From: Nitrosophilus alvini
GTDB lineage: Bacteria > Campylobacterota > Campylobacteria > Campylobacterales > Nitratiruptoraceae
Assembly (NCBI RefSeq): GCF_015100395.1
Contig: NZ_AP022847.1
Location: 1,366,501 to 1,430,500, forward strand
Direction: 5' to 3'
DNA: 64,000 nucleotides
Under the pieces are notes generated by a model, which searched no databases, was not told the DNA's origin, and was given only the letters and a program-made list of their open reading frames with translations. A program made the translations under genes and the position numbers. The stretch's first letter is position 1. Every line of letters starts with the position of its first letter. Positions 1 through 64,000 of this stretch are shown piece by piece.

Positions 1-1
1 A

Positions 2-1099
2 ATTCTTAAAAGCGAAGAGAAACTGAGCGAAATTATAAAAGAAGAACTGATAGAAATCAAAGAGAAGTTCTCGACTCCTAGACTTACGGAAATAGTTGAG
101 TCATATGAAGATATTGACATAGAAGACCTTATTCCGAACGAACCTATGGTAGTGACAATTACACACAGAGGATATATAAAAAGAGTACCTCTCAAATCTT
201 ATGAAAAACAGAAACGCGGCGGAAAAGGAAAGACTGCCGTCACCACATATGAAGATGACTTTATTGAAAAATTCTTTATATCCAACACCCATGATACTTT
301 GATGTTTATAACAGACAGGGGACAGCTGTATTGGCTAAAAGTATATAAAATACCGGAAGCCAGCAGAACTGCAAAAGGAAAAGCGGTAGTAAATCTGATA
401 AATCTAGAACCCGGAGAAAAGATAAAAGCGATTATACCTACAACAGATTTCCAAAAAGACAAGTCTTTAGCTTTCTTTACCAAAAACGGTATCGTAAAAA
501 GAACAAACCTTAGCGAGTTTTCCAATATAAGAAGCAGAGGGGTAAGAGCAATAACGCTTGACGAAAATGATGAACTTGTCTCTGCAAATATCGTCAATCC
601 GGATACAAAATGGCTTTTCATTATAACCAGAAAAGGAATGTGTATAAGGTTTAAAGTCCAAGATGTAAGAGAGATGGGCAGAACCGCACGTGGAGTCACC
701 GGTATAAGATTCAAATATCCCGATGATGAGGTTGTCGGAGCGGCTATCATAGCCAACGAAAATGAAGAGCTTCTGACTGTCAGTGAAAAAGGTATAGGTA
801 AAAGAACAGAAGCGAGTGAGTACAGAGAACAGAGCCGTGGCGGAAAAGGTGTCATCGCTATGAAACTTACACCAAAAACAGGAAATGTGGTTGGTGTTGT
901 AATAGTAGATGAAAACAAAGATCTTATGGTCCTCACCAGTACAGGGAAGATGATCAGAGTCGATATGCAAAGCATCAGAAAAGCCGGCAGAAACACAAGC
1001 GGTGTCATGATAGTAAGAGTTGAAAAAGGCGACAAAGTAGTAAGTATAGCAAGATGTCCGAAGGAAGAAAAAGAAGAGATTGAAGGAGAAGAGCAGTGA
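2..1099 (+). CDS. gyrA: DNA gyrase subunit A, C-terminal part (5' truncated)
   Basis: Carboxy-terminal portion of the DNA gyrase A subunit, which with GyrB introduces negative supercoils. The reading frame is open from base 2, so the gene starts outside the window. Residues translated from the first bases cover the end of the coiled-coil/tower region, followed by the six-bladed beta-pinwheel that wraps DNA. The GyrA-box QKRGGKG is visible near base 210, and degenerate pinwheel repeats of the R-G-V-R/R-G-G-K-G kind follow at about 540, 690, 835 and 990. The acidic tail (EEKEEIEGEEQ) is typical. The breakage-reunion domain and active-site Tyr are not in view. The stop codon overlaps the asd start. 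Confidence 0.96.
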   Translation: MLKSEEKLSEIIKEELIEIKEKFSTPRLTEIVESYEDIDIEDLIPNEPMVVTITHRGYIKRVPLKSYEKQKRGGKGKTAVTTYEDDFIEKFFISNTHDTLMFITDRGQLYWLKVYKIPEASRTAKGKAVVNLINLEPGEKIKAIIPTTDFQKDKSLAFFTKNGIVKRTNLSEFSNIRSRGVRAITLDENDELVSANIVNPDTKWLFIITRKGMCIRFKVQDVREMGRTARGVTGIRFKYPDDEVVGAAIIANENEELLTVSEKGIGKRTEASEYREQSRGGKGVIAMKLTPKTGNVVGVVIVDENKDLMVLTSTGKMIRVDMQSIRKAGRNTSGVMIVRVEKGDKVVSIARCPKEEKEEIEGEEQ

Positions 1100-2124
1100 G
1101 AAGATACAATGTTGCCATCGTCGGAGCCACCGGGGCTGTTGGCGAAGAGATGATGAGAGTACTTGAAGAAGTAAATTTTCCTGTAAACAGACTTATCCCC
1201 CTGGCAAGCAGCAGAAGTGCAGGTGAAACGGTTCAGTTCCACGGCGATGATATCACTGTTCTTGAACTGACTGAAAACGTTTTCGAAGAACAAGATGTGG
1301 AAATTGCACTTTTTAGTGCCGGCGGAAGCATATCGGCACGTTTTGCACCATATGCCGTTGAAGCCGGCGCAGTAGTGATAGACAACACAAGCTATTTCAG
1401 AATGGATCCTGAAGTTCCGTTGGTGGTACCTGAAGTAAATCCTGAAGATATAGCAGGATGGAAAAACAGAGGAATAATAGCCAATCCGAACTGCTCTACA
1501 ATACAAATGGTACAGGCTTTAAAACCGCTTGATGATGCTTACGGTATCAAAAGAGTCGATGTAGCTACTTATCAGGCAACAAGCGGCGCAGGAAAAAGTG
1601 CGATGGAAGAGATGGTTATGCAGATGAAAGATTTTTTTGCCTTCAAGCTTGATGAGAGTCCGCATGAAAAGTTTCCACATCAGATCGCATTGAATGTTAT
1701 CCCGCAGATAGATAAATTTATGGATAACGGATACACAAAAGAAGAGATGAAAATGGTAAACGAGACAAAAAAAATTATGCACAAAAACATTGAAGTAAGC
1801 GCAACCTGCGTCAGAGTGCCCGTACTGAGAGGCCACAGCGAAGCAGTGACCGTTCATTTTGAAAAAGATGTAGATACAAATGCAGCCAGAGAAGTTTTAA
1901 GAAGAGGAAAAAATATTGTCATTATGGATGATCCGCAAAACTCCGAATATCCTATGCCAATAACAGTAGTAGACAAAAACGAAACATATGTAGGAAGAAT
2001 CAGAAAAGATATATACAAGGACAATATTTTGCATATGTGGGTAGTTGCGGACAATCTCAGAGTAGGAGCCGCTACAAACGCTGTAAGAATCGCACAAAAA
2101 TGGATAGAAACGGAGAGCATATGA
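1096..2124 (+). CDS. asd: Aspartate-semialdehyde dehydrogenase
   Basis: Makes L-aspartate 4-semialdehyde from aspartyl phosphate with NADPH, feeding lysine/diaminopimelate, threonine and methionine synthesis. The N-terminal Rossmann motif VGATGAVGEEM and the catalytic-cysteine segment NPNCSTIQMV (about residue 130) are present, and the length of 342 residues is usual for the bacterial enzyme. The start is a GTG that overlaps the gyrA stop by 4 nt (GTGA), implying translational coupling. The next gene overlaps its stop by 4 nt, so gyrA-asd-yqhA look co-transcribed. Confidence 0.96.
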   Translation: MRRYNVAIVGATGAVGEEMMRVLEEVNFPVNRLIPLASSRSAGETVQFHGDDITVLELTENVFEEQDVEIALFSAGGSISARFAPYAVEAGAVVIDNTSYFRMDPEVPLVVPEVNPEDIAGWKNRGIIANPNCSTIQMVQALKPLDDAYGIKRVDVATYQATSGAGKSAMEEMVMQMKDFFAFKLDESPHEKFPHQIALNVIPQIDKFMDNGYTKEEMKMVNETKKIMHKNIEVSATCVRVPVLRGHSEAVTVHFEKDVDTNAAREVLRRGKNIVIMDDPQNSEYPMPITVVDKNETYVGRIRKDIYKDNILHMWVVADNLRVGAATNAVRIAQKWIETESI

Positions 2125-2645
2125 ATATTCTTGAAAAAGTTTTCGAATCTGTTTTATGGAACAGTAGACTCTTTATAGTTTTTGCCGTTATTTTTGGTAT
2201 GCTGGGTGCGGTTGTGCTTGTTATTGTAGCAAGCCTTGATATTTTTCATGTCTGCATAGAGGCTTATAAAGTTCTTACCGGTCCTGAACATCCAAAAAAT
2301 TTTCATGAAGTTCTTATCGGTGGTATAATCGGAGCAGTCGACTTATACCTTATTGCAGTAGTTTTGATGCTGTTCAGCTTCGGTCTATATGAACTTTTTA
2401 TTTCAAAAATAGATGTGGCAAGAGAGAGTGAGTCTTCAAAAATCCTTCAAATAAGATCTCTGGACCAGTTAAAAGATAAACTCGCAAAAGTTATCGTTAT
2501 GGTGTTGGTTGTCAGTTTCTTCAAAAGAGTTCTGGGAACATCTTACGAAGGACCACTTGAGATGCTCTACTTTGCAGGTTCTATACTGGCTCTTGCTTTA
2601 GGACTCTATTTTCTTCACAAAGGAGGCAGCAACGGCAGCCATTGA
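2121..2645 (+). CDS. YqhA/UPF0114 family membrane protein
   Basis: Protein of about 174 residues with three to four predicted membrane segments (about residues 15-38, 70-95, 118-140 and 150-165). The opening LEKVFESVLWNSRLFIVFAV resembles the UPF0114 (YqhA) family, whose function is not known. I chose the ATG at 2121, which overlaps the asd stop (ATGA), over an upstream in-frame codon inside asd. It ends in a short glycine/serine-rich tail. About 60 nt separate it from hemE. Confidence 0.82.
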   Translation: MNILEKVFESVLWNSRLFIVFAVIFGMLGAVVLVIVASLDIFHVCIEAYKVLTGPEHPKNFHEVLIGGIIGAVDLYLIAVVLMLFSFGLYELFISKIDVARESESSKILQIRSLDQLKDKLAKVIVMVLVVSFFKRVLGTSYEGPLEMLYFAGSILALALGLYFLHKGGSNGSH

Positions 2646-2707
2646 GAATCGGCTATTTATTGATTTTTCTCAATTGTGAATAGATTTTATATTAAAAGGA
2701 AAGAAAT

Positions 2708-3730
2708 ATGGTATTTATAGATGCATGTTTTAGAAAGGAGACGCCCTATACTCCAATATGGATGATGAGGCAAGCAGGAAGGTATCTTCCGGAATATATG
2801 GAAGTAAGAAACAAAGCTGGAGACTTTTTGACTCTTTGTAAAAATCCCCAGTGGGCCAGCGAAGTAACAATACAGCCTATCGATATACTCAATGTTGATG
2901 CTGCAATACTTTTCAGCGATATCCTTGTAATTCCTTTGGAAATGGGTATGGACCTCAAGTTTGAAAAAGGAGAAGGACCGGTTTTCAGTGATCCTATAAG
3001 AACTAAAGAGGATATTGACAGACTATATGACTATCCTGAAGAGAGACTCACATACGTTTATGAGACAATAAAACTCACAAGAGAGAGACTTCCAAAAGAA
3101 AAAGCTCTTATAGGCTTTAGTGGCGCTCCATGGACTCTGGCTACATATATGGTTGAAGGTAGCGGATCCAAAACATATGCACAGATAAAAAAACTTATCT
3201 ATACAGACCCAGAATTTATGCATGCGCTTATGATCAAAATAACAGAAGCTGTAAAAGCATATCTTCTAAAACAGATTGAATCGGGTGTAAATGCTGTAAT
3301 GGTTTTTGACAGCTGGGCAAGCGCACTTGAAAAAGATATGTTTTTTGAATTCAGCTGGGAGTATATGAAAGATATTGCAGAGTTTATAAAATTGAAACAT
3401 CCGGATATTCCGGTTATTCTTTTCCCCAAAGGTATTCCAGGATATCTGGATAAAATAGACGGAAATTTTGATGTTTTCGGAGTCGACTGGGGAACCCCTA
3501 TGGAACTTGCCAAAAAGCACCTTGGTGACAGATATGTCCTTCAGGGAAATATGGAGCCTTGCAGACTTTATAACAAAGAGGCGACAAAAGAGGGTGTTGA
3601 GAAAATAGTAGAAACCATGGGGGCAAAACCTGGCCATATATTCAATCTGGGACACGGCATGCTGCCTGACCTTCCGGTTGAAAATGCAAAATACCTGGTA
3701 GATTTGGTCCATACATTAACAAAAAGATGA
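2708..3730 (+). CDS. hemE: Uroporphyrinogen decarboxylase
   Basis: Decarboxylates the four acetate side chains of uroporphyrinogen III to give coproporphyrinogen III in haem synthesis. The N-terminal signature [15 protein letters not shown] with its active-site Arg, [13 protein letters not shown] with the conserved Asp, and the C-terminal [11 protein letters not shown] are all present. The 340-residue length is normal. An AAAGGAAAG ribosome-binding site lies before the ATG. Haem supply is relevant to the very haem-rich cytochrome region at 21-48 kb, although hemE itself is universal in haem-making relatives. The following radical SAM gene overlaps its stop by 4 nt. Confidence 0.97.
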
Positions 3731-4638
3731 GATACGTTTTTGGACCTGTAAATTCGAGACGTTTCGGGCTTTCGCTCGGAATCGATCTCAGCCCCGATGA
3801 GAAAAGCTGCAATTTTGACTGTATCTATTGCGAACTCTCACCATCAAAACCGACTAACTTTATAAAAAACCCTCCAAAACCGGAAGAGATTATAAAAGAG
3901 CTGAAATCCGCACTGAGAAAATACAAAAATATAGATGTTATAACCATCACGTCAAACGGAGAACCAACACTATATCCATATCTTGACATACTTGTCGATA
4001 TGATCAACCGGATAAAAGAAAATACCTCTTTGCTTATACTCTCAAATGCTGCAAATATAGCCGATAAAAATATACAGAACATTCTAAAAAAAATTGATAT
4101 TGTAAAGCTCTCTTTGGATTGCGCTACTCAAAAATGTTTTAAAAAAATAGACCGCCCGTTAAAAGGCACTGATATAAACAAAATTATAGAAGGAATAAAA
4201 AAGTTTAGAAAAAAATTCGATAAAACTCTGATAATCGAAATTCTTTTTGTAAAAGGTATAAACGACAATGCCGAAGAAGCCAAAAAACTTGCTCAAATTC
4301 TTTTTGAAATAAAACCTGACAGAGTAGATATAGGCACCATAGACAGACCGCCTGCATATAAAGTACAGCCTGTAAGTTTCAAAAAGCTTTTCGAACTCTC
4401 CTATTTTTTCAAAGAACTTCCGGTAAATATTGTATCAAGAAGAGATTCAAAACCTATGAACAAAGATTTGAGCGAAAAGGAAATACTTAATACGCTTAAA
4501 CACAGACCGTTTACTTATGATGATATAAAAACTGTACTTTCAAAAGATTCTTTGAAGATTTTTGAAGAGCTGTTAAAAAAAGATTTAATAGAGAAAAAAT
4601 ATGTATCAAATGTAGTTTTTTATACGCCCAAATATTGA
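3727..4638 (+). CDS. Radical SAM protein, COG0731 (wyosine-synthase-like) family
   Basis: Radical S-adenosylmethionine enzyme of 303 residues. The [4Fe-4S] cluster motif CNFDCIYC (CX3CX2C) lies at about residues 29-36 after the family-typical opening [18 protein letters not shown], and [10 protein letters not shown] follows in the SAM-binding region. A winged-helix-like tail ([17 protein letters not shown]) fits the bacterial members. The bacterial proteins in this family have no settled substrate, so I do not assign one. The ATG overlaps the hemE stop (ATGA). Its stop codon lies inside the -35 element of the downstream tRNA promoter. Confidence 0.85.
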
Positions 4639-4663
4639 CAAACAGACTCTTTTGATATATAAT
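4635..4663 (+). promoter_or_regulatory. Consensus sigma-70 promoter of tRNA-Asn
   Basis: A perfect TTGACA (4635-4640), 17-nt spacer and perfect TATAAT (4658-4663), ending 33 nt before the tRNA. The -35 hexamer contains the TGA stop of the upstream radical SAM gene. Confidence 0.85.
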
Positions 4664-4696
4664 TCTACTCGTCTTTGAAAGAGAAAGCTCACTCAT

Positions 4697-4771
4697 TCCG
4701 GGTTAGCTCAGTGGTAGAGCAATCGGCTGTTAACCGATTGGTCGCAGGTTCGAATCCTGCACCCGGAGCCA
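4697..4771 (+). tRNA. tRNA-Asn (GTT anticodon)
   Basis: The cloverleaf can be folded by eye. The 7-bp acceptor stem pairs TCCGGGT (4697-4703) with ACCCGGA (4761-4767). A D-loop with GGTTAGCTCAGTGG context follows, then an anticodon loop CTGTTAA giving GTT (Asn), and a T-arm GGTTCGAATCC. The discriminator G is at 4768 and the 3' CCA is encoded (4769-4771). A consensus promoter lies just upstream. Confidence 0.97.
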
Positions 4772-5008
4772 CTACTTCAAAAACCCCCATTTCACAGACT
4801 TTATAGTTTAAAATATACTTGGTATCAGTCAAAATCGGTGTTTTCAGCTGACAACATCCGTAATAGATAACGAATAATACTTTATCAGATTAGATTTTAA
4901 ATATAGTTTTTTGTTTTTGTTCCTATTACGTTGTGATTATCTTTGCAGCATCTATTACAAACAAGAAAATGCAGAAACTTCTTTTTTAAAACTGTTCCGA
5001 GAGTCTTG
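4772..5008. other. Intergenic stretch after tRNA-Asn
   Basis: AT-rich spacer between the tRNA and the convergent cytochrome gene. I see no convincing ORF, hairpin terminator or repeat. A short reading frame at 4911-5135 overlaps the cytochrome gene and has no protein-like features. Confidence 0.5.
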
Positions 5009-5320
5009 TTATTTAGTTTTTTTAAGACTCTCGATATATTTTGCTACTGCCATCATCTCTTCATCGGTTAGTTTTGTAGCCCTGTTTCTCATCATATTTC
5101 CGAAACCGTACTGGTTCAGTTTGCCTGATTTATAAGCTTTTAATTTCTCCACTATTTTTTCAGCCGGCCAGCCTGCTATGATTTTACTTACTTTCAAGGA
5201 ACTTTTTTGCGCCCTATCTCCATGACAAACAGAACATGTTTTTTTGAAAATTTTCGCTCCGTCCGCAGCCCACAATGAAGTTAAAACAATAGAAAAACTT
5301 ATAATTATAATCTTTTTCAT
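5009..5320 (-). CDS. Periplasmic monohaem cytochrome c (c553-like)
   Basis: Class I c-type cytochrome of 103 residues. A signal peptide (MKKIIIISFSIVLTSLWAADG) is followed by CSVCH at about residue 29 and candidate axial Met residues in GNMMRNRA, then a C-terminal helix DEEMMAVAKYIESL. This order of features fits small soluble electron shuttles such as epsilonproteobacterial cytochrome c553. An AAAGG ribosome-binding site precedes the ATG at 5320. It stands alone between convergent tRNA-Asn and the chemoreceptor gene, with no clear operon partner. Confidence 0.88.
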   Translation of the reverse strand: MKKIIIISFSIVLTSLWAADGAKIFKKTCSVCHGDRAQKSSLKVSKIIAGWPAEKIVEKLKAYKSGKLNQYGFGNMMRNRATKLTDEEMMAVAKYIESLKKTK

Positions 5321-5389
5321 TTAATAACCTTTACAGTTTTATTGTGACACAAGTGTAACATTTTTTAGAAAAATGTTTTATTAATCCAG

Positions 5390-6493
5390 CTATTTAGTTG
5401 CCGACTCTTTCTTATCCTTTTCCGCCAGAATTTTATCAAGTATCTCAAACACTTTCTTACTTCCATCTTCCATCTCTTCAAGAGCATCCAACAGCTCTTC
5501 AAAAGATGTTTTATCCTGATGTATTAGATCAAAAATCTTTTTTGTTCCATTATGTACCGTAGCATGAGGAATCTCTAGTGCCGAAAAGGATGGTGCATCA
5601 GAAAAAAACTCTTTGCCTTCTCCTTCATAATACCATTTTCCTAGTCTGCAGTTGTGATGGTCAACAAATTTAAACGCTTCCTCTTTCTTTGCAATAGAAA
5701 TATATGTATTCACTTTCCATATTACATGATCGAGTTTCGCAAGACTCATAAAAATTCTGTTCGAAATCTTATCTATATCGTAAAATGTCAATCCTATTTC
5801 ACTATTAATATTTGTCAATGTTGTTTCAAAATTATCGATTTTTGTATTGATCTCATCAATTTTTTTTGATACCGCTTCCGAAAAATAATCAACTTCATTG
5901 ATCTCTTTTCTCATCGCTTTGATGATGTCATTTATCTCTCCGATAGCTTTTTGGGTTCTGTCGGCAAGTTTTCTAACCTCATCTGCAACAACTGAAAAAC
6001 CTTTTCCAACCTCTCCAGCTCTTGCTGCCTCTATAGCGGCATTCAGAGCCAAAAGATTTGTCTGATCGGAAATATCCCTTATCAAGGAAAGTATCTTGTC
6101 AACCTCTTCTGCACGACCTAAAAGTTCCTGAACAGTTTTATGGGACTCTGAAGCTGTCTCATCCAGACTTTTTGTCTGCTCGGATATATTGGTTATATTT
6201 TTTAATACATCTTCAAAATGTTCATTTATATTTTTTGCATTTGATATCGATTTCTTTACAAAATTTACAGACTCTGCTATATTGGTCTGGATATCTATAA
6301 GCCCCGGTTTTAGATGTTCGTTCTCATAACCTAAAAGAAGTTCATCATAATCAATGCACTCTTCTTCCTCTTTTTTTTCATTCCTGCATCGGTCAAGTTC
6401 GCCTTTTAGGCGTTCTATCTCTTTTCTTAGCCTTACATTTTCCTCTTGCAACTTATTTGTCTCTTCATTGTTGCTGCTTCCAAACAAAAACAT
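5390..6493 (-). CDS. Soluble methyl-accepting chemotaxis protein with CZB domain
   Basis: Chemoreceptor of 367 residues without any membrane segment. An N-terminal coiled coil (about 8-45, [19 protein letters not shown]) is followed by the MCP signalling hairpin, whose tip has [19 protein letters not shown] (about 143-161). A C-terminal chemoreceptor zinc-binding (CZB) domain carries the [12 protein letters not shown] and HATVHNG motifs, with His and Cys as zinc ligands. Family knowledge: cytoplasmic CZB receptors sense zinc or hypochlorous acid in some bacteria; the ligand here is unknown. The gene is monocistronic, with an AAAGG site before its ATG. Confidence 0.92.
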
Positions 6494-6624
6494 GGCGCGC
6501 CTTTGGTTTTAGTATACATTAATTTATAACATTTTATTTTAATTTATTATAAATCTACAAAAAGAGATAAACTATTTACCGAGTTTTTGTTATACTTTTA
6601 AAAACAACTTTCAAAAGGAGCACC

Positions 6625-6957
6625 ATGAACATCTCGAACGAAGGCCTATTGGCACAGCTAGGATATAATGTGGACGAAAAATCCCTCAGACAACTAAACG
6701 ATACTATTGAAAACACAAAAAAATTTGACAAGATAAAAAAACATCTTATTGCCTTAAACGACAACCTTAAACATACATCTTCTTATGTAGCGCTTTCAAA
6801 CTCTTTCAGTTATTTTAAAATAAAGATAGACACTGATAATGAAACTATGATAAATGAGGCCAAAGAGATAATCAACAAATGGGCCGACAAATACAATGTA
6901 AAACTAAAAAAGGTGGAAAACAAAGAAACCTTTTATATAATAGGTGTAGAAAAATAG
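6625..6957 (+). CDS. Small hypothetical protein
   Basis: A 110-residue protein that I do not recognise. It has a clear AAAGGAG ribosome-binding site 6 nt before the ATG and coding-like composition, with no signal peptide or membrane segment. The first half is predicted helical (LRQLNDTIENTKKFDKIKKHLIALNDNL). The second half looks like a small alpha/beta fold (FSYFKIKIDTDNETMINEAKEIINKWADKYNVKLKKVENKETFYIIGV), of the ferredoxin-like ACT or RRM size. The next gene follows at once, suggesting co-transcription with the pagL-like gene. Confidence 0.7.
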   Translation: MNISNEGLLAQLGYNVDEKSLRQLNDTIENTKKFDKIKKHLIALNDNLKHTSSYVALSNSFSYFKIKIDTDNETMINEAKEIINKWADKYNVKLKKVENKETFYIIGVEK

Positions 6958-6958
6958 T

Positions 6959-7411
6959 GTGAAAAAATTTTTGATATATCTTTTTCCATTATTGCTTTAT
7001 GCTGACCCGCTGCTATTAATGGAATTTGGCTCAAGCACAAAAAGTAGCAGCAAAAATTTTTATGCTCTTTCATATGGCATAAAGACTCCTTTAATAAATC
7101 TTCCCACATATACAAAACTTTATGTGGGAGGGTGGAAAGAGCCTGAAAGCTCATGTTTTACCGGAGTTAGCGAAGGTATTTTTTTCGGTAAAAATCTTTT
7201 TTTTCTGGCTGAAATCGGTATAGTTTTTTTATCTGAAACAACCCGCAATCTCTCTACAACTTTCGAGTTCAGCGAAAAAGCAGGAATTGGCTACAGATTT
7301 GACAGTTATATGGTTTCTATAAATTTCAGACATTTCTCCAACGGGGGAATCAAAGAGCCAAACAGAGGAGAAGGTTTTATTACAATGGATTTTTATATAT
7401 CCGGATTTTGA
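6959..7411 (+). CDS. PagL-like lipid A 3-O-deacylase
   Basis: Outer-membrane beta-barrel of 150 residues starting with GTG at 6959. The signal peptide is MKKFLIYLFPLLLYADP. The C-terminal motif FRHFSNGGIKEPNRGEGF contains the His-X-Ser pair (H125, S127) and a downstream Glu that match the PagL catalytic triad pattern. The last residue is Phe, as expected for an outer-membrane protein. Family role: removal of the 3-O-acyl chain of lipid A, an envelope-remodelling reaction. The call rests on the motif, the length and the barrel-like alternation of residues. Confidence 0.72.
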   Translation: MKKFLIYLFPLLLYADPLLLMEFGSSTKSSSKNFYALSYGIKTPLINLPTYTKLYVGGWKEPESSCFTGVSEGIFFGKNLFFLAEIGIVFLSETTRNLSTTFEFSEKAGIGYRFDSYMVSINFRHFSNGGIKEPNRGEGFITMDFYISGF

Positions 7412-7423
7412 TAAATTCCGCTT

Positions 7424-7990
7424 TTACCTTTTCGCATCAGCCAGAGTCAAAGCAAAAAGCGGACTGCAGCCCTCTTTACGCAACACACCCACAGCCTCAC
7501 TTATTGTAAGTCCTGTGGTTATTACATCATCCAAAAGAATAATATCTATACCTTTTTTCCCCCTATATTGAAAATTTCTCGGATTTTTGAGCCTAAACTC
7601 AAGACTCTGCCCAGAATAGGAAACTTTATTTTCAGCCCTTAAAGAACCGTATAGAGGTTTTATGTTTTTTGTTTTCATAGCTTTAGCCAATATGGCGGTA
7701 TGCGAATAGCCGGATACTGCAACATCATCTATCCCAACCACATACGCTCTCTCTTCAAACTCCTTTGCAAAAAGAGAGAAGCTATTTTTTGCAAGAATCC
7801 TGTATATATAATACCCGATATATTTATGTTTTGTCTTGAGAAAAAGCTCTATCTCGGAGTAGGAGTAGAAAGTGTAAATACTGAAACCATCAGCCGTTTT
7901 GCGCTCTTTAATTGTAGGAGAAAGATGCTTTTTCTGGCATTCCCGGCAGATATGAATGAGTGAAAGTCTGTCGCAGAGCAGACATTTCAC
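7424..7990 (-). CDS. ComF-family phosphoribosyltransferase
   Basis: 188-residue ComF/GntX-type protein. An N-terminal zinc-finger pattern (CLLC...CREC within the first 18 residues) precedes a phosphoribosyltransferase domain whose PRPP-binding loop IILLDDVITTGLT lies near residue 152. Members are linked to competence and DNA uptake, but their enzymatic activity is poorly defined. The start ATG overlaps the stop of the upstream lipoprotein gene by 4 nt. Confidence 0.87.
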   Translation of the reverse strand: MKCLLCDRLSLIHICRECQKKHLSPTIKERKTADGFSIYTFYSYSEIELFLKTKHKYIGYYIYRILAKNSFSLFAKEFEERAYVVGIDDVAVSGYSHTAILAKAMKTKNIKPLYGSLRAENKVSYSGQSLEFRLKNPRNFQYRGKKGIDIILLDDVITTGLTISEAVGVLRKEGCSPLFALTLADAKR

Positions 7991-8535
7991 TGCACTAACT
8001 CTTTATTGGCTTCAGCTATACTTTTGATGAGTGATTTGAGTGATAGATCGAGTATCTCCTGTGCAAAATCTCTTATCTTTTTTGCACTTCCCACCGGTGA
8101 TATCCATTTGCTCTCATGTATTTTTATCACTTTTGTTACACTTTTCGGACCCCGTTTCACATAAAGAGTTATTTTTGCACTTCCGAAAATATTTTCGCCT
8201 GTAAGTCTCTTTTTATCATATTCGATAAAGAACTCTTCTATCCTCACGTCTATGTCGAAATTCTCCATACCTTTTGCTATGAGAGCATTCTGTATGGCGT
8301 TTTTGAAAATATCTGCCAACTCCTGAGCGGAAGTTATATCAGCCAAAGAACCGTCAGCCGCTTTTATGACACCGATTCTGGTTTTAAATTCTCTTTCGTC
8401 TGCCACATTAAGCCCGTAAGAGCCTGATACACTATATTTTTTTCCCTGATACGGCTCAAATACAACATTTACGCCTTTATAGGAACATCCCGCAAACAGC
8501 ACTGCCAGAAACGCCGCAATTATATATTTTTTCAT
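7987..8535 (-). CDS. YajG-like lipoprotein
   Basis: Lipoprotein of 182 residues. The signal sequence ends in the lipobox FAGC (Cys at about residue 17). The following VADEREFKTRIGVIKAADG and the long alpha/beta body resemble the YajG family of outer-membrane lipoproteins of unknown role. I moved the start to the ATG at 8535 because a GGAGGAG site sits just upstream; a TTG four codons earlier lies inside that site. The gene is placed between lepA and comF on the same strand and overlaps comF. Confidence 0.75.
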   Translation of the reverse strand: MKKYIIAAFLAVLFAGCSYKGVNVVFEPYQGKKYSVSGSYGLNVADEREFKTRIGVIKAADGSLADITSAQELADIFKNAIQNALIAKGMENFDIDVRIEEFFIEYDKKRLTGENIFGSAKITLYVKRGPKSVTKVIKIHESKWISPVGSAKKIRDFAQEILDLSLKSLIKSIAEANKELVQ

Positions 8536-8550
8536 TATCTCCTCCAAGGG

Positions 8551-10341
8551 CTAATCGATTTTGAGAACTGTCAGAAAAGCCTCCTGCGGAAGCTGCACTT
8601 TGCCTATCGCTTTCATTCTTTTTTTACCTGCTTTCTGTTTTTCAAGAAGCTTTCTTTTCCTGGATATATCACCCCCATAACATTTCGCCGTCACGTTTTT
8701 ACCCATGGATTTTACCGTTTCTCTGGCTATGATTTTATTTCCTATGCTAGCTTGTATGGGAACCTCAAAAAGCTGTCTGGGAACGATCTCTTTCATCTTT
8801 TTGACAAGTTCACGTCCTCTGTACTGTGCTTTGGCTTTCGGAACAATGATCGAAAGTGCATCTACGGGCTCGCCGGCAACTCTGATGTCAAGTTTTACCA
8901 GATCCCCTTCTTTGTATCCTGAAGGTTCGTAGTCAAAACTGGCATACCCTTTGGTTACTGTTTTGAGTTTATCATAAAAATCCATCACTATTTCATTCAT
9001 TGGTATCTCATACTCAAGAAGAACTCTCTCTTCGTTAAGATAATCCATCTTGAGCTGAACTCCTCTTTTCTCATTTAGAAGAGTTATGATATTTCCCAAA
9101 AATTCGGTCGGAGTAATTATCGTAGCCTTTACATAAGGCTCGTAAATTTTTTCAATCTCCTGAACAGGAGGCAGTTCACTCGGATTTTGTATCTCTATTT
9201 CGCTTCCGTCTGTCTTTTTGACTCTATACGTAACGGTCGGCGCGGTTGCTATAAGATCAAGCCCAAACTCTCTTTCAAGTCTCTCTTTTACCACTTCCAT
9301 ATGCAAAAGACCAAGAAACCCTACCCTGAAACCAAATCCCAGAGCCGCTGAAGTTTCAGGCTCATACGCTATGCTTGCATCGTTGAGCTTGAGTTTTTCC
9401 AATGCATCTCTAAGATCTTCAAACTTGTCTGTCTCTATCGGGTAGAGTCCGGCAAAAACGAACGGTTTTACCTCTTCAAACCCTTCTATCGGCTCAAGTG
9501 TCGGATTTTTGGCATCGGTTATAGTATCTCCTACCTGAACATCGCCTATGTTTTTGAGCCCCATTACGACAATTCCTATTTCACCTGTTTTAATGGAATC
9601 GGTTTTTATCGGTTTTAACGGATGGGGATACATAAGGTTCAAGACTTCATGTTTTTTGCCTGTACCCATTATGAGCACTTCCTGCCCTTTTCTAATCTCA
9701 CCGTCAAATACTCTCACAAGAGCAAGAGCTCCAAGATAGCTGTCAAACCAGCTATCGTAAATCAAGGCTTTGGCCGGAGCTTCTGGATCGCCTTTAGGAG
9801 CCGGAATCCTGTCTACTATCGCATCAAGCAGCTCTTTTATGCCCTGCCCTGTTTTTGCACTTACTTCAAGAGCATCCGTACAGTCCAATCCTATAGTGCT
9901 TTCGATATCTTCCTTTACTCTGTCGGGGTCTGCCGCGGGGAGATCAATTTTGTTTATAACAGGTATGAGTTCAAGATCATTTTCAAGGGCGATATAAACG
10001 TTTGCTATCGTCTGAGCTTCAACACCCTGACTGGCATCAACTACCAGTAAAGCTCCTTCACTTGAGGCAAGCGACCGGCTGACTTCATAGCTAAAATCCA
10101 CATGCCCTGGCGTATCTATAAGATTTAGTATATATTCTTTGCCATCTTTTATATATTTGAGCCTCACACTCTGGGCTTTTATAGTAATACCTCTCTCTTT
10201 TTCTATATCCATGGTATCGAGCATCTGCTCTTTTATATTTCTCTCTTCTACAGCACCGCACTCCTGAATAATTCTGTCGGCAAGAGTACTTTTGCCGTGA
10301 TCTATATGAGCGATGATGGAAAAGTTTCTTATGTTTTCCAT
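8551..10341 (-). CDS. lepA: Elongation factor 4 (ribosomal back-translocase LepA)
   Basis: Translational GTPase of 596 residues, the usual LepA length. G1 is [11 protein letters not shown]3 is DTPGHVDF and G4 is NKIDLP. The C-terminal LepA-specific domain contains [26 protein letters not shown] and ends with the typical [12 protein letters not shown]. It acts on stalled or mistranslocated ribosomes and helps initiation or assembly. The ATG at 10341 follows the prs gene on the same strand with a 19-nt gap. Confidence 0.98.
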
Positions 10342-10360
10342 TTATTCCTTTCTCTCTCTT

Positions 10361-11290
10361 TTATACAAAAAGACTGTTAACGCTTTCATTATGATATACC
10401 CTTCTTATAACTTCTCCAAAAAGAGGCGCAACGGATAGAACCTTGATTTTTTCAGTATCTTTTTTCAAAGGAAGAGTATCAGAGACAACAAGTTCGTCAA
10501 GCTCTCCCTCTTCTATTCTCTCGTATGCCGGACCGCTGAGAACCGGATGGGTACAGCATGCCATAACAGAGTTTGCCCCGTTCTTTTTCAAAGCGCTAGC
10601 AGCCTTTACAATGGTTCCCGCCGTATCTATCATATCATCTACTAGTATAACGTCTTTTCCTTCTACATCTCCTATGATATTCATAACTTCAGATTCATTG
10701 GCTTTTTCTCTTCTTTTGTCTACAATTACCATATCAAGCCCCAGTCTGTTGGCAAAATACCTTGCTCTTGCAACTCCTCCGATATCCGGACTTGCGATAA
10801 CAGGGTTTTTAAGATTTTTATTTTTTACATAATCTATAAATATTATAGAGCCGTAAAGATTGTCCACGGGAATATCGAAAAACCCCTGTATCTGGCCGGC
10901 ATGCAAGTCAATGGTAATAACTCTGGTAATCCCTGCAGTCTGGATAAGATTGGCTATCAATTTTGCCGTGATGGGGACTCTTGGGGCCGCTTTTCTATCC
11001 TGTCTGGCATAACCGAAATAGGGAATTACGGCTGTGATGGTATTTGCTGAACTTCTTCTCAGGGCATCAGTCATGATAAGAAGTTCCATGAGATTGTCAT
11101 TGGCAGGTGAACCTGTAGGCTGTACAATAAACACATCCCGTCCCCGCACACTTTCGCTTATCTGAACATTTATCTCACCGTCGCTGAATCTATTTACTGT
11201 TGCTTTGCTAAGCGGTACATCCAGATATTTTACAATCTTGTTCGCAAAATCCTGATGTGCGGTACCTGAAAAGATTTTATATCCTCTCAT
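10361..11290 (-). CDS. prs: Ribose-phosphate pyrophosphokinase (PRPP synthase)
   Basis: Forms PRPP from ribose 5-phosphate and ATP for nucleotide, NAD, histidine and tryptophan synthesis. 309 residues with the start [16 protein letters not shown] at 11290, where a GGGAGAG site lies upstream; the longer upstream frame adds non-conserved residues. Catalytic-region residues RQDRKAAPR, the metal-binding [12 protein letters not shown] and the PRPP loop [12 protein letters not shown] are present. Another PRPP user in the window is nadC at 58-59 kb. Confidence 0.97.
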
Positions 11291-11409
11291 ATTCTCTCCC
11301 GTAATTTTTTTGGAATTATATCTTAAAAAGGATGAAGGTTGAAGAGCAAAATAGTGTTTCAATCCTAATCATCCACTCTCCGTTTATAATGAAGTCACCT
11401 TTTCAACCG

Positions 11410-12426
11410 TTATACTATCCATCCTCCGCCGAGAACCTTTTCTCCTTCATAGAAAACTCCGGCCTGACCGCTTGCCACTCCAAATACAGGCTCTTTAAGG
11501 TAGACTTTTGCATGAGAGTTTTTTATTACTGCTTTACAGGGAACTTTATTCATTCTGTATCTGACTTTTATAGTAGCTTCAAACTCTTTTTTTTCTTCAA
11601 ACATATTCAGATCTTTTAACTCTACTTCTCTTACATCTAGATCTTCTCTTTTCCCTACAACTATTTTATTCTCTTCGGGTATGATTTTTAGAACATAGTG
11701 CGGCTCATGTGCACCATATACAGTAAAACCTTTTCTCTTTCCTATTGTATAGTGCATATATCCTTTGTGCTCTCCTATGACATTTCCCTCTTTGTCCACA
11801 ACCACGCCCGGCATATCAACTTTTGTATGCTCTCTGAGTATATCTATATATGTATTTTCCACAAAACATATCTCACTGCTCTCTTTTTGTTCCGCTATCT
11901 CCCTTAAGGGTTCAATATCTCTTGCTATCTTTTTTACATCCTCTTTGTACATATCACCAAGAGGAAAAAGCAGTTTCGGCAGGACCTCTTTTTTTATATT
12001 GAAAAGAAAATAGCTCTGATCTTTGCTTTTATCTTTTGCTTCGTACAGAAATTTCCCATCCGTTTTTACATAATGTCCTGTTGCAAAAAAGTCCGCTCCC
12101 TGCGACTGAGCAAAGTCAACCAGAGCTCCGAACTTCATATATCTGTTACAAATTGCACAAGGATTTGGCGTAAGTCCTTCTATATAACCCCTTATAAAAG
12201 GATTGTAAACCCTTTCCATAAACTCTTCTGTTTTATCAAGAATATGCACTTTTATCCCCAGATATTCGGCCACCTTTTTGACATTTGACATATATCTTTT
12301 GTGAAGCTCTTCTCTTGTATGAATCTTCATATATACGCCTTCGACTTCAAAACCTTCTTTTTTCAGAAGATAAGCTGTTACAGTAGAATCTACGCCGCCG
12401 CTCATTGCAACCATCACTTTTTTCAT
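11410..12426 (-). CDS. mnmA: tRNA-specific 2-thiouridylase
   Basis: Thiolates U34 of tRNA Lys, Glu and Gln. The PP-loop MSGGVDSTV opens the protein. The catalytic cysteine pair is seen as NPCAICN (about residue 102) and SSEICFV (about 196), followed by the family-typical HYTIGKRKG. The length of 338 residues is slightly short, as in other epsilonproteobacteria. The C-terminal beta-barrel keeps VFGVASGQAGVFYEGEKVLGGG. It lies 11 nt downstream of the LOG-family gene. Confidence 0.96.
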   Translation of the reverse strand: MKKVMVAMSGGVDSTVTAYLLKKEGFEVEGVYMKIHTREELHKRYMSNVKKVAEYLGIKVHILDKTEEFMERVYNPFIRGYIEGLTPNPCAICNRYMKFGALVDFAQSQGADFFATGHYVKTDGKFLYEAKDKSKDQSYFLFNIKKEVLPKLLFPLGDMYKEDVKKIARDIEPLREIAEQKESSEICFVENTYIDILREHTKVDMPGVVVDKEGNVIGEHKGYMHYTIGKRKGFTVYGAHEPHYVLKIIPEENKIVVGKREDLDVREVELKDLNMFEEKKEFEATIKVRYRMNKVPCKAVIKNSHAKVYLKEPVFGVASGQAGVFYEGEKVLGGGWIV

Positions 12427-12437
12427 CTCAAACCTCT

Positions 12438-13175
12438 TTACTCTTTATTTGCCAAAAACTCAACAAGTGCCTTATAGTGTTCACTCTCTTCCATTCCGGC
12501 TTCTTTTAGATCCTTGATATGAGTTATGAGTCTTGTTTCAACCTCTTCAACTATCTGACCAAGATCATCCGTAAAAGTTATAATATTTACATCTTCGGGA
12601 GCAATTGTACCATTTTCTACAAGTGTAGTTTTTATAAACTCATATAGCGGCCCCCAATAATCTGTTCCTACCAAAAAAATACTTATCGGCGATATTTTTT
12701 TTGTCTGAACTAGGGTCAAAGATTCGAAAAACTCATCCAATGTTCCAAAACCACCCGGAAATATGACATACGCAAGCGAATATTTTATAAGCATAACCTT
12801 TCTTGCAAAAAAGTAGTCAAATTTAAGATTAATCGTAAGATAATCATTGCTCTTCTGCTCATGCGGAAGTTCTATATTTAGTCCTATAGATTCAGACTTT
12901 CCATTCTCATACGCCCCTCTGTTTGCAGCTTCCATTATACCGCCTGCACCGCCTGTTATGATATTGAATCCTCTGTCGGCAAGCATATAAGCAAGTTTTC
13001 TTGCTTTTTGATAATAGGGATTGTCCTCTTTGAGTCTTGCACTTCCGAAAAAAGTTACAGAAGGTCCTATACTTTTTAATTCATCGAAACCTTCGACAAA
13101 ATCGCTCATTATCTTAAAAACACTCCAAACATCGCCTGCCTGTATATCTTTTATATATTTTTTACCTCTTGGCAT
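12438..13175 (-). CDS. LOG-family Rossmann-fold protein (TIGR00730-like)
   Basis: 245-residue protein of the LOG/"lysine decarboxylase-like" family. The glycine-rich motifs GGAGGIMEAANRGA (about 75-88) and PGGFGTLDEFFE (about 138-149) form the nucleotide-binding pocket. Family knowledge: members are cytokinin-riboside phosphoribohydrolases or nucleotide 5'-monophosphate nucleosidases (PpnN-type), not decarboxylases. The substrate here is unknown. It follows flhG by 8 nt. Confidence 0.88.
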   Translation of the reverse strand: MPRGKKYIKDIQAGDVWSVFKIMSDFVEGFDELKSIGPSVTFFGSARLKEDNPYYQKARKLAYMLADRGFNIITGGAGGIMEAANRGAYENGKSESIGLNIELPHEQKSNDYLTINLKFDYFFARKVMLIKYSLAYVIFPGGFGTLDEFFESLTLVQTKKISPISIFLVGTDYWGPLYEFIKTTLVENGTIAPEDVNIITFTDDLGQIVEEVETRLITHIKDLKEAGMEESEHYKALVEFLANKE

Positions 13176-13183
13176 CCACTCTC

Positions 13184-13990
13184 CTAAAATCTGTTCAAAA
13201 GTTTTCTGAAAAAAGCAGCAATTGAGCTGTTTTTACCGATTTCACTTCCCTCTTTGTCTACATTTTTTGTAAGTTTTTTTATAATTTCCAGCATCTGTGA
13301 TGATGGTCTGGAAAAAGGGTGCTCTTTTACAAAAAGTGTCCTGTTCTTTGAACTCTCTCTGATTATATGACTCTCTTCCAATATTCCCAAAAGTTCAATA
13401 TCGATATCCGATTCAAGATGATTTTGTGCAACACTCTTTATTTTGCCAAATATAGAGAGGGCCTCTTTTTTTGATTTTGTTTCATTTATAATCATATATA
13501 TACTATCAATAACTCGGCTTGAATATTTTATCATAGCATAAGCATCCATTATAGCAGAAGGATCCGGAACAGTTACCACTACTACATCGCTGGCCGCACG
13601 GATAAAGCTTCTGACATGCTCACCTATCCCCGCTCCCGTATCTATAATCAAAAAATCGAAGTCGTCAAACTTTTCCAATGAAGAGAGAAATCTCTCCACA
13701 AGTTCGCTTTCATCAAAATTCAATATCTCTTCTCCGCTTTCGCCGGGAATCAAATACAGGTTGTTGTTGAGTTTTACCAAGATATCCTCAAACTCCGCTT
13801 CACCTTTCATCACATGCAGAATATTTTTTTTGGGAGTTACATTGTATATGATATCCAGGTTTGCCAGACCGATATCCGCATCAAATACTGCTACTTTATA
13901 ACCCAGTTGTGAAAGCATATAGGCGCAATTTGCACTTATGGTGCTTTTTCCCACACCGCCTTTACCGCTGGTTATTGCAATAAATCTCAT
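13184..13990 (-). CDS. flhG: FlhG/MinD-type ATPase (flagellar number regulator)
   Basis: ParA/MinD-superfamily ATPase of 268 residues. The deviant Walker A SGKGGVGKST is at residues 8-17, the switch region FDADIGLANLD at about 37-47, and Walker B FLIIDTGAGIG at about 113-123. FlhG sets flagellar number and placement together with the SRP-like GTPase FlhF. In Campylobacter this gene sits directly after flhF and near folK. Here it follows folK with a 4-nt overlap and flhF is absent. A general MinD-like role is the main alternative. Confidence 0.82.
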   Translation of the reverse strand: MRFIAITSGKGGVGKSTISANCAYMLSQLGYKVAVFDADIGLANLDIIYNVTPKKNILHVMKGEAEFEDILVKLNNNLYLIPGESGEEILNFDESELVERFLSSLEKFDDFDFLIIDTGAGIGEHVRSFIRAASDVVVVTVPDPSAIMDAYAMIKYSSRVIDSIYMIINETKSKKEALSIFGKIKSVAQNHLESDIDIELLGILEESHIIRESSKNRTLFVKEHPFSRPSSQMLEIIKKLTKNVDKEGSEIGKNSSIAAFFRKLLNRF

Positions 13991-14481
13991 TTATGAACAC
14001 CTTTTCTTAGATAGAGCAGTGGTATCACAACCGATTCTCTCTCTTTCCATTTCGGATGAGGGATTTGTAGATTTTTTTTATCGATTTTAATATTGTTGAA
14101 AAATATTATATCTATATCGAGCGTTCTTGGTGCATTTTTAAAAGTTCTTACCCTTCCGAAACTTTTTTCCAGATAGAGAACATATTTTAAAAATTCATAC
14201 ATATTCATATCCGTAGAAAGTTTTATAACTCCGTTGAAAAAATCATTCTGTTCAAGAAAACCGAAAGGGGGATTTTTCAAAATCGGCGAGGTGGCTTCAA
14301 CGGATATTTTTGGATTCTTTTGAAGTCTGAAAAGCAGTTTTTTAAATCTTCTTTTCACATCTCCTATATTGCCGCCTATGCCTATAAGAACACTGTTTCT
14401 TTTTTTTACACACTTTTTTGATACATACGGAAACAGATTGCAATAATAGAGCACAAGCTCGCCACTTAGATTTTTTATCAA
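13987..14481 (-). CDS. folK: Hydroxymethyldihydropterin pyrophosphokinase
   Basis: Transfers pyrophosphate from ATP to 6-hydroxymethyl-7,8-dihydropterin in folate synthesis. 164 residues; the core motifs GIGGNIGDV, ILKNPPFGFLEQNDFFNGV, GRVRTFKNAPRTLDIDIIFF and the metal/pterin-binding HPKWKERESVVIPL are conserved. The N-terminal ~28 residues (to about VKKRNS) are an extra segment, so an internal start is possible. Another folate gene, folB, lies at 61 kb. It overlaps flhG by 4 nt. Confidence 0.93.
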   Translation of the reverse strand: MIKNLSGELVLYYCNLFPYVSKKCVKKRNSVLIGIGGNIGDVKRRFKKLLFRLQKNPKISVEATSPILKNPPFGFLEQNDFFNGVIKLSTDMNMYEFLKYVLYLEKSFGRVRTFKNAPRTLDIDIIFFNNIKIDKKNLQIPHPKWKERESVVIPLLYLRKGVHK

Positions 14482-14495
14482 AAAGGACTCCGGAT

Positions 14496-15521
14496 TTAAA
14501 GAATTTCGGCTCTGCCGTTTTTCACCACTACCATATCTTCTATTCTTACACCGAATTTGTCAGGAATATAGATACCAGGCTCCACCGTAAAAACCATACC
14601 CTCTTCTATAACCGTGTCGCTTTTGGGAGAGATATATGGCATTTCATGGATATCAAGACCCACTCCATGCCCAGTAGAATGGACAAAATATCGACCAAAT
14701 CCTGCTTTTTCGATGATATCTCTTGCTATTTTGTCTATATTGCAGGCTTTCATGCCGGTTCTGATACTCTCGATAGCGCTCTCCTGAGCTTTCAAAACCG
14801 TATCATATACTTTTTGCATCTGCCTTGAAGAAAAAGTCTGTCCCATTTTTTCAAATGTTAATCTCTCGCCGAAATATGCCGTCCTTGTTCTGTCAGAGCA
14901 GTATCTTTTATATCTCACACCGGCATCAAAAAGTACAAGGTCACCGCTTTTTAGTCTTTTTTGCGTGGGAATTGCATGAGGTTTCGCGGCATTTTCTCCT
15001 ATGGCAAATATCGGATCAAAACTGAGACTGCGTTCTCCATAGCCTCTTAGCATCGCCTCGGCTTCAAAATGGAGTCTCTTTTCTGTTTGCTCCATGCCTT
15101 CTTTTGAAAGATAGAGTGCAAACTTTTCAAATATATCTGCGTTTATCTTTACAGAAGTGTGGATAAGCTCTATCTCTTCATCATTTTTTATAACTCTTTT
15201 TTTATGGGAAAATGCCGCTCTTTTTACAAAACGGCATCTCATTCCGGATGAGAGTTTCTCATAAGAGCCTATACTCCACTCATACGGGTCAAAAACAATT
15301 CTCTTTATACGGTTTTTGCGTATCAGCTCTCTTGCGGCTTTCTCCAGATCCCTTGATTCGACAACTTCACAGGATTTGGCCGACTCTTTGGCTTCCTGTA
15401 TGTATCTGCCGTCCGTTATAAAAAAAGCCTCATCACCAAATTTTAGAAATATCGCATTGTCACAGCTGTAACCACACTCATAAAACTGTGCGCTCTCGCT
15501 TCTTACAATGTAGCTATCCAT
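14496..15521 (-). CDS. pepQ: M24-family aminopeptidase (Xaa-Pro type)
   Basis: Metallopeptidase of 341 residues with an N-terminal creatinase-like domain (1-120) and a pita-bread catalytic domain. The metal ligands are in LFDAGVRYKRYCSDRTRT (two Asp), HSTGHGVGLDIHE (His) and FTVEPGIYIP and GVRIEDMVVV (Glu residues). Proline dipeptidase or Xaa-Pro aminopeptidase cannot be separated by eye, so the symbol is tentative. It sits between aroQ and folK, an order also found in Campylobacter. Confidence 0.88.
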   Translation of the reverse strand: MDSYIVRSESAQFYECGYSCDNAIFLKFGDEAFFITDGRYIQEAKESAKSCEVVESRDLEKAARELIRKNRIKRIVFDPYEWSIGSYEKLSSGMRCRFVKRAAFSHKKRVIKNDEEIELIHTSVKINADIFEKFALYLSKEGMEQTEKRLHFEAEAMLRGYGERSLSFDPIFAIGENAAKPHAIPTQKRLKSGDLVLFDAGVRYKRYCSDRTRTAYFGERLTFEKMGQTFSSRQMQKVYDTVLKAQESAIESIRTGMKACNIDKIARDIIEKAGFGRYFVHSTGHGVGLDIHEMPYISPKSDTVIEEGMVFTVEPGIYIPDKFGVRIEDMVVVKNGRAEIL

Positions 15522-15535
15522 AATTCACACCCAGA

Positions 15536-15590
15536 CTAAATTCGTGACTCGTGATTGGTGATTGGTTCCACACCCACACTCACACTCCTC
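15536..15590. repeat. Intergenic degenerate repeat with CA-rich tail
   Basis: Between the M24 peptidase and aroQ lies a degenerate GTGA(C/T)TCGTGATT tandem followed by a CCACACCCACACTCACACTC tract (15568-15587). A similar arrangement occurs at 28434-28533, after the first OmcE-like gene. It appears to be a dispersed non-coding repeat of this genome. Confidence 0.55.
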
Positions 15591-16068
15591 ACGCCTGTTG
15601 TTGCTGCTGTTGCTGTGACTCCTGAATAGCTTTAAGCTCATTAAAAATCTGTAGCATGGCAACCATTGCCAAATGGTAGCTAAACGGTCCAAAACCGCTT
15701 ATCTGTCCCGCACATACCGGAGCTATAAGACTTTTTTGCCTAAACTCTTCTCTTCTGTAGACATTGCTTATATGAACTTCTATAGTAGGAAGCTGAACTG
15801 CCGCTATCGCATCTCTTATTGCGATAGATGTATGTGTATATGCAGCAGGATTTATGATAATACCGTGGGCATCTCCAAGGCACTCCTGAATCTTGTCTAC
15901 TATCTCGCCTTCTAGATTGCTTTGGAAAAACTCAATATCGAGGCCGTTTTGCTCTGCAAAGGCTTTCATCTGGTCATGAATCTGCTCAAGTCTCATCGGG
16001 CCGTAGATATTCTGTTCCCTGACTCCAAGCATATTGAGATTTGGACCCTGAATAACCATAACTTTCAT
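15589..16068 (-). CDS. aroQ: 3-dehydroquinate dehydratase, type II
   Basis: Dehydrates 3-dehydroquinate to 3-dehydroshikimate in the shikimate pathway. Type II features are clear: [17 protein letters not shown] with the catalytic Tyr and Arg at the N-terminus, [17 protein letters not shown], and [14 protein letters not shown] with the catalytic His. The core ends near residue 148. The protein then has a [11 protein letters not shown] tail, seven consecutive Gln encoded by mixed CAG/CAA codons, which is unusual for the family. The amidohydrolase gene is divergent from it. Confidence 0.96.
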
Positions 16069-16147
16069 CTCTTTCCTTTCAGTTTTTTTAAGATATGATT
16101 ATATCAATATTTAGCTTATACAAACCGCATCAACTGCAAGGAGAGAT

Positions 16148-17368
16148 ATGAAAATAATCAAAGCGGATTTCATACTCACACCAAATGAAATAATGGAAGA
16201 AAAAGCTGTTGCTTTTGAAAAAAATATAATCGACATAGACTCTTTTGAAAAACTGATATCCAAATATCCAGCAGCCGAAATAATAGAGACTCCCAAAAAC
16301 TCTATTCTGCTGCCGGGACTCATAAATTCGCACGTTCATTTGGAATTCAGTGCAAACAGGGCGTCACTTTCTTATGGTGATTTTCTGATATGGCTCAACA
16401 GCGTTATAAAAAAAAGAGAAAAACTTATAAAAAAATGTCAAAACAACTGCCTTCAAAATGCCGTTACATCAATGCTGAAAAGCGGTACAACCGCATTTGG
16501 AGCAATAAGCAGTTACGGATATGATATGGAAATTTGCGCAAAATCACCGCAAAGAGTGGTCTTTTTCAATGAGATTATAGGTTCAAACCCGGCTGCGGCA
16601 GATATTTTGTTTTCTGACTTTTTACAAAGGCTTGAAGAGTCACAAAAGCACAAAAGTGACAGATTTTTTCCCGCTGTAGCGGTACACTCTCCATATTCCG
16701 TTCATACAATACTGGCAAAAAAAGCGATTGAAGTTGCAAAAAAAAATAAGATGCCTATTAGCTGTCATTTTATGGAAAGCAAAGCGGAAAGAGAATGGCT
16801 CGACAACGACAAAGGAGACTTCGCAAAATTTTTTAAAGAGTTTTTAAATCAATCTACTGCCGCAAACCGTCCGGAAGAGTTTTTACAACTTTTCGAAGAG
16901 ACAGATACTCTCTTTGTTCATGCAGTCCATACCAATGACAAGGAGCTTGAAATCATCCAAAAACAGAACAATGTCATAGTACACTGCCCGGTATCAAACA
17001 GGCTGCTTGGAAACGGCGTTTTAAATATTCCAAAACTTGAAGATAAAAATATAACAATGCTCCTGGCCACCGATGGTCTCAGCTCAAACTTTTCTCTAAA
17101 TCTTTTTGAGGAGATGAAAGCTGCTCTTTTCCTGCATCCGAACATAGAACCTGTAAAATTGGCAAAAAAACTTATAGACAGCGTAACAAAAAATGCGGCA
17201 AAGGCTTTGAGACTAGAGTGCGGAGAAATTGAAAAAGGAAAATGGGCAGATATGATAATCTGCGAACTGCCTGAAGACCTTGAAAACAAAGAAGACGCTT
17301 ATCTTCACCTTATTCTACACGGAGAAAATCCCAAAATGGTACTCATAGGAGGAGAAATTTATGATTGA
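16148..17368 (+). CDS. mqnX: Amidohydrolase, probable aminodeoxyfutalosine deaminase
   Basis: 406-residue metal-dependent deaminase of the TRZ/ATZ-SsnA group. Metal-binding HVHLEF, SCHFMES, FVHAVHTND and LLATDGLSSNFSLNLFEEM are all present, with C-terminal NAAKALRLECGEIEKGKWADMI. In Campylobacter and Helicobacter the homologue beside aroQ acts in the futalosine menaquinone pathway, deaminating 6-amino-6-deoxyfutalosine. The substrate is inferred from family and position. The gene overlaps sppA by 8 nt. menG at 48-49 kb is consistent with menaquinone use. Confidence 0.78.
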   Translation: MKIIKADFILTPNEIMEEKAVAFEKNIIDIDSFEKLISKYPAAEIIETPKNSILLPGLINSHVHLEFSANRASLSYGDFLIWLNSVIKKREKLIKKCQNNCLQNAVTSMLKSGTTAFGAISSYGYDMEICAKSPQRVVFFNEIIGSNPAAADILFSDFLQRLEESQKHKSDRFFPAVAVHSPYSVHTILAKKAIEVAKKNKMPISCHFMESKAEREWLDNDKGDFAKFFKEFLNQSTAANRPEEFLQLFEETDTLFVHAVHTNDKELEIIQKQNNVIVHCPVSNRLLGNGVLNIPKLEDKNITMLLATDGLSSNFSLNLFEEMKAALFLHPNIEPVKLAKKLIDSVTKNAAKALRLECGEIEKGKWADMIICELPEDLENKEDAYLHLILHGENPKMVLIGGEIYD

Positions 17369-18233
17369 TTTTTTCAAAAAACTTTTTTATCCGATAAAAG
17401 CTGTTCTCGATTTTATTCAAAAATATTTCAAAGCTCTTCTGTTTGTATTGATTCTCGTATTGATATTCGGTACACCGAAAGGAGAAACTCTCCAAAAACC
17501 AAATCTGATCAGAGTCGATCTGACCGGCCCTATATTTTCAGCCGACAAAGTTTTACAAAAACTTGAAGAAGCCGAAAAACCAAACTATAAAGGCGTTCTT
17601 TTTGTTGTCAATTCTCCGGGAGGCGCTGTAGCCCCCTCAATAGAAATCAGCCTGGCAATCAAAAGAATAAGGCGTCAAAAACCGGTGGTTGTATATGCAG
17701 CCGGCACAATTGCAAGCGGCAGTTACTACGCTTCGATATGGGCAGATAAAATAATTGCAAACCCCGGAAGCGCAGTCGGCTCTATCGGTGTAATATTCGA
17801 AGGCGCAAATATCAAAAAGCTTATTGAAAAAATCGGTATAGAACCTCAGGTGGTAAAAGCCGGAAAATACAAAGAGGTAGGAACGCCATTCAGAGAGTGG
17901 CAGGAGTTTGAGAAAAAAGAGCTTGAAAAAGTGATAAAAGATACATACGATATGTTTGTATCTGATGTTGCAAAAGCCAGAAAACTGGACCTTGGCAAAA
18001 GAGACGAATTTGCCAATGCGCATATTTTTACTGCAAGGCAGGCGATCAAGGTAGGACTTATAGACAAGATAGGCACACTATACGATGCAAAACAAGAGAT
18101 CACAGCTCTTAGCGGTGTCGCTTATCCCGTTTGGAAAAAAGAGGACAGATTCGAAAAATTTATGGAAAAGATAATAGAAGAGAGCGCATCAAAAATCAGC
18201 ATGATGCTTTTCGGATTCAAAGCCAGTATTTAA
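17361..18233 (+). CDS. sppA: Signal peptide peptidase SppA, short form
   Basis: Membrane-anchored serine protease of 290 residues with one N-terminal transmembrane segment (about 25-43). The S49 peptidase core has FVVNSPGGAVAPS and AAGTIASGSYYASIWADKIIANPGSAVGSIGV, which contains the nucleophile Ser, and YKEVGTPFREW. The catalytic Lys lies in the GKYKEVG segment in the short form. It degrades leftover signal peptides. It overlaps the amidohydrolase gene by 8 nt and converges on xseA with a 10-nt gap. Confidence 0.93.
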   Translation: MIDFFKKLFYPIKAVLDFIQKYFKALLFVLILVLIFGTPKGETLQKPNLIRVDLTGPIFSADKVLQKLEEAEKPNYKGVLFVVNSPGGAVAPSIEISLAIKRIRRQKPVVVYAAGTIASGSYYASIWADKIIANPGSAVGSIGVIFEGANIKKLIEKIGIEPQVVKAGKYKEVGTPFREWQEFEKKELEKVIKDTYDMFVSDVAKARKLDLGKRDEFANAHIFTARQAIKVGLIDKIGTLYDAKQEITALSGVAYPVWKKEDRFEKFMEKIIEESASKISMMLFGFKASI

Positions 18234-18243
18234 CTATAATATT

Positions 18244-19512
18244 TCAGAGGGTCTGCTCTTTTGCAAACTCCTCTTTTTCCAAAACTTTTCCTTTTATTTT
18301 TGCTTCAAGGCTTTGAAGCTCAAAGATGTCTCCAATCTCCAACTGCGAAACATCTACAGGTTTTTTATCTTTTACGACCTGTGCGAATCCTTTTTTTGTT
18401 TTTTTCGTCTCCATTACAGTCTCAAGCCTCTCTTTTAGATGCTCTATCAGAGAACTTTTTTGATGCAAACTATGGTTTGCCGTCTGCAAAATTGATTTTT
18501 TCAATTCGGGAATCTCCAACGATTTTCTATTCAGAAAGAATTTAAAACTTTTTACTGTCTGCTCTTTGAGTTTTCTTATCTCTTCTTGGTAAAATCCCAA
18601 TCGTCTTGAAGGAGAACTCTGCTCGAATGAGTGCAGCAGATGTTTTAAAATCTCCTGTTTGTGCAGGAAAAATTTTTGCAATCCTCTTTTGTATTCAATT
18701 CTTAGATTGTCAAGATACATCATCATCTCAAATCTGTCCGGAAGTATCATCTCCATAGCAGCAGAGGGAGTTGGAGCACGCATATCCGCAACAAAATCGC
18801 TTATCAAAAAATCTATCTCGTGTCCGACGGCAGATACTACGGGAGTTTTTGCCAAAAATATGGCATCAGCCACTACCTCTTCATTAAAAGCCCAAAGATC
18901 CTCAAGACTCCCACCTCCCCTTCCTACAACTATAACATCAACGCCGAGCGAATCGGCAATCTTTATAGAATTGGCAATATCTTCGGCTGCACCGGTTCCC
19001 TGTACCAGAGTATTGATCAGATATACTCTCAATAAAGGCCACCGGCTATTTATGACTCTGAGCATATCCTGCAAAGCCGCACCCGTTTTTGAAGTGACAA
19101 TCGCAACGGATGTTACAAATCTTGGAATCTCTTTTTTGTAAATTTTCTCAAAATACCCTTTTGCTTCGAGTTTTTTCTTCAGTTGTTCATATGCAACAGC
19201 CAAAGCACCAGCTCCGGCGGGTTCTATTTTGAAACAGTTTATCTGGTACTCGCCTCTCGGTTTGTAGAGTGAAAGTTTTCCGCTTATTACAACTTTTTGT
19301 CCCTCTTCGATACGGAATTTATGCTTCGCCACATAGCTTCTGAACATTACACATCTAATAACGGAATTTTCATCTTTGAGGCTGAAATAGAGATGCCCGC
19401 TTGTATGATAGGTGGGGCGGCTTATCTCGCCCTCCACCAACAGATCCGAAAAAGTGGACTCAAGAAGATTTTTTATCTTTTCATTAAGTTCGCTTACAGT
19501 TATTATATTCAG
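18244..19512 (-). CDS. xseA: Exodeoxyribonuclease VII large subunit
   Basis: Large subunit of the single-strand-specific exonuclease VII. The OB-fold (VEGEISRPTYHTSGHLYFSLKD) opens the protein and GRGGGSLEDLWAFN carries the catalytic region. A coiled-coil follows in the C-terminal half. The usual N-terminal motif TVSELNEKIKNLLE lies upstream of the first ATG/GTG/TTG-type start (TTG at 19440). It is reached in frame from a CTG at 19510-19512, which has a GGAGA ribosome-binding site 6-7 nt ahead. I therefore place the start at that CTG, with caution. xseB is not in the window. Confidence 0.88.
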   Translation of the reverse strand: MNIITVSELNEKIKNLLESTFSDLLVEGEISRPTYHTSGHLYFSLKDENSVIRCVMFRSYVAKHKFRIEEGQKVVISGKLSLYKPRGEYQINCFKIEPAGAGALAVAYEQLKKKLEAKGYFEKIYKKEIPRFVTSVAIVTSKTGAALQDMLRVINSRWPLLRVYLINTLVQGTGAAEDIANSIKIADSLGVDVIVVGRGGGSLEDLWAFNEEVVADAIFLAKTPVVSAVGHEIDFLISDFVADMRAPTPSAAMEMILPDRFEMMMYLDNLRIEYKRGLQKFFLHKQEILKHLLHSFEQSSPSRRLGFYQEEIRKLKEQTVKSFKFFLNRKSLEIPELKKSILQTANHSLHQKSSLIEHLKERLETVMETKKTKKGFAQVVKDKKPVDVSQLEIGDIFELQSLEAKIKGKVLEKEEFAKEQTL

Positions 19513-19521
19513 AACTTTCTC

Positions 19522-21336
19522 CTACTCTTTTATCAGCATCAGAGCATCATCAGGATTGACCTGCATTCCCTCTTTTGCATATATCTCTTCCACAACTCCG
19601 TCAACGGGAGCATGTACTTCATTTTCCATTTTCATAGCTTCGACTATAGCAATAGTGTCGCCTTTTTTAACACTGTCACCCACTTTCACGTTCAGTTTCG
19701 TAAGATTGCCGGGCATTGGAGCTGTAACATGGCCTTTTAGAGAAGCTTTCGGCAGTTTACCTTTTTTCGCTTTTTTAGGAGTAGTCTGTTCGTTAGCGGC
19801 ACTCTCTATATCCTCATTGTTTTCTACAAAAACCTCTTTAAGCTCACCGTCAACTCTTATAAAGAAAGGTCTGACATCCTGTGTTTTGTGTCCTACACCT
19901 TCTATTTTTATATCATATGTCTCACCATGTACAGTTACATTAAACTCATCAGAGAGTCTCTCCCCGGCTTCCATCTCCTCAAATGTCAAAAGAGGCTCTG
20001 GTTGAAGATTGCCTTCATTTCTTTCAATCATGTACTGCTTTGCAACCTGTCCGAATATCGCATAACTTATCACATCCGTATCGCTCTTCGCAAAATCTCT
20101 GGATTCTTCCCTAGCTTTTGGCAGTTCAGGAGGTAGCAGATCCGCAGGCCTGCAGGTGATCGGTTCTTCTTCACTAAGAACAAGCTTTTTAAGCTCAGGA
20201 TCGATAGGCGCAGGCGGCTTACCGTATAATCCTTTTATATAGTTTCTGGTCTCGGTCGTAATGGATTTATACCTTTGTCCCAACAGAACATTCAAAGTGG
20301 CCTGAGTACCTACTATCTGACTAGACGGCGTTACCAAAGGAGGGTATCCGAAATCTTTTCTGACTCTTGGAACCTCTTCTAGTACTTCATCCATCTTTTC
20401 AAGAGCACCCTGCTCTTTGAGCTGATTTGCCATATTGCTTATCATACCGCCAGGAATCTGATTTATAAGCACCCTTGTATCTATTCTGTTATATTCGCTT
20501 TCGAATTTTTTATATTTTTTTCTTTTCTCTTTGAGAATTTCTGCTGCCTCTTCCATTTTTTTCAGGTCAAGCCCTGTATCATACTCAGTATCTTTGAGAG
20601 TTGCTACCATAGATTGGGTACAAGGATGACTAGTTCCTTCCGCTAGAGCTGAGTTTGCAAGGTCTATGATATCTACGCCTGCCTCCACTGCTTTTAAGTG
20701 TGTTGCAAATGCAAAACCGGCAGTGGAGTGAGCATGAAGTTGCAGAGGAACCTCTATCTCCTCTTTCAAAGCTTTTATTAGTTCATGCGCCCCGTATGGT
20801 GTCAAAAGGCCGGCCATATCTTTTATACATATGCTGTCTGCGCCCAGTTTCACCATATCTTTTGCCAATTTGACATAATTTTGAACAGTATGAACTGGAC
20901 TTATTGTATAACTTATAGCGCATTGTGCATGTTTTCCCTGCTTTTTTACCTCTTCTACCGAAACTTTCAGGTTTCTGATATCATTCAAAGCATCAAAAAT
21001 TCTATAGATATCAATACCGGCTTCGCTGCTTAGTCTTATAAACTCTCTTACCACATCATCCGCATAGTGGCGGTAACCGACTAAATTTTGCCCTCGCAAA
21101 AGCATCTGTAGCGGAGTTTTTTGAAAAATCGACTTGAATGTTGCCAACCTCTCGAAAGGATCCTCTTTCAGATATCTAAGGCATGTATCGTATGTAGCTC
21201 CTCCCCATACTTCCACACTATGAAAACCTATTTCATCAAAAATTTTAGCTGCGTCTGTCATATCTTCCGTTCTCATTCTAGTGGCAAGCAGAGACTGATG
21301 CCCGTCTCTTAGACTTACTTCGGTTATTTTGACCAT
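19522..21336 (-). CDS. pycB: Pyruvate carboxylase subunit B / oxaloacetate decarboxylase alpha-type
   Basis: 604-residue biotin-dependent carboxyltransferase. The HMGL-like domain with LRDGHQSLLATRMRTEDM and the conserved carboxytransferase domain fills residues 1-450, and a C-terminal biotinyl domain has the lysine motif EAMKMENEV (about 570). In epsilonproteobacteria this protein pairs with a separate biotin carboxylase (PycA) to make oxaloacetate from pyruvate. A sodium-pump oxaloacetate decarboxylase alpha subunit is the alternative, since the two families look alike. No membrane beta or gamma subunits are adjacent, which favours PycB. Confidence 0.88.
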   Translation of the reverse strand: MVKITEVSLRDGHQSLLATRMRTEDMTDAAKIFDEIGFHSVEVWGGATYDTCLRYLKEDPFERLATFKSIFQKTPLQMLLRGQNLVGYRHYADDVVREFIRLSSEAGIDIYRIFDALNDIRNLKVSVEEVKKQGKHAQCAISYTISPVHTVQNYVKLAKDMVKLGADSICIKDMAGLLTPYGAHELIKALKEEIEVPLQLHAHSTAGFAFATHLKAVEAGVDIIDLANSALAEGTSHPCTQSMVATLKDTEYDTGLDLKKMEEAAEILKEKRKKYKKFESEYNRIDTRVLINQIPGGMISNMANQLKEQGALEKMDEVLEEVPRVRKDFGYPPLVTPSSQIVGTQATLNVLLGQRYKSITTETRNYIKGLYGKPPAPIDPELKKLVLSEEEPITCRPADLLPPELPKAREESRDFAKSDTDVISYAIFGQVAKQYMIERNEGNLQPEPLLTFEEMEAGERLSDEFNVTVHGETYDIKIEGVGHKTQDVRPFFIRVDGELKEVFVENNEDIESAANEQTTPKKAKKGKLPKASLKGHVTAPMPGNLTKLNVKVGDSVKKGDTIAIVEAMKMENEVHAPVDGVVEEIYAKEGMQVNPDDALMLIKE

Positions 21337-21447
21337 TACAGACTCCTGAAATTTTTTAAGTTTAATGATTTTATCACATATGCAATTTAAATCCCTTGAA
21401 GAAAAAAAGACTACAATATATATTTAGAGAGAAAATTTCTCTCAAAT

Positions 21448-21480
21448 TTTTACAACCATTTTACAAAAATCGGGTATAAG
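21448..21480 (+). promoter_or_regulatory. Putative response-regulator box plus -10 (site 1)
   Basis: Direct repeat TTTTACA (21448-21454) and TTTTACA (21459-21465), period 11, followed after exactly 9 nt by TATAAG (21475-21480), 56 nt before the downstream start codon. The same architecture occurs at 27673 and 28610. An 11-bp tandem site in place of a -35 is typical of OmpR/PhoB-family activation. A second hexamer, TATAAT at 21495-21500, is an alternative -10. Confidence 0.65.
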
Positions 21481-21520
21481 TATCCTGATACTATTATAAT
21501 TTATTATAAAAGGAGCCAAT

Positions 21521-21862
21521 ATGAAAAAACTGGTTATTGTTTCTCTTCTGATTTGTATGGCAAGTGCTCAGATGGATCTTACACAAAAAGGCAAAATTCT
21601 TTTTGAAAAATATAATTGCAATATCTGCCATAAGCCCAAAGACGACGCTGCAAGCATCGGACCCTCTCTTGAGACCATAGCCATACATTACCTGGGAAAT
21701 GAAAGACAGTTAGTAGAGTTTTTAAAAGGTAACGCCAAACCTATAATTGACCCACAGAGATTTGAAATAATGAAACCGCAGCTTTATAAAACTAAACATA
21801 TGTTCGAGGAAGATTACAGAGCTTTATCATATTTTTTGACAAGCGTACATAAAAACAGATAA
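21521..21862 (+). CDS. Periplasmic monohaem cytochrome c
   Basis: 113 residues with signal peptide MKKLVIVSLLICMASAQ and one CNICH motif at about residue 34 in the class I-like context GKILFEKYNCNICHKPKDD. Candidate axial Met is in FEIMKPQ. It ends with the usual C-terminal helix YRALSYFLTSVHK. A GGAG site precedes the ATG. It is the first gene of the multihaem cytochrome region and carries regulatory site 1, so a soluble periplasmic electron carrier for that system is a reasonable inference. Confidence 0.85.
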   Translation: MKKLVIVSLLICMASAQMDLTQKGKILFEKYNCNICHKPKDDAASIGPSLETIAIHYLGNERQLVEFLKGNAKPIIDPQRFEIMKPQLYKTKHMFEEDYRALSYFLTSVHKNR

Positions 21863-21925
21863 TGTCACAAAAATGTTACTATTCTCAACTCTTCCGTTTT
21901 TTCTGACGTTTTTTGATAATTTTTA

Positions 21926-21964
21926 TTGATTTTTGTCAAAGACTTTTCATATTATTTGTACTAT
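21926..21964 (+). promoter_or_regulatory. Candidate promoter region of dodecahaem gene (FNR-like box, degenerate RR box)
   Basis: TTGATTTTTGTCAA (21926-21939) matches the FNR/CRP-family half-site pattern TTGAT-N4-(A/G)TCAA. Overlapping it, TTTGTCA (21932-21938) and CTTTTCA (21943-21949) have the 11-bp period and are followed after 9 nt by TACTAT (21959-21964), a degenerate version of the site 1 architecture. Which of the two is real cannot be told by eye. Confidence 0.35.
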
Positions 21965-22049
21965 CATTAATTTTGGGCTTGCATAAATATTATTTATGAA
22001 AGCTATTATACATGTCATTAAAAATTCTTATATACTCAAGGAGTGCCAA

Positions 22050-23414
22050 ATGAAATTTTCAACAAAAAAGTTATTACTTTTATGTTTGGCAGTTTCACTG
22101 GTTGTATTTAGCGGCTGTGCTCCTACGGCAACAGAGAAAACCGTAGAGAAAACAAAAACGGAAAAACAGAAACCTGTTAAGTCTCCCGCTAAAGAAACGC
22201 CAAAACCGGAACCTGTTGCCGCACCTCAGCAAGCCACGCCTCAACAAACTGCACCAACGGCGGCTCCATCACCCGTACCGACAGATCAGCAAAAAAGCGG
22301 TGAACCCTTTTTCGAACCTAACCTGCTATCTGAAAAAGAGGTAGTCCATCCGCCGTTTGAATGGGGTGACTGTACGGTTTGTCATAAAGATAAAAATCCC
22401 GAAAAGAGCAAAAAATATGATCTGATTATGGATACTCCCGATCTATGTTATCAGTGTCATGATAAAAATCTCAAAGAGGGTAAAAAGTTTATCCACGGAC
22501 CTGTAGCAGCAGGTGCATGCACGGCCTGTCATAATCCGCACAAATCAAAAAATAAAAGGCTTTTAGTTGCATCAAATATAAATGAACTCTGTACATCATG
22601 CCACGTGGCCAAAGGAGAGTTTTTACATAAAACACAAAATATTCACCCTCCTGTTCAGGATCAGTGTATAAATTGTCACGATCCACATACGGAGGATTAC
22701 AAATTCCAGCTCAAAGCCGACGGAAAAAAAGATCTCTGCCTTATGTGTCATGCTGACAAAAAAGAGTGGATTACAAAATCCATCAATAAACACGGTGCTA
22801 TAAACAGACCAAGAGGCTGTCAGGAGTGCCATGATCCGCATGGTACGGGACAACCAAAAATGATAAAAGCAGCTACCGTAAAAGATCTGTGTCTGCAATG
22901 TCACAATCAGCCTCTCAAAAGAGATGAAGACGGTGTTAAATTAATAAACATGGCAAAACATCTTGAAGAAAATCCTGACTGGCACGGGCCGATACAGTGG
23001 GGAGACTGTGCTATGTGTCACAACCCGCACGGAAGTAACAACTTCAGAATGCTAAAAAAACCGTTCCCACCAACATTTTATGCAAGTTTCGATGAAAAGA
23101 ACTATATCTGTTTTGAGTGTCATGAATCCAAAAAGATCACAGAGCCTAAAACAACAGAATATACAAATTTCAGAAACGGAGATGTCAATCTTCACTTTGT
23201 TCATGTTGATAAGAAAAAGGGACGAACTTGCCGAGCATGTCACGATTTCCACGGAACAAAAGACTATCCTCACCATTTAAGGAAAAAGACAAAATTCGGA
23301 AAGATAAACTTCCCGATCAGATATATCGAAACACCTACAGGAGGTTCATGTGCTCCTGCATGCCATGCAAGAAGATACTATGACAGGGAAAAACCCATTG
23401 TCAATACAAAATAA
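22050..23414 (+). CDS. Dodecahaem c-type cytochrome lipoprotein
   Basis: 454 residues starting at the ATG at 22050, which has a CAAGGAG site; the upstream ATG at 21996 lacks one. The signal sequence ends in a lipobox FSGC, and +2 is not Asp, which favours the outer membrane. A Pro/Lys/Gln/Ala-rich linker (about 20-85) leads to a haem domain with 11 CXXCH motifs and a final CAPACH (CX3CH). Many are followed by NPH or DPH, the paired-CXXCH pattern. The C-terminal 200 residues are closely matched by the protein at 44980-46524, including RYIETxTGGSCxPACH. Probable electron carrier between periplasm and outer membrane; the exact partner is inferred. Confidence 0.88.
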   Translation: MKFSTKKLLLLCLAVSLVVFSGCAPTATEKTVEKTKTEKQKPVKSPAKETPKPEPVAAPQQATPQQTAPTAAPSPVPTDQQKSGEPFFEPNLLSEKEVVHPPFEWGDCTVCHKDKNPEKSKKYDLIMDTPDLCYQCHDKNLKEGKKFIHGPVAAGACTACHNPHKSKNKRLLVASNINELCTSCHVAKGEFLHKTQNIHPPVQDQCINCHDPHTEDYKFQLKADGKKDLCLMCHADKKEWITKSINKHGAINRPRGCQECHDPHGTGQPKMIKAATVKDLCLQCHNQPLKRDEDGVKLINMAKHLEENPDWHGPIQWGDCAMCHNPHGSNNFRMLKKPFPPTFYASFDEKNYICFECHESKKITEPKTTEYTNFRNGDVNLHFVHVDKKKGRTCRACHDFHGTKDYPHHLRKKTKFGKINFPIRYIETPTGGSCAPACHARRYYDREKPIVNTK

Positions 23415-23423
23415 GGGACAAAA

Positions 23424-24494
23424 ATGAGGAGAAACAAAGCTTTTGCTCTTCTCCTCTTTGTTTTTATTTTTTTATGGCAGGGAAGAGCAGACAATGGAAA
23501 TCTCGTTATACTATTTCCGAAAAACAGCTCTATTTACGATGATGCTTTTGCATCTATCGTAATCAAAACTGATCCTAAAACAGTAAAAAAAATTGAAATC
23601 TATACCGATTTAAACAAAACCTATACTATTGCCACTAAGCCGGAAAAAAACATTTACTGCAAAAGCATCAGGCTAAAATTAGGTAAAAATAGAATTTTCG
23701 TAACAGCATATGATCAAAAAAGAGGAAGTTATGAAAAAAAAATCGACCTCTTTTATCGGTCAGAAGTACATGAGGGTGCTGACGAAGCACCGTATAAATA
23801 TGAAAAATTCTTTTTCCACACAGATAAAAATGAAAAAACCTGCTCAACCTGTCATAACATGGAACCTGACAAACAGATGGCACAAAAAAAGAAGATAAAG
23901 GCAAAAGGTTCGGCAACAACAGATATAGAAGTGCTTGAAAACCCTCAGGACTCAAACTGTTATACTTGTCACAATCCTTTAACTTCCAGAAAAAACGGTC
24001 ATGCCCCATCGGTTAACTTTATGTGCGGCGTATGCCATACAGGCAAAGCAGCTGAAAACAATCTAGATGAGGAAGGAAAAAGTAAATATCTGCAACCAGA
24101 TCCCATAATGGAACGCTGTTTTGTGTGTCATGAAAGAATAGAGAAGATTATGAAACACAATAGATCCGATCACGGTCCTACAAAACTGGGACGCTGTAAC
24201 AAGTGTCATAATCCACACTCTTCTGAAAATATTTTTTTTCTTAGAAAACCCATATGGGAACTGTGTACAACATGTCATGCAGAAAAAGCCACGGGAAAGC
24301 ACGTTATTTCCAGTTTTGTTTATATAAGAAACAAAGGTGGACATCCTACACGCGGCAGACCTGATCCTTCACGTCCCGGACGAGAACTAGTCTGCTCCTC
24401 ATGTCATAATCCTCACGGTTCCATGGGACCGTTTCTACTACGTACAAAAGGACCCGTTCCGTTCAGTGTCTGCAGAAGATGCCACAAAAAATAG
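23424..24494 (+). CDS. Octahaem c-type cytochrome with N-terminal Ig-like domain
   Basis: 356 residues. The signal peptide (MRRNKAFALLLFVFIFLWQGRA) is followed by an all-beta region of about 85 residues that looks like an immunoglobulin-like fold (VILFPKNSSIYDDAFASIVI..., KKIEIYTDL, GKNRIFVTAYD). Eight CXXCH motifs then run from CSTCH (about 139) to CRRCH three residues from the end. It lies 9 nt after the dodecahaem gene, so they form an operon. Two related proteins are at 42866-43879 and 43873-44970. Its place in an electron chain is inferred. Confidence 0.87.
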   Translation: MRRNKAFALLLFVFIFLWQGRADNGNLVILFPKNSSIYDDAFASIVIKTDPKTVKKIEIYTDLNKTYTIATKPEKNIYCKSIRLKLGKNRIFVTAYDQKRGSYEKKIDLFYRSEVHEGADEAPYKYEKFFFHTDKNEKTCSTCHNMEPDKQMAQKKKIKAKGSATTDIEVLENPQDSNCYTCHNPLTSRKNGHAPSVNFMCGVCHTGKAAENNLDEEGKSKYLQPDPIMERCFVCHERIEKIMKHNRSDHGPTKLGRCNKCHNPHSSENIFFLRKPIWELCTTCHAEKATGKHVISSFVYIRNKGGHPTRGRPDPSRPGRELVCSSCHNPHGSMGPFLLRTKGPVPFSVCRRCHKK

Positions 24495-24527
24495 CATAAG
24501 CCGGCTCTTTGTCAACACGGCTTATGC
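24494..24527 (+). terminator. Stem-loop after octahaem gene
   Basis: A perfect 10-bp stem pairs GCATAAGCCG (24494-24503) with CGGCTTATGC (24518-24527) around a 14-nt loop directly at the stop codon. The T-run is poor, so this may be a weak terminator or an mRNA 3' stabilising element. Confidence 0.5.
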
Positions 24528-24710
24528 CAATCTCTACTATAAAATATTTTTATGAATTATGTTTTCTTGTTAAAAACTCTTTTTGTATCAATGAGTAAAA
24601 ATGTTACTTTACTGCTAAACTGTTTTTATTGATTGTAAAAAAATCTTTTCATTTAATACAATTTTTTTTATTTATTGTATAATAATATGTTTTAATACCA
24701 ATAAAGTAGA

Positions 24711-25832
24711 ATGATTTATACTATGAAAAAAATCTTTGTTGCGATCACACTCATTATTTCGGCCGCTATTCTCGTTCTTATATTCAATCTTAACGAAAAA
24801 AGAGAAATAAATAAAAAAAATATGGCCTATGACAATATAAATAAATTCCTTTCCCGCACTCTTGATTCCGAAAAAGCACAATCATTATCTCTCGCATTGG
24901 CACTAAGTAAAAACAGAGCTATTGCAGATGCTATACTTGAAAACAATACAAAAAAATGTTTTACCATCCTTCACGATACAACCGAATCTTTTATAAAACA
25001 TCTAAACAGAAAATATATATACACACAGATTTTCGGGAAAGGGCTTCTTATATTTGCACGCAGCTGGGATGCAAGCGCTTCAGGAATACCGCTAGAGGCA
25101 AGAAGAGAAGATTTGATTGAAATAATAAAAACCAGAAGACCTAAAGCGGTCATAGAGACTACAGTTCCTACCGGTATAAAAGCTTCTGCACCGATAATTT
25201 ATAACGGACATATAATTGGAATTTTGGAAGTCACTACACTTCTTGATAGAGTAGTTGCAAGATTACGGGAATATAGTATAGAGACTATACCGATCATAAG
25301 AACAGAACTTATCTCTAAAGGTGATATTATAGAAAACAATCCTTCCGTACATAATTTCAAAATAGCCAATAAAAACTACAATAAACATATTTCACAAATA
25401 CTAGGATCACTGAGCAAAGATGATTTCAACAAACTTATCCATACCGACTATCTAAAAAAAGAGGGGATGTTTTTTGCGGCCTATCCGATAGAGAACGATT
25501 ACGGAAAAAATCTTGGATATTTTATTACTGTGGTATCAAATGAAAATTTCGAAAATTTTGCAGGAAAACAGAAAACTCTGTTAAAAAGTATCTTTACTAT
25601 GGAAAGTACCAAAGAGGACATTTATCACTATGTAAATTCAAAAAGTGAAAATATTTTTGAGACAATGAGCCCGGAATATATTCTGCATTTCAAAAACAGA
25701 GTAGATGAAAAAGATCGATTATATTTCAATAAAGCTGCAAGAGAAAAACTACAAAAACTCTCTAAAGAGGAATTGATAGACTTGATACTTCACAACTACC
25801 ATAAAACAAAAAAGGAAGGAAAAATAAAGTGA
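24711..25832 (+). CDS. Membrane-anchored periplasmic Cache-type sensor protein
   Basis: 373 residues with one N-terminal transmembrane segment (about 5-24) and a long periplasmic region. The segment FGKGLLIFARSWDASASGIPLEARREDLIEIIKTRRPKAV and the IYNGHIIGILEVTTLLD that follows look like a double-Cache ligand-binding domain of the type usually fused to chemoreceptors or kinases. No kinase, MCP or cyclase domain follows; the C-terminus is a short helical segment. It overlaps the response-regulator gene by 4 nt, so it is probably the free sensing component of that system. An alternative start is the ATG at 24723. Confidence 0.7.
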   Translation: MIYTMKKIFVAITLIISAAILVLIFNLNEKREINKKNMAYDNINKFLSRTLDSEKAQSLSLALALSKNRAIADAILENNTKKCFTILHDTTESFIKHLNRKYIYTQIFGKGLLIFARSWDASASGIPLEARREDLIEIIKTRRPKAVIETTVPTGIKASAPIIYNGHIIGILEVTTLLDRVVARLREYSIETIPIIRTELISKGDIIENNPSVHNFKIANKNYNKHISQILGSLSKDDFNKLIHTDYLKKEGMFFAAYPIENDYGKNLGYFITVVSNENFENFAGKQKTLLKSIFTMESTKEDIYHYVNSKSENIFETMSPEYILHFKNRVDEKDRLYFNKAAREKLQKLSKEELIDLILHNYHKTKKEGKIK

Positions 25833-26485
25833 AAATACTTCTTTTAGAGGACGAGTATACGCTCAGAAAATCGATAAAAGAGCTCCTTGAAGAGAGCGGA
25901 TATGTTGTAGAAGAGTATTCGGAAGGTAAAGCTGCACTGGAAGCTATTTTCAATTCAAAATTCGATCTTTTACTTCTGGATGTAAATGTTCCGGGTATCA
26001 ATGGATTTGAGCTTTTGGAGAGTTTGAGAAAAAACGGCATCGACACACCTACAATTTTCATAACTTCACTAACAGAAATCGACAGTCTGGAAAAGGGGTA
26101 TGATCTTGGATGCTGCGACTATATCAAAAAACCTTTCGATATGAAAGAATTGAAACTCAGAGTTGCTTCAGCACTTAGACTTGCATCTTTACGATCTAAC
26201 AAAGACACAATAAAACTTCCCGGAGGATACGAATATCATACAAAATGTTTTACTCTTACAAGAAACAATGAAGAGATAGGACTCTCCAAGACAGAAAAGA
26301 TGATACTCGATCTTTTTATAAAACATAAAAATCAGGTAGTCACTCCGGAAATGATAACAGAATATGTATGGGATGATTATGTGGATCCCGCGAATGTAAG
26401 AGTTCAGATAAACAACCTGAGAAAAAAACTAGATAAAGATTTGATTAAAAATATCAGAGGTGTAGGATACAAACTTGAAGCTTAA
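25829..26485 (+). CDS. OmpR/PhoB-family response regulator
   Basis: 218 residues, GTG start overlapping the sensor gene (GTGA). The receiver domain has acidic LLEDE at the start, phospho-acceptor Asp51 in FDLLLLDVNVPG, Thr/Ser in FITSL and Lys in YIKKPFD. A winged-helix Trans_reg_C domain follows with LTRNNEEIGLSKTEKMILDLF and VRVQINNLRKKL. Proteins of this class bind tandem half-sites with about 11-bp spacing. Three such sites precede cytochrome genes on either side of it (21448, 27673, 28610), so it is the prime candidate regulator of the cluster. Confidence 0.93.
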   Translation: MKILLLEDEYTLRKSIKELLEESGYVVEEYSEGKAALEAIFNSKFDLLLLDVNVPGINGFELLESLRKNGIDTPTIFITSLTEIDSLEKGYDLGCCDYIKKPFDMKELKLRVASALRLASLRSNKDTIKLPGGYEYHTKCFTLTRNNEEIGLSKTEKMILDLFIKHKNQVVTPEMITEYVWDDYVDPANVRVQINNLRKKLDKDLIKNIRGVGYKLEA

Positions 26486-27647
26486 GATAGACGAATCAAA
26501 ATTTTCACTGAGATATTCCATTTTATATACTCTCACTGTCCTCGCTATTCTACTTGTACCCTTTGCAATATACGACAACTACACCTATAACCTTGAAGAG
26601 GTTAAAACAGAAATGGCGCTAAAGAAGAAATCCATTCAGATAATAAATGAAATGGAAAAATTTGACAGTAGATTCCAAAGCACTTTTACATTTCCCAGAT
26701 TTAAATCCTATCAGGCAGGCCTGTATGATCAGAACGGCAATCCTATATTTACACTTATCAAAAAACCCATCTCTACACTTAATCTGAAACCAGGTTATCA
26801 TAAACTCGGTAATTACAGATATTTTGTTACAGAATTCAGAGACGGTAGTTATTTTGGAGCAAAATATCTTGTAGTAGGCACAGAATTTAATATATACACT
26901 ATTTTATATAATATAATGATAGTCTTTTTATCTATTTTGGCCATTACTTTCATTTTTTCATTTATTATCCTAAAAAATTTCTCCAAACCTTTCAAAGAGA
27001 TAAACAAAGCCCTGGATGATTTTATAAAAGACTCCATGCATGAGATAAATACTCCTCTGTCTATCATCAATATAAATATAGATATGTTCACGGAAAAATT
27101 CGGAAAAAACAAGTATCTCTCCCGTATAAAATCTGCCGCCAAAATACTCTCTTCTCTCTATGATGATATGAACTATCTTATAAAAGAGCGCACAATAAAC
27201 AGAGCCGAAAAGAAAAGGATAAATTTCAGTGAGTTTTTGAAAAGATCGGTCGATTATTTCAGAGATATAGCAGAGCTTAAAGATATCTCTTTACATACAG
27301 ATATACAAAAAGACATCTATATAAATTTTGTTCCCGCAAAACTTCAGAAAATAATAGACAACAATCTCTCAAACGCCATCAAATACTCAAATGAGGGTGG
27401 AAAAGTGATTGTGTCTTTAAAAAAAGAGAACAATAAAATAATACTAGGTTTCAAAGATTACGGGATAGGTATAAAAGATCCGGCAAAAATCTTCTCCAGA
27501 TACTACAGAGAAGATAATACTAAAGGAGGATTCGGAATAGGTCTAAATATAGTCGGCAAAATTGCAAATGAAGAAAAAATAAAAGTAAATATTGTCTCAA
27601 GCCTCGGAAAAGGGAGCTATTTCGAATATATTTTTCCTGCCAGCTAA
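26475..27647 (+). CDS. Sensor histidine kinase
   Basis: 390 residues, TTG start at 26475 inside the end of the response-regulator gene. Two transmembrane segments (about 14-33 and 140-166) flank a periplasmic region of about 105 residues that looks small and not clearly Cache-like. The H-box SMHEINTPLSI has phospho-acceptor His189. The N-box DNNLSNAIKYSNEGG, the G1 box DYGIGI and GGFGIGLNIV complete the HATPase domain. With the two preceding genes it forms a sensor-regulator-kinase operon positioned upstream of the OmcE-like cytochromes. Confidence 0.92.
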   Translation: MKLKIDESKFSLRYSILYTLTVLAILLVPFAIYDNYTYNLEEVKTEMALKKKSIQIINEMEKFDSRFQSTFTFPRFKSYQAGLYDQNGNPIFTLIKKPISTLNLKPGYHKLGNYRYFVTEFRDGSYFGAKYLVVGTEFNIYTILYNIMIVFLSILAITFIFSFIILKNFSKPFKEINKALDDFIKDSMHEINTPLSIININIDMFTEKFGKNKYLSRIKSAAKILSSLYDDMNYLIKERTINRAEKKRINFSEFLKRSVDYFRDIAELKDISLHTDIQKDIYINFVPAKLQKIIDNNLSNAIKYSNEGGKVIVSLKKENNKIILGFKDYGIGIKDPAKIFSRYYREDNTKGGFGIGLNIVGKIANEEKIKVNIVSSLGKGSYFEYIFPAS

Positions 27648-27672
27648 CCACTTATAATATAAATTTTAATAA

Positions 27673-27705
27673 TTTTACACTCATTTTACACAACTATGTC
27701 ATAAT
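27673..27705 (+). promoter_or_regulatory. Putative response-regulator box plus -10 (site 2)
   Basis: TTTTACA (27673-27679) and TTTTACA (27684-27690), period 11, then 9 nt, then CATAAT (27700-27705). The second repeat ends 46 nt before the start codon of the first OmcE-like gene. The repeat overlaps where a -35 would lie. Geometry is identical to sites 1 and 3. Confidence 0.7.
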
Positions 27706-27735
27706 GTTACCCACAGTCCAAAAAGGGGGAACTTT

Positions 27736-28425
27736 ATGAAAAAGAGAATACTGATAAATATTGGGATTTTTACAGCACTTTCCACATTCTTGTTCGCCCA
27801 GTCAATGGTAGGAACTCAACACGATCTGGGCACAGGATATGGGGGTGATAATGACGAGATATGTGTTTACTGCCACACCCCGCACGCATCCAATGTAAAT
27901 TACGGCGCACCTCTTTGGAATAAACCTATGATAACAACATCATTCAAGATGTACGGAGCAACGACGGAGGGCGTTGCCGGTCAGACCATAGCAGGAACTG
28001 CCACAGATGCATCTCCTACAGGAGCAACTCTGGCATGTCTTAGCTGTCATGACGGTGTCAGCGCAATGAACAGCGTTGTAAACGCCCCAGGTTCAGGCGG
28101 ATATAATACTAACGGAACATATATAGGAAATGACAGCAATCTTCCTAAAACAATGCCTGCAAGCGATATCATAGCTATCGGACTTAACGGTGACTTGACA
28201 AACGATCATCCGGTATCCATAACTTATGTTGAAGGGGTAGCCGGTTTAAAACCTAAAAATACCGCTATTACCGGCTGGAATAATGCTTCGACTATAAATG
28301 ATCTGTTAAGAGACGGAAAAGTGCAGTGTGTAAGCTGCCACGACCCCCACGATCCTACATATAGTAGATATCTCAGACACAGAAATACCGCAAGCGAACT
28401 TTGCAAAACCTGCCACGATAAATAG
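27736..28425 (+). CDS. OmcE-like tetrahaem cytochrome (candidate nanowire subunit 1)
   Basis: 229 residues with signal peptide ending near FLFAQS and four CXXCH motifs: CVYCHTPH, CLSCHDG, CVSCHDPH and C-terminal CKTCHDK. Spare histidines are GTQHDLG near the mature N-terminus, TPH, NDHPVS, DPH and one in LRHR. The order HDL ... ICVYCHTPH ... CLSCHDG ... HPV ... CVSCHDPH ... CxTCHDK resembles the Geobacter OmcE family, whose members polymerise into haem-stacked filaments. It is strikingly similar to the next gene, so a duplication is likely. A GGGGG-type ribosome-binding site precedes the ATG. Assignment to a filament is inference. Confidence 0.8.
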   Translation: MKKRILINIGIFTALSTFLFAQSMVGTQHDLGTGYGGDNDEICVYCHTPHASNVNYGAPLWNKPMITTSFKMYGATTEGVAGQTIAGTATDASPTGATLACLSCHDGVSAMNSVVNAPGSGGYNTNGTYIGNDSNLPKTMPASDIIAIGLNGDLTNDHPVSITYVEGVAGLKPKNTAITGWNNASTINDLLRDGKVQCVSCHDPHDPTYSRYLRHRNTASELCKTCHDK

Positions 28426-28433
28426 AGCCATCA

Positions 28434-28462
28434 GTCACGATTCACGAATCAAGAATCGTGAC
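28434..28462 (+). terminator. Stem-loop after first OmcE-like gene
   Basis: Perfect 10-bp inverted repeat GTCACGATTC (28434-28443) and GAATCGTGAC (28453-28462) with a 9-nt loop, 8 nt after the stop codon. There is no T-run, so termination is uncertain. It belongs to a repeat type also seen in part at 15540-15570. Confidence 0.45.
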
Positions 28463-28469
28463 CGGCATT

Positions 28470-28533
28470 CCCCACACTCACACCCACACCCACACCCACA
28501 CTAACACTCACACTAACACATGTACTTACACTC
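28470..28533. repeat. CA-rich low-complexity tract
   Basis: Irregular array of CACACC/CACACT/CTAACA units between the two OmcE-like genes. A shorter version lies at 15568-15587. The units vary and there are no spacers, so this is not a CRISPR array. Confidence 0.7.
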
Positions 28534-28609
28534 AAAATAAAAAAATTGAATAACTTAAATATATATAATGTTTATGCAACTCTTGGTAAATAATATTTTT
28601 TATCTATTT

Positions 28610-28642
28610 TTTTACACTATTTTTACAAAGATTGGTTACAAT
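28610..28642 (+). promoter_or_regulatory. Putative response-regulator box plus -10 (site 3)
   Basis: TTTTACA (28610-28616) and TTTTACA (28621-28627), period 11, then 9 nt, then TACAAT (28637-28642). The second repeat ends 52 nt before the start codon. The layout matches sites 1 and 2 base for base in spacing. Confidence 0.7.
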
Positions 28643-28678
28643 AATAATTGAAACAACTACAACTCACAGGAGGACGAT

Positions 28679-29428
28679 ATGAGAAGAACTGAAATAGCCA
28701 AAATTGCAGCAGCAGCCATTTTAGCACTGGGTGTTACTTCTGCAATGGCGACCATCACGGGAAGTAAGCACGACCTTTCTGCTACAGGCGGTGGTACGAT
28801 AAAGGCTGATGCAGGTCAGAACAATGATGAGATCTGTGTATACTGCCACACCCCGCACGCCGCTAACACAGACTTTGCAGGAGCACCGCTCTGGAACAAA
28901 GCTACACCTTCATCTGGTTCATTTACAATGTACGGTGCAACTGCAGCTAATACAGCTGGACAGACTATTGCAGGGACTTCAACTGACCAGCAGCCAAACG
29001 CTCCATCTTTGGCATGTCTAAGCTGCCATGACGGTGTTAGCGCTATCAACTCTATTGTTAACGCGCCTGGTTCTGGTGGATATAACGCAAGCGGACAGCT
29101 AGTAGCGTTCGGTGCAACTGCAGCCGGAACAGCAAAAACTATGCCTGCAGGTGTAACGCAGATAGGAACAGACCTTACAAACGACCACCCTGTCTCTATC
29201 ACTTATGTAGAGGGTGCGGCTAGCCTTAAACCTACTACTACAGCAGTTACAGGCTGGAGCGGTGCAAGCACTATTGCCGATCTTCTTAGAAACGGCAAAG
29301 TTGAGTGTGTAAGCTGCCACGATCCTCACCTTGGCGAGAGCGACACTTTCCTTAGAAGAAACGCTGGTACTGTAGGAGAAGCTAGTAACAAAGGAAGTAA
29401 AGTTTGTCTAACTTGTCATGACAAGTAA
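28679..29428 (+). CDS. OmcE-like tetrahaem cytochrome (candidate major nanowire subunit)
   Basis: 249 residues with a classic signal peptide cleaved after SAMA, giving a mature N-terminus TITGSKHDLS. Four CXXCH motifs (CVYCHTPH, CLSCHDG, CVSCHDPH, CLTCHDK) are present. The mature protein has exactly four other histidines (HDL, TPH, DHPV, DPH), just enough for bis-His ligation of four haems. It is rich in Ala, Gly, Ser and Thr and low in charge, as in surface filament proteins. A strong AGGAGG site, its own promoter (site 3) and a strong terminator at 29444 suggest a highly expressed monocistronic gene. OmcE-type filament formation is inferred from family resemblance. Confidence 0.82.
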   Translation: MRRTEIAKIAAAAILALGVTSAMATITGSKHDLSATGGGTIKADAGQNNDEICVYCHTPHAANTDFAGAPLWNKATPSSGSFTMYGATAANTAGQTIAGTSTDQQPNAPSLACLSCHDGVSAINSIVNAPGSGGYNASGQLVAFGATAAGTAKTMPAGVTQIGTDLTNDHPVSITYVEGAASLKPTTTAVTGWSGASTIADLLRNGKVECVSCHDPHLGESDTFLRRNAGTVGEASNKGSKVCLTCHDK

Positions 29429-29443
29429 TGTTTGACTGTTTAC

Positions 29444-29478
29444 AAAAAGGTACAGCTACGGCTGTACCTTTTTTTTTG
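29444..29478 (+). terminator. Rho-independent terminator
   Basis: A 13-bp stem AAAAAGGTACAGC paired with GCTGTACCTTTTT around a TACG tetraloop, followed by a run of T. It is the best terminator in the window and closes the candidate major nanowire-subunit gene. Confidence 0.92.
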
Positions 29479-29589
29479 CCAAATTTTTTCAAGAGAGGTT
29501 GATAAACAAACATTATATTTAAAATAATACTTATTTATAATATTTTGTGATACCAACCTTTTTTGAAAACAGTTGGTAACATATTCTGG

Positions 29590-29645
29590 TTTGTCATTTC
29601 TTTGTCACGTCAAAAATTGCCTATCACACTTTTCTTTGATATAAT
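29590..29645 (+). promoter_or_regulatory. Sigma-70 promoter of the NHL-PPIase-barrel operon
   Basis: TTGCCT (29617-29622), 17-nt spacer and perfect TATAAT (29640-29645). Upstream a direct repeat TTTGTCA (29590-29596) and TTTGTCA (29601-29607) has the 11-bp period of a response-regulator site, but here it lies above a -35 and differs in sequence from sites 1-3. Confidence 0.7.
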
Positions 29646-29675
29646 GAACAAAAATTATTCACGAGGAGAATGTTC

Positions 29676-30770
29676 TTGAAAAGGACGGTACTTTATCTAT
29701 TATCTACTATACTCTTATTATCTATGTTCACCGGGTGCGCCCCGCAAAAACAGCAGGAAGTTCGCATCATTATGCCGCCTCCGCCTGAGGAACCAAGACT
29801 CTTTTATGTGGGAAGCTACAGAGGTGAAGCAGACTTTACAAACAACAAAGCACTGGATATTTTTATAGGTGAAGAGACTAAAGGTTCCGGAAAAAACCTT
29901 TTCAAACCTTACGGAGTAGCTGCAAAAGGCGATGTACTATATGTTACTGATACGGCTTTAGGTATCGTTTTTGTTATAGATATAAAAAATAAAAAGGTAA
30001 CCTTTCTAGGTGACAGACCTGCAGGTAAGCTTGCTCTGCCCGTTGGCATAGCCTTTGGTCCTGACGGTATCGTATACGTTTCGGATTCGAAGCTTAGAAA
30101 AGTGTTTGGATATGCAAAAAACGGCAATCTGGTTTTCGCTATTGGAGAAAAAGGTGAGTTTAGACGACCTTCCGGCATAGCGATCAATCAAAAGTTAAAC
30201 AGACTCTATGTTGTAGATACGAAATCACATAACGTAAAAGTCTATGACCTTAAAAGCGGAAAACTTCTTTTCGAGTTTGGAAAAAGAGGTATAAAGGAGG
30301 GAGAGTTCAACTTCCCAACAAACATAGCTATAGACCCAAGAAATGGAAATGTGGCAGTTGTAGATACACAAAACTTCCGGGTTCAGATATTTGACCAGGA
30401 GGGTGAGTTTCTTACAAAGTTCGGGCGTCTTGGTGATGCGCCGGGTATGTTTGCCAGACCAAAGGGAATAGGAATAGACACGGAAGGTCATATCTACGTT
30501 GCGGACGCTGCTTTTAATAATGTGCAGATATTCGATGACAAGGGAACCGTTTTGCTATATTTCGGAGGAGCCGGTTTTGCTCCTGGCAAATTTTACCTCC
30601 CTGCCGGAATATATGCAGACGAAAACGACCGCATATATATAGTCGACTCTTTCAACGCAAGAGTCCAGGTCTATCAATATGTTAGCGAAGCATGGAAAAA
30701 GAAACATCCTGAAGAGTATAGAAAACTTAAAATGCTGGAGAGCACTAAAAAAGATGAAAAAACTGAGTAG
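29676..30770 (+). CDS. NHL-repeat beta-propeller lipoprotein
   Basis: 364 residues. The start is probably the TTG at 29676, since GAGGAG lies 7 nt before it and only 1 nt before the ATG at 29670. The signal sequence ends in a lipobox FTGC, followed by MPPPPEEPRLFYVGS. From about residue 75 come NHL repeats of the form IYVxDxxxxxVQIFDxxG, roughly six, as for a six-bladed propeller. NHL proteins often accompany multihaem cytochrome clusters, where their role (scaffold or assembly) is not settled. It overlaps the next cytochrome gene by 17 nt. Confidence 0.87.
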   Translation: MKRTVLYLLSTILLLSMFTGCAPQKQQEVRIIMPPPPEEPRLFYVGSYRGEADFTNNKALDIFIGEETKGSGKNLFKPYGVAAKGDVLYVTDTALGIVFVIDIKNKKVTFLGDRPAGKLALPVGIAFGPDGIVYVSDSKLRKVFGYAKNGNLVFAIGEKGEFRRPSGIAINQKLNRLYVVDTKSHNVKVYDLKSGKLLFEFGKRGIKEGEFNFPTNIAIDPRNGNVAVVDTQNFRVQIFDQEGEFLTKFGRLGDAPGMFARPKGIGIDTEGHIYVADAAFNNVQIFDDKGTVLLYFGGAGFAPGKFYLPAGIYADENDRIYIVDSFNARVQVYQYVSEAWKKKHPEEYRKLKMLESTKKDEKTE

Positions 30771-31443
30771 TATCTGTGTTTTATCGGTTTTATTGTTAGC
30801 TTTACATCTAAATGCAGAACCACCGGCTCTGCCCGACTTGGAAGATAGCGGAGGGATTTACAATACAAAGCACAATCTGCTCAGTGGCATAAAGCTTCCA
30901 AAAGGTGAAGAAAAAAAAGAGCTCTGTATCTGGTGCCATATACCTCATGAATCGTACGACAGCAGTTACAAATCTCCTCTATGGCTTAGAGAGGCTGAAG
31001 AGAAAATGAACTTTTCTCCATACGGAATGGAGGAGAACACCACACATCCCGGACATACTGAAGAGCCCGACGTTATGGTAAGAGTATGTCTTACCTGCCA
31101 TGACGGAGTAAACGGCCCCAATATCTCTCTATTTAGCGAAAGCGATCAGATGCTGGGATACGGCTTTGAGAACCAGCCTACGGGCGGCCCCGATGCAAAC
31201 AACGCACACGGTCACCCTATAGGTGTCAGATACTCTCCTTCCAGCAAAAAAGGCAAAAAAGCAAATCTGAGAGATGAGTCCTATGTTTTAAAAGGCTGGG
31301 CAGGCGCAAAAACTATAAGCGACCTTGTTTCCGAAGGGGTTGTAAGATGCACAAGCTGTCATGACCCTCACAGCTCAAACGATCAATTTTTAAGAACCGG
31401 AAACTCTAGAAGCAGTCTCTGCAGAGGCTGTCATAACAAATAA
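30754..31443 (+). CDS. OmcE-like tetrahaem cytochrome, divergent third copy
   Basis: 229 residues from the ATG at 30754, inside the 3' end of the NHL gene, preceded by a GGAG site. The signal peptide is MKKLSSICVLSVLLLALHLNAEP. Four CXXCH motifs (CIWCHIPH, CLTCHDG, CTSCHDPH, CRGCHNK) and the HN/HPIG/DPH pattern place it with the two preceding OmcE-like proteins. It is more charged and has extra histidines (TTHPGH, NAHGHP). Because it sits in the operon with assembly-type genes and is less filament-like in composition, a cap, base or minor subunit is possible. Confidence 0.78.
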   Translation: MKKLSSICVLSVLLLALHLNAEPPALPDLEDSGGIYNTKHNLLSGIKLPKGEEKKELCIWCHIPHESYDSSYKSPLWLREAEEKMNFSPYGMEENTTHPGHTEEPDVMVRVCLTCHDGVNGPNISLFSESDQMLGYGFENQPTGGPDANNAHGHPIGVRYSPSSKKGKKANLRDESYVLKGWAGAKTISDLVSEGVVRCTSCHDPHSSNDQFLRTGNSRSSLCRGCHNK

Positions 31444-31469
31444 TTTGGAAAACAAAAAGGATTTTGTAT

Positions 31470-32426
31470 ATGAAAAAACTATTACTGCTTTTTTTTGTCG
31501 CAGTTTTTACACTTTTTGCTTCACAAAACCAAAATATTGCCGATGAAAAAAGAACTATTGCCGTAGTTAACGGATATAAAATAACCAAAAAAGAGCTGGA
31601 CAGACAGACAAACATGCTTATGCCAAGAAGTTTTTTCCACTCTACCGTTACGGAAAAAAAACTTAAAGAGGTAGAAAAAGAGGCCCTTGAGGATCTTATA
31701 AATAAAAGAGTTCTTATAGAATATGCAAAAAAAAGAGGGTATAAAATCTCCCAAAATGAGCTTGAAAAAGAGGAAAAAAGGATAAAAAAGGCGTTCGGAT
31801 CTCAAAAAAACTTCGAAATGGGTCTTAAAAAAGCAAATCTTACATATGAAGAGTTCAAAAAAGAGCTAAGAAACGATCTTCTTATACAAAAACTGTATGA
31901 AAAAGAGGTCAAAACCGACCTGAGTGAAAAAGAGCTAAAAGAGTATTACGAAAAAAACAGATACAAGTTCAAACTTCCCGAAAAGATAAAATTAAGAGTG
32001 ATTTACCTTAGAAACGACCCTACAGACCCTAAAGGAAGAGAAAAGGCTCTCAAAAGGGCCAAAGAGGTCATGGAGAAACTGAAAAAGGGAGAGGATTTCG
32101 CTGAACTGGCCAGAGTATATTCAAATGCTATGAGCCGTATAAAAGGCGGTGATATGGGCTTCGTTCATAAAGGGATGCTGGATGAGCCTATCGAAAAAGC
32201 GGCTATGAAGTTAAAAAAAGGTGAAATAAGCGACATTGTAGAGACTTCAAAGGGGTTTTATATTATAAAACTGGAAGAGATATCTCCGGCTATTCAGCTT
32301 AAATTTGACGATGTAAAAAAGAGGCTTAAAAAAGAGCTAAAAGCCAAATATGAAAAGCAGAAAATGGATAAGATTTTAAAACAGGCTAAAAAAGAGGCTA
32401 AAATAGTCTATAAAGCTTACAAGTAA
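31470..32426 (+). CDS. Periplasmic parvulin-type peptidyl-prolyl isomerase
   Basis: 318 residues, start ATG at 31470 with an AAAGG site; the TTG two codons earlier is too close. A signal peptide (MKKLLLLFFVAVFTLFAS) is followed by a SurA-like N-terminal domain (NGYKITKKELDRQTNML...). The parvulin rotamase domain is at about 170-275, with LRVIYLRND, FAELARVYSNAMSRIKGGDMGFV and GFYIIKLEEI. Such foldases help fold exported proteins. Its place between OmcE-like and beta-barrel genes suggests a dedicated chaperone for cytochrome filament or porin assembly. Confidence 0.9.
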   Translation: MKKLLLLFFVAVFTLFASQNQNIADEKRTIAVVNGYKITKKELDRQTNMLMPRSFFHSTVTEKKLKEVEKEALEDLINKRVLIEYAKKRGYKISQNELEKEEKRIKKAFGSQKNFEMGLKKANLTYEEFKKELRNDLLIQKLYEKEVKTDLSEKELKEYYEKNRYKFKLPEKIKLRVIYLRNDPTDPKGREKALKRAKEVMEKLKKGEDFAELARVYSNAMSRIKGGDMGFVHKGMLDEPIEKAAMKLKKGEISDIVETSKGFYIIKLEEISPAIQLKFDDVKKRLKKELKAKYEKQKMDKILKQAKKEAKIVYKAYK

Positions 32427-32454
32427 TCTTATAGATAATATTGTGGTGGGTTTA

Positions 32455-34185
32455 ATGAGTAAAAGATATCTGGTTTTTGTTTCAGCTTTTGTATTGATAC
32501 CGTATGTATCCAATGCAGCAAACAGCTATACAAGAGGACTGTACGGTAAACTGGAGTATGTACTCATGAACGATAAGATAGAAGATAAGTACAACTCTAC
32601 CGAAAGAAAATCATTTATACAAAATTATGAATTAGGATATGAAAGTTACCTTTACAGCCCTCTTCTTTTAACATACGATATAGGTACCTCTTTTTATGTA
32701 GACGATACAACCTCTACTACAAAAAGCGAAACCTCTACTACAAAAAGCGAAAACAATATAAAACATACAAACTATAAAGCCTATCTTCATTTTATAAAGA
32801 GGTCCAATTATCCTTTTACCATATATAAAGAAAAAATCGACTCCCCTTTATGGAGTACACAGGCCGATACTGCCACACTTGTCACATATAAAACAGACAA
32901 ACAGGGAATTTTCGGTAGACTCAAACTAAAGTATTTTGATTTAAATTATGAAGTAAGAGATACAGAAACCGAAAAGACCGAATCGTTTGCCTACGAAACG
33001 GGAAATACTAGAAGATACAGTTTAGGAATAAGCAAACAGTTTGATATGAACAAAACAGCAAGTTTTAACTATAGCCACCAGACAAGAGACTACTACCGTA
33101 CCGATACAGGTCTGGGATATACCGACCAGTGGAACGATGTTGTAGATAACGCTACAGCCAATTTCTCATGGAGAATGTCGGAAACTATGAATATGAGAAC
33201 ATTTGCAAGTTATCTTAAAAACAGCTATTTTGAACTCGAAGACCTTAGCGGTAGTATAAACTTCAACTACCATCCAAATGAAAAACTTTCGGCAAGCACC
33301 TCTTTAACCGCCAATAATATGAAGACAAAAGATGGAACAAATAACTATATAACTTTTAACGAAAACAGCACATATCGTGTAACGGAAAACTTTTCTACCA
33401 ATCAAAACCTTCAGATTTTCAACGCTTCCGGAGATACGAGCAATATGACGCTTACAAGCCTGACTCTTGGCTCCAATTATATAAAAAAGTTTTCAAAATC
33501 TATGACCGGAACGTTAAACGCAAGCGTAACAGGTAGAATGGAAAAGTTCGGTGATGACGGCAACAGCACTATTTCAGACAGGAACATGCTCTCATACACG
33601 CTTGGCAGCGGTATAACGAAAAATTTTGAAGAGTCCAGATCGAGCCTATCTGCAAATATCAGCTATTATCAGCTAATATCCACAACCAGCGACTCTACAA
33701 GAAGAATAACACTGAATGCAGGGTATAATAAAAAATTCAGTGAAAAACTCTCATATTATCTAAAAATGTATGCCACAAGAGATGAAAATACTTATACAAA
33801 CAATAATGAAACAACAGAGAGAACAACAAACATACTAAGTATAGATAACGCTGTAAATTACTGGACACTTGTAGGATATAATGGAAAACTCACTTCAAAA
33901 GCGGGTGTGACGTACTCTTCTGGAACTTTTACAAACAGAGTAAATCCATACGCAAACGCAACATTTATGTATATGATCAGAAGAAACCTTATGTTTAAAG
34001 CCGTGGGAAGAGTCTCAAGCGATACGGCTTACGATATAGTTACATATTCGGGAACTGCCGATATGACATACAGAATAAGAAAAATTCAGATAAGAGTCGG
34101 TACGCAACTCTCCTCCCAAACCGGAGGAAGTTTTGGCGAACGTACCCATACAAATTACTATTTTAGAATTAGCAGAACATTATAA
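32455..34185 (+). CDS. Putative outer-membrane beta-barrel protein (cytochrome-conduit porin candidate)
   Basis: 576 residues from the ATG at 32455 (GGTGGG upstream). The signal peptide ends SNAANS. The rest alternates polar and hydrophobic/aromatic residues in 9-11-residue strands separated by Asn/Thr/Ser-rich loops. It ends YYFRISRTL, a near-typical outer-membrane terminal strand. There is no cysteine and no haem motif. Size is between general porins and the 28-strand MtrB/PioB barrels, and I see no clear homology to either. Its position among cytochromes makes an electron-conduit or filament-export pore plausible. Family unrecognised. Confidence 0.75.
   Translation: MSKRYLVFVSAFVLIPYVSNAANSYTRGLYGKLEYVLMNDKIEDKYNSTERKSFIQNYELGYESYLYSPLLLTYDIGTSFYVDDTTSTTKSETSTTKSENNIKHTNYKAYLHFIKRSNYPFTIYKEKIDSPLWSTQADTATLVTYKTDKQGIFGRLKLKYFDLNYEVRDTETEKTESFAYETGNTRRYSLGISKQFDMNKTASFNYSHQTRDYYRTDTGLGYTDQWNDVVDNATANFSWRMSETMNMRTFASYLKNSYFELEDLSGSINFNYHPNEKLSASTSLTANNMKTKDGTNNYITFNENSTYRVTENFSTNQNLQIFNASGDTSNMTLTSLTLGSNYIKKFSKSMTGTLNASVTGRMEKFGDDGNSTISDRNMLSYTLGSGITKNFEESRSSLSANISYYQLISTTSDSTRRITLNAGYNKKFSEKLSYYLKMYATRDENTYTNNNETTERTTNILSIDNAVNYWTLVGYNGKLTSKAGVTYSSGTFTNRVNPYANATFMYMIRRNLMFKAVGRVSSDTAYDIVTYSGTADMTYRIRKIQIRVGTQLSSQTGGSFGERTHTNYYFRISRTL
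32710..32751 (+). repeat. Perfect 21-bp tandem duplication in barrel gene
   Basis: Two identical 21-bp units (32710-32730, 32731-32751) encode a repeated TSTTKSE in a predicted loop near the N-terminus. Length is a multiple of three, so copy-number change keeps the frame. Confidence 0.9.
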
Positions 34186-34196
34186 AAGAGGCGCTC

Positions 34197-35198
34197 ATGA
34201 AAAAAGTAATTAAAACGATCTTGTTTCTATCACTTACTTTGCCTCTTCTGGCAGGTTCCAAGCCGGTATGGCCACAACCGCCGGAAAAGACGAGAATCGC
34301 TTATGAAAAGTCGATTTCAAAAGCTGAAGATCTGGATATAAAAAAGGGATTTTTTGCTAAAATTTGGGATTTTTTTGCAGGACATGAAGAAAAAATCCTA
34401 ATCAAACCTTTCGGCGTACATTTTGATAGTGGAAAAATTTACGTAACAGATATAGGAACAAGGTCTTTATTTATATTTGACACCAAAAGAAAAAAACTCA
34501 AAATCATAGAGGGATTTAAGTCTCAAAAATTCGCCTCCCCCATAGACGTAACAACAGATAAAAAGGGAAATATTTACGTAACCGACTCGATGCTCGGATA
34601 TGTTCTGGTTTTTGATCGTATGGGTAATCCTCTCAGAAAAATAGGCACTTCAAAAAAGATACTCAGGCCTACAGGCATAGCTTATAACAAAGAGAAAAAC
34701 ACCATATATGTAACAGACACTTTAAGCGCCGATATAAAAATCTTTACACCGGAAGGAAAATATATAAGTTCCATCGGCGGGCCGGGCAACAGTGACGGAA
34801 AATTTAACAGACCCACTTTCATTACAATTGATGAAGAGGGAAATCTATATGTAAGCGACTCTATGAATCAAAGAATCCAAATCTTTGACAAAAAGGGAAG
34901 ATTTTTAAGAAAATTCGGCAAACTTGGTAATACTATCGGAAGCTTTTCAAATCCGAGAGGTGTTGCAGTCGACAAATATGGTAATATATATGTTACAGAC
35001 ACTCTTTTTCATGCTGTTCAGATTTTTAATAAAAAAGGAGACCTTCTTCTTGTATTCGGAAGTTATGGAGAGAAGGAGGGAGAGTTTGTTGTTCCAGAGG
35101 ATATTTCAATCACGCCTGATGGAACTATATATGTAACCGACTCTTACAATATGAGAGTTCAGGTTTTTAAAATCACAGATTACAATGATGAAAAATAA
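34197..35198 (+). CDS. NHL-repeat beta-propeller protein, periplasmic
   Basis: 333 residues with signal peptide MKKVIKTILFLSLTLPLLAG and then KPVWPQPPEKTRIAYEKS, an analogue of the PPPPEEPRLFYVGS segment in the first NHL protein. About six NHL repeats (IYVTDxxxxxVQIFxxxG) follow from residue 75. Unlike its paralogue it has no lipobox. It follows the barrel gene by 11 nt and precedes the large cytochrome by 10 nt, in one operon. A scaffold or assembly role in the cytochrome apparatus is inferred. Confidence 0.87.
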   Translation: MKKVIKTILFLSLTLPLLAGSKPVWPQPPEKTRIAYEKSISKAEDLDIKKGFFAKIWDFFAGHEEKILIKPFGVHFDSGKIYVTDIGTRSLFIFDTKRKKLKIIEGFKSQKFASPIDVTTDKKGNIYVTDSMLGYVLVFDRMGNPLRKIGTSKKILRPTGIAYNKEKNTIYVTDTLSADIKIFTPEGKYISSIGGPGNSDGKFNRPTFITIDEEGNLYVSDSMNQRIQIFDKKGRFLRKFGKLGNTIGSFSNPRGVAVDKYGNIYVTDTLFHAVQIFNKKGDLLLVFGSYGEKEGEFVVPEDISITPDGTIYVTDSYNMRVQVFKITDYNDEK

Positions 35199-35208
35199 GG
35201 AGGCTGCC

Positions 35209-37320
35209 ATGAGAAGACCTTTGATATATCTGACAACACTGCTTCTGGCATTCTCAACTGCCTCCGGCACTATACTAAATACAAAACACAATCTCTCCGC
35301 AACAGGCCCGGGCACGATAAAAGCTTCAAGCGAACAGGAGGTTTGCGTTTTTTGTCATATTCCACACAATGCGCAGCCCGGAAAGCCCTTATGGAACAGA
35401 GAGATGCCTCAATCCGCATACATAATGTACGACAGCGAATATCTCAAAAGAACCAACTACCCTCTTCCGGCAGATCTTGGCATCACCGAAGGGACACCGG
35501 GCTCTTTATCAAGACAGTGTTTGAGTTGCCATGACGGAACTGTTGCAATCGGTGCAGTCTATATGGTTCGGGGAAGTATCCTGGGCAACACCCTTATAGA
35601 TATGATAGGAGTTAATGCAGACGGAACAATGCCTTCAACGGCTGAAGGCTTCATAGGTACTGATCTTTCTATCCACCACCCTGTAGGTATCGAATACGAT
35701 CCCACAAATGTAAAAAATTTCGGCGTTGGAAGTAAGACTATAGAGCTCAAAACCACTCCCGATGCTCCGCTCAAACTCTATACATATTCCGGTAAACAGT
35801 ATGTTGAGTGTACATCATGTCACGACCCTCATCTTGAAAATATGAAGTTTTTGAGAGTAAATACAGGTGCGAATCACGGTGAAAACGTTAAATTTACCTG
35901 TATGTCCTGCCACGATAAAAATCCAAATGTTCCATGGCCTACAACACATGAAGTTATGGGTTCTCCTTATTGGGATCAGGGTGTTAAGGATAGATATAAC
36001 AATGGCGGCTCTGTATCGGTAGCTGACCTTTACTGCGTCAACTGCCATACCCCTCACAACGGACAGGGAAAACCGTATCTGCTCAGACAGGTTGAGCAGA
36101 ATACCTGCTATATGGGTGCGGCGGCCTCCAAAGACACTGCTCCTTGTCATGGAACAGGCACAACCTGGTCAGGCAATGATATTGAATCTATCCTTAACCG
36201 ACCTTTTGCGCATCCGGTAAACACAATCGACGGAGTGCATACAAACTTTGACACTCTGTACGGATACGGTTCCACTGAAACAGACCCTGCTTCAAGTCAC
36301 AGCGTCAAATGGAGCGATTCAAAACATGCTGAATGTATGGATTGCCACAATCAACATAGATTAGGTTCAAATAATCATATAGGAAGCCAGCAGGACAGCG
36401 CAACAAAATGGTACCCGGATACTCCAAGTAACGCTGTCTCTGATGTTATAAGAAAAGTTCAGGGTGTTGAACCCTCATGGCCGGCAATGTGGACTCAACC
36501 CACATCCTTTACAACACTCGCAGAATCGACAAAAGAGTATCAGATATGCCTCAAATGCCACTCTTACTGGGCACTGGGACCAACACTCGCCTCAGCTGCC
36601 GGTGAAGTGGCTACAGGAGCTACCGACAACTGGATAGATAGTGAAAGCGTGCGAGCGACCGACCAAGCATTTGAGTTCAATCCTAACAACAGGTCAGCTC
36701 ACCCGGTCATAATGGCACTGAACGATATGCCGGGCTCCTACGCTCCAAAAGGACTCGATACCTGGGGAACTACGGACGTTATGTTCTATCCGTGGAACCA
36801 GAGTCTCGGAACCCAGACTATGTACTGCTCCGACTGTCACGGAGCAGATAACGAAGACAGCGGGGATCCGAAAGGCCCTCACGGCTCAAGTTACAATTTC
36901 ATGCTCAAAGGTCCAAACAAATACTGGCCAGAAGATCCAAACGGAAATCTTTTCTCTACAGGACAGATCCAGGCAGACGGTACTATACCTGATCTCTTCT
37001 GTTCTAACTGTCACAATCTCAACTATCCTCACAAACAGTGGGCATGGAAAATGGAAAGATATGACATCGCCTGCGTCAGATGCCACGTAGCAATCCCACA
37101 CGGTTCGCCGGTATCTAGACTGATAGGTTATGCCAACTTTCCAGAACCGTACAATTATAATTATAACGGTACGAAGCAGTTGTTAATCTACGGATATAAA
37201 AAGGCAAGTCCTACATCATTAGACATCAGTTCCAACAATGTTTATGCGCCAGGCTGCGGCGGTGGCGGATGTCACGGCTGGAATGCAGGGGGATACGATA
37301 TTGTCGATCCTATGCCTTAA
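35209..37320 (+). CDS. Large multihaem cytochrome with N-terminal OmcE-like module
   Basis: 703 residues from the ATG at 35209, which has an AGGAGG site. Residues 20-250 repeat the OmcE-like pattern: KHNLSATG, CVFCHIPH (46), CLSCHDG (104), HHPVG, CTSCHDPH (201), CMSCHDK (231). The remainder has six CXXCH (276, 376, 447, 540, 598, 622), a CX4CH (C683, C688) near the C-terminus, and a possible CX12CH (C300, C313). That gives 11-12 haems. The fusion suggests a filament cap or base, or a terminal reductase linked to OmcE-like filaments. The OmcE resemblance is seen; the role is inference. Confidence 0.85.
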   Translation: MRRPLIYLTTLLLAFSTASGTILNTKHNLSATGPGTIKASSEQEVCVFCHIPHNAQPGKPLWNREMPQSAYIMYDSEYLKRTNYPLPADLGITEGTPGSLSRQCLSCHDGTVAIGAVYMVRGSILGNTLIDMIGVNADGTMPSTAEGFIGTDLSIHHPVGIEYDPTNVKNFGVGSKTIELKTTPDAPLKLYTYSGKQYVECTSCHDPHLENMKFLRVNTGANHGENVKFTCMSCHDKNPNVPWPTTHEVMGSPYWDQGVKDRYNNGGSVSVADLYCVNCHTPHNGQGKPYLLRQVEQNTCYMGAAASKDTAPCHGTGTTWSGNDIESILNRPFAHPVNTIDGVHTNFDTLYGYGSTETDPASSHSVKWSDSKHAECMDCHNQHRLGSNNHIGSQQDSATKWYPDTPSNAVSDVIRKVQGVEPSWPAMWTQPTSFTTLAESTKEYQICLKCHSYWALGPTLASAAGEVATGATDNWIDSESVRATDQAFEFNPNNRSAHPVIMALNDMPGSYAPKGLDTWGTTDVMFYPWNQSLGTQTMYCSDCHGADNEDSGDPKGPHGSSYNFMLKGPNKYWPEDPNGNLFSTGQIQADGTIPDLFCSNCHNLNYPHKQWAWKMERYDIACVRCHVAIPHGSPVSRLIGYANFPEPYNYNYNGTKQLLIYGYKKASPTSLDISSNNVYAPGCGGGGCHGWNAGGYDIVDPMP

Positions 37321-37822
37321 AAACAGAGCAGGGTTTTTTATCCCTTTTCTGTTTCTTTTTCTCTTTGGCAGTTCCCTTTATGCAAACAGTGATGTAGAGG
37401 AAATCAAAAATACCGTCATATCATATAACAATCTTTTAATAAAAGCGGCAAAAAACAGGGATTTTATAAAAAATTTTGATAATAAAAAGATATTTGAAAA
37501 AGAGGCTACTCCAAAAGTTGCCCAGAAGCTTTACATCTGGATAGCATCATGGCAGGAGAACAATCTTTACATGGATGCAACACTTCTTAAAATAGAATTT
37601 GAAAATATAAATACACAAGGCTCAAATGCCGAGGCTTTGACAGATGAGATTTGGAGATACAGATATTTTAGCTATACGCCCGAAGGAGGTATAAAAGAGG
37701 CTTATCCTCCATCAAAAATGTATTATAAAGTAAAATACACACTTACAAAAGATAACGGCAAATGGAAAATAGAAAATATAAAAGTACTCTCAGAAAAGGA
37801 AGAAAGGCTGAAAAAAGATTAG
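37301..37822 (+). CDS. Small exported NTF2-like protein (tentative)
   Basis: About 173 residues. No ATG has a good site; a TTG at 37301 has AGGGGG 8 nt ahead and begins MSILCLKNRAGFFIPFLFLFLFGSSLYANS, a plausible signal peptide. An ATG at 37283 is the alternative. The body (IKNTVISYNNLLIKAAKNRDF ... YKVKYTLTKDNGKWKIENIKVLS) has the helix-then-curved-sheet pattern of small NTF2/SnoaL-like proteins, but I do not recognise the family. It overlaps the end of the large cytochrome gene and is translationally coupled to it. Confidence 0.6.
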   Translation: MSILCLKNRAGFFIPFLFLFLFGSSLYANSDVEEIKNTVISYNNLLIKAAKNRDFIKNFDNKKIFEKEATPKVAQKLYIWIASWQENNLYMDATLLKIEFENINTQGSNAEALTDEIWRYRYFSYTPEGGIKEAYPPSKMYYKVKYTLTKDNGKWKIENIKVLSEKEERLKKD

Positions 37823-37971
37823 TAATTTACTCCAAAAACTGCTAAAATACGACTATTCTTTTCTCAAAAAAATTTAAAACAAATTTAAAATATTCTTATG
37901 GCAGTGATATTTATTGCCAAAAGCGGGAAAAAGATATAGAGTATGATAATTCAAAAATCAAAAGGGGTTTT

Positions 37972-40900
37972 ATGACAAAAGTTATACAGAAGTTATGGTC
38001 AATTCTGATTTCGATGAAGACTATGGTCGTTCTTACACTTATATTCGCTGTCTCTATAGCTGTAGCTACATTTATCGAAAACGATTACGGGACTGATACA
38101 TCCTGGGCTCTGGTATATGCAGCAAAATGGTTTGAAGTGCTTCAGGTATTACTTGGATTGAATCTTCTTGGAAACATAATAAGATTCAAACTATATAAAC
38201 CCAAAAAACTGCCCGCTTTTATATTTCACGTAGGTTTTCTTATCATTCTTTTAGGCTCCGGCCTTACAAGATATATGGGTTACGAAGGTGTAATGCATAT
38301 AAGAGAAGGGATGAGCGAGAACAGAATGCTCTCTGCAGACGCCTTTTTACAGATAACGGCTAAAAATGGAAACGAAAGCGTTTACAAAGAGAAAAAGCTT
38401 TTTATTTCGGCTATAGGCGGAAACGATTTTGATGAGAGTGTTGAGATAGGCGGCAAAATTTTGCATGTACGTTACAAAGATTTTATAAAAAATGCCGAAA
38501 AAGTAGCAATTCCAGATGAAAACGGAAATCCTTTGGTGGTATTTACCGTTGCCACACCATCGGGTCCTGAAAAATATTTTCTCTCTTTTAACGAATATAC
38601 CGATCTTGGTCCTTTTGTCCTTGCGTTTGGAAAAAAGGAGCCGACAGATATACAAAAACCTTATCTATTTATCTATCTAAAAGATGGTAAATTTTATTTC
38701 AAATCAAACAAAGATATAGGCTACTTTAAAATGGCCGAACAGGAAAAAGGCCTTTTTGAAGCCGGCAAAGAGTATCCTTTCACAACAAAAATGATGTATC
38801 TCATCAACGGGATACAGGTTGTTCCTCAAGAAGCTCTCCTAAAAGGCATCAAAAAAGTGGTACGTGCCGAAGAGAATAGTAACGGTATGAAGATGAAAGG
38901 TACAAAACTCTCCGCCCTGATAGTTGAAGCAGAACTTGACGGTGAAAAAAAAGAGGTAGCTCTCATGGGATTGGGCAGAAGATTTAAAGGATTTACTGAA
39001 AACGTCAATATAGGAGATACCCAGATTTCTCTAGAATGGGGCTCAAAAGAGATAGAACTTCCTTTCTATCTCTATCTTAAAGATTTTGTAATAGAAAAAT
39101 ATCCAGGCTCTATGAGTCCATCCTCATATGAGAGTCATGTAATACTCTATGATGAAAAAAACGGAGTCAAAATGCCTTATAGAATATACATGAACAACAC
39201 TTTGGAATACGGCGGATTCAAATTCTTCCAGTCAAGCTACGATCAGGACGAAAAAGGCACTATACTTTCCGTAAACCACGATCCAGGTAAATGGCCCACT
39301 TATCTTGGATATTTTCTTCTCGGACTCGGCTTTTTACTAAACCTGCTAAATCCTTACAGCAGATTTGGAAAACTGGCACGGACAAGATATATTCAGAGTG
39401 CAAAAAAACCTGCAGCAGCGGCTATTGCGTTTCTTATGCTGTTATTTACAAACAATCTTAATGCAGCCAATGAACATGCCGGACATAATCACTCTCAGAT
39501 TGATATGAAGCATATTATCGAAACAGTCAAAAAGATAGATAAAAAGCATGCTGAAAATTACGGCTCAATTCTATTACAAAGCCACGATGGAAGAATCAAA
39601 CCTATCGATTCTGCAGCAATAGACATTTTAAACAAAATTCACGGTTCAGACACAATGCTGGGGCTTACACACAACCAGATAATTCTTGGGATGGCTGCAA
39701 AACCAACATACTGGCAAAGAATCAAAATGATAAAAGTTAATCATCCCGGAGTCAAAAAACTATTAGGAATTCCTGAAGATGAAAAGTATTTTGCATTTGT
39801 AGAGATATTTGACAAAAACGGTAACTACAAGCTAGCGGAGGCGGTAGAAAAAGCCACAAGAAAAAGACCCGGAGAAAGAGACAAGTTTGATAAAGAAGTT
39901 ATCAAAGTAGATGAGAGACTCAACATCGCATATATGGTATATTCGGGTGAATTTATGAAAGTATTTCCGCTAAAAGGCGATCCAAACAAAACATGGTATT
40001 CTCCCGCAGCAGCTCTGAAAACTTTTCCACCGCAAGAGGCCAAAATCATAAGAGCAATATTGGAAAAGAATTTTAAGGGATTGAACAAGGGGCTAAGCAG
40101 CGGAGACTGGAGTCTTGCGGACGAAGCGGTAAATGAGATCAAAGCCTATCAGCAAAAATATGGAGCTGATATTATCCCTTCAAAATCAAGAATTGAAGCA
40201 GAACTTCTTTATAACAGGCTCGATATTTTTAACAGACTTGTTCCTGTTTATCTTCTATCAGGCCTTGTGCTGCTTTTTTTGATTTTCGCCAGACTTATGA
40301 AGCCTTCTTTAAACCTTGAAGTCCCTACAAAAATTGTTGTAGGAATTTTGATAATAGCTTTTTTAGCACATACATTTAATCTCGGACTTAGATGGTACAT
40401 TGCCGGACATGCTCCATGGAGCAACGGTTATGAAGCGATGCTTTATATCTCTTGGGCAATAATACTATCTGGTATTCTTTTTGCAAGACAATCCGAGTTT
40501 GCTGTCTCATCAACCGCTATATTTGCGGGTATCACTCTTTTTGTAGCGCATCTTAGCTGGCTGGATCCTCAAATTACCACTATGGTTCCGGTATTGAAAT
40601 CATACTGGCTGACTATTCATGTTTCTGTTATAACTGCCAGTTACGGATTTTTGGGATTGAGTGCGCTTCTTGGATTTATAGCATTGATTCTTTTTATCAT
40701 GCTCGGTTTTACAAAAAAAGATGAAACTAGAAAGCAGATAATACTCAATATCAAAGAAGCCGGCAGAATTAATGAAATGTCTATGATTGTAGGTCTATCG
40801 CTTTTGACCGTAGGAAATTTCCTGGGAGGCGTATGGGCAAACGAGTCATGGGGTAGATACTGGGGATGGGATCCAAAAGAGACATGGGCACTTGTTACAA

Positions 40901-41184
40901 TTCTAGTATATACTGCTGTTGTTCACCTCCGGTTTATTCCTAAAGTCTGGAACAGTTTCAATTTTGCCGCTCTGTCTGTAGTGGCATACAGTTCTGTTAT
41001 CATGACATACTTTGGGGTAAACTACTATCTATCCGGTCTTCATTCATACGCAGCAGGCGACCCCGTTCCGGTCCCAACCTGGGTATATTACGCTATAGTG
41101 ATCGTTGCCGCCATAATAGCGGCCGCTTACAGAAACAGAAAAGTTTTTGAACAACTTCAAAAATCTGCTATTAAAATCTCTTAA
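37972..41184 (+). CDS. ccsBA: CcsBA-type cytochrome c haem lyase (system II fusion)
   Basis: 1070-residue fusion of CcsB/ResB and CcsA/CcsC. Four N-terminal transmembrane segments with the periplasmic ResB region cover about 1-480. A His-rich linker (NEHAGHNHSQIDMKH) and a large soluble part follow. The C-terminal CcsA part contains the WWD haem-handling motif WGRYWGWDPKETWALVT (about 960). The protein exports haem and attaches it to CXXCH in the periplasm, the maturation type used by epsilonproteobacteria. Placement at the end of this cytochrome cluster suggests dedicated or co-regulated capacity for the 78 haem sites, including the CX3CH and CX4CH variants. Confidence 0.95.
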   Translation: MTKVIQKLWSILISMKTMVVLTLIFAVSIAVATFIENDYGTDTSWALVYAAKWFEVLQVLLGLNLLGNIIRFKLYKPKKLPAFIFHVGFLIILLGSGLTRYMGYEGVMHIREGMSENRMLSADAFLQITAKNGNESVYKEKKLFISAIGGNDFDESVEIGGKILHVRYKDFIKNAEKVAIPDENGNPLVVFTVATPSGPEKYFLSFNEYTDLGPFVLAFGKKEPTDIQKPYLFIYLKDGKFYFKSNKDIGYFKMAEQEKGLFEAGKEYPFTTKMMYLINGIQVVPQEALLKGIKKVVRAEENSNGMKMKGTKLSALIVEAELDGEKKEVALMGLGRRFKGFTENVNIGDTQISLEWGSKEIELPFYLYLKDFVIEKYPGSMSPSSYESHVILYDEKNGVKMPYRIYMNNTLEYGGFKFFQSSYDQDEKGTILSVNHDPGKWPTYLGYFLLGLGFLLNLLNPYSRFGKLARTRYIQSAKKPAAAAIAFLMLLFTNNLNAANEHAGHNHSQIDMKHIIETVKKIDKKHAENYGSILLQSHDGRIKPIDSAAIDILNKIHGSDTMLGLTHNQIILGMAAKPTYWQRIKMIKVNHPGVKKLLGIPEDEKYFAFVEIFDKNGNYKLAEAVEKATRKRPGERDKFDKEVIKVDERLNIAYMVYSGEFMKVFPLKGDPNKTWYSPAAALKTFPPQEAKIIRAILEKNFKGLNKGLSSGDWSLADEAVNEIKAYQQKYGADIIPSKSRIEAELLYNRLDIFNRLVPVYLLSGLVLLFLIFARLMKPSLNLEVPTKIVVGILIIAFLAHTFNLGLRWYIAGHAPWSNGYEAMLYISWAIILSGILFARQSEFAVSSTAIFAGITLFVAHLSWLDPQITTMVPVLKSYWLTIHVSVITASYGFLGLSALLGFIALILFIMLGFTKKDETRKQIILNIKEAGRINEMSMIVGLSLLTVGNFLGGVWANESWGRYWGWDPKETWALVTILVYTAVVHLRFIPKVWNSFNFAALSVVAYSSVIMTYFGVNYYLSGLHSYAAGDPVPVPTWVYYAIVIVAAIIAAAYRNRKVFEQLQKSAIKIS

Positions 41185-41190
41185 TCTAAT

Positions 41191-41217
41191 GGTACTGTGA
41201 AAAATCTTCACAGTACC
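41191..41217 (+). terminator. Terminator-like hairpin after ccsBA
   Basis: An 11-bp stem GGTACTGTGAA / TTCACAGTACC with a 5-nt loop, followed by an A/T-rich stretch. The T-run is imperfect. Confidence 0.65.
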
Positions 41218-41247
41218 AATTATTAAAAAAATTTATTTTACTTTTTT

Positions 41248-41275
41248 TTGATTTAAGTCAAATTTACTGTATAAT
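41248..41275 (+). promoter_or_regulatory. FNR/CRP-like box and -10 upstream of Sel1 gene
   Basis: TTGATTTAAGTCAA (41248-41261) matches TTGAT-N4-(A/G)TCAA with one mismatch, 8 nt before a perfect TATAAT (41270-41275). The same kind of box lies at 21926. In Campylobacterota, Crp/Fnr-family regulators use such sites. Confidence 0.45.
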
Positions 41276-41310
41276 AATATTAAAAATCTATATATAAAAA
41301 GGAATAGAAC

Positions 41311-42015
41311 TTGAAAAAAATGTCCGCAGTGATTATTGTGCCTGTTTTGCTTATATCTTCTTTGTGGGCATCGCCAAAACTGGAATTTAAAGAAAGATTG
41401 ATCAAATCAGCAACAGAAAAAGCCCATAAAGGTGACCCAAATGCACAATTTACTTTAGGGGAGATGCACTATCTCGGTTTTCTGGGGAAAAAAGATTATG
41501 AAAAGGCTATTGAATGGTATGAAAAGGCTGCCAATAAAGGACATACCAAGGCAATGTTCAATCTTGGATATATGTACTTTACCGGCAAAGGAGTCGACAA
41601 AGATTATAAAAAGGCTCTCTATTGGTTTAAAAAAGCTGCAGAGAAGGGCGATCCTAAAGCTCAACTCTATCTTGGCGATATATACTATAAAGGGCTTGGT
41701 GTAGAAAAGGATTATAAAAAAGCTTTTTACTGGTACAAAAAAACTGCCGATATGGGATATCCCAAAGCACAATATATAGTAGGCAATATGTACAAAAGAG
41801 GAAAAGGGGTTGAAAAAGATATTGACAAAGCGGAGTATTATCTCAAAAAATCCGCCATGCAAAGCTGTTCAGATGCCGAACTTGAACTGGGAAAAATGTA
41901 CTTAACCGGAGAGGGAGTAGAAAAGGACGAAGAGAAAGCAAAACAGCTTTTGAAAAAAGCATTAAAAGACGGGAAAAAAGAGGCCGAAGAGCTGTTGAAA
42001 AAAATAGAAGAGTAG
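41311..42015 (+). CDS. Sel1-repeat protein, exported
   Basis: 234 residues with TTG start (AAGGAA site 6 nt before it). A signal peptide ends near SLWAS. Then come about six Sel1-like repeats of 36 residues each, of the form ALYWFKKAAEKGDPKAQLYLGDIYYKGLGVEKDYKK, from about 40 to the end. Sel1/TPR-like solenoids are scaffolds for protein contacts. It is convergent with a second Sel1 gene of the same build, from which it is separated by 52 nt. A role in the cytochrome system is only positional. Confidence 0.85.
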   Translation: MKKMSAVIIVPVLLISSLWASPKLEFKERLIKSATEKAHKGDPNAQFTLGEMHYLGFLGKKDYEKAIEWYEKAANKGHTKAMFNLGYMYFTGKGVDKDYKKALYWFKKAAEKGDPKAQLYLGDIYYKGLGVEKDYKKAFYWYKKTADMGYPKAQYIVGNMYKRGKGVEKDIDKAEYYLKKSAMQSCSDAELELGKMYLTGEGVEKDEEKAKQLLKKALKDGKKEAEELLKKIEE

Positions 42016-42028
42016 ATATAACTTTCAT

Positions 42029-42054
42029 AATCTCCGGAAATTTCTCCGGAGATT
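42029..42054. terminator. Bidirectional terminator between convergent Sel1 genes
   Basis: A perfect 10-bp inverted repeat AATCTCCGGA / TCCGGAGATT with a 6-nt loop lies between the two stop codons. T-rich sequence on either side is limited. Confidence 0.6.
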
Positions 42055-42067
42055 GGGTTTCAAAACT

Positions 42068-42829
42068 TTACCCTTCACTGTTATCAAGACCGGGCAATCT
42101 CTCCTTCATTATCACCACTTCCCACCCGTAAGTATCAAGTATCTTTTTGGCACTTTTATTTCCATTCATATAGGCCTGCTGTATCCAGTGCTTAGCCTCA
42201 TCCATATCTTTTGGAACACCTTCGCCTGTCAGATACATTTTTCCAAGATATAACTGAGCCTCCGCATGCCCCTGGGCTGCAGCCTTTTCAAAAAGCTCAT
42301 AAGCCATTTTAAAATCTTTTTTTATACCAGTTCCTGTATAAAACATTTTACCCAGAGCAAAATGTGCTTGCGGATAACCCTGATTTGAGGCTTTTGTGTA
42401 CCAGTAAAGAGCTTTACCGTAATCAGCCGGTACTCCTTCTGCATTGTAATACATTGTTCCAAGATATAACATTGACTTAGGATCGCCCTTCTCTGCAGCT
42501 TTTTTAAACCAATAGAGAGCCTTTTTATAATCTTTTTTAACTCCTACTTCATTGTGATACATATACCCAAGATTGAACATTGCCTTGGTATGTCCTTTAT
42601 TGGCAGCCTTTTCAAAATATTCAATAGCTTTTTCATAATCCTTCTCAACACCAAGCCCTAGATAATACATGTCGCCTAATGCATAAAGTGCGTTTGGATT
42701 CCCTTGCTGTGCAAGTTTTATGACAGAAGAATATGCTCTTTCAATAAACTCGCTTTTTGCATTTGCACTAGAACCGCTTCCCGCAATCATAACCGACACT
42801 ATTAGCGACAGTAGTACGCCTTTTCTCAT
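42068..42829 (-). CDS. Sel1-repeat protein, exported (second copy)
   Basis: 253 residues from ATG at 42829, which has an AAGGAGT site; the longer frame is an unsupported extension. The signal peptide MRKGVLLSLIVSVMIAGSGSSANA is followed by Sel1 repeats, many identical to those of the gene at 41311 (for example KGHTKAMFNLGYMYH and KKALYWFKKAAEKGDPK). The pair is a recent inverted duplication. It lies downstream of the octahaem gene on the same strand (36 nt), so it may be the last gene of the 47887-42068 operon. Confidence 0.85.
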   Translation of the reverse strand: MRKGVLLSLIVSVMIAGSGSSANAKSEFIERAYSSVIKLAQQGNPNALYALGDMYYLGLGVEKDYEKAIEYFEKAANKGHTKAMFNLGYMYHNEVGVKKDYKKALYWFKKAAEKGDPKSMLYLGTMYYNAEGVPADYGKALYWYTKASNQGYPQAHFALGKMFYTGTGIKKDFKMAYELFEKAAAQGHAEAQLYLGKMYLTGEGVPKDMDEAKHWIQQAYMNGNKSAKKILDTYGWEVVIMKERLPGLDNSEG

Positions 42830-42865
42830 TCTATACTCCTTGCTCTTTGATTTTGCCCGCACCAG

Positions 42866-43879
42866 TTATTTTTTATGGCATCTTCTGCACCACAGCATAG
42901 TCCCTCTGCCCATATACCCTTTCAGCATAAAACCGTTGTTAGAAACATGCGGAGTATGACAACTTGTACATGATAACTCTTTAGTAGGATCCGTAGGGTC
43001 TTTCTTTCCTTTTGTCGGATGGGATTTTCTTGAGAATGTTGTTACAACATGACCTTTTGTTTTCTTATCCACGTGACATGCAGTACAAAGATTCCATACT
43101 TTATATCTCAAAAATTTCTTATCTTTTCCTCCGTGAGGATCATGGCATTTATTACATCTGCCGTCATCAACCGGTTCGTGTCTGTATTTCTCTTTGTAAA
43201 ACTTCTTCTCAAATTTTTTATGGCACTCAAAACATACCGGTGCGATAGGGTCAGGATTGATAAATCTGGAGGCACCTTTATATTTCTCATTAAACTCACC
43301 GGTTTTTCCAGTATGACAGCTTGTTGCACATAACCAGTTTGCAGCAGGTGCGTGCATATACTTCTCAAAAAATATAGGTTTGTGGCAGTCAAAACAGTTT
43401 GATTCATATATATCTTCGAAAGCTATCCCTTTTTGTTCGTTTACACTCATATCATGACATTCAGAACAGATCTTCTCATTCTCTTCGGTATGAAAAAACT
43501 GCTTGTGAAAAATTTTAGGAGGATATCTGTATTTTTTATATAGAATACTTTTGTAATAGACTTGCCTGATAGCTTCATACACTTTTCTATCTTTAGAGTA
43601 AGCTATAACCTTTATTTTATTTACACCCAAATTTAGCTTTACATTAAGGCAAAAATACTCCTCATGATCACTCTTAACCTCTACGTTTCCGCTTAATTTA
43701 TCACCGACAAAAACAGAAATCCTATCTACTCCGCTACCTTTTTTAACGACTACAGCGGCATATTTAGAATAGTATATGTCCTGTCCATACGGCTTTATAA
43801 GCTCAAATTCTCCTCCAAATGCGGAAATGGAAAAGAAAAGTAGAATAAGCTTTAAAATGCTCTGTACTTTTTTCACCAT
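42866..43879 (-). CDS. Octahaem c-type cytochrome with N-terminal beta domain
   Basis: 337 residues, signal peptide ending near ISAFGG. An all-beta region of about 90 residues (IKPYGQDIYYSKYAAVVVKK ... VNKIKVIAYSKDRK) precedes seven CXXCH and one CX3CH (CATSCH). The last, CRRCHKK, is at the C-terminus. It is a paralogue of the gene at 23424-24494, with the same order of spacings such as EKICSECHDMS and DGRCNKCHDPHG. A GGAGG site sits before the ATG, and the preceding stop codon overlaps nearby (AGATGGTGA). Periplasmic or surface-exposed electron carrier by inference. Confidence 0.87.
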   Translation of the reverse strand: MVKKVQSILKLILLFFSISAFGGEFELIKPYGQDIYYSKYAAVVVKKGSGVDRISVFVGDKLSGNVEVKSDHEEYFCLNVKLNLGVNKIKVIAYSKDRKVYEAIRQVYYKSILYKKYRYPPKIFHKQFFHTEENEKICSECHDMSVNEQKGIAFEDIYESNCFDCHKPIFFEKYMHAPAANWLCATSCHTGKTGEFNEKYKGASRFINPDPIAPVCFECHKKFEKKFYKEKYRHEPVDDGRCNKCHDPHGGKDKKFLRYKVWNLCTACHVDKKTKGHVVTTFSRKSHPTKGKKDPTDPTKELSCTSCHTPHVSNNGFMLKGYMGRGTMLWCRRCHKK

Positions 43880-44970
43880 CTGCCTCCGGAACTTGCAAGA
43901 TCAAGGCAGACATTACGCATATTTGCAAATTTCTCTCTCAACAAAAACTTTCTATCCGATACATGGGGATTATGACAACTTATACAGTTAAAATCGCCTG
44001 TTATAAATCTTTTCTCAATCTCTTCTCCATTTTTATATCTGGTTTTGAACAATGAGATATATTTTCTTTTTGAACTCTTATCTGCATGACATGTGGTACA
44101 GAGTTTCCATACGCTTTTTCTCAAAAAGTTTTTATTTACGTCAGATGAGTGGGGATTGTGGCATTTATTACACTTGCCTGCTCCAACAGGATCGTGTTTA
44201 ACTTTTTTACTGCTCCATATTTTATGGTTTCTCTTATGGCATTTAAAACAGGTATTTCCGACAGGATCTGGATACAGAAATTTTGACTTTCCTTTATACT
44301 GCCTGTTTTTAGCCCCGATTTTCCCGTTATGACATGGCAAACAAACAAAATTTACAGTAGGAGCATGGGCAAATTTCTTATAGATTAAAGATTTATGGCA
44401 GACAAAACAGTTAGATTCGGTTACATCATAAAATGCTACTCCCTCTTCCTCATTAACGCTCATGTCATGACAAGAGCTGCACATTTTATCAAATTCGCCG
44501 TTATGAAAGAACTTTTTCTCATAACCTTCCGGAACAATTTTATAAAATTTTGATAAAAAAGCTTTTCTGTAAAAATGTATCTTTTTTCGGGCTTTTTTTT
44601 CTCCGTTTATATATGCAACAACCTTTACTGAATGCTCACCGAAAGGAAAGTTGAAAGTTTGACAATATGTATCTTTATCCTTTTCGATTTTTATTTCAAC
44701 TCTTTCATTTTGACTTGTATATATAATTATTTTATCTATTTTTTTATCATATATTTTAACTGCAACAGATATATACTCTTCCTCATATACCCCTTTATCT
44801 GCAGGCTGTAGAATATCTATGGGATCATATTTCGCTTTTTTGATAAGAGATACGATTATCCCGTTTTCATCTTGGTTATTGTTGTTTGTTTGGGCAAACA
44901 AGAGTACCTCAAAAGAAAAAAAGAGAAGAATACAGAGAGCCAGTTTGGTTATGATCTTCTCTTTTCTCAT
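43873..44970 (-). CDS. Heptahaem paralogue lacking the terminal haem motif
   Basis: 365 residues with signal peptide ending near LLFAQT. An N-terminal beta domain of about 100 residues (ILQPADKGVYEEEYISVAVKI ...) precedes seven CXXCH motifs matching haems 1-7 of the neighbouring octahaem proteins. Where those end in CRRCHKK, this one reads NVCLDLASSGGRW and stops. The first Cys is kept but the second Cys and His are lost. No single-base shift that I can see restores a CXXCH. Its stop overlaps the start region of the next gene. It is a likely duplicate of that gene. Confidence 0.85.
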   Translation of the reverse strand: MRKEKIITKLALCILLFFSFEVLLFAQTNNNNQDENGIIVSLIKKAKYDPIDILQPADKGVYEEEYISVAVKIYDKKIDKIIIYTSQNERVEIKIEKDKDTYCQTFNFPFGEHSVKVVAYINGEKKARKKIHFYRKAFLSKFYKIVPEGYEKKFFHNGEFDKMCSSCHDMSVNEEEGVAFYDVTESNCFVCHKSLIYKKFAHAPTVNFVCLPCHNGKIGAKNRQYKGKSKFLYPDPVGNTCFKCHKRNHKIWSSKKVKHDPVGAGKCNKCHNPHSSDVNKNFLRKSVWKLCTTCHADKSSKRKYISLFKTRYKNGEEIEKRFITGDFNCISCHNPHVSDRKFLLREKFANMRNVCLDLASSGGRW

Positions 44971-44979
44971 TTTTTGCCC

Positions 44980-46524
44980 CTATTTTTTAAATACGTCTTC
45001 GCTGTACTTATTCTTCTGTTTTACTCTGTCATACTCGTATTTCTTATGACATGCCGGCTGACAAGAACCACCCGTTTTTGTTTCGATATACCTGATAGGG
45101 AATTTTATGCCGCCAAATTCCGTATATCTTCTGATAAGATGCGGATATTTTGAAGCATGCTCATCATGACATGCCCTACACGCCCTACCTTTTTTATTAT
45201 TTACATGCAGATAGTGAAGATTCACTTTTCCGTCTCTAAAATCTGTTTTTTCAGAATATTTGTCTTTTATCTTCTCTATTTTATGGCACTTAAAGCATAT
45301 GAAATCTTTTTTCGCTTCAAAATCATCATAAAACTCTGTGGTATAAGACCTTCTGAGTATACTGAAATGATTTGAACCGTGAGGATTGTGGCAGGCTGCA
45401 CATCCTCCCTCTTTTTTTACATCTTTTATAGGCTTATGCCAATTTGGATTTCTTTTGAGGTGTTCTGCCATATTCATTAGCATTCCGCCGTCTTCATCAG
45501 ACTTGACCTCTTTATTGTGACAACTCAAACACATTTTAACCTGCTGCTTCTTGAGTATACCTTTATGATTTGTCGCATGAGGATTATGGCACTCCAAACA
45601 CTTTCTCTTAGAGTTGTTGACAGCACCATGTTTATATTTGACATTCTCTATCCATTTTTTCATATTCACATGTTTTTCTAATTTAGAATGGCAGTCTAGA
45701 CACAAGCGCATCTTTCCGTCATCTTTCAAAAGAGTTTTAAAGTCGGAAGTATGAGCCTCGTGACATTTTACACAATTATCTTCAGCCGGCTTATGTTTAA
45801 ATGCCGCCTTCATATTTACAGTCTTCTTGATTTTCTTTTTGTTGCCAGGTTTATGACACTTCAAGCAGAGCTGGTTAACGGTATCTGCCTTAAGAAGATT
45901 GTTCGCATTTGACTGATGCGGATCATGACAGTCTATACATCTTCCCTCTTTTACCGGTTTATGGTCAAATTTTTTGTTATATCTTGTCTTATGACACTTA
46001 TAACAAAGCTCTTCTATATTTTTTGTTATAAGTTTACCCGGCTTTGCGCCTGCAGAAACGTGGCAAAGTTCACACGCCCCCATATGAAACGGTTCATGAA
46101 GATACTTTTTAAGAGGTCTGAACTTTTGCGGAAGCTCCTCTGGCTTTAAAAATCTTGCTTTTCTGGCTTTTGCCTTCGTATGCTTTAGTTTTTTCTCTTC
46201 TATGAGTTTTTTTGTTGTAATTTTTAATGCTTCTTCGGTCTTTTTCTCTATAACAGCAATTTTTTTCTTCTCTTTAGCAGTTATTCCTTCACCTATCTCC
46301 TGAGCAATTTTTGTAACATTTATCTCTTTTAGCTCTTCTTCAGTAATCTCGGCATGTGTGGGGTAATACTTATGAGGGCCTTCCAAAACTCCGTGCAGTA
46401 TGCTTTTTGTTATCTTTTGGGCACGTTCTATTTTTTTTGCCAGATCAAACTTGGCAATTGAATAGAATCCCGCTCCGATTACAATAGCAATAATCATCAT
46501 AAGTATTATATTCTTTATCTTCAT
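44980..46524 (-). CDS. Membrane-anchored dodecahaem c-type cytochrome
   Basis: 514 residues from ATG 46524, where AAGG is 7 nt upstream. One N-terminal transmembrane segment (about 5-25) is followed by a charged helical linker (about 30-130, many Lys/Glu). The haem domain has 11 CXXCH and a final CQPACH. The domain is paralogous to 22050-23414, sharing the C-terminal RYIETKTGGSCQPACH and the KSDEDGGMLMNMAEHLKRNP segment. Anchoring by a helix instead of a lipid suggests the inner-membrane-side partner of the chain. The function is inferred. Confidence 0.87.
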   Translation of the reverse strand: MKIKNIILMMIIAIVIGAGFYSIAKFDLAKKIERAQKITKSILHGVLEGPHKYYPTHAEITEEELKEINVTKIAQEIGEGITAKEKKKIAVIEKKTEEALKITTKKLIEEKKLKHTKAKARKARFLKPEELPQKFRPLKKYLHEPFHMGACELCHVSAGAKPGKLITKNIEELCYKCHKTRYNKKFDHKPVKEGRCIDCHDPHQSNANNLLKADTVNQLCLKCHKPGNKKKIKKTVNMKAAFKHKPAEDNCVKCHEAHTSDFKTLLKDDGKMRLCLDCHSKLEKHVNMKKWIENVKYKHGAVNNSKRKCLECHNPHATNHKGILKKQQVKMCLSCHNKEVKSDEDGGMLMNMAEHLKRNPNWHKPIKDVKKEGGCAACHNPHGSNHFSILRRSYTTEFYDDFEAKKDFICFKCHKIEKIKDKYSEKTDFRDGKVNLHYLHVNNKKGRACRACHDEHASKYPHLIRRYTEFGGIKFPIRYIETKTGGSCQPACHKKYEYDRVKQKNKYSEDVFKK

Positions 46525-46565
46525 CCCCACACCTTCTTAAATCTATTTTATCAAAAACATATTAA

Positions 46566-47069
46566 TCAATACTCAAATTTTCCTACAGGACACTTTTCAG
46601 CCGTAACTTTTTTCCTTATCAAATGCTCTTTTGGCGCATGATGCGGATTGTGACACTTGTTACAGTTTATGTTCTCTTTTGGCTGCACAACCGGAATATG
46701 ACACTCAAAACAGAGATCTTGTACAGTAGGTGTCAAAATTGCCGCCGGTTTAGATCTCTTAGGCGCATGACATACCTGGCACGCACCCATAATAAACGGC
46801 GGATGCTTATATTTTTGAACGGGCTTAAATGCTTGTGGAAGCTCTTTTTCATCAATGGTTTTCGAACTGCCAGTATGCTCTTTGATATATTCCACGCTTA
46901 TATTGGGATTTCTGAAAATATGATGTGTTCCCTCCATAATATTTTCCATAATATTTTTATTGATTTTTACGAGCCTAGTAAAGTTGACTTCACTCATTGC
47001 GACAGCGGTAAATATCATTATCAAAACAAGTCCGCCTATTAGAGCTAGTTTTCTGTTTTTATCTGTCAT
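46566..47069 (-). CDS. Membrane-anchored trihaem cytochrome, possibly a shortened dodecahaem copy
   Basis: 167 residues with one N-terminal membrane helix (about 8-26). The linker and MGACQVCHAP, CFECHI and CNKCHNPHH match the start of the dodecahaem protein at 44980 (MGACELCHVS, CYKCH, CIDCHDPH). The protein ends EKCPVGKFEY where the longer one has CLKCH, so haem 4 is cut off after its first Cys. It follows the NapC-like gene by 17 nt. A trihaem relay between the quinol dehydrogenase and the dodecahaem is plausible. Confidence 0.82.
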   Translation of the reverse strand: MTDKNRKLALIGGLVLIMIFTAVAMSEVNFTRLVKINKNIMENIMEGTHHIFRNPNISVEYIKEHTGSSKTIDEKELPQAFKPVQKYKHPPFIMGACQVCHAPKRSKPAAILTPTVQDLCFECHIPVVQPKENINCNKCHNPHHAPKEHLIRKKVTAEKCPVGKFEY

Positions 47070-47086
47070 CTTGGTGCCTCTCTTTA

Positions 47087-47887
47087 TTAATGATGTTCGT
47101 TATGGGCTTCTTCTTCAGCCACTTTTTTTTCTGCTTGTTTTGATGCGAGCTCTTCTTCAGCAGCATAGTTGGGTTTATCTCTTTTGTAATTGTAGTAATC
47201 CTCATCATAAACCGTACCGATCTTATCAAGCTCTTTGCCAAGCTCATAATGTCCAACATATTTATGACAGTCTACACACATAGCCTGTACTTTTTTGTGT
47301 TCTACCTCAACTTTCAGCTTTCCTGAAAAATATGCTTTATGTGCAAGATATGCTTTTTTGTTCGGCTTTGTTGCTCTCAAAAGATTCTCATGGCAATGAA
47401 GACAACTGCTATCATATAGAAAGTTTCTTCTCTCTTCTCTCTTCTCTTTCCAATCTATGTTGAATGTATCGGCAGTCACTTCTGTTACAACATCATGTAT
47501 ACCTGTTCTGGCTTTTTGAACAAGGTAGCCTATGAGAGATTCGTGAGGAAGATGACAATCAGCACACTGAGCGACAAATCCGCTCTCTCCAAATCCCCCG
47601 TGCACACTGTTCAAATAAGCAGTCGCCATAGGTTTCATAGAGTGGCAGGAGCTACAAAAATTGACTCCAGAAGTCTCTTTTACAGCTACAGCAGTAATAT
47701 AAGAAATGACAAGGCCTATAACTAAAAAAAGTCCTCCTATTCCCGCCACAACTTTAAAGCTCAGTTTCGAGCCTCCCGAATTTGAACAAGTATCGTCCAT
47801 TTTCATACCTGTCTCCTCTGTTTTTTTGATTTCATCTGGTTTAGCGCTCTCTTCAACGCTACTGGTTTTCTTCTCTTCGCCATTCAT
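47087..47887 (-). CDS. NapC/NrfH-type tetrahaem quinol dehydrogenase
   Basis: 266 residues. A long N-terminal cytoplasmic tail with Lys/Glu/Ser precedes one transmembrane segment (about 47-72) and four CXXCH motifs: CSSCHSMKP, CADCHLPH, CLHCHENL, CVDCHKYVGH. The Met after CSSCHS is in the place of the NrfH-type axial or quinol-site residue. This family (NapC, NrfH, CymA) takes electrons from menaquinol to periplasmic cytochromes. It is the first gene of the minus-strand operon and has a GGAAGG site. A charged C-terminal extension ends HNEHH. It is the likely entry point of electrons; NrfA is not adjacent. Confidence 0.93.
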   Translation of the reverse strand: MNGEEKKTSSVEESAKPDEIKKTEETGMKMDDTCSNSGGSKLSFKVVAGIGGLFLVIGLVISYITAVAVKETSGVNFCSSCHSMKPMATAYLNSVHGGFGESGFVAQCADCHLPHESLIGYLVQKARTGIHDVVTEVTADTFNIDWKEKREERRNFLYDSSCLHCHENLLRATKPNKKAYLAHKAYFSGKLKVEVEHKKVQAMCVDCHKYVGHYELGKELDKIGTVYDEDYYNYKRDKPNYAAEEELASKQAEKKVAEEEAHNEHH

Positions 47888-48426
47888 ACCAATCCTTCCT
47901 TAATTCAATCTGATGTATTTACAAATTTAACTAACAACAATTCTCAGCAAGTAGAAATGAATTGTAAAATAAGTTTTATTAAAATAAATTAAAATCTAAT
48001 GTATTTGATTAAATTATTTTTTATTTTATAATTTTAATAACTGTTTCTTATTAACATTGATCTGTTTTGTTATTTAAACCTTTATTATAATAAAAATAAC
48101 TGCTATTGAAAACATACAACCTGTAATTCTGCGGTAATTTTTTACACATGTATTACAAAAATTCCCAAAATGCCTATTTTTTGGTACTTTGTTATGCAAA
48201 TGTCATTCCGCGATGTTTCTCATTTTTTTTATATCCATAAACAGTATTTATTTATCATATCTACATAGCCAACCCGATATTTATAATGATTTTTTATATT
48301 TAAATTTTGGAAAAAAAATATATGATTTTTTCTGTCTCTTAAAAAAAGAGGCGGCCATACGGCCTGTAGATATAAAAAAGAGGTATTGTAGTTAAATATT
48401 AAATTATTTGTTGTATTTAAAGTTTA
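47888..48426. other. 539-bp intergenic region, AT-rich, probable promoter region
   Basis: No convincing gene. A 68-residue frame at 48189-48395 lacks a ribosome-binding site and protein-like features. TTTTACA (48140-48146) and TATTACA (48151-48157) form an 11-bp repeat close to sites 1-3 but on the strand opposite to the NapC-like operon and without a -10 at the expected place. The promoter of that operon must lie here, but I cannot place it with confidence. Confidence 0.5.
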
Positions 48427-49137
48427 TTAAATTTTTTTTGCTATAAAAAGTGTAGAGATTCCCATAGAAAATGACTTATGATACATCATTTCAAAGCCGC
48501 TCTCTTTAAGCTCATCTATCATTTTTTTCGTAGTCAAAAAATTATCTATGGAGTTTGGCAAATATTGATAGGCCTCTTTATTACCGGAAACCATGCCACC
48601 GACAGCAGGAAGAACTCTTTTCATATAAAAATCTACCAGTATCGAGCCTATTCCCTCTCTCTCCTGTTTTGTAAACTCGAGTATAACGATCATTCCAGAA
48701 GGTTTCAGAACTCTGTGAAACTCTTTTAAAGCCTCTATCCTATCAACTACATTTCTTATTCCGTAAGAGATACTCAAAATATCTGCACTGCTATCTTCTA
48801 CAGGAAGGTTTTTTGCTTCAGCCTGCAAAAATTCCATATCAGGAAGTTTTTTTCTTGCAACCTCAAGCATTCCGGTTGAAGGATCAATACCAAGATATTT
48901 TTCGACTTGTATATTTTTGGCCTCTGCCCTGTTTCTCCAGTAATCAAGCATATCACCGGTTCCGCACGCAACATCAAGAATAAGACTCAGTTCTTTTTTG
49001 TCATAAAAACCGTATGTCAGGTCACATCCTCTTTTTCTCCATGTTTTATCTACACCAAAACTCAAAACCCTGTTAGCCATATCATATGTCTTTGCTATAT
49101 CATCAAACATATTTACTATTTTTTTCTGTTTATCCAT
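48427..49137 (-). CDS. menG: Demethylmenaquinone methyltransferase
   Basis: 236-residue UbiE/MenG family SAM-dependent methyltransferase. The SAM site DVACGTGDMLDYW (about 54-66), the start VNMFDDIAKTYDMANRVLSFGVDKTWRK, and C-terminal PVxEDSSADILSISYGIRNVVDR are family-typical. It makes menaquinone from demethylmenaquinone, the quinone likely used by the NapC-like protein 540 nt away. It overlaps ribD by 8 nt and is the last gene of the ylxR-infB-rbfA-rimP-ribD run. Confidence 0.94.
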   Translation of the reverse strand: MDKQKKIVNMFDDIAKTYDMANRVLSFGVDKTWRKRGCDLTYGFYDKKELSLILDVACGTGDMLDYWRNRAEAKNIQVEKYLGIDPSTGMLEVARKKLPDMEFLQAEAKNLPVEDSSADILSISYGIRNVVDRIEALKEFHRVLKPSGMIVILEFTKQEREGIGSILVDFYMKRVLPAVGGMVSGNKEAYQYLPNSIDNFLTTKKMIDELKESGFEMMYHKSFSMGISTLFIAKKI

Positions 49138-50140
49138 TTTTAACCCTTTTCGCCCAGATCATAAGATCCCTACCTATTTTCTTAATGTTTAAAAACTCTA
49201 GTTCCAACAAACCCCTGTACGAAGAGATATCTCTTATAACAGGTGCTTCAAAAAAAAGATACCAAGAAGCTATATCTTTGATAGCTTCAATCATCCCCTC
49301 ACCGCCCTCTATCATGACGTATCTGTATCTATTCAATATCTCAAAGCTGTCATCTACAAAAACTTTTCTTCCCTGAACTTTGAACAGAGGAATATTCCTG
49401 TCAAAATCCTTTTTTTCAGAGAATATAAGCACATCAGGAGGCCTACCGCCGGTAAGCCTGCAATCAAGAACAGGTCTGTCTATACGGACAGTGTTGCCAC
49501 CGATTACAATCAGTTCTATTTTCTCTCTTAATTTATGAACATATTTCCTTGACTCTTCAGAACTTATTATACCGCCCTTGATCGAACCGTTAAGTGTCTG
49601 TGCCAACTTGAAAAAAACAAAAGTCTCTTTTTGCCAGGTCACAAAAGGCTCAATGAGTTTTTTCGCTTCCTCTTCCATAATACCGGTTTTTACATCAACA
49701 GTTGACTCAAGTTTTTCTATACCGCCGGCAGCTTCAGGATTTGGATCTTTAGTTCCTATTACTACCCTTTTGAAAGATAGCTCTCTTATCAAATCGGCAC
49801 AAGGGGGCGTTTTCCCAAAATGATTGCAGGGCTCAAGAGTAACATATATGGTACACTCTTTAAAAATATTGTCATGTTGGCTTAAAATATATTCGTATAG
49901 GGATATAGCTTCGTTTATATCCAGAATCTTTTTATCACCGGTAAGAATATGGAATGCACTTTTTATAGCAAGAAGTTCTGCATGAGGAGTGCCCGCCTCT
50001 TTGTGAGCCTCTATAGAAAGAATTTTTCCATTCCCGTCTGTTATCACGGCGCCCACAGCAGGGTTGGGGAAAGTAAGTCCCTGATATTTCCAAGCCTTCT
50101 CGATCGCAAGGCTCATACACAGCTTATCGATATTTACCAT
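49130..50140 (-). CDS. ribD: Riboflavin biosynthesis protein RibD
   Basis: 336-residue bifunctional diaminohydroxyphosphoribosylaminopyrimidine deaminase and 5-amino-6-(5-phosphoribosylamino)uracil reductase. The deaminase domain has the zinc ligands HAELLAIKSAF and PCNHFGKTPPCADL, followed by a reductase domain with GGNTVRIDRPVLDCRLTGG. The reductase domain is short at the C-terminus. It overlaps rimP by 7 nt and menG by 8 nt. Confidence 0.93.
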   Translation of the reverse strand: MVNIDKLCMSLAIEKAWKYQGLTFPNPAVGAVITDGNGKILSIEAHKEAGTPHAELLAIKSAFHILTGDKKILDINEAISLYEYILSQHDNIFKECTIYVTLEPCNHFGKTPPCADLIRELSFKRVVIGTKDPNPEAAGGIEKLESTVDVKTGIMEEEAKKLIEPFVTWQKETFVFFKLAQTLNGSIKGGIISSEESRKYVHKLREKIELIVIGGNTVRIDRPVLDCRLTGGRPPDVLIFSEKKDFDRNIPLFKVQGRKVFVDDSFEILNRYRYVMIEGGEGMIEAIKDIASWYLFFEAPVIRDISSYRGLLELEFLNIKKIGRDLMIWAKRVKNG

Positions 50141-50562
50141 TCAAAATATGTCTTTGCCGAACTGATATCGTTAAAATTTATCTCTTCTTTACCGTGATCG
50201 GTCAAAAGAGTTATGGTATTTCCTTTCACATCCTCTATTTTTCCTTTTATTACCGTACCGTCATTAAGGACAATTTTTACACTTTCTCCTATAGAGTTCT
50301 CAAAGTGTGAAAGTTTTTTCAGTTTTCTTTCAACTCCGGGAGAGCTTACTTCAAGATAATACTCACCTTTGACAGGAGGAGTAACATCAAGCAGAGGAGA
50401 AATCAGATTGCTTATCTGTGCACATTTATCAAGATCTATACCATTTTTTGACTTTATATATATTCTATAAATAGTTTTTCCGTGTTCGGTAACTGTCTCT
50501 ATATCATACAGTTCTACACCGGCATCTTCTACAATTTGCCTTATTTCCGATTCAAGTGACAC
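50134..50562 (-). CDS. rimP: Ribosome maturation factor RimP
   Basis: 142 residues, aids 30S subunit assembly. The family pattern GVELYDIETVTEHGKTIYRIYIKSKNGIDLDKCAQISNLISPLLD, then EYYLEVSSPGVERKLKKLSHFENSIGESV, is fully present. It abuts rbfA (stop and start share one base, 50562), so they form an operon with infB and rbfA. Confidence 0.95.
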   Translation of the reverse strand: MSLESEIRQIVEDAGVELYDIETVTEHGKTIYRIYIKSKNGIDLDKCAQISNLISPLLDVTPPVKGEYYLEVSSPGVERKLKKLSHFENSIGESVKIVLNDGTVIKGKIEDVKGNTITLLTDHGKEEINFNDISSAKTYFEW

Positions 50563-50915
50563 TATTTTTCCTTCTTTATCTTTTCGAAAAGCTCTTCTAT
50601 TCTTTTTGATTTATCGATATTTTCATCAAACTTGAAATGAAATTTAGGACATTTAAACCATCCGCTGCTCTCTAAACAGTATCTTTCAAGTGCTCTTGAA
50701 GCTTTTTTAAGCTGTTTGAGTATCTCTTTTTTTTCCTCTTCGGTAAAAAATCCCGGGTCAATATATATGTCTGCATCATACAGGCCCTTTTTGCATACCA
50801 CTTCGGTAATCGTAAGCCCATGAAGCCTCTCGTCATTAAGATGTCCAAGGGCTTCGGGAATCAGCTCTCTGAGCAACGATGCAGCCCTTTGTCTTTTTAT
50901 TTCGCTAGGATTCAT
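50562..50915 (-). CDS. rbfA: Ribosome-binding factor A
   Basis: 117 residues. 30S maturation factor, with [17 protein letters not shown] at the N-terminus and the KH-like core [23 protein letters not shown]. It overlaps infB by 4 nt, the usual infB-rbfA coupling. Confidence 0.93.
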
Positions 50916-53476
50916 AGAGTCTGTTGCTCCTCGGTCTCTTTGTATGTTTCTATAATATCGCCTACTTTTATATCATTGAAATTTTCTATCATAAGACCGC
51001 ACTCATACCCTTTTGTAACCTCTTTTACATCATCTTTAAATCTTTTTAGCGAACTGATACGGCTGTCATATATTACAACACCGTCTCTTATAACTCTAGC
51101 TTTTGAGTTTCTGCTGATTATACCGTCTGTTACAATACAGCCGGCTACAGTACCGATCTTAGGTACGGTAAATGTCTCTCTCACTTCCGCCTGCCCTGTA
51201 ACTTCCTCTTTTATGACAGGTGAAAGAAGACCGCTAAGAAGCGCTTTTACATCATCTATCAGATCGTATATTATTGAGTATGTTCTTATCTGGATTCCAA
51301 GCTGCTTGGCCTTCTCTTTGATAGCTCCGGTAGGCCGTACATTAAATCCGAGAATTATCGCATTTTCACTGGCATCGGCAAGAGATACATCGGTTTCGGT
51401 TATTCCGCCGACTCCAGAGTGAATAATCTTGATTTTTACCTCTTCATTTCTAAGCTTTTCAAGGCTTCCTTTTATCGCTTCAAGACTTCCTTGTGTATCA
51501 GCTTTTATAATAACAGGCAGAGTCTTTATTTGCCCCTCTTTAACAAGAGAAGAGAGCTCTTCAAGTGTAACTTTCGTTGTTTTTGAAAGCTCTTTTTGTC
51601 TCTCATACTCAGCTCTTCTTTCAGCATACTCTCTTGCAGTTTTATCATCTTTAACCGCTACCATAATCTCGCCGGCAGCAGGCACTTTGTTCAGACCCAC
51701 AACAACTCCCGGCTCACTGGGTCTTCGCTCTTTAACATTTTTGCCAAGATCATCTATAATTGCCCTGACTCTTCCGTATGCCGTTCCGCAGACAACGTGA
51801 TCTCCCATATGCAAGGTACCGTTTTGTACTATAACTGTAGCTACCGGCCCTCTTCCTTTTTCCAGCGAACTCTCTATAACAACAGCTTTTGCCTCTCTCT
51901 TTGGATTTGCCTTAAGTTCCATCAACTCTGCCTGAAGCAAGATAGTCTCAAGAAGTTCGTCTATCCCCTGTCCGGTTTTGGCGGAAACTTCCACAAACTC
52001 ATACTCTCCGCCCCAGTCTACAGGCGTTATCCCCATTTCGGCAAGCTGAGACTTTACAAGGTCTGGATTTGCATCCGGTTTGTCTATCTTGTTTATTGCT
52101 ATTATCATAGGAACATCTGCAGATTTCGCATGGTTTATAGCCTCAACTGTTTGGGGCTTAACACCATCATCAGCCGCAACTACTATAATGGCAATATCAG
52201 TGGCTTTTGCACCGCGCGCTCTCATCTCCGTAAACGCTTCATGTCCCGGGGTATCTATAAAAGTTATCTTTTTGCCGTCTTTTTCAACCATATACGCACC
52301 GATGTGCTGGGTTATTCCACCGGCCTCTTTTTCAGCAACTTTTGTATGTCTTATTTTATCCAGAAGCGAGGTTTTTCCATGGTCTACATGTCCCATTATT
52401 GTTATTACAGGCGGTCTCTCCTCAAGATACTCATCCTCTTTTTCGTCATAAACTTTTACATAATCCAGCTCTTCGAGAGGATTTACCGTTTTTATCTCAA
52501 CACCGAACTCTTCTGCTAAAACCTCAAGAGTATCTTTGTCTAAAAAGTCATTTTTAGTAACCATCATTCCGAGGTTAAACAAAACTTTTATCACTTCAGC
52601 CACACTTTTGCCGGTCTTTTCCGCAAACTCATAAACTCTTATATCTTCAGGAATCTCTACCACTTTTACTTCTTCTACTTTTTTCTCTATTTTTTTCTTC
52701 TTTTTCTTCTTTTTTCCTCTGCTTATCGATCTTGTCTCTGCAACAAAACTCTTTCTTGCTACTTTTATTCTCTTGTCATCGATCTCTTTTTTCTGTTTCT
52801 CTTCAACTTTTTTCAACTCTTCTGAAAAATCAGGAAGAACAACAACCTCTTCTTCCAGGTCTATACTCACATCACTAAGCTCTCTGTCTGTAAGAATTTC
52901 TATCTTTTTACCGCTCTCTTTTTTTGGAGCAGCAGGCGTTTTTTTCGCTTTCTTCGTCTTTTTCTTGAGACTCTCTTCGGTTGTTTGCAACATCTGCGCA
53001 AGATCGGCTTTTGCTTCTACCGGTGCTTCGGGCTCTTTTTCCACAACCTCTTCTTTTGGTCTCTTTTTCTTGACAATAACAAGTCCTCTTCTCTTTTTCA
53101 TAGATGTTGTTGCAAGAGTCTCTTTTTCAACCTCTTTGGGCTTGGATATTTTCTCTTCAGCCTCTTTTTTTACCGCTTCTGTTTTTGAAACCTCTTCTTT
53201 TTTAGTTTTCTCTTCTTTTTTCTCTTTAACAGCTTTTACACTCTCTTTTTTATCTTCTTTTTTTGCAACAGAACTCTTTTTTTCTTCTTTGGTTTTGGTG
53301 GTCGATTTAGTAAAAGCGCCACTCATAATATAATCCATCAGTTTTTCCGCTTCTTCATATGTAACCGTGCTTGAGGCTGCTTTTACATTAAAACCTATTT
53401 CAATGGCTCTTTCAACAACTTCTTTGCTTTTAAGTCCTAATTCACTTGCTATTTCATGGATTCTAACTTTATCCAT
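50912..53476 (-). CDS. infB: Translation initiation factor IF-2
   Basis: 854 residues. The N-terminal IF2_N region ([29 protein letters not shown]) is followed by a very long Lys/Glu-rich low-complexity region (about 55-300). The G domain shows [28 protein letters not shown] and [11 protein letters not shown]. The C-terminal domains end [18 protein letters not shown]. It positions fMet-tRNA on the 30S subunit. It overlaps rbfA and the ylxR gene (8 nt), forming one operon. Confidence 0.97.
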
Positions 53477-53720
53477 TATCTATTTTCTCCTTTAACATTA
53501 CCTCATAGAGGGACTTTATGGCACTTGCCGGGTCTGTTTTGCAGATTCTTGCAAGGCTTTTCCCCAAATTTTTTGAATCTATACAATCTTTGCAGATATA
53601 AAAACTTCTTCCTGTCCCGATATACTGGATTATTTTTTTATCTGAGCATTGAAGTCTGTAAAGCTCCTCTTGCAAAAATCGTTTTTTGCAATGTATACAC
53701 ATTCTTACCGGCTTAGACAT
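53469..53720 (-). CDS. YlxR-family (DUF448) RNA-binding protein
   Basis: 83 residues. The opening [22 protein letters not shown] matches the YlxR/DUF448 family, which has a conserved MC..C metal-like motif near the N-terminus and is always encoded before infB. Its role in translation or regulation is not well defined. It overlaps infB by 8 nt. Confidence 0.88.
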
Positions 53721-53765
53721 AGTGGGCTAATTATACCAAAAAGTTATCTTTTACCAAAATCAGAC

Positions 53766-54647
53766 TCAATTTTCAATAATCAGACCAGTATTATCGAATG
53801 CGACCGCTCTTACTTCAAACTCAGGAAACCTCTTTTTCAATACATTTTCCACTCTTTTACTATCACTTTCATGCACCATATTGAAAAAAGTGGAACCGCT
53901 TCCGGAAAGCGTACTCATCAAGGCTCCATTTTCAAGAGCTGTTTTTTGAACTTCGAAAAGTATAGGCATCGATTTCATTCTGATATTTTGATGCATCCTG
54001 TCTTTGGAAGCAATTTTCAAAAGATCCCACTGTTCGCTGAACATTGCAGATACCAACAGAGAGCTTCTTGAGAGATTAAAAACCGCATCATCTTTTGAAT
54101 AAAACTTGGGAAGCCTGGTTCTGGAATGGGCTGTAGATATGGAACGTTTTGGTATTACTACAACAGCATTGACACTGGAAGGCATCTCTTTTTTTAGGCT
54201 GTAAATCTTATCTTTTTCCACAACAGCCACATTAAAACCTCCCATAACGGCAGGAGTGATGTTGTCAGGATGCGGTTCATACTGAAGAGCAAGATTGAGG
54301 ATTTTTTGCTTTGATATGGAAACTCCAGCCGCCTCATAAGCAGCAGCTATTGCACTGACAATTACTGCCGAACTGCTTCCAAGTCCACGTGAGAGAGGAA
54401 TATTGTTATAAAATGTAAATCTGAATTTGTCTATTTTTCCGGTAAGATTTTTGTAATAATCGTTAAATATGCTGATAAATATATTATTGCCTTTAAGCCT
54501 GGGATTTTTTTCTCCTTCGCCTTTTATGGAAACACTGAAAAATTTTGAACGCTTGATTTTTACGATATTTCTTATATTCAAGGCAATTCCGAGCGTATCG
54601 AAACCCGGTCCCATATTTGCACTTGTAGCCGGTACACTTATTACCAA
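53766..54647 (-). CDS. thrB: Homoserine kinase
   Basis: 293-residue GHMP kinase phosphorylating homoserine in threonine synthesis. Motif 1 [19 protein letters not shown], the glycine-rich ATP loop [16 protein letters not shown] and C-terminal LSGSGSTFF are present. It sits between tsaB and ylxR in Campylobacter-like order, without overlap. asd, which supplies the same pathway, is at the start of the window. Confidence 0.95.
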
Positions 54648-54676
54648 ATACTCTCCTGTTTTAAAATTTGGTCACT

Positions 54677-55159
54677 TCAAACCGCCGGTAAAATATAAAG
54701 AGGCTCTATATCATCACTGAATCTGCTTCTATCCAGTCTTGTCGGCAGTTCAAATGAGGTATCAATCTTTTTTTCAAACTTTTTTGTCGAAATAATACCA
54801 TTTTTTTTGACAAAATAGAGGTTGCCGATTGCCGGAATCGGTTCATCTTTACTGAACAGAAATCCATCTGCAGCCTTTAACTCTATCCCGCGTGAAATAC
54901 TCAGGGTTTTTAAAAAAATATAGACAAGTTTTATTGACATAAAACTGCCCGGCCCTTTTGCAAAAAAAACTGTATTTATATCATACTCTTTCAAAATTTC
55001 AGAAAAAAAAAGCGGCAAAACTTCACTCGTTTTTTCGTTACTCTCAACTATTTTGACTAGCTCATCGTTTTCATAGATGCCGATTTTCAAAGGAGAAGTC
55101 AGGGCAACGATAATAATATCGACTTTTTTACGCAAGGGCTCTTTCAATGCCTGAGGCAA
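54677..55159 (-). CDS. tsaB: tRNA threonylcarbamoyladenosine synthesis protein TsaB
   Basis: About 160 residues, short for TsaB, with the ASKHA-like N-terminal half IIVALTSPLKIGIYENDEL and the motif FFAKGPGSFMSIK (usual GPGSFTGLR-like). It partners TsaD in t6A37 formation. The annotated start overlaps the lpxC end; the true start may be an internal TTG (about 55135). The conserved GPGSFT is altered to GPGSFMS, so the fold is likely kept but the loop is divergent. Confidence 0.78.
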   Translation of the reverse strand: MPQALKEPLRKKVDIIIVALTSPLKIGIYENDELVKIVESNEKTSEVLPLFFSEILKEYDINTVFFAKGPGSFMSIKLVYIFLKTLSISRGIELKAADGFLFSKDEPIPAIGNLYFVKKNGIISTKKFEKKIDTSFELPTRLDRSRFSDDIEPLYILPAV

Positions 55160-56015
55160 AACTTTCCTCTTCTATTTCGATAATCTCATAGTTGCTTTTA
55201 TCTTCCAAAAGTTTGAGAGTAAGTTCATGATTGAGTTTGTGGCTACCTGCAAATGATTCATATGCGCCCATTATAATATAACCCATCAGGCTCATATCTC
55301 CTATTGCATCAAGTATCTTATGCCTGACAAACTCATCTTTAAACCTTAAACCGTCACTGTTAAGTACTTTTTTACTGTCAAGAACTATAGCGTTGTCCAG
55401 ACTCCCTCCAAGAGCCAGCCCCAGACTTCTTAGATACTGTACTTCATGCAGAAAACCAAAGGTTCTGGCTTTTGCTATCTCTTCAAGAAAAGCCTTTCTG
55501 GAAAACTCGAAACGATAAGACTGTTCTGCGATTACAGGATGGTCAAAGGAGATAGAAAATTCGAAAATCGGTTCATTTGATGGTTTTAGTTTTGCATATT
55601 TTTTATCATGCGTTACAATAACTTCTTTTTTAACTTTAAGAACTTTTTTGTTTTTGGAAAGCTTTCTGATACCTGCCTCATCAAGAAGCATACAAAAACC
55701 TATACTGCTTCCATCCATAATGGGAACCTCATCAGAATCAAGGGAAATTCTGAGATTGTCTATTCCGTATGCGTAAACGGCAGACAAAAAGTGTTCGATT
55801 GTAGATACGGTCACACCGTCTTTCCCGATAACAGTGGCCATTTTAGTCTCTCTTACATTTTCAGCACACAACGGTATACTGACACCTGCATCGCTTCTGT
55901 AAAAAACGATTCCCATATCCTCTTCAAGAGGCTCTAAAACCATTCTGACAGGCTTTCCTTTATGAAGACCGATACCGGTTAGTTCTACTTTTTTTGCTAT
56001 TGTAGTCTGTTTCAT
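55128..56015 (-). CDS. lpxC: UDP-3-O-acyl-N-acetylglucosamine deacetylase
   Basis: 295-residue zinc amidase of lipid A synthesis. Typical segments are TTIAKKVELTGIGLHKGKPV at the N-terminus, TIEHFLSAVYAYGIDN (first zinc His), FVRHKILDAIGDMSLMGY (second zinc His and Asp) and GSHKLNHELTLKLL (catalytic His). It overlaps tsaB by 32 nt. Together with pagL-like 6959 it is one of two lipid A genes in the window. Confidence 0.96.
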   Translation of the reverse strand: MKQTTIAKKVELTGIGLHKGKPVRMVLEPLEEDMGIVFYRSDAGVSIPLCAENVRETKMATVIGKDGVTVSTIEHFLSAVYAYGIDNLRISLDSDEVPIMDGSSIGFCMLLDEAGIRKLSKNKKVLKVKKEVIVTHDKKYAKLKPSNEPIFEFSISFDHPVIAEQSYRFEFSRKAFLEEIAKARTFGFLHEVQYLRSLGLALGGSLDNAIVLDSKKVLNSDGLRFKDEFVRHKILDAIGDMSLMGYIIMGAYESFAGSHKLNHELTLKLLEDKSNYEIIEIEEESFASGIERALA

Positions 56016-56084
56016 TAATATCTTCCCCTGGCCAGGCTTTCCGTAAATTGCCCTATTGTACCAAAAAATATGTTAAACAGGTAT

Positions 56085-57452
56085 TTATATCTCTTTATTT
56101 ATAAGTTTTTTTGCATCTTTGATAATATCTGTTATATTAATTTTTATCCATTTTTTATCCATCCATTCCAATGGATTGACCTCGACCCCTTGTACAACAG
56201 TGCCAAAATGCAGATGGTCCCCAAGAGCCAATCCCGTCATTCCGGTTTTAGCAATGATTTCACCCTTTTGAACCTGATCACCTTTTTCAACCATAATCGC
56301 AGAACAGTGTCCATAAAGAGTGTAAAGTCCCAAACCGTGATAAAGTATCGGCATATTTCCGTAAATACCGTTATACTCCGCATATACCACTTCTGCTTTG
56401 TTACTTGCTTTTATCGGAGCTTGTTTTATACTGGCAAAATCATAACCCAAATGATACGATTCACTGACGAGTTTTTTACCGTAGTAGTAATATCTGTGAT
56501 CTCCGAAACCTCCAAGTTTTGCGCCGTTTTTTAACGGATAAAAAGGCTTTATAGAGAAACTTTTTACCATCTTTTCAGGTACTTGGGATGTTATATCTTC
56601 TATCAGTTTCTCATTAATACCTCGTAACGTTTCATTTACAAATTTGAATTTTTCTACAAGAGACATTCCTTCAGTCTCAGGATATTCGCTTGCAATATCG
56701 GAAATTTTTCCTTTAAGAAAGCTGTCTTTCAGATGAATAATGCTTTTTTTATATTTAACATCTTTTAAAAAATATTTTATATAGCTTTTCGAGACATTTC
56801 CGGCTTTGTCCGTTGAGACTACTGTGGCCCTGAAACTGTTTTGGGTTATAGGCCATGCAACCAAAGCTATATAATACCCCTCTTTGTAGAAAGGTACGGC
56901 TTTAAATCTTTTTTCGAAATTTGTCTGTATGTATATATCTTTCATATTTTCATCAACCGCTTTGAATACGACAAGGGCAGTACCGCCTCTTTTAATCATA
57001 TATGAATTTATAACGATGTATTGAGAAGGTCTTTTTTTATCAATTATAATTTTTACATCTTTTTCTGTTTCATTGCCGGCAAAATAGTTCCATCTGCTAT
57101 TATCTTTTGCCGTTATTTTCAGATACCCAACATTGTTTGCAAAAATAAGGCCGATTTTGGGAGCTTTTAGTCTTAGGTCTATCTCTTTGAGAGGATTTTC
57201 AAGCTTGGCTTCTGCCAAAACGGTTTCATTTTTTCCATCACTAAGGATAACTTTATAGTAACTTATACCCGTATTATCAGTAATTTTTACTTTGATCGGA
57301 GTTTTTAGATTCCAATATATAAGCTCGGAAATTTCTATTTTGGGACTCTCCCTTTCAAAAGATTGTGATGTATATATGTAAAAACCGCCGCCGCCTGCCA
57401 TTATAAGTAAGAACATAAATATATATATAAGTTTATTGCTTCTTCTTCTCAA
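56085..57452 (-). CDS. M23-family peptidase, membrane-anchored
   Basis: 455 residues with an N-terminal membrane anchor (about 10-28). Two Ig-like domains follow (LIYWNLKTPIKVKITDNTGISYYKVILSDGKNE; VVFKAVDENMKDI). The C-terminal LytM/M23 domain has HLGYDFASI (zinc His and Asp) and the HLHFG motif (about 425-429). The family cuts peptidoglycan peptides and shapes cells. It overlaps the DHH-phosphoesterase gene by 4 nt and lies near lpxC in the same order as in Campylobacter. Confidence 0.9.
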   Translation of the reverse strand: MRRRSNKLIYIFMFLLIMAGGGGFYIYTSQSFERESPKIEISELIYWNLKTPIKVKITDNTGISYYKVILSDGKNETVLAEAKLENPLKEIDLRLKAPKIGLIFANNVGYLKITAKDNSRWNYFAGNETEKDVKIIIDKKRPSQYIVINSYMIKRGGTALVVFKAVDENMKDIYIQTNFEKRFKAVPFYKEGYYIALVAWPITQNSFRATVVSTDKAGNVSKSYIKYFLKDVKYKKSIIHLKDSFLKGKISDIASEYPETEGMSLVEKFKFVNETLRGINEKLIEDITSQVPEKMVKSFSIKPFYPLKNGAKLGGFGDHRYYYYGKKLVSESYHLGYDFASIKQAPIKASNKAEVVYAEYNGIYGNMPILYHGLGLYTLYGHCSAIMVEKGDQVQKGEIIAKTGMTGLALGDHLHFGTVVQGVEVNPLEWMDKKWIKINITDIIKDAKKLINKEI

Positions 57453-58399
57453 TTTTTTATCTCCTCTCTCAAAGCTTTTAATAGATTTTCCAACACCTTT
57501 TCAAATGAACTATCTTTTACCGCATATCCGGCTGCTCTTTTATGTCCGCCGCCTCCGAACATTTTTGCAATTTTACTTACATCAACATAGTTTTTTGACC
57601 TGAGCGATACCTTAATAGTACTATCTTTCTCTTCTCTGAGCAATACCCCCACTTCCACCGTTGCCAGGGATCTGGCCATATTTGATGCATTTTCAGCATC
57701 ACTGATAACCGCTCCTGTCTCTTTAAACATCTCCTGGGTAACTCTGACAACGGCAACTTTTGCATCAAGAAAAAGCGTCAGGGTATCAAGAATTTTTGCT
57801 GTCAGCCTCAGTTTGGCCAGAGACTCTCTTTCTCTCAGCATTTTTGCCACATAGTGGGGATCAACACCTTTTTTCACCAGTTTTGCTGCAGTTTCAAAAA
57901 CTCTTTGGGTAACTTTCTCATAGCAAAAGTAACCTGTATCGGTTACAATTGCGGTATATATGCAAAGAGCCGTATCTTTTCCGTATTCGATACCGTTTGT
58001 TTCCAAAAATCTGTAAATAACTTCAGAAGTAGATGCAAAATCGGGTTCTACTATATTAACATCTCCAAAGTGTGTATTACTGATATGGTGGTCAAAATTT
58101 ACTATTGGACAGTTTTTTGGCTTATCAATTCCCAATCTTTCGAAACTTCCTGAGTCAAGTGATATCAAAAGATCACATTTTTTTGGCATACTGCGTCTGA
58201 TTTTCGAAAAACCGGGAAGAAAATCGAGAGACCTCTGAATATCTTCGCTGACATTTACAACACTCACCTTTTTGCCTGCTTTTTTCAAAACATGAAACAG
58301 AGCAAGTGAACTTCCTATGGCATCTCCATCCGGATTAACATGTGAAATCAAAACAATGTTATCGCTCTTTTGTATATATTCGTATGCTTTTTTATACAT
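57449..58399 (-). CDS. DHH/DHHA1 phosphoesterase (NrnA-like)
   Basis: 316 residues. The DHH domain has SHVNPDGDAIGSS (metal ligands), DSGSFERLG and NFDHHISNTHFGD, and the DHHA1 domain has GGGGHKRAAGY at about 284-294. Family enzymes hydrolyse oligoribonucleotides, pAp or c-di-AMP; NrnA-type nanoRNase is the nearest match but the substrate cannot be fixed. It overlaps the M23 gene by 4 nt. Confidence 0.9.
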   Translation of the reverse strand: MYKKAYEYIQKSDNIVLISHVNPDGDAIGSSLALFHVLKKAGKKVSVVNVSEDIQRSLDFLPGFSKIRRSMPKKCDLLISLDSGSFERLGIDKPKNCPIVNFDHHISNTHFGDVNIVEPDFASTSEVIYRFLETNGIEYGKDTALCIYTAIVTDTGYFCYEKVTQRVFETAAKLVKKGVDPHYVAKMLRERESLAKLRLTAKILDTLTLFLDAKVAVVRVTQEMFKETGAVISDAENASNMARSLATVEVGVLLREEKDSTIKVSLRSKNYVDVSKIAKMFGGGGHKRAAGYAVKDSSFEKVLENLLKALREEIKN

Positions 58400-58432
58400 A
58401 ATTTTACCTGCTTAAATAGTAAAAAATCCCAA

Positions 58433-59260
58433 TTACAAAAACTTCATTGAAATATCAGGCCATACCGCTTGATGCACGATACTGCCGGAGCTTATCGCAT
58501 CTATACCTGTCTTTGCATACTCCTCTATATTTTCAACCGTTATATTTCCGCTCGCTTCTATAAGAATATGCGGGAATTTTCTTTTTTTATACAAAACCGT
58601 CTTTTTTATCTCATCCACATCCATATTGTCGCACATTACTATATCGGCTCCGGCCTCCATGGCCTCTTTTGCTTTTTCGTAATTTTCACATTCCACCTCT
58701 ATTTTAGCGGTAAAGGGGATTTTTTTCCTGGCTTTTTTTATAAACTCTTTGAGATTTTTGACAGTTTTGAGATGCGTATCTTTCAGCATCAGAGCATCAT
58801 CAAGACCAAATCTGTGATTTATAGCTCCGCCAACCCTTACGGCATATTTCTCAAACTCCCTTAGCAGCGGTCTGGTCTTTCTTGTATCAAGAAGTTTCAC
58901 TCCGTATTTTTCAGCAATCTCCACCATTTTTTTCGTATTGGCCGCTATGGAACTCGCATGCAGGAGGGTATTGAGAATGGCTCTTTCAGCTGCAAGAATA
59001 TCATTTGAACTTCCCTGAAGATACGCAATAAGATCACCTTTTTCAAATCTATCCGCATCCTCTTTTTGCCAATCTATTTCTATATCGACAATTTTTGCTA
59101 TAGCATCGGCATAAACTACACCGGCCAAAACGCCTTCGCTTTTCGCTACAATTTTCGCTTTTGCCGGTTTTGAAGCAGCAACCCTTGAAAAAAGGTCTCC
59201 TCTGCCTATATCTTCAGCCAAAATACGCTTTGCAAAATCTTCAATGGCCATTACTTCCAT
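58433..59260 (-). CDS. nadC: Quinolinate phosphoribosyltransferase (carboxylating)
   Basis: 275 residues from ATG 59260 behind a GGGGAGGG site. It converts quinolinate and PRPP into nicotinate mononucleotide. Signatures are DIGRGDLFSRV, AERAILNTLLHASSIA, LDTRKTRPLLREFEKYAVRVGGAINHRFGLDDALMLKD (active site) and EASGNITVENIEEYAKTGIDAISSG. It follows nadA by 30 nt, giving two steps of NAD synthesis together. Confidence 0.96.
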   Translation of the reverse strand: MEVMAIEDFAKRILAEDIGRGDLFSRVAASKPAKAKIVAKSEGVLAGVVYADAIAKIVDIEIDWQKEDADRFEKGDLIAYLQGSSNDILAAERAILNTLLHASSIAANTKKMVEIAEKYGVKLLDTRKTRPLLREFEKYAVRVGGAINHRFGLDDALMLKDTHLKTVKNLKEFIKKARKKIPFTAKIEVECENYEKAKEAMEAGADIVMCDNMDVDEIKKTVLYKKRKFPHILIEASGNITVENIEEYAKTGIDAISSGSIVHQAVWPDISMKFL

Positions 59261-59290
59261 CGCCCTCCCCATAAACTACTACCATCTCTT

Positions 59291-60289
59291 TTATATTTCA
59301 AACATTCTCTCAAGAGCAATTTTTGCCCATTTTCTTGTCTCTTCGTCGACAAAAATTTCATTGATAGGATCGCCCTTTTTTATTGCATACAGTACATCGG
59401 CAACATCCTGGAGAGTAGTCTCGTTCATAGTCGGACATTCCGGTTTTGTAGATGAAAGAACATATGTATTTTTGCTTCTTAGTCTGTGAACAAAGTTATA
59501 TTCTGTTCCTACAGCAACTTTCTGATCTTCCGGCAAAGACCTTACATAATTTAGAAGCTGACTTGTAGAGCCGACAAAATCCGCCAATTTACATACTTCA
59601 GGTTTACACTCGGGATGAACCGCTATTTTGATACCGGGATATTTTTTTCTGAAAAACTCTACATCTTCAACTTCAAAAAGCTGATGAACGGAACAAAAAC
59701 CGTTGTAACATATGATATCTGCCTCTTTGGGGTCACACTCTCCTTCACCGATAACACAAGATTTCACACCCATCTTGATGGCAATGTTCTGTCCCAGGCA
59801 TTTATCGGGAACAAAAAGTATCTTTTTCCCGCTTGAGAGAGCTTTTTCTATAATTTTTGAGGCATTTGAGCTGGTACATACCATTCCTCCCATCTGTGCC
59901 ACTTTTGCTTTTACTTCGGCATTTGAATTTATATATGTTATAGGAAGAATATCTTCTTTGTCTATGCCTTTTTTGACCATATACTCCACCGATTGGTCAA
60001 AATATTCCGAATCTATCATTCTTGCCATTGCACAGCAGGCAATTTTAGGCATAACAACTCTTTTTTCAGGCGATATTATCTTTACACTCTGCCCCATAAA
60101 CCCGACACCGCAAAACAACACATATTCACTGTCTGCCTGGCTGGCCTTTTGAGCAAGCTGAAGACTGTCTCCTGTAATATCGGCCGTTTCAAATACTTCA
60201 TCTTTCTGATAATAGTGTGCAACTATTGTTACTGAAAGCTCATTTTTAAGCTCTTTTATCTCTCTTTGCAACTCTTTAATGTCTTTCAC
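59291..60289 (-). CDS. nadA: Quinolinate synthase A
   Basis: 332 residues, GTG start with AAGGGA site. Condenses iminoaspartate and dihydroxyacetone phosphate with a [4Fe-4S] cluster. Three cluster Cys are visible in CGVGFM, CTSSNA and a later CPTMNE segment; the phosphate/substrate site HYYQKDEV and HPECKPEV are present. Divergent from plsY; the 147-nt spacer carries AT-rich promoter sequence for both. Confidence 0.96.
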   Translation of the reverse strand: MKDIKELQREIKELKNELSVTIVAHYYQKDEVFETADITGDSLQLAQKASQADSEYVLFCGVGFMGQSVKIISPEKRVVMPKIACCAMARMIDSEYFDQSVEYMVKKGIDKEDILPITYINSNAEVKAKVAQMGGMVCTSSNASKIIEKALSSGKKILFVPDKCLGQNIAIKMGVKSCVIGEGECDPKEADIICYNGFCSVHQLFEVEDVEFFRKKYPGIKIAVHPECKPEVCKLADFVGSTSQLLNYVRSLPEDQKVAVGTEYNFVHRLRSKNTYVLSSTKPECPTMNETTLQDVADVLYAIKKGDPINEIFVDEETRKWAKIALERMFEI

Positions 60290-60436
60290 GAAATCCCTTT
60301 CTGTCTAAAAATCGGATCCTATAAGAAAATCCGTTTGGAAAATTTTATAATAATTATATTATATATATTTGGCTAAAATTCTGAAAATTTGAAATTAGGA
60401 CATCAAAAAATTATTTATGTCTCATAAAGGAAAATA

Positions 60437-61066
60437 ATGTTGGATTTTCTGACAAATATTAATATACAGTTTTATATTTTGGCATATCTTGTAGGGGGTA
60501 TCCCTTTTGGTCTTATTCTTTCAAAACTTTTTGCCGGCGTAAATGTAAAAGAGGGAGGTAGCAAAAGTATAGGCGCTACAAATGTTTTAAGAGTAGTTAA
60601 AGAAAAAGATCCTGCTCTCGCAAAAAAACTGGCTATTGCAACTATTTTATTGGATGCGTCTAAAGGTGTAGCTGTAATACTGCTTGCAAAAGCTTTTTCT
60701 CTCTCACCTGCCACCCAATGGGCTGTCGGTGTTCTTGCGGTTTTGGGACACTGTTTCAGTCCCTTTTTAAAGTTTGAAGGAGGCAAAGGGGTGGCTACAG
60801 GACTTGGTGTTCTTGCAGTTATGCTTCCTGTTGAGACTGCAATAGCTATCGGCGTATGGGCGATTATGATAAAATTGACAAAGGTTTCCTCTTTATCGTC
60901 TTTATCAGGACTGGCTGCACTGTTAGTATCAAGTTTTTTAATTCATCCGGAAATTCCTTATATAAAATCTCATGCACCTCTGCTTCTTATAGCTTTTATT
61001 GTTCTTTATAAACATATACCAAATATTGTACGGCTTTTTCAGGGACAGGAGAAAGCTCCGGTATGA
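60437..61066 (+). CDS. plsY: Glycerol-3-phosphate acyltransferase PlsY
   Basis: 209-residue membrane protein with about five hydrophobic segments. Acyl-phosphate-dependent acylation of glycerol 3-phosphate. The conserved loops GGIPFGLILSKLF, VNVKEGGSKSIGATNVLRV and FLKFEGGKGVATGLGV are present. It overlaps folB by 4 nt, suggesting one operon. Confidence 0.95.
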   Translation: MLDFLTNINIQFYILAYLVGGIPFGLILSKLFAGVNVKEGGSKSIGATNVLRVVKEKDPALAKKLAIATILLDASKGVAVILLAKAFSLSPATQWAVGVLAVLGHCFSPFLKFEGGKGVATGLGVLAVMLPVETAIAIGVWAIMIKLTKVSSLSSLSGLAALLVSSFLIHPEIPYIKSHAPLLLIAFIVLYKHIPNIVRLFQGQEKAPV

Positions 61067-61395
61067 AAATACTCATAAACGATCTCTCTTTCAATGCAAT
61101 AATAGGAGTTTTGGAAAGAGAGAGAGTCTCCCCTCAAAGAGTTATTATGGATATCGAAATAGAGTATGATTTCAAAGAAAACTATATAGACTATGCCGAA
61201 GTTGCCAAAATGGTTAAAAAACATATTATAGAAGAGAAGTTCAAACTTATAGAGACCGCTTTACAGAGTCTGGCTGAAAAACTGAAAACCGAATATCCCC
61301 AGATTAAAAATCTAAAATTGACTTTAAAAAAGCCTGACATTTTGCCCGACTGCAGTGTGGGCATAACCTTCATAAAGTCTTATAAAAACTTTTAA
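61063..61395 (+). CDS. folB: Dihydroneopterin aldolase
   Basis: 110-residue FolB. The pattern IGVLERERVSPQRVIMDIEIEYDF and the catalytic-type region FKLIETALQSLAEKL are seen. The enzyme makes 6-hydroxymethyldihydropterin, the substrate of folK at 14 kb. The ATG overlaps plsY (ATGA). Confidence 0.87.
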   Translation: MKILINDLSFNAIIGVLERERVSPQRVIMDIEIEYDFKENYIDYAEVAKMVKKHIIEEKFKLIETALQSLAEKLKTEYPQIKNLKLTLKKPDILPDCSVGITFIKSYKNF

Positions 61396-61526
61396 CAGAC
61401 GAACTCTGATTTTCCCGTCATCATTTTGTCATAGAACAGATTTTCCTTTAAAAAAGTTGAAATTTTCTTTAAATTTTTCTAAAATTATGCTATAATTCCG
61501 CTTAAAATAAAACGTAAAGGGGTACC

Positions 61527-62198
61527 ATGAGGATCTTAATAGTGGAAGATGAAATCACGCTTAATAAGACATTGGCCGAAGGACTAAAAGAGTTTGGTTA
61601 TCAAAGCGACATAGCCGAAAATCTCAAAGATGCACAATATTATCTGGATATAAGAAATTATGATCTTATACTGGTTGACTGGATGCTTCCGGACGGAGAC
61701 GGTCTTGAACTGGTCACAAGTGTAAAACAGGCAAGCCCGAAAACTGTTGCTATAGTTCTTTCGGCAAGAGATGACAAAGATAGTGAAATAGAAGCTTTGA
61801 GAGCAGGTGCAGACGACTACATAAGAAAGCCTTTTGAATTTGATGTACTTGTTGCAAGAATAGAAGCAAGACTCAGATTTGGCGGTAGCAATATTATAGA
61901 GATAGAAGAGCTTATCATAAATCCTGAAGAGGAAAAAATCACATACAAAGATACAGAAATAGAACTAAAAGGAAAACCTTTTGAAGTTTTGACACATCTG
62001 GCAAGACATAAAGATCAGATAGTATCAAAAGAGCAACTACTTGACGCTATATGGGAAGAGCCTGAACTGGTTACTCCAAATGTTATCGAAGTTGCAATCA
62101 ACCAGATCAGACAAAAACTAGACAAACCTTTGGGAATAACTACAATTGAGACAGTTAGAAGACGAGGCTATAGATTTTGTTTCCCAAAAGGAGCATAA
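61527..62198 (+). CDS. OmpR-family response regulator
   Basis: 223 residues, AAAGGGG site before the ATG. The receiver has EDE at 8-10, Asp51 in LILVDWMLPDGDG, Ser in VLSARDD and Lys in YIRKPFE. The DNA-binding winged helix has ELKGKPFEVLTHLARHKDQIVSKEQLLDAIW and VRRRGYRF. It overlaps the kinase gene by 22 nt. Its target is unknown; there is no sign that it links to the cytochrome cluster. Confidence 0.94.
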   Translation: MRILIVEDEITLNKTLAEGLKEFGYQSDIAENLKDAQYYLDIRNYDLILVDWMLPDGDGLELVTSVKQASPKTVAIVLSARDDKDSEIEALRAGADDYIRKPFEFDVLVARIEARLRFGGSNIIEIEELIINPEEEKITYKDTEIELKGKPFEVLTHLARHKDQIVSKEQLLDAIWEEPELVTPNVIEVAINQIRQKLDKPLGITTIETVRRRGYRFCFPKGA

Positions 62199-63490
62199 GA
62201 AGCCGATTCATATGGCAGTTGGTGATCGCAAGTGCGGCACTGATTGCCATTTTTTCCAGTCTGCTTTACGGTTACATAAAAAACTCTCTTTATCAAGAAC
62301 TCGAAGAGCAACTAATCAGACAGGCAAAATTCCTTGCAAGCACAATCCCGTACCATAGAAGCGGTACAAGACTTGACAGTTTTTATCTTGAGAATACACT
62401 TGATATAAACGTGGAAGTTACTACCCAGCCAAAACTTATCTACGGTATAAGATTCAATGAATACAAAGAAAACGGCAGATACTACATACAACTTCTATTT
62501 CCATACAACTACAGAGAGCAGACATATCTTAAACTGACAAAAGATATCACATCTGTTGTAACACTTCTTAAAAAGATATATAGAATTATTCTGATAGCCA
62601 ATATTTTGGCATTTGCATTTATCATACTCTATGCTTTTGTTATCTCAAAAATGCTTGTAACCTCAATAACTAACCTGACAAACAAATTGGCAGATATGAA
62701 CGAAGCTATGCTCAAACCTATAAAAATAGAGAATCTACCGGTAGAATTTCAGCCTCTTGGCAAATCGTTAAATATGCTTATAAACAGAATTCAGACATTT
62801 GTAAAATATCAAAAAGAGCTCTTCATAGGAGTTGCACACGAACTTAAAACTCCACTGGCAGTTATGAAACTTAAAAACGAAGTAACACTTTTGAAGAAAA
62901 GAACCCCCGAAGAGTACATAGAGACAATAAAACTGAATATAAAAACCATTGATGAAATGAACAATATGGTCGGAAATATTCTCAAAATCGGAAGACAGGA
63001 GGGTGATCAGTTCGAACCTCCGGTAGAGATGGATATAATCGAGTATCTCAAAGACAAAGCAAACAACTACAGACTCCTTGCCGAACAGGAGAAAAAAGAA
63101 CTTATAACAGATCTTAAGCCTGATCACTACGTAGGAACCATCCAGCCTACTCTTTTAAACCACATCATACAGAATTTCGTACAAAACGCTATAAAATTCA
63201 CTCCAGAAAACGGCAAAATTATTCTAAAAAGCAGCCTTGTTCCAGATGGATTGAAAATCGAAGTGATAGACGAAGGAGCCGGAATTGATGAAAACATGGA
63301 CCTTTTTGCCCCTTTTAAAAGAGCCGGCAAAAAAAGCGGCGTAGGTCTCGGTCTGTTTCTTGCCAAAAGTGCCGCTGACGCTATGGGCGTAATGATAGAT
63401 ATAAAAAACAGAAAAGACGGCAAAGGTGCAGTTGCTACCATATTGATTCCTTCCACGCTTGCCTGTCCTATTACAAAAAAACAGAAATAA
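62177..63490 (+). CDS. Sensor histidine kinase
   Basis: 437 residues. The first in-frame canonical start is a TTG at 62177 inside the regulator gene. A clear AAGGAG lies further down at 62188-62193 but has no ATG, GTG or TTG at the right distance, so the true start is uncertain. Two transmembrane segments are at about 12-35 and 133-157. A HAMP-like stretch follows, then the H-box FIGVAHELKTPLAVMK with His221. N, G1 and G2 boxes are NHIIQNFVQNAIKF, DEGAGIDENM and GVGLGLFLAKSA. Confidence 0.92.
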   Translation: MFPKRSIRSRFIWQLVIASAALIAIFSSLLYGYIKNSLYQELEEQLIRQAKFLASTIPYHRSGTRLDSFYLENTLDINVEVTTQPKLIYGIRFNEYKENGRYYIQLLFPYNYREQTYLKLTKDITSVVTLLKKIYRIILIANILAFAFIILYAFVISKMLVTSITNLTNKLADMNEAMLKPIKIENLPVEFQPLGKSLNMLINRIQTFVKYQKELFIGVAHELKTPLAVMKLKNEVTLLKKRTPEEYIETIKLNIKTIDEMNNMVGNILKIGRQEGDQFEPPVEMDIIEYLKDKANNYRLLAEQEKKELITDLKPDHYVGTIQPTLLNHIIQNFVQNAIKFTPENGKIILKSSLVPDGLKIEVIDEGAGIDENMDLFAPFKRAGKKSGVGLGLFLAKSAADAMGVMIDIKNRKDGKGAVATILIPSTLACPITKKQK

Positions 63491-63602
63491 GCCTAAAATC
63501 CGCAAAAGTATACAATTTTTTTACATTTCTCCTTAAGTTTCTTGTAAGTTTTTTTAAGATATAAATTGCGATATTAATTATTTTTTCGTATGAGGGGTGT
63601 TA

Positions 63603-63854
63603 ATGTCACTAATGATAACGGAAGAGTGTATAGCTTGTGATGCATGCAGAGAAGAGTGCCCGGCAAATGCTATAGAAGAGGGTGATCCTATATATGTAAT
63701 AGATCCGGACAGATGTACTGAATGTGTCGGCTTTTACGACGAACCTGCCTGTATCGCTGTCTGTCCGGTGGATTGTATTGTACCGGACCCGGACAATGTT
63801 GAAACAATTGCAGAACTGAAACTAAAGTATGAACAGATAAAAGCTGAAGAATAA
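63603..63854 (+). CDS. Ferredoxin, 2x[4Fe-4S] (YfhL/FdxN-like)
   Basis: 83 residues from the ATG at 63603 with a GAGGGG site 5 nt before it. The first cluster motif is CIACDACREECP and the second CTECVGFYDEPACIAVCPVDCI, with the widened spacing and late Cys known for YfhL-type ferredoxins. Electron carrier in the cytoplasm. It overlaps ppx by 1 nt (TAATG). Confidence 0.93.
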   Translation: MSLMITEECIACDACREECPANAIEEGDPIYVIDPDRCTECVGFYDEPACIAVCPVDCIVPDPDNVETIAELKLKYEQIKAEE

Positions 63855-64000
63855 TGGCAAAAAGGAGCGCTGTTATAGATATCGGCTCCAACTCTGTCAG
63901 GATGGTCGTATTTGAACGCACCAGCAGATTCGGCTTTTATCTTATAGAAGAGATAAAAAGCAGAGTCCGTTTAGCCGAAGGAGCTTATGAAAACGGCGGA
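63854..64000 (+). CDS. ppx: Exopolyphosphatase / pppGpp phosphatase (3' truncated)
   Basis: The first 49 codons are in the window. MAKRSAVIDIGSNSVRMVVFE is the actin-like phosphate-1 motif of the Ppx/GppA family. The ATG overlaps the ferredoxin stop codon (TAATG). Ppx and GppA cannot be separated from this fragment. Confidence 0.9.
   Translation, partial: MAKRSAVIDIGSNSVRMVVFERTSRFGFYLIEEIKSRVRLAEGAYENGG

Follow-up and report, generated by a model that had tools for sequence, protein, structure and literature searches.

A cytochrome-rich island in Nitrosophilus alvini occupies positions 21448-47887 of the window (the whole 64,000-nucleotide stretch of DNA analysed). Counting open reading frames and haem motifs over this interval yields 12 cytochrome genes with 74 CXXCH, three CX3CH and one CX4CH motifs, which exactly reproduces the figures of a first-pass annotation. 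That annotation had listed a NapC/NrfH-type protein in addition to the twelve, yet it is one of them; likewise, its tally of 78 is right for these three kinds of motif but not as a total, since it overlooked a CX12CH site in the cytochrome c11, with which the island reaches 79 haem sites. All 25 doubled-CXXCH matches found in a scan of the 1.81-Mb genome lie inside the island and its gene order is kept in other genera; the island is therefore not a product of chance. Pfam matches support the cytochromes, a NapC/NirT protein, two NHL propellers, a parvulin PPIase, a fused ResB-CcsA protein, a response regulator, a histidine kinase and a dCache sensor, which bears out the propeller, PPIase, CcsBA and sensor-regulator-kinase genes named at first pass.

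On the forward strand, the island opens with a monohaem cytochrome c (21521..21862, +; PF00034), which has a signal peptide-like N-terminus and sits at the same position in other island genomes. It is followed by c12A (21996..23414, +; start more likely at 22050), a dodecahaem cytochrome (11 CXXCH and one CAPACH) and putative outer-membrane lipoprotein with a lipobox-like FSGC, and by c8A (23424..24494, +), an octahaem cytochrome with an N-terminal non-haem domain. At the other end, on the reverse strand, motif counts and Pfam identify c8B (42866..43879, -; seven CXXCH and one CATSCH) as octahaem and c3 (46566..47069, -) as a trihaem cytochrome with an N-terminal membrane anchor. Between them lie c7 (43873..44970, -) and c12B (44980..46530, -), the latter a dodecahaem protein with an N-terminal membrane anchor and 46% identity to c12A. 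The paralogues c8A, c8B and c7 had been taken as octahaem; this holds for c8A and c8B, whereas c7 is heptahaem, and a frameshift in c7 was ruled out because two relatives have the same C-terminus. c12A matches the MtrA-type chain 6R2Q_A (E 2.4e-12) but reaches only 128 bits against the DmsE family, under the cut-off of 192, which leaves it outside the MtrA/DmsE decahaem family proper; by sequence, c12A and c12B are distant relatives of MtrA/DmsE.

The NapC/NrfH-type tetrahaem quinol dehydrogenase (47087..47887, -) is confirmed as such by a strong PF03264 match (E 1e-28), four haems and a single N-terminal membrane helix. It also matches NrfH (2J7A_C, E 8e-7), but its scores against the equivalog models for NrfH, TorC and NapC fall short of their curated cut-offs. 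Because UbiE and futalosine-pathway genes are present in the window, its quinone is probably menaquinone. NapC/NrfH-type proteins usually oxidise quinol, and the linkage of NapC to the locus persists across several genera and phyla; both points speak against an inward current, in which filaments and conduit would draw on Fe(II), minerals or a partner cell for electrons and deliver these to the quinone pool or oxidases. We consider such inward flow quite unlikely, albeit not without arguments of its own: multihaem conduits can run both ways (bidirectional transport by Mtr is among the points cited in PMC9473688), for the related Oet-type clusters, methane-oxidising archaea have been put forward as the electron source (PMC10553843), and the oxidases and NapA of this genome are possible sinks.

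Three genes encode OmcE-like tetrahaem cytochromes: tet1 (27736..28425, +), a candidate filament subunit with 55% identity to tet2; tet2 (28679..29428, +), the candidate main filament subunit; and the divergent tet3 (30754..31443, +), whose reading frame opens at 30679 and whose homologous start is 30754. Nearly the full length of tet2 (residues 9-249) matches OmcE 7TFS at E 3.2e-23. The protein has four CXXCH motifs and exactly eight histidines, all at conserved ligand positions, the N-terminal KH(D/N) included; across 52 homologues, seven of these are present in 52/52 and one in 48/52. A fold search with a low-confidence model of tet2 (mean pLDDT 63.7) returned 7TFS as the sole significant PDB match (E 7e-5, TM 0.41-0.49). 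Sequence and fold searches thus agree with the OmcE-like identity first assigned to these proteins, and on homology tet1, tet2 and tet3 are OmcE homologues. Their polymerisation at the cell surface, into putative filaments, would follow the OmcE example. Plasmid copies of the OmcE gene were also looked for, and none was found.

An OmcE-like domain recurs in c11 (35185..37320, +), here fused to a C-terminal multihaem domain, with 12 sites in all (10 CXXCH, the CX4CH and the CX12CH). The domain spans approximately residues 15-244 and matches 7TFS at E 1.5e-27, and its OmcE-equivalent histidines are invariant among nine relatives. Beyond it lies the conserved C-X12-CH site (C308/C321/H322). The C-terminal part of c11 has a homologue in a 9-haem protein adjoining the 26- and 16-haem genes of an Oet-type locus; at one site c11 has CX12CH where the Oet type has CXXCH. 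c11 lacks a lipobox, and family scans gave it no MtrC/OmcA match.

Close by, a dedicated second CcsBA (ResB-CcsA) haem lyase is encoded (37972..41184, +; PF01578, PF05140). Island genomes have two CcsBA copies, island-less relatives one. CcsBA is linked in 25 of 34 rows with CX12/13CH as against 4 of 12 other rows, an association that is only suggestive because the rows are not independent. The island enzyme would attach haem, perhaps especially at the CX12CH of c11.

The pore postulated at first pass is found in a 580-residue outer-membrane beta-barrel (32443..34185, +), which AlphaFold2 predicts with high confidence to have 28 strands (mean pLDDT 92.1, pTM 0.72). Family scans gave no sequence family match, MtrB-type included, and a profile search of the PDB with the barrel sequence gave no relatives. 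In a fold search, the best match was MtrB (6R2Q_B, E 1.9e-9); since the TM of this weak match, 0.39, differs little from those of other large barrels, we can only infer a cytochrome inside the barrel.

Conservation of the locus extends to this large barrel and to the OmcE homologues, which argues against a reading without filaments, in which the cytochromes form a store in the periplasm or lead to a soluble acceptor. Furthermore, none of the 12 cytochrome reading frames has a CXXCK site, and family scans of the island proteins returned no terminal-reductase match. What such a store has in its favour is that the predicted proteins carry export-type or membrane-anchor N-termini, which do not of themselves prove a surface location. 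We regard it as improbable, the least likely of the alternatives weighed here.

Regulatory and accessory genes fill the remainder of the island. A membrane dCache_3 sensor protein lacking a kinase domain (24711..25832, +; PF14827) precedes an OmpR-type response regulator (25829..26485, +; PF00072, PF00486) and a histidine kinase (26475..27647, +; PF00512, PF02518). NHL1 (29670..30770, +; PF01436) is a six-bladed NHL beta-propeller with a lipobox-like FTGC that, like the FSGC of c12A, carries F at -3; NHL2 (34197..35198, +; PF01436) is the second propeller. A SurA-like parvulin PPIase, a periplasmic chaperone, lies at 31464..32426 (+; PF13616, PF13624). PPIase and propellers probably aid folding, export or assembly. 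A small exported protein conserved in the locus (37238..37822, +) has an ARC6-like IMS (NTF2-like) domain just under the cut-off (PF13355, E 3.7e-4), and two Sel1-repeat proteins (PF08238) meet at 41311..42015 (+) and 42068..42862 (-), the second ending the convergent module.

A synteny check had been suggested at first pass, and it finds the island layout in at least eight other Campylobacterota genomes and partly in Aquificota and Nitrospirota. Of the 37 loci in which 7 kb or more lie upstream of c11, 34 have an NHL gene, 31 an OmcE-like gene, 26 the barrel and 23 the PPIase. The tree of c11 suggests that Aquificota acquired it from Campylobacterota. Judging by record titles, the module-bearing phyla come from vents, sediments and groundwater. 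The island had further been described as set between housekeeping genes. This fails on the left, where the flanking gene is a second OadA/PycB-like copy that is not shared at high identity; because ubiE, moreover, adjoins the island in just two of the genomes checked, G000 and G386, a simple insertion between two housekeeping genes is unsupported.

Taken together, we read the island, with a probability of roughly 0.7, as encoding a chain that carries electrons out of the cell and terminates in OmcE-type cytochrome filaments. NapC would oxidise menaquinol; the membrane-anchored c3 and c12B and the soluble c7 and c8B would relay electrons across the periplasm; and c12A, probably at the outer membrane, would pass them with c8A to or through the 28-strand barrel. 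Outside, c11 would take them up, its OmcE-like domain serving as base, cap or seed of filaments of tet2, tet1 and tet3 that lead to solid or distant acceptors such as Fe(III), Mn(IV), sulfur or a partner cell. The first-pass annotation had drawn much the same route; its family relations and barrel fold hold, while location, polymerisation, direction and acceptor are what we infer from them. A more specific version is tentative and rather doubtful: that the C-terminal domain of c11 docks on a porin-cytochrome conduit while its OmcE-like domain caps or bases the filament, that the dedicated CcsBA matures the CX12CH site, and that the module spread as a unit between vent Campylobacterota and Aquificota. 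That the filaments link cells, through contact or DIET-like exchange, instead of supporting respiration on minerals is unlikely; the occurrence of the same module type in vent, sediment and groundwater phyla (from record titles) and the use of comparable clusters by syntrophic bacteria fit it, but no partner is known and the locus holds no pointer to one. In any case, the outward chain cannot be the organism's only respiration, since genes for NapA, NiFe hydrogenases and haem-copper oxidases are present in the genome as well.

The island unites a quinol dehydrogenase, periplasmic relay, large barrel, filament-like receptor cytochrome and filament subunits in one locus, partly conserved over several phyla, and therefore offers a defined gene set for testing. 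For Campylobacterota, it provides a candidate pathway of respiration outside the cell, in a phylum where Mn(IV)-dependent sulfide oxidation is known from a Sulfurimonas (PMC9122950); the literature searched, this paper included, yielded no description of the route behind such respiration. The system, which the first-pass annotation thought might be undescribed, is not of an unprecedented kind, given that an OmcE nanowire and a conduit are already known and that the module occurs in other genomes and phyla. What is new about it is the fusion in c11, the CX12CH site, a haem lyase of its own and the range of phyla that carry it.

Compared with NapC/NrfH/CymA quinol dehydrogenases, the island protein agrees in family, four haems and one membrane helix, whereas its partner is a multihaem relay instead of a periplasmic reductase; unlike the NrfHA nitrite reductase system, the island has no CXXCK-bearing NrfA partner, and Pfam scans of it gave no NrfA family match. 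Wolinella has dedicated CcsBA haem lyases (NrfI, CcsA1) for CXXCK or CX15CH motifs. The island resembles it in encoding an extra CcsBA beside an unusual haem motif, which here is CX12CH, with candidate specificity only. With MtrCAB and MtrA-DmsE conduits (6R2Q), it shares a large outer-membrane barrel and an MtrA-related multihaem protein in one locus; it differs in the 28 predicted strands, a barrel without an MtrB sequence family match, 12 haems in place of the MtrA/DmsE decahaem and a c11 that does not match MtrC.

The Geobacter sulfurreducens OmcE nanowire (7TFS), which has a helical rise of about 34 A (PMC12954529), shares with the island a tetrahaem subunit of near-full-length homology and the same eight histidine ligand positions; what cytochrome filaments do for the cell is itself under dispute (PMC11077965), a point against the filament reading. 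In contrast to Geobacter OmcE, the candidate filament subunits of the island come as two to three paralogues, next to a c11 with a fused OmcE-like domain, in a locus that also holds the barrel, PPIase, NHL proteins, NapC and haem lyase. Finally, Oet/OmcX-type clusters combine a beta-propeller, a PPIase and 16- and 26-haem cytochromes (PMC5539420, PMC10553843). An Oet-type locus also has a hexahaem gene, whose identification as OmcS was rejected for lack of a PDB match. Such clusters and the island follow the same logic of propeller, PPIase, porin and filament cytochrome, with beta-propeller and PPIase genes both present in the island; yet none of its 12 cytochromes has 16 or 26 haems, and its filament type is OmcE-like.

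The first-pass annotation had read positions 21448–47887 of the window as a 26-kb island for extracellular electron transfer, in which electrons from menaquinol would pass via a NapC-like protein and multihaem cytochromes to an outer-membrane pore and OmcE-like filaments. To the limit of what sequence and structure prediction can tell, this interpretation is supported. The twelve cytochrome ORFs and their 78 haem-binding motifs (74 CXXCH, three CX3CH and one CX4CH) were reproduced exactly, although NapC, which had been listed in addition to the twelve, is itself one of them. The haem counts per gene are to be amended by one further conserved haem site in c11, a cytochrome with an N-terminal OmcE-like domain (35185–37320, plus strand), and are put at seven for c7 (43873–44970, minus strand). 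Domain searches bore out the other proposed members of the island, and a scan of the 1.81-Mb single-contig genome placed all matches of the doubled-CXXCH family (25/25) within it. Beyond these family assignments, the mechanism of the island is one that we infer.

The candidate main filament subunit is tet2 (28679–29428, plus strand), a tetrahaem cytochrome that matches OmcE (7TFS) at an E-value of 3.2e-23. An alignment of 52 homologues revealed four conserved CXXCH sites together with four more conserved histidines, which is the number that four bis-His haems need; tet2 has no histidine beyond these conserved ones. In both OmcS and OmcE, a histidine of the neighbouring subunit ligates a haem (PMC9473688). 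The AlphaFold model of tet2 is of low confidence, and the OmcE nanowire was its sole significant fold match in the PDB. By sequence, another deposited cytochrome, 9YUQ, was a close second match; this entry is a putative multiheme cytochrome c structure with 16 chains of the matched sequence. Two paralogues, tet1 and tet3, share ~55% and ~31% identity with tet2, respectively, and we infer that the OmcE-like proteins of the island form filaments.

As for the proposed route across the envelope, AlphaFold2 predicts a barrel of 28 strands for the 580-aa protein (32443–34185, plus strand; mean pLDDT 92.1, pTM 0.72), and the top PDB match of this model was MtrB at a TM-score of 0.39, only slightly above other large barrels. 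The dodecahaem cytochromes c12A and c12B are paralogues (46% identity) and distant relatives of MtrA/DmsE. N-terminal membrane anchors are present in c12B and the trihaem cytochrome c3, and a lipobox-like site in c12A. On the quinol side, the island NapC (47087–47887, minus strand) belongs to PF03264 and is adjoined by a UbiE gene, which, together with an aminofutalosine deaminase gene elsewhere in the window, is consistent with menaquinone as the quinone. Since NapA, NiFe hydrogenases and haem-copper oxidases are also encoded by the genome, the island would constitute an additional route.

An OmcE-like profile was positive in 11 of 397 Campylobacterota genomes, representing 6 of 68 genera. 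The synteny search that had been proposed as a check found the gene order of the island in at least eight other genomes of the phylum (G053, G144, G248, G310, G340, G357, G378 and G386), some of which also contain the convergent NapC module. Sensor, response regulator and kinase genes adjoin the OmcE-like genes in four of them (G053, G144, G248 and G386), and none were seen in the Sulfurimonas-type loci; in the window, the dCache sensor protein, the regulator and the kinase are encoded by separate genes (24711–27647). A small ARC6-like IMS-domain protein (37238–37822) accompanies the locus across phyla. Next to the island lies an OadA/PycB-like gene (19525–21336), of which the genome has a second copy in another place; among relatives from the same taxonomic family, matches to the gene beside the island reach only 31–33% identity or are absent at the threshold used.

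No description of this locus was found in a literature search that was incomplete for key papers, and the OmcE homologues of Campylobacterota are not proven to be new. Earlier links of the phylum to extracellular electron transfer include a Sulfurimonas MAG with incomplete porin–cytochrome genes (PMC11748539) and a Sulfurimonas that uses Mn(IV) (PMC9122950).

Relatives of c11 reach much further: a scan of named genome contigs returned 362 of them, and the 75 loci retained include Hydrogenimonas, Sulfurimonas, Sulfuricurvum, Persephonella and other Aquificota as well as Nitrospirota, Nitrospinota, Bacteroidota/Ignavibacteria and others. The nearest named relative of the window's c11 comes from a Hydrogenimonas MAG. 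In the midpoint-rooted c11 tree, the Aquificota sequences and one Bacteroidetes-labelled contig are nested within Campylobacterota with strong support, and the Aquificota nesting suggests that c11 was transferred from Campylobacterota to Aquificota. Two copies of c11 are present in some genomes, the second lying either in tandem (L091, at 6743 and 12431) or in a different context (L099).

OmcE matches residues 15–244 of c11 (E-value 1.5e-27), and its C-terminal region has a relative in a 9-haem cytochrome, which is encoded next to genes for 26- and 16-haem cytochromes in loci of Nitrospirota and Deferribacterota. One site of c11 has the form C-X12-CH (C308/C321/H322). Over 67 relatives, its terminal CH is invariant and its spacing is graded (CXXCH in 11 sequences, CX12CH in 48, CX13CH in one, with a few intermediate spacings), and we therefore take it for a genuine haem site whose loop is expanded. 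In L123, L125 and L128, loci that encode a PPIase along with 26- and 16-haem cytochromes, there is also a relative of the c11 C-terminal domain, and its motif at the corresponding position is the canonical CXXCH.

The island CcsBA haem lyase (37972–41184, plus strand) has a counterpart in the island genomes, where a second CcsBA is 58–80% identical to it and the housekeeping copy ~45–51%; the fragmented assemblies G248 and G391 yielded an island-type copy only and partial island-type pieces only, respectively. Each of the eight island-less genomes from the same taxonomic family has a single CcsBA. Given the loose association of the two, it is a guess that the island CcsBA might mature the CX12CH site. 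An expanded haem site of this kind has a parallel among known cytochromes, as OmcZ carries a comparable 14-residue loop (PMC9473688).
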